Positions 1 to 24,010 of a DNA stretch of 24,010 bases are shown here, in pieces. Position 1 is the first letter of the stretch, and each line of letters starts with the position of its first letter. The notes below the pieces were generated by a model. The model had not been told where the DNA came from and searched no databases. It saw nothing but the letters and a program-made list of their open reading frames with translations. Both the position numbers and the translations under genes were made by a program. Source of the stretch: a virus; IMG/VR virus record IMGVR_UViG_3300027741_000262, positions 1 through 24,010 of that record; one strand, 5' to 3'.

Positions 1-164
1 TAAAGCTTAATCCAGATTTTAAAAAGAGTTTGGAAGAAGAGCTTATTGAAAATGATGAACAGTATTTCAATGCCATTGAGGCAAGAGATCCTATGGAGTG
101 TGAGCATAGGATCTCTTGTAATAATTTACTTAAAAAGCTTTTAGGTCATGATAAGCTGGACTAA
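1..164 (+). CDS. Unknown protein, C-terminal end only
   Basis: An open frame enters from the left edge (first full codon at position 3) and stops with TAA at 162-164, giving 53 visible residues that end in LLGHDKLD. The fragment is charged and probably helical, with a Glu-rich stretch (SLEEELIENDEQ) and two cysteines. I do not recognise a family. A perfect 14-bp inverted repeat (82-95 and 105-118) lies inside the coding sequence. The start is outside the window, so neither length nor function can be given. Confidence 0.7.
   Translation, partial: KLNPDFKKSLEEELIENDEQYFNAIEARDPMECEHRISCNNLLKKLLGHDKLD
82..118. repeat. Perfect 14-bp inverted repeat inside a coding region
   Basis: Left arm CAAGAGATCCTATG (82-95), spacer of 9 nt, right arm CATAGGATCTCTTG (105-118). 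All 14 pairs match. As RNA it would form a strong hairpin about 45 nt before the stop codon of the truncated gene. No U-run follows, so it is not a standard intrinsic terminator. It may be an RNA-stability or processing element, or a protein-binding palindrome. Confidence 0.85.
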
Positions 165-332
165 AAGGTTTCTTTATATTACTTGTGGTCAATCCTTAAG
201 ACAGAGATTTTATATTCATAGTTATGCTTATTTGCCTTATTTGATTCATAGGGTAATATGGAAAGGATACAGCTAATAGCTGCATTTGTGTACTCTACTG
301 GATTCATAAGACGGTGAGGTGTAAATACTAAT
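165..332. other. Short intergenic stretch, possible small minus-strand ORF
   Basis: No plus-strand gene is visible between the unknown gene and the spanin candidate. A minus-strand frame from ATG at 307 to TAA at 179 would encode 42 residues (begins MNPVEYTNAAIS, ends RIDHK). It has no ribosome binding site and no TAAATA box, so I do not call it as a gene. The last bases contain the TAAATA box of the gene at 333. Confidence 0.4.
322..327 (+). promoter_or_regulatory. TAAATA late-promoter-like box, 5 nt before ATG 333
   Basis: The sequence reads TAAATA-CTAAT-ATG. The box matches the core of the T4 late promoter TATAAATA. A GAGG at 316-319 lies upstream of the box, so it would be missing from an RNA starting about 6 nt after the box. 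Confidence 0.6.
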
Positions 333-914
333 ATGAAAAAATTAACTTTATTGTTTACGCTATTTTTAACTAGTTGTACAGTATACACTGAAAAACAATC
401 AGAAGCTGTGAGTCAAAACGTTTATGCTGTTAACGATTCTTTAGGTAAGGCTCGGGTAGATCTTGCGTATTTTTACTCTAATGAGACAACAAAGTTTATT
501 AAACCACCCAAACATCCTGTAAAAATAAGTTCGATTTATGAAGCAAAGGACGTAGCAAAGAATTCACCTGCTGGTGATAAAACTCGTGTTGTTATAGTTC
601 CAGATGCATATAAGAGCGATAAAGTAGTTGTAGTAGGTTCGTCTGAGTATCAAACTTTATTGAAGGATAGGGAAACCAAGAAGATTCTTGAGCAAGACAA
701 CAAGAACAAGGAATTACAGCTTCAAGCTAATAATAAAGAGCTAACCAAGCAAAAAGAAATGCAGGATAAAATGGTTAAGGATTTGAACTACTATCAGAAG
801 GAAGTATATAAACTTAGACTAAAATGCTTGTGGTTATCTATAGTTATTGTTAGTATGCTCGTTCTTATTGGTGGATATATCTATCTCAGGATGAACAAGT
901 TATTCATGTTTTAG
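333..914 (+). CDS. Candidate unimolecular spanin (lipoprotein with C-terminal TM)
   Basis: This 193-residue protein begins with a lipoprotein signal: MKK, a hydrophobic core, then lipobox L12-T13-S14-C15. Thr at +2 favours outer-membrane sorting. Residues about 110-165 are charged, Gln/Lys/Glu-rich and look like a coiled coil. Residues about 166-186 (CLWLSIVIVSMLVLIGGYIYL) form a single membrane helix, followed by a short basic tail. A lipid anchor at the N-terminus plus a C-terminal inner-membrane helix is the topology of T1 gp11-type u-spanins, which fuse the outer and inner membranes at lysis. The holin and endolysin candidates follow within 1.3 kb, supporting a lysis role. T1-type u-spanins are described as beta-rich, so the coiled coil is unusual. 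An unrelated phage lipoprotein is the alternative. Confidence 0.6.
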   Translation: MKKLTLLFTLFLTSCTVYTEKQSEAVSQNVYAVNDSLGKARVDLAYFYSNETTKFIKPPKHPVKISSIYEAKDVAKNSPAGDKTRVVIVPDAYKSDKVVVVGSSEYQTLLKDRETKKILEQDNKNKELQLQANNKELTKQKEMQDKMVKDLNYYQKEVYKLRLKCLWLSIVIVSMLVLIGGYIYLRMNKLFMF

Positions 915-926
915 TAGAAAAACATA

Positions 927-954
927 TATCCATGATTAAATATATACATGGATA
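927..954. repeat. 8-bp inverted repeat enclosing a TAAATA box and start codon
   Basis: TATCCATG (927-934) and CATGGATA (947-954) pair perfectly. The 12-nt loop contains the TAAATA box (937-942), and the right arm contains ATG 948-950. Read-through RNA could hide this ATG in a stem, whereas an RNA starting at the ATG would lack the left arm. Confidence 0.75.
937..942 (+). promoter_or_regulatory. TAAATA late-promoter-like box, 5 nt before ATG 948
   Basis: The sequence reads TTAAATA-TATAC-ATG, with the same box and spacing as at 322 and 3206. No Shine-Dalgarno is visible between the box and the start codon. Confidence 0.6.
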
Positions 955-1076
955 AATTTATACAAATAATTTCATCTGTAGTTAATTCCGCGTTTGATTG
1001 GATTAACCTGCACCCTAAAACTGCACTAGCTATCGCAATGTTTGCTGTTGGCTTTATTGTTGGAACTCTTTTTTAA
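948..1076 (+). CDS. Small single-pass membrane protein, 42 aa
   Basis: ATG at 948 opens a 42-codon frame ending at TAA 1074-1076. The product begins MDKFIQIISS and ends with a clear hydrophobic helix (ALAIAMFAVGFIVGTLF) preceded by HPK. It lies between the spanin candidate and the holin candidate on the same strand. The TAAATA box exactly 5 nt upstream supports the start. A role in lysis, for example as a holin accessory or antiholin, is inferred only from location and from being a tiny membrane protein. I recognise no family. Confidence 0.6.
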   Translation: MDKFIQIISSVVNSAFDWINLHPKTALAIAMFAVGFIVGTLF

Positions 1077-1093
1077 GGGTTTTTTCTACCATT

Positions 1094-1201
1094 ATGTGCT
1101 ATCCCTATACACGTACGCGCTATCTCTCTGTCCTGATATATATTTATAGCCTTGCCCTAGGCTTTGGTCTTGCAAGAGCTATCCTTTATCATTTAGGATA
1201 A
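1094..1201 (+). CDS. Possible small membrane protein, 35 aa
   Basis: ATG at 1094 to TAA at 1199-1201 encodes 35 residues, beginning MCYPYTRTRYLSV. A hydrophobic stretch (VLIYIYSLALGFGLARAIL) could span a membrane after an Arg-containing start. The stop codon overlaps the TAAATA box of the next gene, and the gap to its ATG is 9 nt. The start is supported only by a weak AAGGG 13 nt upstream. Position in the lysis cassette and hydrophobicity make it plausible, but a chance ORF in intergenic DNA is a real alternative. Confidence 0.35.
   Translation: MCYPYTRTRYLSVLIYIYSLALGFGLARAILYHLG
1180..1200. repeat. 6-bp inverted repeat before the holin candidate
   Basis: TATCCT (1180-1185) and AGGATA (1195-1200) flank a 9-nt spacer. 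The right arm runs into the TAAATA box at 1199-1204. The stem is short and could be chance in AT-rich DNA, but it resembles the arrangement at 927-954. Confidence 0.4.
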
Positions 1202-1204
1202 ATA
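1199..1204 (+). promoter_or_regulatory. TAAATA late-promoter-like box, 6 nt before ATG 1211
   Basis: The sequence reads ATAAATA-TTATTG-ATG. The box has the same core as the 5-nt group with one extra base. An AGG at 1195-1197 lies upstream of the box. Confidence 0.5.
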
Positions 1205-1210
1205 TTATTG

Positions 1211-1654
1211 ATGTGGCAGAATATTGTTAGTATAGGACAGACGGTTAGTGCTTTTCTCACAAACGGAAAAGCACCACCCAATACACCCACTTATTTGGAA
1301 AGACAGATGGAGGACACAAATCATCTATCTTCTAAAAAATTCTTTATTATTTTTAGCTCTTTGTTCATGCTAGCGTTTGTGTTCTATACGAGCGTTGGAT
1401 TACTTTGGGTTATTCCTAGGGCTCCAGAAATTGTTTCAGCTTTCGTCACAATTTTCACAAAGATGATAGAAATCTTTGGTATTATTATTTCCGTTTACCT
1501 CGGTGCTCAGGGGTTAGTTGATATAAGATATAATAGTGCATCTAACGCAAGCACAGAAGGAATTTTAGAACAAAAAGAGGTTAATATTAATGAAACCATA
1601 TTAACTAATAATACAAAAGAAAATGATTATCACATTTCGGAGGTTGAAATATGA
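1211..1654 (+). CDS. Candidate holin, two transmembrane segments
   Basis: ATG 1211 gives 147 residues. An upstream in-frame TTG at 1208 is less likely because the TAAATA box points to 1211. Residues about 44-69 (FFIIFSSLFMLAFVFY...) and about 74-99 (IVSAFVTIF...IFGIIISVYLG) are two strong membrane helices joined by a short loop with Pro and Arg. A soluble N-terminus of about 40 residues and an acidic, Asn-rich C-terminal tail of about 45 residues flank them. The stop overlaps the endolysin start (ATGA, 1651-1654), the classical holin-endolysin arrangement. Two-helix topology fits class II holins, but there is no sequence-level family match that I can name. Another small membrane protein of the lysis operon is the alternative. 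Confidence 0.6.
   Translation: MWQNIVSIGQTVSAFLTNGKAPPNTPTYLERQMEDTNHLSSKKFFIIFSSLFMLAFVFYTSVGLLWVIPRAPEIVSAFVTIFTKMIEIFGIIISVYLGAQGLVDIRYNSASNASTEGILEQKEVNINETILTNNTKENDYHISEVEI
1639..1643 (+). promoter_or_regulatory. Strong Shine-Dalgarno of the endolysin
   Basis: GGAGG lies 7 nt before ATG 1651, inside the end of the holin candidate. It is one of very few good ribosome binding sites in the window and contrasts with the boxed starts, which have none. Confidence 0.8.
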
Positions 1655-2262
1655 AGAAGCCATCACCAAAAGCATTAGCATTAATTTTAGAATATGAAGT
1701 AGGAGGAGGAAAGGCCTATTACGAAAAATATTTAACCAAACCTGAATGGCCAGGCGGTGCAAGTGGATTTACTCTTGGTATTGGTGTTGATTGTGGATAT
1801 TATTCCCCAGCGGAGCTTGAGAAGCTATTTCATTTCCTTCCAAAGGATCAACTCGAAATAGTTAAAGGTGCTTCTGGTAAAACAGGACAGGCTGGTAAGG
1901 CTTACACCCAACAACACAAGAATAGTGGAATAGTTGTTACCTGGGAACAAGCAATAGAGATGTTTGATGACCTTATCTGGTCAAAGTTTGCTCGACTTGC
2001 TGAAAAGGCATTTCCAGGTTTGGATCAACTTTGTGATGATGCTTATGGCGCTATTGTGTCTTTAGTATTCAATAGAGGATCAGCGATGTCTGGTGATAGT
2101 CGCTTAGAGATGAGAAATATTCGTGATCTTGTTCTTAAGAAAGACTACAGAGGAATAGCTAAAGAGCTGCGTAAAATGAAGAGAATTTGGCAAGGAAAAG
2201 GACTGGATGGACTACTTGAAAGACGAGAGGCAGAAGCAAAACTGGTCGAATCCTGTATATGA
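1651..2262 (+). CDS. Endolysin, pesticin/T4-lysozyme-like (GH24-type) muramidase
   Basis: This 203-residue enzyme is predicted to cut the glycan strands of peptidoglycan at lysis. Residues 8-17 (ALALILEYEV) carry the candidate catalytic Glu (E14 or E16). The block GFTLGIGVDCGYY (39-51) holds T41 and D47, whose spacing of 6 matches what I recall for the pesticin catalytic Thr/Asp pair. Further on, FNRGSAMSGDSRLEMR and the C-terminal RREAEAKL block resemble the conserved region around the substrate groove in phage lysozymes. No signal peptide is seen, so it should need a holin for export, in line with the two-TM gene just upstream. It overlaps its neighbours by 4 nt on both sides and has a strong GGAGG. 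The fold assignment is firm; which Glu is catalytic is not. Confidence 0.85.
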   Translation: MKKPSPKALALILEYEVGGGKAYYEKYLTKPEWPGGASGFTLGIGVDCGYYSPAELEKLFHFLPKDQLEIVKGASGKTGQAGKAYTQQHKNSGIVVTWEQAIEMFDDLIWSKFARLAEKAFPGLDQLCDDAYGAIVSLVFNRGSAMSGDSRLEMRNIRDLVLKKDYRGIAKELRKMKRIWQGKGLDGLLERREAEAKLVESCI

Positions 2263-2459
2263 GTTCTATCTACGATACTTTCTTCGATTTTAATCAACCT
2301 TGCCCTGATAAGGTTTCTAATTGTCAGCAGCTTAGAAAACAATATAGTGACGAAATACAGACAGCTCGTAATGCTAATTGCAAATCATGTACAGAGACGA
2401 AGATAAGAGTTAAATATATGGAAATAATTTGGAATGCGTTTGTAACTTCTCTACGCTAA
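2259..2459 (+). CDS. Small Cys-rich protein, possible zinc knuckle
   Basis: This 66-residue protein starts at the ATGA overlap with the endolysin (ATG 2259), so it is probably translated by coupling. Four cysteines at C15, C22, C41 and C44 (CPDKVSNC, then CKSC) could bind one metal ion, with a charged, probably helical segment between the pairs. I recognise no family. It is last in the lysis operon, and its stop overlaps the stop of the convergent metallopeptidase-like gene by 4 nt. A metal-binding role is inferred from the cysteine pattern only. Confidence 0.7.
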   Translation: MSSIYDTFFDFNQPCPDKVSNCQQLRKQYSDEIQTARNANCKSCTETKIRVKYMEIIWNAFVTSLR

Positions 2460-2941
2460 GATATGTGTCTAAAAGCTTTGTAGTATTTATAGAATTTAGA
2501 TACGTGTTGTTTGGCAAACCTTCGTGCATCTACTTCATGTTCATTTCTAAAATAAGCATGTCTGTTATTATTCACATCTTCCGTGCTATACGCTAGCGCT
2601 GTATGACTTATTTTATAAATTCTGTTTTGCATCCAATGTCTAAACTCGTGAAGAAAATCGTCAAATAAAGCTAAATCTCTCTGTTTTTGTGATTTTGGCG
2701 GTGTGCTCGGTTTTACATTAGGTGTATCGCAGAGATGTATTTTATCTGTATAAAATATATACCCACTTTCATTTGCACCTACGTCAACTTGCAAAGTTAG
2801 CGTAATCTTACGGGTTATAGCACCGGGCTCAACTTCAGCAAAGATCATAGATATAGCAGCTCCCATAGCCTTTAAATCATAGTTATTATCATTAAACCAT
2901 TTAACAGATTTTGGTGTTGGTTTAAGGGTAAAGATGTACAT
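2456..2941 (-). CDS. Small zinc metallopeptidase-like protein (HEFRH)
   Basis: From ATG 2941 the product is 161 residues. The frame is open further upstream to 3223, but that part is low-complexity, overlaps the genes at 3000 and 3217, and is rejected. The motif LHEFRHWMQ (97-105) is a canonical HExxH zinc site (H98, E99, H102). NEHEVDARRFA (133-143) downstream offers the third ligand Glu (E136), as in gluzincin-like minimal proteases. The N-terminal half has beta-strand character (ITRKITLTLQVDVG). There is no signal peptide. Such small predicted phage peptidases have no established role; protein maturation or host-protein attack are possibilities only. It is alone on its strand among plus-strand genes. 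Confidence 0.75.
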   Translation of the reverse strand: MYIFTLKPTPKSVKWFNDNNYDLKAMGAAISMIFAEVEPGAITRKITLTLQVDVGANESGYIFYTDKIHLCDTPNVKPSTPPKSQKQRDLALFDDFLHEFRHWMQNRIYKISHTALAYSTEDVNNNRHAYFRNEHEVDARRFAKQHVSKFYKYYKAFRHIS

Positions 2942-2947
2942 ACTATG

Positions 2948-2975
2948 TTGAACTTTAGAATATTTACTATATAAT
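2948..2975 (+). promoter_or_regulatory. Sigma70-like promoter of the gene at 3000
   Basis: TTGAAC (2948-2953), a 16-bp spacer and a perfect TATAAT (2970-2975). A second TATAAT lies at 2982-2987. Transcription would start near 2982, leaving an 18-nt leader that contains GGAG (2990-2993). This differs from the TAAATA group and suggests host-polymerase (early) expression. Confidence 0.55.
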
Positions 2976-2999
2976 ATAACATATAATATGGAGAATACA

Positions 3000-3182
3000 A
3001 TGGCAAATAATGATCTTATAGAAGTTATAACAGAACTTACGGTATCAGATATCAAAACACTAAACAATATTATCGAATCTTGTTTAGATAAAGATATTTT
3101 TGCGTCTGAGAGTGTTGAGATAGTAAAAGAGCTGCATATTAAGCTTTTAAATTTAGCTAAGTCTCTGGATAAGCAAGTATAG
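3000..3182 (+). CDS. Small helical protein of unknown function
   Basis: ATG 3000 is preferred over ATG 2988 because GGAG (2990-2993) sits 6 nt before it. The product is 60 residues (begins MANNDLIEVITEL), acidic, and looks all-helical with regularly spaced Leu/Ile, so a small dimeric helical bundle is likely. I recognise no family. It reads away from the metallopeptidase-like gene. It is one of the few genes here with a conventional promoter and ribosome binding site, so it may be expressed early. Confidence 0.6.
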   Translation: MANNDLIEVITELTVSDIKTLNNIIESCLDKDIFASESVEIVKELHIKLLNLAKSLDKQV

Positions 3183-3205
3183 TAAGCTTCGGTCGGTAAT
3201 ACAAT

Positions 3206-3211
3206 TAAATA
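3206..3211 (+). promoter_or_regulatory. TAAATA late-promoter-like box, 5 nt before ATG 3217
   Basis: The sequence reads TTAAATA-TATGT-ATG. A 5-bp inverted repeat (ATACA 3199-3203, TGTAT 3214-3218) encloses it. The spacing selects ATG 3217 over the out-of-frame ATG at 3213, which would encode only 13 residues. Confidence 0.6.
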
Positions 3212-3216
3212 TATGT

Positions 3217-3435
3217 ATGCCATCGGACTTAAATGTAGTTATTTCGATCTGTGAAGAATTTACTGACGTTATGCTCGTTGACCGTAAAAAGAATAGTATC
3301 ATTGTCAATGTAAAAAAACAGTGGTTCAAAACATTAAATGATCGATTACTGTCAATGAGATGTGTTCTTGTACATAAATCGACCATTGATTCATGCTATA
3401 CCTGTACATATACCCGAAAGGCTGGCATTGTATAG
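3217..3435 (+). CDS. Small protein of unknown function, 72 aa
   Basis: ATG 3217 to TAG 3435. The product (begins MPSDLNVVISICEEF) alternates short hydrophobic and charged stretches (SIIVNVKKQWF, MRCVLVHKST) and is probably a small alpha/beta fold with four cysteines, two of them close together (CYTC). A 77-residue frame on the other strand covers much of the same DNA, but the TAAATA box at exactly 5 nt favours this strand. No family is recognised. Confidence 0.55.
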   Translation: MPSDLNVVISICEEFTDVMLVDRKKNSIIVNVKKQWFKTLNDRLLSMRCVLVHKSTIDSCYTCTYTRKAGIV

Positions 3436-3444
3436 GTTTTAATC

Positions 3445-3459
3445 TATACTATTAGTATA
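3445..3459. repeat. 6-bp inverted repeat at the nuclease start
   Basis: TATACT (3445-3450) and AGTATA (3454-3459) flank a 3-nt loop, and the right arm ends on the A of ATG 3459. It takes the place of the TAAATA box seen at neighbouring starts. It may be a hairpin hiding the start, or a variant promoter element. Confidence 0.45.
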
Positions 3460-4139
3460 TGTTAGTTTTTGATGCGATTTCCCATACTTATAAAAACGAA
3501 TTCACAGGTGAGTTTTACACTTCAGCTTCGACGCTTCTTGGAAAATTTAAAAAACCATTTGACGGTGATGTTATTGCTGAGCGTGTTGCAAAAAAAAGAC
3601 GGTGTACTGTAGAGGAGGTTAAAGCGGAATGGAAAAAAGCTAATGATGATAGTAAGGTATATGGAACTGAGATACACGCGGTCATCGAGCGGTTTAATAA
3701 GTACAATACATACGACGTAGAGTATGTTGATATTATCCAGGCTTATATCGATCTTAACCTTATTAATAGTAAGTGCGATAATCTACTGATCGAGCAACAA
3801 GTTTACAATCACGAGTATAAAATAGCAGGTACCGCGGATATTATTCGTCTTGAGGATCGTGGTGGTTTCAGTGTTTTTGATTTGAAGACTAATAAAAAAT
3901 TTAATCTCTATAGTCAATATGGTGATAGCTTACTATCACCGGTAGATCATTTATCGGCTTGTGAATATTCAAATTACGCGCTTCAACTATCGCTTTATGC
4001 CTATATGTATCAAGGTCTAACAGGCAGACGTGTTAATCAATTGGGAATTATATATTACGACAGAAACACTAACGCGTTTACACATTACCCAGTAAACTAT
4101 ATGAAACACGAAATCAAAGCAATTCTAAATACTCTATGA
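3459..4139 (+). CDS. PD-(D/E)XK nuclease, RecB/Cas4-like exonuclease
   Basis: This 226-residue protein shows the ordered motifs of RecB-family PD-(D/E)XK nucleases. GTEIHAVIE (69-77) carries the motif I His. E112 (IEQQVY) is followed by GTADII (124-129) with D127, then FDLKTNK (140-146) with the D141-x-K143 metal/catalytic pair, and finally ALQLSLYAYM (174-183) with the conserved Gln and Tyr. It therefore probably degrades or trims DNA with Mg2+. No four-Cys iron-sulphur pattern like that of Cas4 is present, and no cas genes are near. Roles in recombination, host-DNA breakdown or end processing are possible. It overlaps the next gene by 4 nt (ATGA), so the two are probably co-translated. Confidence 0.85.
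   Translation: MLVFDAISHTYKNEFTGEFYTSASTLLGKFKKPFDGDVIAERVAKKRRCTVEEVKAEWKKANDDSKVYGTEIHAVIERFNKYNTYDVEYVDIIQAYIDLNLINSKCDNLLIEQQVYNHEYKIAGTADIIRLEDRGGFSVFDLKTNKKFNLYSQYGDSLLSPVDHLSACEYSNYALQLSLYAYMYQGLTGRRVNQLGIIYYDRNTNAFTHYPVNYMKHEIKAILNTL
3921..3940. repeat. Perfect 8-bp inverted repeat inside the nuclease gene
   Basis: GGTGATAG (3921-3928), loop CTTA, CTATCACC (3933-3940). It is a compact stem with a four-base loop in the coding region between the catalytic Lys motif and the conserved Gln motif. No U-run follows. Confidence 0.7.
4126..4131 (+). promoter_or_regulatory. TAAATA box, 4 nt before ATG 4136
   Basis: The sequence reads CTAAATA-CTCT-ATG, overlapping the last codons of the nuclease. 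It could be an internal late promoter or a coding coincidence, since the start also overlaps the upstream stop. Confidence 0.35.
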
Positions 4140-4612
4140 AGTTTATTGACATCATATTACAAACAAGTCAGATTAAAGAAGCAAAACTTTACGGGCCATC
4201 AAAAAAAGCTGCTGAAAGACCAGAAACAGGCATTACTATCCAAAACCCTTCTGCGTTTCATGTTATTAAAGATTGCGCGACGCTTGCAAATAAATATTTA
4301 CCGCATTTTGTGTTTGGGCATTATGCAAATCCGTTTGAAGTTTTAAAAGGAAAGTTTGTTCGTGAAGATATTGTTGAGTTTGTATCAGAGGCAAATTCAG
4401 ACATCGTCTCATTTCAACTGTTAACGTTAATTCTCGATAAAATGCGAAAATCTAAACCTTATACAGAGATTACGCCTGCAGTATCATCGACAATTAGCAC
4501 TAATAACACAACAGATCCGTACGGCGACTATGAGTCGTTCGTACCATCTAATTCAATCTCAGAGCAAAAAGATACGGTATCACTGCTATGCGCAGCGTTT
4601 GATGTTAGGTAA
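4136..4612 (+). CDS. Unknown protein, 158 aa
   Basis: It starts at the ATGA overlap with the nuclease and ends at TAA 4612. The protein (begins MKFIDIILQTSQI) looks helical over residues about 40-115. It then has a Ser/Thr/Asn-rich low-complexity segment (TPAVSSTISTNNTTDP) and a short C-terminal end. I recognise no domain. The tight overlap with the nuclease suggests a linked role, such as an accessory subunit, but nothing in the sequence proves this. Confidence 0.75.
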   Translation: MKFIDIILQTSQIKEAKLYGPSKKAAERPETGITIQNPSAFHVIKDCATLANKYLPHFVFGHYANPFEVLKGKFVREDIVEFVSEANSDIVSFQLLTLILDKMRKSKPYTEITPAVSSTISTNNTTDPYGDYESFVPSNSISEQKDTVSLLCAAFDVR

Positions 4613-4637
4613 TAAATAATAATATGAAGCTTATTAC
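4609..4637. repeat. 7-bp inverted repeat enclosing the start of the gene at 4624
   Basis: GTAATAA (4609-4615) and TTATTAC (4631-4637) pair perfectly, with ATG 4624 in the 15-nt loop. The left arm overlaps the TAAATA box. Confidence 0.5.
4613..4618 (+). promoter_or_regulatory. TAAATA late-promoter-like box, 5 nt before ATG 4624
   Basis: The sequence reads ATAAATA-ATAAT-ATG, in an 11-nt intergenic gap, with no Shine-Dalgarno. Confidence 0.6.
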
Positions 4638-4980
4638 GCCTCTTCTTAGAATACAGAACCAGTTAAGAGTTTTTCACTGGCAGACAACAAGCTACGCTCA
4701 ACATAAGGCCTTTGGTAAGGCGTATGAAGAGCTTGATGAGTTGTTTGATACTTTTGTTGAGGTATTTACAGGTAAGTATGGTAGGTCAAAAGCTAGCTTA
4801 CACTATACCATTGAACTTGATAATTTAGACGATAATTTTCTTAATGTTATTGATTCATATGTTGAATTCATGAAAGATTTAGATAATCAATTAGATATTA
4901 AAGATACAGACTTATTAAACATAAGAGATGAGATACTAGGTGTACTCAATCGACTCAAATACCTGCTTTCACTGAAATAA
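4624..4980 (+). CDS. Small ferritin-like/DUF5856-like helical protein
   Basis: The 118-residue product opens with the block LLRIQNQLRVFHWQTTSYAQ, then H27 and a regular acidic helix (YEELDELFDTFVE, about 34-46). H18-W19, H27, E35, D38 and D42 are arranged like the metal site of Dps/ferritin-like proteins. I also recall this N-terminal block from a conserved family of unknown function (DUF5856) in phages and large eukaryotic viruses. The rest is predicted helical. A metal or DNA-protection role is only suggested by this resemblance. It is the last plus-strand gene before the convergent baseplate cluster, with a 12-bp gap. Confidence 0.7.
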   Translation: MKLITPLLRIQNQLRVFHWQTTSYAQHKAFGKAYEELDELFDTFVEVFTGKYGRSKASLHYTIELDNLDDNFLNVIDSYVEFMKDLDNQLDIKDTDLLNIRDEILGVLNRLKYLLSLK

Positions 4981-4992
4981 CAATTTGCGTGA

Positions 4993-7900
4993 TTAATTGT
5001 TTGGGTTATAACCAAATGTAAATGTGTTATCAGAAGCGTTAAAATAACCTGCTGCAGATCCTAGGGTGGTGTATGTTTCAAGATATGGGCTACCTTGTGG
5101 ATTGCCAAACGTTATATCGTAAACATTTGATGCAGGCTTGTGTAGTGTGCATGTAATGTTTTGCACGGTATTATTGACGTAGCGGAAGCGAGTAGTAACA
5201 AGATAGAAGCAATCAGCTGTATCTTTGGCCATGTAAGTGAGTGTATAGTACCCCGTTTCATTGCTAAAGTTTAAAATTGGTTTTTCAATCTTTACGATAT
5301 TAAGCTCAATATCTCTACCAAAGAGAGAAAATACACTTAGATCATCAAATGTTAATGCTTCTGTTGCTTTAAGAGGGTATATTTGACTTACCTGCTGGTC
5401 GTTGAGGTCTATTCTGTAAATAACAGGGTATATAGTTTTATAATTTGAAGCACTTAAACTGTCTATCAGAAGAGTTGTTTTACAAAAAGTAAGTATTTTA
5501 TTTTTTTCATCAAACCAGACAGTTGAAAACTTTTCAAGCTCCGGTACCGCCCCACGAAGGAACGTTCTGTATTCTCTTACCGAGCCAGTAGGACGAGTTA
5601 GCTCAAAGTCGTAACGTATTTTATCAAATAACAAATAATTTTCTGTTTCAAACTGAACAGTGTCATAATATACATCAAAGTTAATAAGTTTTGTATTTAT
5701 TTCAGTCTTAATGTCGTTAGAGTAGTTAACAAACACAGCACTTAATGCAGTAGATACTGGGCTTATGATAGTACTATTAGCATTTCTAAAATATAGATTA
5801 CCGTATTGTATATTTCTTGTGTAATAAATAGGTAATTTTGCTGAAGCTGTCTCAAGAGCTGTTGCGTCAACGAGTGTATTTTTATTGTCGACTCGTATGT
5901 CCTTAAAATTAGAAGGCTCTGTATATGAATATGTATATACACCAAGATTGCATGGTTCAGCATCTAGTGAATCAACCCAAAAATCACCTCCATCATAATT
6001 ACGTGCATTATTAAAAAATGGATCTATACTAAAATCCGCACGGTATGTGAAGTTTGCTACTTTATACGGAGCATTAGGTGCTGGTGCACCGTCAGCTAAT
6101 TCATCATAGTAGAGTTGATTTGTGTCGGGGTTATATATCAAGCCGTTGTCGCTTGATATATCGGGAAGCTTACCATTACGGGGACCGACAAAGTATAACC
6201 CATCCTTAGTCTTGCAGGTATACGTTGTTACGTCGTAAGATTCAAATATATCACTATATTGATAGTTATTAGCGAAGTTATATGATATAAGTTTTACAGG
6301 TAATCCACCATCACTAAAGCTTCCGGGTGTTGATACGCTTGTTTTTAATATAATACCTGAAAAGGTATAGTCACCTCGAGTACCTATTGTATTGTAATCA
6401 AAATTATATCCTTGACCCCATAATGTGTCAAGAAAAGTATATCCGTCGAGTATATAATTTATGAATACTGGTGCAGTCGCGGTAAATGATAATAATTTTT
6501 TAGTGCTGTCTTTATATAGACCGTATTCATTACCGTAAATGTCGCTCTTGTATTGAACTAAAGTTTTATTTAACGGAAGCAGTGTTTGTTCACGAGATTC
6601 TATAGGGTATTGACTTATTAACGTTAGTGGATACACGTCAGGGTTATTCCATATAGTGTTCATATCTCCTGTAAAGAAGTCTTGTGAATCGATATAACGC
6701 GAAAGACCAAAATTTGTATAGTTAAGGGTTTGTTCTCTTGACTGATACGCTCTAAATGTTTGGAAATACGGGCTTGTTATAATATCGCCCGCTCTGTACT
6801 GATTTGAAAAATCTATTTTATTAAAATAATTTTCTTCAAAGAAAGAAAGAGGTGTTTGAAAGTCGAGCTTTGAATTTCCAGAAATATTACCGTACTTTGA
6901 AGGATCTGGAAAATAATATACTGTATTAGGTTGTAGATTATTTACATTTACATTTGCTGTAAAGTTAAAACTGGTATAATTTAATAATCCTATTTTATCG
7001 GGTTTAAAAAATAAGCCTATATCTCTTCCTGTCTTTAAAAACTCCTGACTCGGTACAGCAGCGATAGAAGGATAGCGTTTGTTTAAAATATTAGCAAATT
7101 CACTATCAGCAGTAAAGAGTTGACCTGATGTATATGTCGTCGTGGTGGATGAGGTAACAATATAATAAAAATCTGTTCCTATATATTTGGTTATTTCTTG
7201 TGAATTCGCGTTAATATTTAAAGAATTAACATTACCGTCATTTACTGTTGTAATAAAGTCACGGTCTTTGAGTAGGTTTAGCTGACTAGAATTTACTAAA
7301 GGGTCGATAGTAAAATTATTATCGAGCTCTACAAGATAGAATGGGTATGAGAGAATGGCCTTTAAAACACTTTGATTGAGATCTAAAAAGAGATACGGGT
7401 CAATATCGTTTTGATTCAATGAAAACGTATCATGCCTTAAATCACCTGTAGCATTATATGCTGATGCTGGAAGAGTTGGACTTAAATCATAGTAATCAGT
7501 GTAAGTATCGTATAGGTCTTCAACGTTAACAACAATATTGTTGCGTATATCCGATAGAGATAAGTTCAGCGTACTGAATAAATCAACGAGATCCTGTGCT
7601 TGCAAGGCCTTAGCTAAAGAAGTGTAGATTATATCCTCAATACCTGTATTAGATCCTTTAAGATTATAACTTATAGCTGCTGACTGCACCTCGTCTCTCA
7701 ATCCACTATAATAGAGACATATATCTTTAATCTTTTTTGCAAAAAAAGGAACGGCGATTGCTAAATCTCTCTTGTTTGTAATATCAAGATTTTTTAAATA
7801 GCGTTTTTCGTCAGTTGTAGTATAGTTGACTACGATGTCGTTAATTAAATTCGTATAGTAATTTTGTATAACACCGGCAGACGCTTCGTGATTTATGTTT

Positions 7901-8097
7901 TTTGCTGCATACCAGTTGTTAAGATATGACTGGTATCTTCTAAGATAATTACTTGTTGTTGTAAAAAGCTCGGTATTATGTTTTAACCACTCTGTAAACG
8001 TCAAGGGTTGTAGCCTGTCTACAGAGTTTACCACAGGGGCGAGCGCTGTTATTGAATTATTCAGCCTCTCGTCTATAAATTGCAATGCGTCGGCCAT
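4993..8097 (-). CDS. Large tail/baseplate structural protein, 1034 aa
   Basis: ATG 8097 is supported by a TAAATA box 5 nt upstream. The first 170 residues are helical (MADALQFIDERLNNSITAL...). The rest is very rich in Tyr, Asn, Thr, Ser and Asp with short alternating strands, as in beta-rich virion proteins. No catalytic motif, signal or membrane segment is seen. It follows the gp25-, gp6- and propeller-containing genes on the same strand, where T4-like phages carry outer wedge and fibre-attachment proteins (gp7, gp8, gp10). Its length is close to T4 gp7, but I see no sequence resemblance strong enough to name it. A fibre or fibre-attachment protein is an alternative. Confidence 0.65.
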   Translation of the reverse strand: MADALQFIDERLNNSITALAPVVNSVDRLQPLTFTEWLKHNTELFTTTSNYLRRYQSYLNNWYAAKNINHEASAGVIQNYYTNLINDIVVNYTTTDEKRYLKNLDITNKRDLAIAVPFFAKKIKDICLYYSGLRDEVQSAAISYNLKGSNTGIEDIIYTSLAKALQAQDLVDLFSTLNLSLSDIRNNIVVNVEDLYDTYTDYYDLSPTLPASAYNATGDLRHDTFSLNQNDIDPYLFLDLNQSVLKAILSYPFYLVELDNNFTIDPLVNSSQLNLLKDRDFITTVNDGNVNSLNINANSQEITKYIGTDFYYIVTSSTTTTYTSGQLFTADSEFANILNKRYPSIAAVPSQEFLKTGRDIGLFFKPDKIGLLNYTSFNFTANVNVNNLQPNTVYYFPDPSKYGNISGNSKLDFQTPLSFFEENYFNKIDFSNQYRAGDIITSPYFQTFRAYQSREQTLNYTNFGLSRYIDSQDFFTGDMNTIWNNPDVYPLTLISQYPIESREQTLLPLNKTLVQYKSDIYGNEYGLYKDSTKKLLSFTATAPVFINYILDGYTFLDTLWGQGYNFDYNTIGTRGDYTFSGIILKTSVSTPGSFSDGGLPVKLISYNFANNYQYSDIFESYDVTTYTCKTKDGLYFVGPRNGKLPDISSDNGLIYNPDTNQLYYDELADGAPAPNAPYKVANFTYRADFSIDPFFNNARNYDGGDFWVDSLDAEPCNLGVYTYSYTEPSNFKDIRVDNKNTLVDATALETASAKLPIYYTRNIQYGNLYFRNANSTIISPVSTALSAVFVNYSNDIKTEINTKLINFDVYYDTVQFETENYLLFDKIRYDFELTRPTGSVREYRTFLRGAVPELEKFSTVWFDEKNKILTFCKTTLLIDSLSASNYKTIYPVIYRIDLNDQQVSQIYPLKATEALTFDDLSVFSLFGRDIELNIVKIEKPILNFSNETGYYTLTYMAKDTADCFYLVTTRFRYVNNTVQNITCTLHKPASNVYDITFGNPQGSPYLETYTTLGSAAGYFNASDNTFTFGYNPNN

Positions 8098-8102
8098 ATT
8101 AG

Positions 8103-8108
8103 TATTTA
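8103..8108 (-). promoter_or_regulatory. TAAATA late-promoter-like box, 5 nt before ATG 8097
   Basis: On the minus strand it reads TTAAATA-CTAAT-ATG, identical from TAAATA through ATG to the box at 322-327 in front of the spanin candidate on the other strand. It lies in an 18-nt gap between the two giant structural genes. Confidence 0.6.
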
Positions 8109-8115
8109 ACTATAA

Positions 8116-11100
8116 TTAGCTATTATAGGTTATATTTGCAGCGGAGGTAAAAAGTCGGAAACCCTTTGTCAATTCATAGCTAAGAATATTTTGCATAATG
8201 CCTTCGTCAGCGCTCCAGGTTGTATATGAACTGTTTTGTGGTGTTAGTGTTGTTAAATCACTGTCCCAGTCAATAATATTGTCGTAATACATATTATTAA
8301 AAACGGGATTATATGAATAAAACTCGTAATACACACTAATATCTATTCCGGTAATATTATCAGGTGCTATTAACCCCCATCCCCAATCAGGTGTATATGC
8401 TGACAGTGGAATTCCCGTTATAGAACCGCTTATTGTTATAAGATCCTCTATATCAGGTATATAGTTTGTATTAATAATCTTATATGTGTTTGAGAACAAT
8501 TCTTTTGCAACAATAGGTATACCGTAAGGGCTTATTATTCCGGTTAAAATATCGATTTTAGAATTAAGATTAATGCCGTACTCGTCATTGGGAAATGTTG
8601 TGCCGCGGTTATCAAAATTTAACGCATATTTATTTTGTGTTCCCCAGAGAATTCGCTGTTTTATTGATAATAAATCTACAAGACGTTTTAATTGAGGAGG
8701 ATACAAATAATTATATTCCTCGAAATCCAGAGTTAATTCATTGCAGAGTGAAAGCAATGCATCGACATTAACTTTATCAACGTCAGAGCGGTTATTAACA
8801 AAATTTGCTACTTTCTCATGAACCGTCTTACCGAGCTCATAGGGCTGTGCGCTTAGTCCACCGAGAATAACGCCTAAGAATTGATCAAAAAACACTTCTT
8901 TATCTAAAAGAGATTCTTGAAAGCGTAGAGAATTATAATACCCGGCGGCGTCCCAGCCCTCGTTAACTTTAGAAATGCTAAATTTACCAGAGCTTGGGTG
9001 TATGTTAAATATATTCGATGCCCCTGTAATGGTTCTTGTTGTGCTTGCTCTGGTAGCGTATTTGTTTATCCACTTATAGCCATTCCAGTCGCCTATTGCT
9101 TGAAACTCTTGCATACCATCGCTATACTGACCAGGCGGTATGCCGGGTAAGCCTGCTGCAGGATATTCAAGGTCTACGCTTGTTATATACTCAAAAAAAT
9201 CACGAGGTGGTTTATCTCCATCAATTATATAAAGTTTTTTATCAAAATTATTAATAACCCAGATATAGTTTGACGTATCACACGTCAAACCTCCAATGCT
9301 GCAAATATAATTAGTTTTATTTGTACCACGACCGGCTATATAATCAGCTCTTTTATTAGTTATGCCGTCAATTTTAGTTATTGTTTCTTTATTATGCGCA
9401 ACCCAGGCGTTTTGATGACCATCAACAGTAATATTACCTATTTGCTTAAAACCTGATAAAGGGAACCCGTCAATTAAATCACCGTTAGTGTTGAATTTAT
9501 ATAGATAGTCGTTAAAGGAGTCGAATGTAGATCCTTGATTGTTGTGATTAACAGCTGTTACCCAGACATTTTTATTTCTGTCAACACATATTTCATCTGG
9601 AGTTATACCGTCTGGAAATTGTACTTCAGTTATCGTTTCAGCAGCGGTAGTATAATTATTGTTACCACGGTATTTTATGAGATAATTGAAATTAGGGTGC
9701 GAATACGCAATCCAAACGTTATTTTCTACGTCTGTATCTATAGATGAGGGTAAAAATAAGTTTTCACCGGCGAATCCGTCTTGACTTATATAATCAGAAC
9801 TTAGCGTATAGCTATAATTCGCTGCTGTTGGAGAGGCTGTAAATGTAACAGCACCTATGCTTGTATCAATTTTTATTGCTGTACCGCTCTCGAGAAGAGT
9901 AACCCATACATTTTCATCGCCATCAAGAGTGATGTTATTTGGCGCAGCTGCAGGAAGTATATTATTTGTTGCTGTGGATCTATAGTCAATAGATACAATT
10001 TGATTATTAAATAATGTAGGTGTTGCAGAAAGAGTATAATAGTCAGAAAGCAAGTTGCCGTACATATCGTATTTGACAATTTTATCATTAATAGCGTCAG
10101 CAAACCAAGTTTGATAATCGTTGTTACTCCCTTCCGTACCAGCGGGTGAAACAGCGATTGCGTAGATGTTTCTATTGTCATTAACCGAAAGAGTGGAATC
10201 ATTATTAGCAAGGGTTATATATTTTGACCCATTCATACCGTTATAATATTCTTGTCTTAGAATTCTTAAAGCTGAATTATATTGAGGAATAGCTACCCAA
10301 CCAACAAGCGCATCTTTTTGATAGTGAGCGGGCTCTAAAACAGTGACTGATGCAGTGAGTACGCAGTTTTCGGATGATTGTGTAGGTATAAAATAGCCCT
10401 TATAAAAAGCTCCAAGCGATTGTGGTGCTCCCGGTACAAAATCTTCATAATATGTAACTCCGTCAAGTGGTACGTATGTGTTTCCGCTTAGTGTTATAAT
10501 AGATGTCTGTACATCATAGTATAAAGAAGGTTGAGATGCTGTGTTTTTTGTAATAGAAGAAGAAAGAGGTGGATAATTTTTTGTAGTAAATCCGTCTTTA
10601 TCTTTAAATTTAATAACATAGGGTATCTCTGTGTCTTGCCAGCTAATACTAGGTATATTAAATTTCGTAGTAGATAGTGTTCCTTCTCCATCTATTCCTG
10701 TTGTAGTAATAGATAGCCGATCGGCAACATTATACCTTATTTTAACACTTGGAAAAACAGCCGGGTCAAGATTTTGTAATCCCTGTATTGGGTAATCAAC
10801 ATATTCAAACGTATTCATCTTTTGTGTATACGCATCGTTAAATTTTGAGCTATCTATTGTAGCAAAAAGAAATACAGGATTGCTTTCTGTCGTAAGATTT
10901 CCAGGTCTATCGTCGGTATACCAGACCTGACATGTGCCGGTTATACCAGCCAATACACTTCCTGAAGCAATCTGTGAGCATTGTTGGATTTGATTATTTT
11001 GTATATTAACGTAAATTTCCGTCTGTGTTGCTGTGAGACTCTCTATTTCAAGATATTCAATGTCACCGGTACTAGTAATGTTTTGTCTATAAAACCGACT

Positions 11101-11655
11101 AAGGGAACGCAGGTGATCCCATTTATCTGTTATATCTAAAGGTGTATAATTATAATCTCCTCTCGCGCCTGATGCGTATAAATTAATAGTATAGCCGGTG
11201 GCGCTTAGGGCAGAATAGTTTTGCCAGCTACTATATACGTCAATATATAAAGGGTCAAGCAATCTACCTGCTGGCACGTCGTATATGAGCCCCTTATAGT
11301 CACGGAAAGATATTTGCGAGGAGATATAGTCGTATACCTGAATGGTTCTAGTATAAAGACTATCATATGCGTTACCGTAATTGTCGTAAACAGTTAACGT
11401 CACAGTGTATTGACCTGGCCATTTATAAACGTGTTTCGGTCTTAAGTCGGTTGAAAAAGAACCATCGCCGAAATCCCAACGTATATTTTTATTCGATATG
11501 CTATAAATTGAGTTCGCTGAAAGAAGCGAGGATGTAGTAAAATCCGGTACAAATTGTAAGGGTGTGTTTTCTAGTGTAAATGCAGATAATGTATTCGTAC
11601 CAGTAAAATCTAGTACGTCAAAATAAACATATGTATTGTTAACATTGTATGACAT
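8116..11655 (-). CDS. PKD plus beta-propeller baseplate protein, 1179 aa
   Basis: Residues about 57-107 form a PKD domain (WDFGDGS at 60-66, then KHVYKWPGQYTVTLTVYD). After a beta-rich linker, residues about 490-815 hold repeated blades with the NHL/Vgb-type signature. VWVT or a variant (NVWIA, NAWVA, YIWV) recurs near 583, 647, 697, 751 and 799, preceded by an Asp-containing turn (LDGDE, VDRNK, VDGHQ). The C-terminal 350 residues (from about 830, including DWNGYKWINKYA and VANFVNNRSDVDKVNVDALLSL) are a separate, more helical region likely to anchor the protein in the baseplate. The gene follows gp6-like with a 1-nt overlap (TAATG), the place of gp7 in T4. The propeller probably binds or displays rather than catalyses. 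Surface binding is inferred, not shown. Confidence 0.75.
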   Translation of the reverse strand: MSYNVNNTYVYFDVLDFTGTNTLSAFTLENTPLQFVPDFTTSSLLSANSIYSISNKNIRWDFGDGSFSTDLRPKHVYKWPGQYTVTLTVYDNYGNAYDSLYTRTIQVYDYISSQISFRDYKGLIYDVPAGRLLDPLYIDVYSSWQNYSALSATGYTINLYASGARGDYNYTPLDITDKWDHLRSLSRFYRQNITSTGDIEYLEIESLTATQTEIYVNIQNNQIQQCSQIASGSVLAGITGTCQVWYTDDRPGNLTTESNPVFLFATIDSSKFNDAYTQKMNTFEYVDYPIQGLQNLDPAVFPSVKIRYNVADRLSITTTGIDGEGTLSTTKFNIPSISWQDTEIPYVIKFKDKDGFTTKNYPPLSSSITKNTASQPSLYYDVQTSIITLSGNTYVPLDGVTYYEDFVPGAPQSLGAFYKGYFIPTQSSENCVLTASVTVLEPAHYQKDALVGWVAIPQYNSALRILRQEYYNGMNGSKYITLANNDSTLSVNDNRNIYAIAVSPAGTEGSNNDYQTWFADAINDKIVKYDMYGNLLSDYYTLSATPTLFNNQIVSIDYRSTATNNILPAAAPNNITLDGDENVWVTLLESGTAIKIDTSIGAVTFTASPTAANYSYTLSSDYISQDGFAGENLFLPSSIDTDVENNVWIAYSHPNFNYLIKYRGNNNYTTAAETITEVQFPDGITPDEICVDRNKNVWVTAVNHNNQGSTFDSFNDYLYKFNTNGDLIDGFPLSGFKQIGNITVDGHQNAWVAHNKETITKIDGITNKRADYIAGRGTNKTNYICSIGGLTCDTSNYIWVINNFDKKLYIIDGDKPPRDFFEYITSVDLEYPAAGLPGIPPGQYSDGMQEFQAIGDWNGYKWINKYATRASTTRTITGASNIFNIHPSSGKFSISKVNEGWDAAGYYNSLRFQESLLDKEVFFDQFLGVILGGLSAQPYELGKTVHEKVANFVNNRSDVDKVNVDALLSLCNELTLDFEEYNYLYPPQLKRLVDLLSIKQRILWGTQNKYALNFDNRGTTFPNDEYGINLNSKIDILTGIISPYGIPIVAKELFSNTYKIINTNYIPDIEDLITISGSITGIPLSAYTPDWGWGLIAPDNITGIDISVYYEFYSYNPVFNNMYYDNIIDWDSDLTTLTPQNSSYTTWSADEGIMQNILSYELTKGFRLFTSAANITYNS

Positions 11656-13514
11656 TAGTACTCTCTAGTCAGTGTTTGTATGGAAGGTGTTACAACTGCT
11701 ATCTTTTTAGCAAAATCAAGACTGTTTTTTAGATATGGAAATTTAAAAAACGGTAATTTTATATCTTGTGTATAAATGTTAATATCATCGTATGGGTAGA
11801 CTGGATTGTATAATAAAAGACTGATACCAGGCACGGTGTAGAGTTGTCCGTTAATTGTGCGTTGTGTTGATACTCCTGTTACACCTTCAATCGCTAGAAT
11901 TTGATTTGTCAAATCTGTGATGCTAACAAGTAGCCCGAGGTTGTCTTTCGTTGTAGCAAAATAGTTTGTAATTGTTGAGGCGACTAATTGACTTAAAAGA
12001 GTTGCGTCTTTTTTTGAGGTAACGGACCGATTTATGACGAGAGTTGTTTCATCTCCAATGCTTGGTGTGAGTTGCTCTGTGGTTGCATGTACGCCTAGAT
12101 TCACTTCTACATATACAGGGTCATTAACAATCAGCTCAGCGGTCGTTAATTTTACATCTTGCAGGTCATTAAGGATGAGCTGCTTCTGCGCGCTATTTAA
12201 ATAATTAGTTCTCGTAGTGAGAGAGGATGTTTTTACAAGCTTAGGTACAGCGTAGATATAGACGTTGTTAAAGTTGCTTGTGTCGGCAAATTTTACTTGA
12301 TTGAATAGTACGCGAGATTCTGTATTTGGCTTAGTTACACCAAGATCAAAGTAATATTTTAAATGGCCTGATACATAATCCCAGTTATTTACAACCTGAG
12401 TTGAGGCTATAATATTACTATAATTTTTATTAATGTAATTAGTAAAATCATCGGAAGTGATTAAACGGTATTGGCTTCTAAATGTGTTAGGTGCATTTGC
12501 TTTAATGCTTTCAACGCTTTCTCGTTCAACAAATTTTGTAGAAGTTTCTATATTTGAGAATGTAATGTTTTTAGCTTCACTGGTAGTGATAAGTTTTACA
12601 TTAGGGGAAATCGTGTCAGCTTTAATTGAATTAAATCTAGCAGTACTAAAGAAAAAGAGAGACTTATTATCTAGAAGACCAGGTCCTATTTCTCCTTGTG
12701 AGCCGTTAGACTGGATATAATAAACAGCAACCTCTGACCCTATGTCTAGTTGCTTACCTGTGATATTATTGCCAAACTTAATTTCGTATCTGCCGTTTTC
12801 ATTTAATCGTATTTCGTATTTTGTAGCGTTAGATTTTTCTAAAAACAGCGATTGTGTTGATGTCCATTTTTCCCACTTTGAGCCTGCAGCGCTACTCCTG
12901 ACATACACGTCGATGTTAAAATGGTCGAGTATTACGTTAATTCCGTTTGTATCGACAACTACTAGGGTAAGAATCTCGAAAGGCGCGCCAGTTGCAAAAT
13001 AAGATGGATATTCAGTGTATGAGCCTTGATATAATAAATTGTTGTCCTGTAGGTCGGTTAATGTTGCTTGTTCGGCTGTTGGTTTTGTAAAGGTTATGTC
13101 GGAATTAAATGAGTATGCTGCACCATTAATATTAAAATAAGAGTAGCGAGGAATTGTATAGGTATTTGCTGCTAAATTAGAGCTGCCTTTCGCCTTAAAA
13201 GGTAAAATTGCTGTTTGTGATCCAATAGGTTTGTAGCCTATCAACTTAACAATTTTGTTAATATTTTCGTAGAGCTCTGCAGTTGTAAAAGTGCTCTCTG
13301 CACTTGTTCTGTTTAAATAAAATAATAGAACGTGATATGAGTAAGCAATAATATCAATTATTGACGAAAGATTGCTTCCCTCAAAGCTTTGATCTGTGTA
13401 GTTTCCGGTGGAGTTTAAGCGTTTAATTATTAAGTTCTTTAAACTCAGGGCATCGAAAGCAGCGTACCCGTCAACAGGTAAATTAAAGTCGTTATATTGA
13501 TTATTAGTAGCCAT
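11655..13514 (-). CDS. Baseplate wedge protein, T4 gp6-like (baseplate J family)
   Basis: The 619-residue product has the hallmark N-terminal region of gp6/gpJ-type wedge proteins: SFEGSNLSSIIDIIAYSYHV, then FYLNRTSAESTFTTAEL, then IVKLIGYKPIG (about 43-98). The middle contains the J-type beta region (YEIRLNENGRYEIKFGNNITGKQ about 231-253, then VAVYYI), and the C-terminal third carries the conserved LVNQ-type helix (LTNQILAIEGVTGVST). In T4 this protein forms the ring of wedge dimers around the hub. It lies directly after the gp25-like gene (4-nt gap), as expected. Length is slightly below T4 gp6 (660). Confidence 0.9.
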   Translation of the reverse strand: MATNNQYNDFNLPVDGYAAFDALSLKNLIIKRLNSTGNYTDQSFEGSNLSSIIDIIAYSYHVLLFYLNRTSAESTFTTAELYENINKIVKLIGYKPIGSQTAILPFKAKGSSNLAANTYTIPRYSYFNINGAAYSFNSDITFTKPTAEQATLTDLQDNNLLYQGSYTEYPSYFATGAPFEILTLVVVDTNGINVILDHFNIDVYVRSSAAGSKWEKWTSTQSLFLEKSNATKYEIRLNENGRYEIKFGNNITGKQLDIGSEVAVYYIQSNGSQGEIGPGLLDNKSLFFFSTARFNSIKADTISPNVKLITTSEAKNITFSNIETSTKFVERESVESIKANAPNTFRSQYRLITSDDFTNYINKNYSNIIASTQVVNNWDYVSGHLKYYFDLGVTKPNTESRVLFNQVKFADTSNFNNVYIYAVPKLVKTSSLTTRTNYLNSAQKQLILNDLQDVKLTTAELIVNDPVYVEVNLGVHATTEQLTPSIGDETTLVINRSVTSKKDATLLSQLVASTITNYFATTKDNLGLLVSITDLTNQILAIEGVTGVSTQRTINGQLYTVPGISLLLYNPVYPYDDINIYTQDIKLPFFKFPYLKNSLDFAKKIAVVTPSIQTLTREY

Positions 13515-13518
13515 GAGA

Positions 13519-14025
13519 TTAAGAAATAAAATTAAATCCTGAAGTACTTAATGTACCAGCAAGTTGAAAGCTAGAATTCTTAAGTGTGGGTATGGTAAAT
13601 ACTATCGTTATTGAGTATTGTTGATTTTCTGGCTCAGCCATGACTCGTACCTTTTTGAGAGTTACTCTCGGTTCGAACGTCGTAACACCGCTTACAATTT
13701 GATTACCGATAAGGTTCGCTATATCCTCATCACACACTTCAAACACATATTGCATTAAATTTAATCCAAAATATGGATTTAAAATTTTTTGTCCAGGAAT
13801 GGTTGTGAATAAATTTTTAAGAGAGTTTTTTATAGCTCCTATGTCATAATCAGAAATAATATCAATAATTTCTTTATCTCTTAAAAGCTCATTACTCTGT
13901 GTATATGCACCGAACGGTGATTTACCGTAAATAGGAGTGAAATCGAGATGTAAGTCACTGTATGTATAGCCGCTATCAAGAATTGCGGGTTTCTCGGTAA
14001 GAGATTGTAGTTTAATAGATGCCAC
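13519..14025 (-). CDS. Baseplate wedge protein, T4 gp25/W-like
   Basis: GTG at 14025 is the start. A TAAATA box lies exactly 5 nt upstream, and the ATG two bases earlier (14027) is out of frame. The 168-residue product contains the gp25 signature NSLKNLFTTIPGQKILNPYF (67-86) followed by GLNLMQYVFE, and later the conserved FEPRV (117-121). In T4-like tails this protein joins the wedge to the sheath and nucleates sheath assembly. It is first in the unit gp25-like, gp6-like, propeller protein. Confidence 0.92.
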   Translation of the reverse strand: MASIKLQSLTEKPAILDSGYTYSDLHLDFTPIYGKSPFGAYTQSNELLRDKEIIDIISDYDIGAIKNSLKNLFTTIPGQKILNPYFGLNLMQYVFEVCDEDIANLIGNQIVSGVTTFEPRVTLKKVRVMAEPENQQYSITIVFTIPTLKNSSFQLAGTLSTSGFNFIS

Positions 14026-14030
14026 ATATA

Positions 14031-14036
14031 TATTTA
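14031..14036 (-). promoter_or_regulatory. TAAATA late-promoter-like box, 5 nt before GTG 14025
   Basis: The minus strand reads TATAAATA-TATAT-GTG, the full 8-base T4 late consensus. It decides the GTG start of the gp25-like gene. Confidence 0.65.
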
Positions 14037-14082
14037 TAAAGGTTTCTTGGTTTCAATAATTGGTTTATCAATACAAGGACAA

Positions 14083-14088
14083 TAAATA
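14083..14088 (+). promoter_or_regulatory. TAAATA box, 7 nt before ATG 14096
   Basis: The sequence reads ATAAATA-ATAATAG-ATG. It lies in the 70-bp divergent region (14026-14095) shared with the minus-strand box at 14031-14036. The same region also has an imperfect direct repeat of TTGGTTT. Confidence 0.5.
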
Positions 14089-14095
14089 ATAATAG

Positions 14096-14695
14096 ATGAA
14101 AAAGCGTTTTTTAGCTATATATGAAAGTTGGTTAACAGCAAGCAACCATAGCGGTTTTCTTGTAGGTAACATTGTCAAGTTCAAAGATAATGCATTAAAG
14201 CATGATTTCCTTAAAGCACTATCTGATGAAGCAGTTAATGCGATTAAAGCGCTTGTAGCAGGTAAGGGTACTCTTAGAATCACAAATGTAGTTAACAAGT
14301 ATCCAGCAGGAATGGCAGCTAGTAACCCTGACGACTTTGGTCCTGATTTTAGTATTGAGGTTAGTGAAGATATAGGTGGTGGTCGTATTATGAATAGTGC
14401 TGTTGTACATCCCGGTATGATTCAAAAGATCGATACAACGCCAAATCTCGAGCCTGTTCCTGATAAAAACAAATATAAGAACAAAGTTACTATTAAACCT
14501 GAAGTTGTAAAGGATGAAGCTGAAGAGGTTCCTTTTTATTCACCAGCGCGTACGCGCACATCTGATCTTGGTAATGGTAAGCTTAGTAGCGGTGACCGTT
14601 CTTTAAAGAATGTCAATATAAAGATTCCTGCTACACCTAACGTCACTTGTAAAGATCCTGCTTCTTATACTGCGGACTATTTACCTAAGGCTTAA
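14096..14695 (+). CDS. Unknown phage protein, 199 aa
   Basis: The N-terminal 110 residues look like a compact domain: ESWLTASNHSGFLVGNIVKF, a helix (FLKALSDEAVNAIKAL), then RITNVVNKYPAGM and a beta strand with IEVSEDIGGG. The C-terminal 90 residues are Lys/Pro/Asp-rich and probably disordered (EPVPDKNKYKNKVTIKPEV). I recognise no family. The gene is alone on the plus strand between the baseplate genes and the clamp loader. Its last 11 bases overlap the end of the clamp-loader gene. The GFLVGNIVKF block hints at a small beta-barrel (SH3/KOW-like) fold, which is a guess. Confidence 0.75.
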   Translation: MKKRFLAIYESWLTASNHSGFLVGNIVKFKDNALKHDFLKALSDEAVNAIKALVAGKGTLRITNVVNKYPAGMAASNPDDFGPDFSIEVSEDIGGGRIMNSAVVHPGMIQKIDTTPNLEPVPDKNKYKNKVTIKPEVVKDEAEEVPFYSPARTRTSDLGNGKLSSGDRSLKNVNIKIPATPNVTCKDPASYTADYLPKA

Positions 14696-15617
14696 TATCT
14701 GAAAGCTGAATTAGACAAGCGTAGCAATTAAGCTCCTGGTCAACGCAAAACGCTGAACGGTAGAGATATTCAGATACCGTAAGAAGATAATATCTCTTGA
14801 GATCAGGATTTGTTTCTGCTTCATCGATATAATTAAAGAGATTGCGTAAAAGTAAAACATAATCTGAATTAAATGTATGTTCGCTTTCAATTAACGCTTT
14901 TCGTAACGTCTCAATATTCCTCTTCTTTACCTCATTAAAGATAAGCTCTAAGACTTTATTATTCTTTGTATCAGCTAAAATAAGTTTACCGGTCGATGAA
15001 AACTTTTGTAGTTCGTTAATACATTTACGCAAGTCAGGGTAAGTACCTTTGACGAATTCAACAAACCTAACCTTCTGACTATCTTCTAAAGCAATACCCT
15101 CCTTCTTAAGGATAGTAGCGCATCTCTTTACAGCGATATCCAAAGGTGGTGTTAAATCAAAACTCTGACAGCGACTCTGCAGAGCTGGAATAATTCTATA
15201 CCGATAGTTCGCTGTAAGAATAAATCTTGTAATGCCGGCGAACTCTTCCATAGTGTTTCTCAATGCGCGTTGTGCATCAATAGAAAGACCATCTGTCTCA
15301 TCGAGAATAATAACCTTAATCTTACCATCGATACTCATTGTCTGAGCAAAACTCATTACCTTTGTACGGATAGTGTCGATACCGTTTTCATCAGAAGCAT
15401 TAATATAAAGGTACTGACAACCAAGGATATCATTAACGATAATCTTAGCGCTCGATGTTTTACCAATACCCGGTCCTCCAGTAAAGAGTAAATTAGGAAT
15501 CTCCTCTTTTACTTTATAAGAGTTTAATACGTCGCGTATTTCCGGTGTACAGATAAAATCTTCAAGAGTATGCGGACGGTATTTTTCGCACCAAATATTT
15601 GAAAAATCGTAACTCAT
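14685..15617 (-). CDS. Clamp-loader ATPase, T4 gp44/RFC small-subunit-like
   Basis: The chosen start is ATG 15617 (310 residues), one base after the dUTPase stop (TAAGATG). The in-frame ATG at 15653 would add 12 atypical residues inside the dUTPase gene. W9-C-E-K-Y-R-P is the RFC box entry. GGPGIGKT (47-54) is Walker A, VIILDETD (102-109) is Walker B, LTANYRYRII (134-143) contains sensor 1, and LQSRC (146-150) carries the arginine finger of clamp loaders. It therefore loads the sliding clamp during phage DNA replication. T4 gp44 is 319 residues. The small partner (gp62) and the clamp (gp45) are not in the window. Confidence 0.93.
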   Translation of the reverse strand: MSYDFSNIWCEKYRPHTLEDFICTPEIRDVLNSYKVKEEIPNLLFTGGPGIGKTSSAKIIVNDILGCQYLYINASDENGIDTIRTKVMSFAQTMSIDGKIKVIILDETDGLSIDAQRALRNTMEEFAGITRFILTANYRYRIIPALQSRCQSFDLTPPLDIAVKRCATILKKEGIALEDSQKVRFVEFVKGTYPDLRKCINELQKFSSTGKLILADTKNNKVLELIFNEVKKRNIETLRKALIESEHTFNSDYVLLLRNLFNYIDEAETNPDLKRYYLLTVSEYLYRSAFCVDQELNCYACLIQLSDIKP

Positions 15618-15618
15618 C

Positions 15619-16071
15619 TTATCGTCCGGAGCTACCAAATCCTTTTTCACCACGATCTGTACTCTCTACCTTACCCCACTCAACTGGCATATGAATGCTA
15701 AAGTAAATGACGAACTGCGCAATACGATCACCAGCCTTAACAGGGTAATCGACATCAGTACTATTATAGAGCTTGACACCTGCATCACCTCTATAAGCGT
15801 TATCAATAATACCGGGGTGAGCTGATACACCATGCTTAAATCCAAGTCCTGATCGACTCTCAACCTTAATCCAATATCCTTCAGGGATGTAAGCAAACTT
15901 AAGACCGACGCCTACAACAGCGCTTCCACGAGCAGGAATTACAACATCCTCGACACTATAAACATCATAGCCAGTATCTGATTCGTGATTCTTTGTAGGT
16001 AGCTTAGCGAGGTCGTGCGTCTTTTCAAACTTTAAAATAGGGAGATACTGAATATTTGGATCTGTAGACAT
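15619..16071 (-). CDS. dut: Deoxyuridine 5'-triphosphate nucleotidohydrolase (dUTPase)
   Basis: All five motifs of trimeric dUTPases are present in 150 residues: SDTGYDVYS (31-39), ESRSGLGFKHGV (71-82), GIIDNAYRGD (87-96), AGDRIAQFVI (113-122) and the C-terminal arm DRGEKGFGSSGR (139-150). The enzyme converts dUTP to dUMP and pyrophosphate, which supplies dTMP precursors and keeps uracil out of phage DNA. It appears complete and active. It is followed after one base by the clamp-loader gene, so nucleotide and replication functions are co-expressed. Confidence 0.96.
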   Translation of the reverse strand: MSTDPNIQYLPILKFEKTHDLAKLPTKNHESDTGYDVYSVEDVVIPARGSAVVGVGLKFAYIPEGYWIKVESRSGLGFKHGVSAHPGIIDNAYRGDAGVKLYNSTDVDYPVKAGDRIAQFVIYFSIHMPVEWGKVESTDRGEKGFGSSGR

Positions 16072-16079
16072 ATACCACT

Positions 16080-16107
16080 ATAATACTACACCTTTAATTA
16101 AAATCAA
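16080..16107 (-). promoter_or_regulatory. Possible sigma70-like promoter of the dUTPase gene
   Basis: On the minus strand TTGATT, a 16-bp spacer and TATTAT precede ATG 16071. Transcription would start about 2 nt before the ATG. No TAAATA box is present, in line with early expression of a replication gene. Both hexamers are imperfect. Confidence 0.35.
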
Positions 16108-16130
16108 CCGGAGATAAGTATATAGACAAT

Positions 16131-16595
16131 ATGGAAGAAGAGTTAAATGACGAAGTTGGTACTTTGCTTGATCAGCTTCAAGCGGTTAGCATAAAAGCGG
16201 AAAAAGTAAAAGAAGAAAGAGATCCTTTAAGAAAGGAAGACCTTGAAGACTTTGTTATTCAGAGAGGTGGAGCGCTTGTTGAGGATGCGCTCGATATGGT
16301 AGCCACAATGCGCGACTTTATTGTTTCGGCTCCAAACGCTGAGGATGTCGGTGCATATGCCGATCTTATTAAAGCTACATCAACAGCTCTGGAAGCTTTG
16401 AACAGACTCGCTGTGACGGATAAAAAGTCAGAGACTTCTGTTAAGCTTAAGGAGATGGATATTGCTTCAAGAAAAGAACTTCAACAATCTGATAATACAC
16501 AACGTCTTCTTACAACAAGAGAGGAAATTTTTAAAATGCTTATTGATAAAGCAAAGCCTATAGAGGGTGAAATTGTTGAGAGTAAAGTTGTTTAA
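16131..16595 (+). CDS. Candidate small terminase subunit (gp16-like)
   Basis: The 154-residue protein is entirely helical and acidic. Its core DLEDFVIQRGGALVEDAL (about 37-54), followed by APNAEDVGAYADLIKATS and ALEALNRLA, follows the pattern of T4/cyanophage gp16: D-x-E/D, an Arg, a helix of alternating Ala/Leu, a short break, a helix with A-x-L-I-K, and then a long coiled coil. In T4-like phages this subunit forms rings that recognise DNA and regulate the large terminase. The gene sits apart from the large terminase, which is not in the window, and lies between the dUTPase gene and the tail genes. The call rests on pattern, not on a strong motif. Another small coiled-coil structural protein is possible. 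Confidence 0.55.
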   Translation: MEEELNDEVGTLLDQLQAVSIKAEKVKEERDPLRKEDLEDFVIQRGGALVEDALDMVATMRDFIVSAPNAEDVGAYADLIKATSTALEALNRLAVTDKKSETSVKLKEMDIASRKELQQSDNTQRLLTTREEIFKMLIDKAKPIEGEIVESKVV

Positions 16596-17746
16596 GACCC
16601 GGTTTTTCCGCTTTTAGCGTTTTGCTCATTATTAGGGTTTTTATCGCAAGTTGTAAGTTCTGTTATTACGGCTTCGTATATTTTCTCGGGATTAAATTGC
16701 TCTAACAATGCTTTAAGCTGCTCTCGTATATCAAGCATGTTAACAATATTGGATATCTCATCTTCAACAGCTTTCTTTATCTGCTTAGCTATATCTTCTA
16801 TATTAGGGAATTTAAAGTCTGTTATAACAGACCAATCAGGTAATTTAATATTAGGTAGCTCAAAATTACATATAATACCCTTAACTTGTTTTTCTAGTGC
16901 CAATATACCTTCAAGACTCGTTGGTGGTCCATTATGGAAAGCATCAGTTGCTAAGCTGAATATATCTGTAAGTGATCCAAGTGAAACTGACGGCAATGCA
17001 GCTTGTAGATTGAGTCCCTGTACGGCACTTCCAACTACGCTTCCTACAGTTCCAATAGGATTTGAGAGTGCATTAGTAAGGTTAGGTAACCTCGATATTG
17101 AACTTGGAATTTGACCAAGAGCATCTGTCACAACAGATAGACCAGGTAGCTTGGCTAGGGACTGCGTATATTTTGATAGTGACGGGGTTGACTGTAGTAG
17201 ACCTTGTATGTTACCGCCTTGAAGGTTACCAAGCACTTGTGATCCCTTGTTAAACACGTCACTTGTATATTGTGTAAATCGGTTACCTAAGCTATTTGTA
17301 GCTGTACTTGTACCAGTATCAAATATTTGACGTGCAGCTGCAACAGATGGCGTTGGTTTATCTTTTCTTGTAATTCCAAGATCACGCGCATCATTAATAA
17401 CCTTAATGTCTATTGTGGTTGCAGATAGAGACGTTATAGCCCGGTACGGCATTGCATTATCTGTAATGATTCTTTTTCCAAGGTAATCGACTGTTACAAG
17501 AGACCCTTCTACATTTATCTGATACTTAAGAGGTGTGATTATTTGTTTATTGCTATATTGACCTTCTGCGCGTAATTTTAAGGCCTGAGCACCTTGCTCT
17601 GAAGTTTGAAACGCTAGAGGGTTATTACCTACTATGTCCGATACTGAAGGCTGTAGATTTGCAAGGCTACTAGTTGTACCTGGTAAGCTTTGACTGAGAT
17701 TACTAAACGTACTCGCCTTGTTAAAAAATGGTGTATCAGTAGCCAT
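16592..17746 (-). CDS. Unknown tail/baseplate protein, 384 aa
   Basis: ATG 17746 follows the stop of the lytic protein after one base (TAATATG). The N-terminal 130 residues contain a small beta-rich segment (LKYQINVEGSLVTVDYLGKR). The middle (about 150-280) is Ser/Gly/Leu/Pro-rich with an irregular repeat of short amphipathic pieces such as LSKYTQSLAKLPGL, ISRLPNLTNAL and IGTVGSVVGSAV. The C-terminus has a charged helix (IEDIAKQIKKAVEDEISNIVNML) and a polar tail. It is last in the unit cap, gp53, hub, lysin, so it is probably a virion part near the central spike or hub. No fold is recognised. Its stop shares a TTAA with the stop of the convergent terminase-like gene. Confidence 0.65.
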   Translation of the reverse strand: MATDTPFFNKASTFSNLSQSLPGTTSSLANLQPSVSDIVGNNPLAFQTSEQGAQALKLRAEGQYSNKQIITPLKYQINVEGSLVTVDYLGKRIITDNAMPYRAITSLSATTIDIKVINDARDLGITRKDKPTPSVAAARQIFDTGTSTATNSLGNRFTQYTSDVFNKGSQVLGNLQGGNIQGLLQSTPSLSKYTQSLAKLPGLSVVTDALGQIPSSISRLPNLTNALSNPIGTVGSVVGSAVQGLNLQAALPSVSLGSLTDIFSLATDAFHNGPPTSLEGILALEKQVKGIICNFELPNIKLPDWSVITDFKFPNIEDIAKQIKKAVEDEISNIVNMLDIREQLKALLEQFNPEKIYEAVITELTTCDKNPNNEQNAKSGKTGS

Positions 17747-17747
17747 A

Positions 17748-19466
17748 TTATGCTTTAAGTTTAACGACTTCTACTTTTAAGCCGCTGCCTTTTGAGTCTA
17801 ACTTACTATAATACTTAGCAACGGCAGGATCGTTACCGGTATAAAAATCTAGCGCGTTACGCTTAGCAAGACTTCCACCGCCTGTATCACCAACACGGAA
17901 AATACCATCTTTATTACCGAGTTCACTACCTACTGGCTTGCCGCTAGCGTCAGTAATTTTTAATAATGTTCCTGGTGGATATCCATATGATTTCGATACC
18001 GCAACGTCAAAATTTGCTGTAAGCTTACTACCAACGTAAGCGCCTCGCGTCGTATCTTCAATAGACAAGGTCGGTTTCCAGTTTGGATAATTGTGATACA
18101 TGTTCTGCTCAGCTGTAGCGATGTTTACACCTCTGTTTTCCCAATAATCAATGCCATCTTGAGGACGAGGTGGCTTAATGTCTAGGAACGTAGTAAGATC
18201 GCTCTTGTAGCTGCCATATGTTGATACATTGCGTTCGGTAACCTGACCGGTGCCCTCTATCATGTCTGCTGTAATAGGAGCTGGAGCAGTATTTGGGTCG
18301 TAATTTAATGCTGCAGGATCACCGGGCTGAGGTGCTGCACCGGTTGCTGTATAAGGTCGTGCTCCTATATTTGAGTTGTATCTCGCGTTATTAGCATACT
18401 CCCATCCTTGTTGCTGAGCGTATAAGGCTTGTTCAGCTTTTGCATTGTCTGCTTCTTGCTGTGCTATAGCTTGCGATGCTTGTGCCCTTTCTGCTGATGT
18501 CACGATAACAAAGTCCTTATCGCTTTCGGAAACAGGAAATATGTCGCGTAAATTGTAAGCAACATCGTTGGCTATATTTGATAGATATTGAATGAAACTA
18601 AGTGTCTTTGCATCTGAGAACACAGATGTTAATTTATCTTTTAAAAGAGATAGCGATTCATTTATCGTAACAAAGGTGGGTAAGTCGTTAATTAAATTAA
18701 GGCCGTGTGATGTTGATGCATCAGCTTGCATATTTGTCTGCAATGTAAGATTACTATAGCCAACACCTAATAAATTATGTCTCATTAGGGATGTTGTCTT
18801 GAGACTTAAGTCATATGCTACATTTCTTGCAGATGCGCTCATTTTACTCTCTATAGAAGCTGAATAGGGTATGGGTACTCCGTAGTACTCTTGATTGATA
18901 TCAAAAAGAGGTAGAGTAGAATCAAGCTGACAATACTTAGAATTAGCAACAATACCGATACTATCACTAATAACGTCAAAATAGCTAGTGTTATTATTAT
19001 TACCACCGCCGCCATTGAGAACACTACTAATGTTTGCGCTATCTAATGCATTATTAATTTGCAATGCAGCGCCTGGTAATTGATTGGATAATATATTATC
19101 TCTATTAAAACTTGCTTCAGATCGATATGAAAAAATTTCTTTATTGCTTAGTTTTAGCTTTTGATACCAAAATAAAATATTTTCGAGTGAGAAATCAGCC
19201 TGTTTAAAATAGTTACTATTTAGTGAATCGTAGTATTTGGTAATAGCTGTAATTGCGTCGCCTTGTTTAAAAGCGTTGCGGTATTCAATTGCAGCTTCAA
19301 CTTCAGACTGCGATACAACGTCACTAGGAAAAACAGTTGAAATGGTTGTATTATCAGTGTTATACAACACATCATAGGTGTTTGTCAAGTCCATGTCAAC
19401 AAGACTTGGTGCCACCGTTATTTCGTTGGTATTACCCTTTCGCATTGTTGATTGTTGATCTGCCAT
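17748..19466 (-). CDS. Tail-associated lytic protein with C-terminal 3D domain
   Basis: The 572-residue protein ends with a 3D (MltA/RlpA-like double-psi barrel) domain from about 478. D487 (NFDVAV), then PPGTLLKI (497-504), VGDTGG with D527, and ALDFYTG with D540 supply the three aspartates that name the domain. Such domains occur in lytic transglycosylases that cleave peptidoglycan glycan strands. Residues 1-310 are helical with a Gly/Asn linker (NGGGGNNNN, 151-159), 325-355 are Ala/Gln-rich helix, and 360-400 are Pro/Ala-rich linker. The gene follows the gp27-like hub (5-nt gap), which is the place of T4 gp5, so it is probably the particle-borne enzyme that opens the cell wall during injection. 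T4 uses an unrelated lysozyme domain there. Confidence 0.75.
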   Translation of the reverse strand: MADQQSTMRKGNTNEITVAPSLVDMDLTNTYDVLYNTDNTTISTVFPSDVVSQSEVEAAIEYRNAFKQGDAITAITKYYDSLNSNYFKQADFSLENILFWYQKLKLSNKEIFSYRSEASFNRDNILSNQLPGAALQINNALDSANISSVLNGGGGNNNNTSYFDVISDSIGIVANSKYCQLDSTLPLFDINQEYYGVPIPYSASIESKMSASARNVAYDLSLKTTSLMRHNLLGVGYSNLTLQTNMQADASTSHGLNLINDLPTFVTINESLSLLKDKLTSVFSDAKTLSFIQYLSNIANDVAYNLRDIFPVSESDKDFVIVTSAERAQASQAIAQQEADNAKAEQALYAQQQGWEYANNARYNSNIGARPYTATGAAPQPGDPAALNYDPNTAPAPITADMIEGTGQVTERNVSTYGSYKSDLTTFLDIKPPRPQDGIDYWENRGVNIATAEQNMYHNYPNWKPTLSIEDTTRGAYVGSKLTANFDVAVSKSYGYPPGTLLKITDASGKPVGSELGNKDGIFRVGDTGGGSLAKRNALDFYTGNDPAVAKYYSKLDSKGSGLKVEVVKLKA

Positions 19467-19471
19467 ATGTC

Positions 19472-21142
19472 TTAGAATCCGTTAGCTATACGCCCGTCGT
19501 CTGTAGTGTCATCGAGTTGTTTAAAGTTATATGTTTTAATGCAGTGAAGGTCGTTATAATATTCGCTACCGTTGAATACATGTTTGACTTCTATTATCAT
19601 ATAGATACCCAATAATTTATTGTCAAACTTACTAAAAGGTACAGCACCGTCACGATCTATGCCAATAAAGCAACCAGCTTGCCGATGTGTCATGCCGGGT
19701 AATCTAAATGACATTAGATTATTCATCATTATGCTATCGTAAAGGAATTTATTTCTACCAAAGTTTAATCGCTGGTCGGGATCTTGCTCTACTACAGAGA
19801 ATACATTCTGTATATTTTTATTTGTGTATCTCAATTGGCCTGGTGCAAAATTCGGATAAGCAGGGTATTGGTTTGAGCTGTTCATCTTATTAACGTAGTT
19901 TTTTTGATACGTTTTCATAGACTGCTCGACTCCGCTTCTCTCTATATCAATATTAAACTGTTTATTTTGATAGTCATAGCTATGTACAAAATGAGGTACT
20001 AGTTTTTGTTGAGAATATAGACCAGCCATATTGTCAAACGAAAAACTCTTTACAGTTCCAAAACGTTCAAAATATAATCCGCCTGCAGGCGTAAAGTAAG
20101 CCTCTGCCGGGCTCTTTCCGTCTTGTTGCGTATAACCACCAATTTTTACTGTCTCAACATATAGATTGCCCGGTGCATCAACACCAGATGTTTGACTATA
20201 TGCCTGATCAAAGGATTGCTTTACACTTCCAAGCGAAAACTGTCGCGGATACCTTTCAAGATGAAGAAAGCACTGATCAAAATCACTTTCTGCATTAGAG
20301 ACGTGTCTTGAGAGAATATAATTAACACAGTCAATTGCTTTGTAGTTAGCAGGCGTTGAGAAGAAAATCTTTGTACCTCCAATATCCCATTTAGTGTTTT
20401 GCTTGTTTTTTTCTGATTGAGGTAAATTTGCGGTGTCTTGATTATTGTTGGTTGAATCAGAGAACGAAATAGAATATCCCTCATTATCAGGAAATGCTGC
20501 TTTTAAAAATTCTTTTAGCGCAATTCCGGTTTCAATGCCCGTATCACCGCTTGGTTCACCGGTTGTATTTGTATTGCCTGTAGAATCGTATAAGTTTGGA
20601 ATTGTAGCGGTTGAAAAAGGTACATTTTTTTCTAAAAGAAGCTGATAGTAGAGGTCCCAAAAATATAGCTTTTTATATTTTTGATCAGGTTGATCACTTA
20701 CAATATCTTCACTATTGTAAATAGCAAAATCGTAACTCATACGGTACAAGGCTTGACCTTCTTCCGACCCCATATTATCAACAGCTGTGCTATCAAGCTG
20801 TGGCATTATATCAATATGCAAAATATCTCTAGCTTCCCCACGGAATATATATCCCATAGAGATGTCACCATTCGTATTACCGGCGTTATTGTAGTAGGTA
20901 GGTGTGTTGATATCCGTAGATGGTGTATCGCGTTCAATTATATCAAACGAATTATCAATAACGATTGATCCTTGTTGATAAAAATTATTAAATGTATCTT
21001 CTATACTAAGTGATTTTATTGCCGATGGTTTGATGTCCTGTGTTCTGGACTGCTCTCCAGCTGCATTAATCAACGTAACTTTAAAAATATAGTTATTGTT
21101 GTTGATCTTATGTGTATATTGATCATCAAGAGGGGTATTCAT
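19472..21142 (-). CDS. Baseplate hub protein, gp27-like
   Basis: The 556-residue protein starts one base after the gp53-like stop (TAATATG). The N-terminal part is beta-rich with KVTLINAAGEQ and SIEDTFNNFYQQGSIVIDN (about 46-64), typical of the first tube-like barrel of hub proteins. The C-terminal part has the block LLGIYMIIEVKHVFNGSEYY (about 511-530) followed by NDLHCIKTY, a pattern found near the end of gp27/gpD-type hubs. These proteins form the trimeric ring that connects tail tube and puncturing device. The position between gp53-like and the lytic protein fits. Sequence similarity to T4 gp27 itself is not obvious, so the exact family is less sure. Confidence 0.75.
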   Translation of the reverse strand: MNTPLDDQYTHKINNNNYIFKVTLINAAGEQSRTQDIKPSAIKSLSIEDTFNNFYQQGSIVIDNSFDIIERDTPSTDINTPTYYNNAGNTNGDISMGYIFRGEARDILHIDIMPQLDSTAVDNMGSEEGQALYRMSYDFAIYNSEDIVSDQPDQKYKKLYFWDLYYQLLLEKNVPFSTATIPNLYDSTGNTNTTGEPSGDTGIETGIALKEFLKAAFPDNEGYSISFSDSTNNNQDTANLPQSEKNKQNTKWDIGGTKIFFSTPANYKAIDCVNYILSRHVSNAESDFDQCFLHLERYPRQFSLGSVKQSFDQAYSQTSGVDAPGNLYVETVKIGGYTQQDGKSPAEAYFTPAGGLYFERFGTVKSFSFDNMAGLYSQQKLVPHFVHSYDYQNKQFNIDIERSGVEQSMKTYQKNYVNKMNSSNQYPAYPNFAPGQLRYTNKNIQNVFSVVEQDPDQRLNFGRNKFLYDSIMMNNLMSFRLPGMTHRQAGCFIGIDRDGAVPFSKFDNKLLGIYMIIEVKHVFNGSEYYNDLHCIKTYNFKQLDDTTDDGRIANGF

Positions 21143-21143
21143 A

Positions 21144-21506
21144 TTATGTTAATGCGCTGTTAATCTCTTTTAATACACCTGGTAGATACTCTGGTTTAAT
21201 AAGCTTTATTACTGTACCAGTCTTTGGCAATTCAAAAGGATTGAAAATTTTATTTGTTAATAAAATTAACCACCAGAGCTCAATTGTTTGGTATGCGTTA
21301 AAACTAACCATCGTCCATGGTTCAGATTTTTTAATAGTTAGATAAAAAATAGCGCGTTCGTCAAGCTTGTCGGGCAAAAAAACAGATTGCAGTAAGTTAT
21401 AAAAATACTGATTGTCTACTGTCTGATATAGTTTGAATATTCTCTCGTAACGATATACATTCAAATCAGGAAGCATTGTTACACTGTTCTGATACTGTCC
21501 GTCCAT
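21144..21506 (-). CDS. Baseplate wedge protein, gp53-like
   Basis: The 120-residue protein has the gp53 pattern: an aromatic-rich N-terminal half, then IKKSEPWTMVSFNAYQT, the helix IELWWLILLTNKIFNPFEL (about 75-93), a Gly-containing turn (PKTGTVIKLIKPEYL) and a final helix. In T4 gp53 joins adjacent wedges around the hub. T4 gp53 is longer (196 residues), so this is a compact form. It is the first gene of the unit gp53-like, hub, lytic protein, 384-residue protein, with a TAAATA box 7 nt upstream. Confidence 0.75.
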   Translation of the reverse strand: MDGQYQNSVTMLPDLNVYRYERIFKLYQTVDNQYFYNLLQSVFLPDKLDERAIFYLTIKKSEPWTMVSFNAYQTIELWWLILLTNKIFNPFELPKTGTVIKLIKPEYLPGVLKEINSALT

Positions 21507-21513
21507 ATATAGA

Positions 21514-21519
21514 TATTTA
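21514..21519 (-). promoter_or_regulatory. TAAATA box, 7 nt before ATG 21506
   Basis: The minus strand reads TTAAATA-TCTATAT-ATG, within a 35-nt gap after the tube-cap candidate gene. A short repeat AGATA/TATCT surrounds it. Confidence 0.5.
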
Positions 21520-21541
21520 ACTATCTTTTATACTTTTGAAA

Positions 21542-22813
21542 CTATATACCAAAATTAACTGCTGAAGGGTGTGTTGCTGCGTAAAAAGGACTACCTGCTG
21601 CAGCAGCTGATGGTAGTGACGACGTGCCTACCTCACTAACCCCAGATTCAACGATATTACGCACACCTATCATGTGTTGCATGAAGTTTTTAGAATTAGC
21701 TGTCATGCTCTTTAAAGATATTCTTACTCTATAAGCATCTGGTATAATAGCTTTCATTGCTGTTGATCCTGATGAAGAACCAAGAAATTGACCCGCTACG
21801 TCACCAGCGAATGTTGAAGATGTGTTAGTAGTTGGTACATTAATCGTCATTTCTCTACGGGACCCCATAAAATCAATTGTAATTGATGTAACGTAACAAA
21901 ACGGAAAGAACTTAACACCTGGTACTTCAACCATGTAAATAACAGGTTGATCGACGGTATTTTGTCCTGTTTTCCCAGGACGATTTTGATATACAAGTAA
22001 ATATAAGAGTTGCCAATTTCTAACAACATCATCGTAAGTGACTTCTCCTGTATTAATAAGAGGAAATTCTATATTAATATCTTCACCTTCTGTTGGGTAG
22101 TTATAAAATTTTGTCTTTTCAATATATGTAATTTGTGTAGGGTTATTAATAGAGGCGGTTACTTCTGCAGCTTCTGTTACCATACCGATAAATGGAGCAA
22201 CAGCGTCACCGATGCCGCCGACTTTACCGGATTCTGAGAATGCATTCATTTGACTTGCGTGATTGTTGTCAAAATATGGTAAAACATAAACCCAGTTAGT
22301 AGGATCGGTAAGATAGAGATTTCTATATGGTCTTAAAGGATCAGATCCTCGTATTGTAGGGTTATTATCATCACCAAAATTATCTGTAACCATTTTAGCT
22401 GCGGAGTCAATTACTTCGGGTGCCTTTTCAGCAGCACCTTTTAATTTAGAAACAAAATTTTTGACGTTAGGACTGTTTGTTTTTGAAGCGTACTGTTCAA
22501 TATTTGCAAACGTTTGAGATATATTATTAGACGTTTGACCAAGGGAATACTTTAATTGACTAACGAGTGCATTAGTCCTTAATTTCATTTCAGTGAGAAT
22601 TATTTTTGGCACCTCCTGTCGACCTTCATTAAGTTTTGAATATGTCCAGTAAAAATCTTTTACTACATTAATCTGTGTTGTGGGTCTTGTTACACCTGTA
22701 CTTGCTGTACTGGCAATACCAACGGGCTTAAGCTCAGGAAGCGCGACACTTGTAGAGGTTGTTCCGCCTATACCAGGATTTGCATTTTGAAAGCCCCATA
22801 AAAAATTTGCCAT
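21542..22813 (-). CDS. Candidate tail-tube cap/junction protein (gp48/gp54-like)
   Basis: In the 423-residue protein, residues 90-145 are helical, and LYLTDPTNWVYVLPYFDNN (167-185) begins the folded part. The block PVIYMVEVPGVKFFPFCYVT (290-309), followed by SITIDFMGSRRE, is beta-rich and resembles tail-tube and tube-initiator folds seen in many myoviruses. NWQLLYLLVYQNRPG (266-280) precedes it. The C-terminus is Ala/Ser-rich. The gene lies between the tape-measure candidate and gp53-like, matching the T4 order 29-48-54 and the baseplate-to-tube connection. The start ATG 22813 is supported by the TAAATA box 5 nt upstream. A tail-tube paralogue is the alternative. Confidence 0.6.
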   Translation of the reverse strand: MANFLWGFQNANPGIGGTTSTSVALPELKPVGIASTASTGVTRPTTQINVVKDFYWTYSKLNEGRQEVPKIILTEMKLRTNALVSQLKYSLGQTSNNISQTFANIEQYASKTNSPNVKNFVSKLKGAAEKAPEVIDSAAKMVTDNFGDDNNPTIRGSDPLRPYRNLYLTDPTNWVYVLPYFDNNHASQMNAFSESGKVGGIGDAVAPFIGMVTEAAEVTASINNPTQITYIEKTKFYNYPTEGEDINIEFPLINTGEVTYDDVVRNWQLLYLLVYQNRPGKTGQNTVDQPVIYMVEVPGVKFFPFCYVTSITIDFMGSRREMTINVPTTNTSSTFAGDVAGQFLGSSSGSTAMKAIIPDAYRVRISLKSMTANSKNFMQHMIGVRNIVESGVSEVGTSSLPSAAAAGSPFYAATHPSAVNFGI

Positions 22814-22818
22814 AACAA

Positions 22819-22824
22819 TATTTA
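22819..22824 (-). promoter_or_regulatory. TAAATA late-promoter-like box, 5 nt before ATG 22813
   Basis: The minus strand reads TTAAATA-TTGTT-ATG, in the 22-nt gap after the tape-measure candidate. Confidence 0.6.
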
Positions 22825-22835
22825 ATCGTGATTAC

Positions 22836-24010
22836 CTATCTCGCCATTCCCGCTCTAAACGAGGAACTCGTCATAGGACTCGACATAAACGTTGTAGGGC
22901 TATTAATACTATTAACGTTAACTGTCTTTCCGGTTCCTTCTAGTCCCTTAAGAGCTTCTATAAGCTGTTTTGTGTTGACAGCGGTTTGCTTTTGGTATTC
23001 GAGCTGCACTTTTATGAAGTCTGTTTGAGATTTAAGAGCCTTGTCAAGGCTTTCTGTATCGAATTTATTTCCTTTCATAAACGTATCAGCTTCAGGTGTT
23101 AATTTTTGTTCTGTCGTAGGTTTTATGGCGGGTAAATTTATAGAGTTACCTTGCTCTTCCACGCTTCTCGTAGGCATACTCGCATCACTTGACTCGGTTT
23201 TCTGTGTACCGTTATCTGTTGGCATTTTACTTGTAATAGTAGCTTTTGTTCTAGCTAATATATCGGGCTTTGCTTCAGACTTTTCTGGTTTATTATCAAT
23301 AGTTATGGGTGTAGTAGGTGGTAATGTAGTTGACGGTGTAGAAGTTGAAGTTGCGATACTTATACCAAGCACTTCGGCGACTTTTTGTTTTAAGCTCCAT
23401 TTACCTATTTTGATATCAGGTACCATGTCTAAAACAGCTCTCAGTAAGCTGTCTTTTATCGTTGACCAAAAATCTGAGATATTATTAGTAGCTGTTGTGG
23501 TAATTGCTTTTGCACCGCCAATGAGTAAATCTCCTATAACACGAAGCGGTTCTAATGCTTCTCCTAAATAACCAAACGCATCAAGCCACCTGCCATCACC
23601 GATGGATTCACCTGCGTTTATAAGTGGTCCTATAATAGGAATGCCTTTTGCTTTATCATAAAGCCATTTTCCTGCAGTTGATAACCAATCACCAGCCACG
23701 GGAGCGTATTCTTTTGCCTTTTCAAGCAATATACCTCCAATATATTGAAGCGGTTCTATAGCGTTTCCGAGATAATTAAATCCGGCTTCCCAATCTCCAT
23801 TAAAAATAGATTCACCTGCTTTTATAAGTGGGCCAATGATTGGAATTTCTTTAGCTTTATCATAAAGCCATTTACCAGCAGTCGTGGTCCAATTTCCTAT
23901 AGCATTTAAAACGGGTGGAGCGTATGTTTTTACATTTTGTAATATTATACTACCTATTTGCTGTAGCGGTGCTACGGCTTCACCTAGATATTTGAATCCT
24001 ATCCCAGTCA
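22836..24010 (-). CDS. Candidate tape-measure protein, C-terminal 390 aa, with tandem repeats
   Basis: The frame is open from the right edge to TAG at 22836-22838; the start is outside the window. The visible N-terminal part consists of tandem units of about 70 residues. YLGxAxxPLxxIG begins each unit, then a variable linker containing YAP, then TAGKWLYDKAKxIPIIGPLI and AGESI. One complete unit has 72 residues, the next 68, and a third decays after its first 13. The rest is a Thr/Pro/Lys-rich linker, a coiled coil (ALKSQTDFIKVQLEYQKQ) and a polar end (PMTSSSFRAGMAR). Repeats with regularly spaced Trp and hydrophobic helices upstream of a tube-cap gene suit a tape measure (T4 gp29 position). 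A different internal virion protein cannot be excluded. Confidence 0.6.
   Translation of the reverse strand, partial: TGIGFKYLGEAVAPLQQIGSIILQNVKTYAPPVLNAIGNWTTTAGKWLYDKAKEIPIIGPLIKAGESIFNGDWEAGFNYLGNAIEPLQYIGGILLEKAKEYAPVAGDWLSTAGKWLYDKAKGIPIIGPLINAGESIGDGRWLDAFGYLGEALEPLRVIGDLLIGGAKAITTTATNNISDFWSTIKDSLLRAVLDMVPDIKIGKWSLKQKVAEVLGISIATSTSTPSTTLPPTTPITIDNKPEKSEAKPDILARTKATITSKMPTDNGTQKTESSDASMPTRSVEEQGNSINLPAIKPTTEQKLTPEADTFMKGNKFDTESLDKALKSQTDFIKVQLEYQKQTAVNTKQLIEALKGLEGTGKTVNVNSINSPTTFMSSPMTSSSFRAGMAR
23571..23774 (-). repeat. Tandem protein-coding repeat, second visible unit (68 aa)
   Basis: It encodes a unit starting YLGNAIEPLQYIGG. It shares TAGKWLYDKAK and IPIIGPLI with the unit before it at both protein and DNA level, and is 4 residues shorter. 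Confidence 0.85.
23775..23990 (-). repeat. Tandem protein-coding repeat, first complete visible unit (72 aa)
   Basis: It encodes a unit starting YLGEAVAPLQQIGS. The residues before it at the window edge (GFK) match the end of a further unit, so the array continues outside the window. Confidence 0.85.

Follow-up and report, generated by a model that had tools for sequence, protein, structure and literature searches.

T4-type late and sigma70-type promoters abutting start codons predict leaderless or nearly leaderless mRNAs in a group of T4-like phages

TAAATA boxes and gene starts in the window

Does a TAAATA box that ends only a few nucleotides before a start codon mark the beginning of a leaderless late mRNA? 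The question arises from a viral sequence of 24,010 nucleotides (IMG/VR record IMGVR_UViG_3300027741_000262, positions 1 to 24,010; hereafter, the window), for which an initial annotation had listed eleven such boxes and predicted leaderless late transcripts. The T4 late box, TATAAATA, is placed at positions -13 to -6 in the passage cited (PMC1524935), so that a gap of 5 nt between box and gene predicts +1 on the start codon itself. All eleven boxes (11/11) are present where they had been reported. By their coordinates, TAAATA ends exactly 5 nt before seven starts on both strands, and lies at a gap of 4 (start 4136), 6 (start 1211) or 7 nt (starts 14096 and 21506) elsewhere; the purine runs of starts 333 and 1211 are located upstream of the box, as had been described. 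The features are as follows.

322–327, plus strand: late-type box TAAATA, gap 5 to ATG 333 (193 aa ORF); box in 1/2 orthologues, the window's near-identical copy counted
937–942, plus strand: late-type box TAAATA, gap 5 to ATG 948 (short ORF, under the ORF list's cut-off of 60 aa); 2/2 orthologues, own copy counted
1199–1204, plus strand: late-type box TAAATA, gap 6 to ATG 1211; 2/2 orthologues, own copy counted
3206–3211, plus strand: late-type box TAAATA, gap 5 to ATG 3217
4126–4131, plus strand: TAAATA, doubtful as a promoter, gap 4 to ATG 4136, within the upstream ORF; 2/13 orthologues only
4613–4618, plus strand: late-type box TAAATA, gap 5 to ATG 4624 (phrog_858, starvation-inducible regulator); 8/14 orthologues at gaps 5–7
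8103–8108, minus strand: late-type box TAAATA, gap 5 to ATG 8097 (1034 aa ORF, no PHROG match); gap 5 in 40/43 orthologues, gaps 5–7 in 42/43
11655–13514, minus strand: gp6-type baseplate wedge gene (phrog_219, 3.6e-45), operon-internal and box-free in the window
13519–14025, minus strand: gp25-type baseplate wedge gene (phrog_261, 5.8e-24)
14031–14038, minus strand: late-type box TATAAATA, TAAATA at 14031–14036, gap 5 to GTG 14025 of the gp25-type gene
14083–14088, plus strand: divergent late-type TAAATA box with a gap of 7 to ATG 14096; gaps 5–7 in 56/62 orthologues, 37 of these at gap 6
14685–15653, minus strand: gp44-type clamp loader gene (phrog_168, 4.1e-76)
15619–16071, minus strand: dUTPase gene (phrog_135, 3.3e-43)
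16080–16107, minus strand: sigma70-type promoter (TTGATT at 16102–16107, N16, TATTAT at 16080–16085), gap 8 to ATG 16071 (dUTPase, then gp44 clamp loader)
16115–16120, plus strand: variant box TAAGTA, gap 10 to ATG 16131; 31/51 orthologues have instead TAAATA at gap 5–7
21514–21519, minus strand: late-type TAAATA box with a gap of 7 to ATG 21506 (tail or baseplate protein by weak PHROG matches); 19/42 orthologues at gaps 5–7
22819–22824, minus strand: late-type box TAAATA, gap 5 to ATG 22813 (423 aa ORF, no PHROG match); 10/12 orthologues at gap 5

To these boxes we applied a rotation test (23,810 rotations of the window) with 24 gene starts, 22 that we chose from the ORF list and the two starts 948 and 1211 of the initial annotation. 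TAAATA stands exactly at gap 5 before 7/24 starts (rotation mean 0.020, maximum 2) and at gaps 4–7 before 11/24 (mean 0.081, maximum 3). When starts 948 and 1211 are left out, the counts are 6/22 and 9/22, and the rotations reach at most 2 in either case. TAAATA itself is not over-represented in the window, at 41 copies compared to a shuffle mean of 53. The TAAATA-to-start geometry is real and position-specific.

Before the gp25-type gene, the box is kept at gap 5 in 62/68 orthologues, even as the start codon varies (GTG in 48, ATG in 15). Among the orthologues of ATG 3217, the aligned codon is not ATG in 7/9, and an ATG usually follows 3 nt further down. The box before 4136 is the weakest of the eleven and doubtful. 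TAAATA precedes the operon-internal gp6-type gene in 0/35 to 6/45 orthologues (gap 6–7) and the dUTPase gene in none (0/39 to 0/48); the dUTPase orthologues carry a sigma70-type promoter at gap 4–9 in 47/48 cases, 26 of them at gap 6.

Spacing, promoter classes and late-transcription proteins in related genomes

Gene-independent pattern counts were made in six related genomes of 119–158 kb (G002–G007), which share ancestry and whose counts are not independent. TAAATA-N5-ATG occurs 138 times compared to a background of 20.3 per gap, and TAAATA-N5-GTG 48 times compared to 10.6. Neither N5-TTG (17 vs 24.5) nor N5-CTG (7 vs 14.8) is enriched in these genomes, in line with a requirement for a purine at +1 on the first codon base. 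Further TAAATA-ATG peaks are found at gap 6 (73) and gap 7 (37), again over 20.3. The gap-5 codons mostly open reading frames of at least 60 codons (ATG 113/137, GTG 41/47; background ATG 50/181, GTG 16/91). Throughout the genomes of these six long relatives, the spacing to start codons, which the initial annotation had proposed to compare with chance, is far tighter than chance would give.

At gap 5, the bases before the gene were indirectly consistent with a start site at the codon. A pyrimidine occupies -1 in 71/81 gap-5 genes, compared to 33/81 at -2; in gap-6 genes (n = 55), the -1 base is T in 28, A in 19, G in 7 and C in 1, and the clean pyrimidine-purine step of gap-5 genes is absent. 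In late-class ORFs (n = 161, gaps 4–7), the base before TAAATA is mostly A or T (at -13, A in 52% and T in 31%), and no TTG signal that would indicate a -35 element is seen at -36 to -30.

A different promoter, TTGATT-N16/17-TATAAT, ends about 6 nt before the ATG of many other genes, an arrangement for which +1 is likewise predicted on the start codon. The sigma70 rule is satisfied by 87/880 ORFs at gap 4–7, compared to 4–34 in other gap windows, and the commonest form is gap 6 with a spacer of 16 (40/87); TTG at -36 to -30 in these 87 ORFs is a consequence of their selection. No ORF (0/880) belongs to both classes, partly by construction, since one hexamer cannot be both. Both promoter types are kept among orthologues. 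The late boxes of the initial annotation stand, but it had missed this second set of sigma70-type promoters, which share the same geometry and precede a gene set that includes early genes.

To relate promoter class to timing, 112 T4 homologues, with the late or early labels that we take their T4 counterparts to have, were sorted by their own box and then by the head of their run. By own box, 25 late homologues have TAAATA, none a sigma70-type promoter and 33 neither, compared to 0, 5 and 49 early homologues (Fisher 7e-6). The 82/112 homologues with neither box at the called start are explained in part by our calling only ATG starts of ORFs of at least 70 aa. By head of run, the segregation is stronger: 35 late homologues fall under TAAATA, 0 under sigma70 and 23 are unassigned, compared to 1, 19 and 34 early homologues (Fisher 7e-14).

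Shine-Dalgarno 4-mers precede 3/180 late-box ORFs (control 13) and 7/136 sigma70 ORFs (control 7), both classes being taken here with wider limits, and across the relatives as a whole, the frequency of such motifs is close to background (110/880 vs 86/880 in the control). We also considered a hidden downstream start, that is, a Shine-Dalgarno motif and start within the first 30 codons. In-frame ATG or GTG codons at positions 5–30 preceded by a Shine-Dalgarno 4-mer were rare in every class (8/161 late, 4/87 sigma70 and 21/632 other ORFs), and this candidate was rejected. For operon-internal genes, mostly box-free, translational coupling is probable, together with weak use of Shine-Dalgarno sites.

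The search for a gp55-like sigma factor suggested by the initial annotation was successful: the late sigma gp55 (phrog_234) was found in 13/23 related records, including all six of G002–G007. It was not detected in the window's longer copy (G001) or among the window ORFs scanned, both being genome fragments. A gp33 profile matched 5/5 comparison isolates but 0/6 relatives, and gp33 reached a probability of at most 2.5% among 43 small-protein groups, which covered ATG-started ORFs of at least 60 aa. A very divergent relative of gp45 was found with a custom profile in 5/6 relatives (hhalign 91.6%); the PHROG model of gp45 (phrog_223) matched 0/23 records and left the controls unmatched as well.

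Several side questions concerned the host and initiation. WhiB, an actinobacterial marker, was found in 0/23 related records, and TAnnTTTG, a Bacteroidota-type promoter element, was not enriched. No relative was detected in genome contigs with a gp6 profile, and QueF gave ten loci at 36–45% identity from several phyla. A tRNA with anticodon CAT is encoded in 4/6 genomes (five genes, two of them in G003). An initiator tRNA, recognized by its acceptor-stem pairing and by three G:C pairs beside the anticodon loop, would have fitted leaderless initiation. However, the acceptor stem is fully paired in 4/5 genes (the fifth, at L112 of G003, carries a T.T mismatch) and 0/5 have the three G:C pairs, so that this idea was rejected. 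PF00551 is present in 6/23 records, G002–G007; the 189 aa protein of G002 has its best score with PurN (49/150 bits, below the cut-off), ahead of Fmt (39.5/201.5 bits), and is thus probably not a Met-tRNA formyltransferase.

Proposed transcription scheme and its rivals

From the observed positions, spacing, conservation, functional segregation and gp55, we infer transcript ends, reading of the boxes by gp55 and leaderless translation. The boxes would be T4-type late promoters, TAAATA preceded by A or T, and presumably read by the host RNA polymerase with the gp55-like sigma of the phage. Transcription would begin on the start codon's first base or slightly (a few nucleotides) earlier, giving late mRNAs that are leaderless or nearly so and that would be translated from a 5' AUG or GUG without a Shine-Dalgarno site. 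In the second gene set, which includes early genes, a sigma70-type promoter about 6 nt before the ATG would likewise give leaderless mRNAs. The gaps vary (4–7 for TAAATA, 4–9 for sigma70), so that some mRNAs would carry short leaders. We consider it very probable that T4-type late promoters and sigma70-type promoters abut the starts and yield leaderless or nearly leaderless mRNAs.

The strongest rival accepts promoters abutting the starts but makes them secondary: most late mRNA would arise by readthrough from upstream, and leaderless translation would be minor. Boxes 8103, 21514 and 22819 in the window lie only about 7 to 22 nt after the stop of a co-directional gene, and where a box is situated between co-directional genes, readthrough would yield a leadered mRNA. 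However, no co-directional gene lies upstream of either member of the divergent pair 14031/14083, whose boxes are both kept (62/68 at gap 5; 56/62 at gaps 5–7), and the box genes are nearly devoid of Shine-Dalgarno sites for such messages too (3/180); we regard this reading as unlikely. It is still less probable, to the point of being hard to sustain, that the box is not a promoter but a signal for translation, in which an A/U-rich leader would attract ribosomes independently of Shine-Dalgarno pairing. Both the near-background level of Shine-Dalgarno motifs in the relatives (110/880 vs 86/880) and the translation-like distance of the box from the start are compatible with such a signal. It does not account for the other gene set, in which the position of the box is taken by another element, together with a -35 at promoter spacing, or for the several operon-internal or early genes that are box-free (0/35 orthologues of 11655; 0/39 of 16071). 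TTG starts are not enriched, the box matches the T4 late promoter, and gp55 is present.

In T4, Syn9, C48C1 and phiM12, most boxes lie about 20–35 nt before the start, which raises the possibility that the true starts lie further downstream, with ordinary leaders and the near ATG or GTG unused. This is highly improbable, since orthologues align from residue 1–3 and keep the box-to-start gap (62/68; 40/43) and internal Shine-Dalgarno motifs followed by ATG or GTG at codons 5–30 are rare (8/161 late); the sharp gap-5 peak limited to ATG and GTG would also be left without a cause. AT-rich DNA contains many copies of TAAATA, and at gap 6 the TAA of the box forms an in-frame stop that biases a caller of the most upstream ATG, so chance or a gene-calling artefact of an AT-rich genome had to be weighed. 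This TAA is not in frame at gap 5, and a stop-codon artefact cannot explain the main peak, which gene-independent counts also show; T4, at equal G+C (0.353 vs 0.357), has 0/205 gap-5 ORFs. The rotation, gene-independent and T4 comparison counts together refute this reading, to which we give practically no credence.

We read leaderless early and late transcription, as predicted here from sequence, as a new variation on the T4 programme. Somewhat more tentatively, we favor a widespread T4-like lineage in which both temporal classes would have shifted to leaderless mRNAs, with sigma70-type early and gp55-type late promoters fused to the start codon, and with late transcription perhaps proceeding without a recognizable gp33; start codon and transcription start would then form one joint element. 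If true, promoter choice sets timing and translation mode together. With the box-to-start rule, genes of uncultured T4-like phages could be recognized as late or early from sequence.

Comparison with known systems

T4 late transcription is the textbook case of a separate promoter and ribosome site; throughout the related genomes, this promoter type is apparently fused to the start codon. The late class resembles the T4 late promoters (gp55/gp33/gp45) in its TAAATA core, in having no visible -35, in lying before homologues of T4 late genes and in the presence of gp55. In T4, however, the boxes are mostly about 21–29 nt from the ATG rather than 5–7 nt, and 132/205 ORFs have a Shine-Dalgarno motif, which box genes here almost always lack; moreover, gp33 was not found in the six relatives and gp45 is very divergent. 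Raw TAAATA-N5-ATG shows a small excess in T4 (10 vs 4.8), yet it precedes 0/205 T4 ORF starts, and the late geometry is absent from T4, Syn9, C48C1 and phiM12.

To our knowledge, fusion of a T4-type late promoter with a start codon has not been reported, and a literature search, with most subscription journals outside its range, found no paper with both 'leaderless' and 'TATAAATA'. Thermus phage phiYS40 reportedly has many leaderless middle and late transcripts. A remark made in passing in the AR9 paper states that phage transcripts are often leaderless, although AR9's own leaders, as given there, are 26–491 nt (PMC5312081). In Deinococcus-Thermus, a -10 motif at a fixed short distance from the ORF likewise gives leaderless mRNA, as shown there experimentally; according to the cited text, that system is bacterial and its -10 housekeeping-like, whereas here there are two phage promoter classes, of which one is presumably recognized by a phage sigma (PMC12340547).

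For pelagimyophages, the text cited records that late-promoter prediction by earlier methods failed (PMC7029224). Two cultured T4-like Pelagibacter phages share the geometry in part, at a few late genes: TAAATA stands exactly at gap 5 in 10/163 ORFs of HTVC008M, including homologues of T4 genes 2, 3, 4 and 25, and in 5/164 ORFs of Mosig, including homologues of genes 2 and 3. Unlike in the relatives studied here, gap-5 boxes are a minority in both phages and Shine-Dalgarno motifs precede 91/163 and 92/164 ORFs, respectively; before HTVC008M genes 8 and 21, the box is at 18–19 nt, with a Shine-Dalgarno-like run between. Together with the relatives, the mixed state of these cultured phages offers a natural series for how and why a virus abandons leaders, with which ribosome recruitment to leaderless mRNA during infection and the dispensability of gp33 could be studied.

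TAAATA at gene starts in an uncultured T4-like lineage

The window, a virus record of 24,010 bases, encodes the T4-type baseplate proteins gp6 (phrog_219) and gp25 (phrog_261), together with a phrog_168 clamp loader and a phrog_135 dUTPase, also identified by PHROG match. A protein search with gp6 retrieved 1,499 phage records from GenBank, none of which reaches 60% identity (22–26% among the 40 matches listed). A gp6 relative is encoded in 348 of 350 IMG/VR candidate stretches, and at least 80 such loci were recovered, from contigs between 4 and 158 kb long, with a 47 kb contig (G001) carrying an identical gp6 as the top match. Among the 30 matches listed for the DNA polymerase of G002, one of six long relatives (G002–G007), identity to isolates does not exceed ~31%; these matches include C48C1, BUCT-ZZ01, cyanophages, Pelagibacter phage Mosig and phiM12. 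The window belongs to an uncultured T4-like lineage that has no close isolate among the phages of the collection searched. Its clamp loader ORF (14685–15653) is intact, unlike that of G001 (stretch L102), where the gp44 match is split over two ORFs with one stop codon between them, either a polymorphism or a sequencing error.

The initial annotation had placed TAAATA boxes a few nucleotides before start codons on both strands, and every one of these positions was confirmed. TAAATA is not over-represented in the window (41 occurrences versus 53 in shuffled sequence); the signal is its placement, not its frequency. The gap, counted as nucleotides between the end of the box and the start codon, is 5 for 7 of 24 ORF starts and 4–7 for 11 of 24. 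In 23,810 rotations of starts against boxes, gap 5 occurred on average 0.020 times (maximum 2) and gap 4–7 on average 0.081 times (maximum 3). When two starts taken from the initial annotation were dropped, the counts were 6/22 and 9/22, with a rotation maximum of 2 for both.

That this spacing would be tighter than chance genome-wide was borne out in G002–G007 (119–158 kb each, 833,219 bases in total), which are related to each other, so that counts are non-independent events. Without gene calls, TAAATA-N5-ATG occurred 138 times against a background of 20.3 per gap, and TAAATA-N5-GTG 48 times against 10.6. Gaps of 6 and 7 before ATG gave 73 and 37, and gap 6 before GTG only 12; in the same genomes, neither TTG (17 versus 24.5) nor CTG (7 versus 14.8) was enriched after TAAATA-N5. 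Frames of at least 60 codons were opened by 113 of 137 gap-5 ATGs, 41 of 47 GTGs and 4 of 17 TTGs, versus 50/181, 16/91 and 31/262, respectively, at gaps 20–29. The pattern TAAATANNNNNATG was found 340 times, versus 56 for the reversed pattern, and was the more frequent in each of 23 related records, whose counts are not independent given common ancestry and some apparent near-duplicates (G011/G016).

G002–G007 were analysed in 20 kb pieces, with loss of genes at the cuts, and starts were called mechanically as the most upstream ATG of ORFs of at least 70 aa, yielding 880 ORFs. When all hexamers were ranked at all gaps, TAAATA at gap 5 came first (81 versus 3.9 expected), followed by its register-mate and by TAAATA at gap 6 (55 versus 4.4 expected).

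Orthologues were counted as non-identical loci, including the window's own near-identical copy. Of 68 gp25 orthologues, 62 carry the box at gap 5, though the start codon varies across the set (48 GTG, 15 ATG). Gap 5 is likewise found in 40/43 orthologues of gene 8097 and 10/12 of 22813, and the divergent gene 14096 has its box at gaps 5–7 in 56/62. Boxes at gaps 5–7 were present in 19/42 orthologues of 21506 and 8/14 of 4624; a box was present in 2/13 of 4136, and for gp6 in 6/45, at gap 6–7. All nine orthologues of 3217 carry the box; the aligned codon is not ATG in seven, and an ATG usually follows 3 nt further down. Gene 16131 is preceded in the window by TAAGTA at gap 10; in 31 of 51 orthologues, TAAATA stands at gaps 5–7. 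TAAATA was absent before operon-internal or early genes (0/35 orthologues for 11655, 0/39 for 16071).

A sigma70-type class and the timing of T4 homologues

The hexamer screen of the 880 ORFs also recovered TATAAT at gap 6 (34 versus 2.6) and TTGATT at gap 28 (20 versus 1.3). Together these correspond to a predicted sigma70-type promoter whose elements are 16 bp apart and whose +1 falls on the ATG. A rule combining both elements was satisfied at gap 4–7 by 87/880 ORFs; other gap windows gave 14, 34, 11, 9, 8 and 4. No ORF of the 880 fits both classes, which is partly so by construction. One such promoter precedes the dUTPase–clamp loader run of the window:

16102–16107, −35 element
16080–16085, −10 element, gap 8

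This promoter is found in 47 of 48 dUTPase orthologues (26 at gap 6), and TAAATA in 0/48. Genes 2988 and 3459 of the window likewise lack a box; a sigma70-type promoter stands at gaps 5–13 in 5/11 and 8/13 of their orthologues, respectively.

The two classes segregate with the timing of T4 homologues, whose late or early labels we take from T4 biology as generally known. At their own starts, late homologues comprised 25 with TAAATA, none with sigma70 and 33 with neither, and early homologues 0, 5 and 49 (Fisher 7e-6). Assigned by the head of the run, the late counts were 35 TAAATA, 0 sigma70 and 23 without assignment, versus 1 (nrdA), 19 and 34 for early homologues (Fisher 7e-14). uvsW, counted as early, has neither box in any case.

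Predicted transcription start, late factors and translation

The T4 late box is described as spanning −13 to −6 (PMC1524935), so a gap of 5 would put +1 on the first codon base, and transcription from late-type boxes at this gap is predicted to start there. The restriction to ATG and GTG is consistent with a purine at +1, and 71 of the 81 gap-5 genes have a pyrimidine at −1 (33 of 81 at −2). Pyrimidine-purine is the usual context of bacterial transcription start sites; it is not clean in the 55 gap-6 genes, where −1 is T in 28, A in 19, G in 7 and C in 1.

A gp55-like sigma factor, which the initial annotation had proposed to look for, was found as phrog_234 matches in 13 of 23 related records, including G002–G007; one instance is G002:69929–70297. 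In the G002 protein (L108:9758–10357), ~57 residues precede the match, which ends at residue 131 of 181; the C-terminal part, in T4 the clamp-binding end, is not recognisable by it. gp33 was not found in the relatives with a profile that detects it in 5/5 comparison isolates, and 43 small-protein groups screened for gp33 gave no credible match. gp45 was detectable by a custom profile only, in 5 of 6 long relatives; phrog_223 (gp45) matched 0/23 records, and no control either.

Shine-Dalgarno 4-mers precede 110 of the 880 ORFs (control stretch, 86). With this caller, the counts were 132/205 in T4, 91/163 in HTVC008M, 92/164 in Mosig, 86/170 in C48C1, 125/271 in phiM12 and 52/158 in Syn9 (isolate controls overall 16–36). 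With slightly wider classes, the motif occurs before 3/180 late ORFs (control 13), 7/136 sigma70 ORFs (control 7) and 100/564 ORFs of neither class (control 66). Box genes thus lack Shine-Dalgarno motifs beyond chance, and use of the motif by the remaining genes is weak. Few ORFs have a hidden start further downstream with a Shine-Dalgarno before it (8/161 late, 4/87 sigma70 and 21/632 other ORFs). We infer that box genes are translated from leaderless mRNA.

Four of the six long relatives carry a tRNA with anticodon CAT, in five genes:

L105:10751–10825, tRNA-CAT
L112:14018–14094, tRNA-CAT
L119:17490–17564, minus strand, tRNA-CAT
L127:14398–14472, minus strand, tRNA-CAT
L134:5602–5674, minus strand, tRNA-CAT

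Their features are not initiator-like, and they are possibly elongator Met or Ile2 tRNAs. All six long relatives encode a PurN-like formyltransferase of ~190 aa (G002:34887–35312 and counterparts in G003–G007). G003 has a tmRNA gene (L112:14109–14520; Rfam, 86.9 bits) whose possible tag frame seems, with some uncertainty, unusually long. Group I introns (RF00028) lie on the minus strand at L112:10870–11106 and L134:3576–3807. Among 59 of 141 ORFs scanned, G002 encodes QueF, GTP cyclohydrolase I, PTPS, DUF366 and GMP reductase proteins (L106:15369–18303 and elsewhere), a set that suggests 7-deazaguanine chemistry and perhaps DNA modification.

Comparison with known systems

The late geometry is absent from four comparison isolates: TAAATA at gap 4–7 was found before 0/205 ORFs in T4, 0/158 in Syn9, 0/170 in C48C1 and 0/271 in phiM12, where the boxes lie mostly ~20–35 nt upstream of the start. 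T4 shows a slight raw excess of TAAATA-N5-ATG (10 versus 4.8), but not at gene starts. The sigma70 rule at gap 4–7 gave 3 ORFs in C48C1 and none in T4, Syn9 or phiM12.

A study of pelagimyophages reports that earlier methods failed to predict late promoters in that group (PMC7029224). In the cultured Pelagibacter phages, gap-5 boxes precede 10/163 ORFs of HTVC008M, including homologues of T4 genes 2, 3, 4 and 25, and 5/164 of Mosig, including homologues of genes 2 and 3. HTVC008M genes 2 and 4 form a back-to-back pair with boxes a few nucleotides apart (L158:18914–18945), and at its genes 8 and 21 the box stands 18–19 nt upstream, with a Shine-Dalgarno-like run between.

Phage phiYS40 provides a precedent for leaderless expression. 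In Deinococcus-Thermus, leaderless expression from a −10 element adjoining the ORF has been shown by experiment (PMC12340547), and a study of phage AR9 notes in passing that leaderless transcripts are frequent in phages (PMC5312081).
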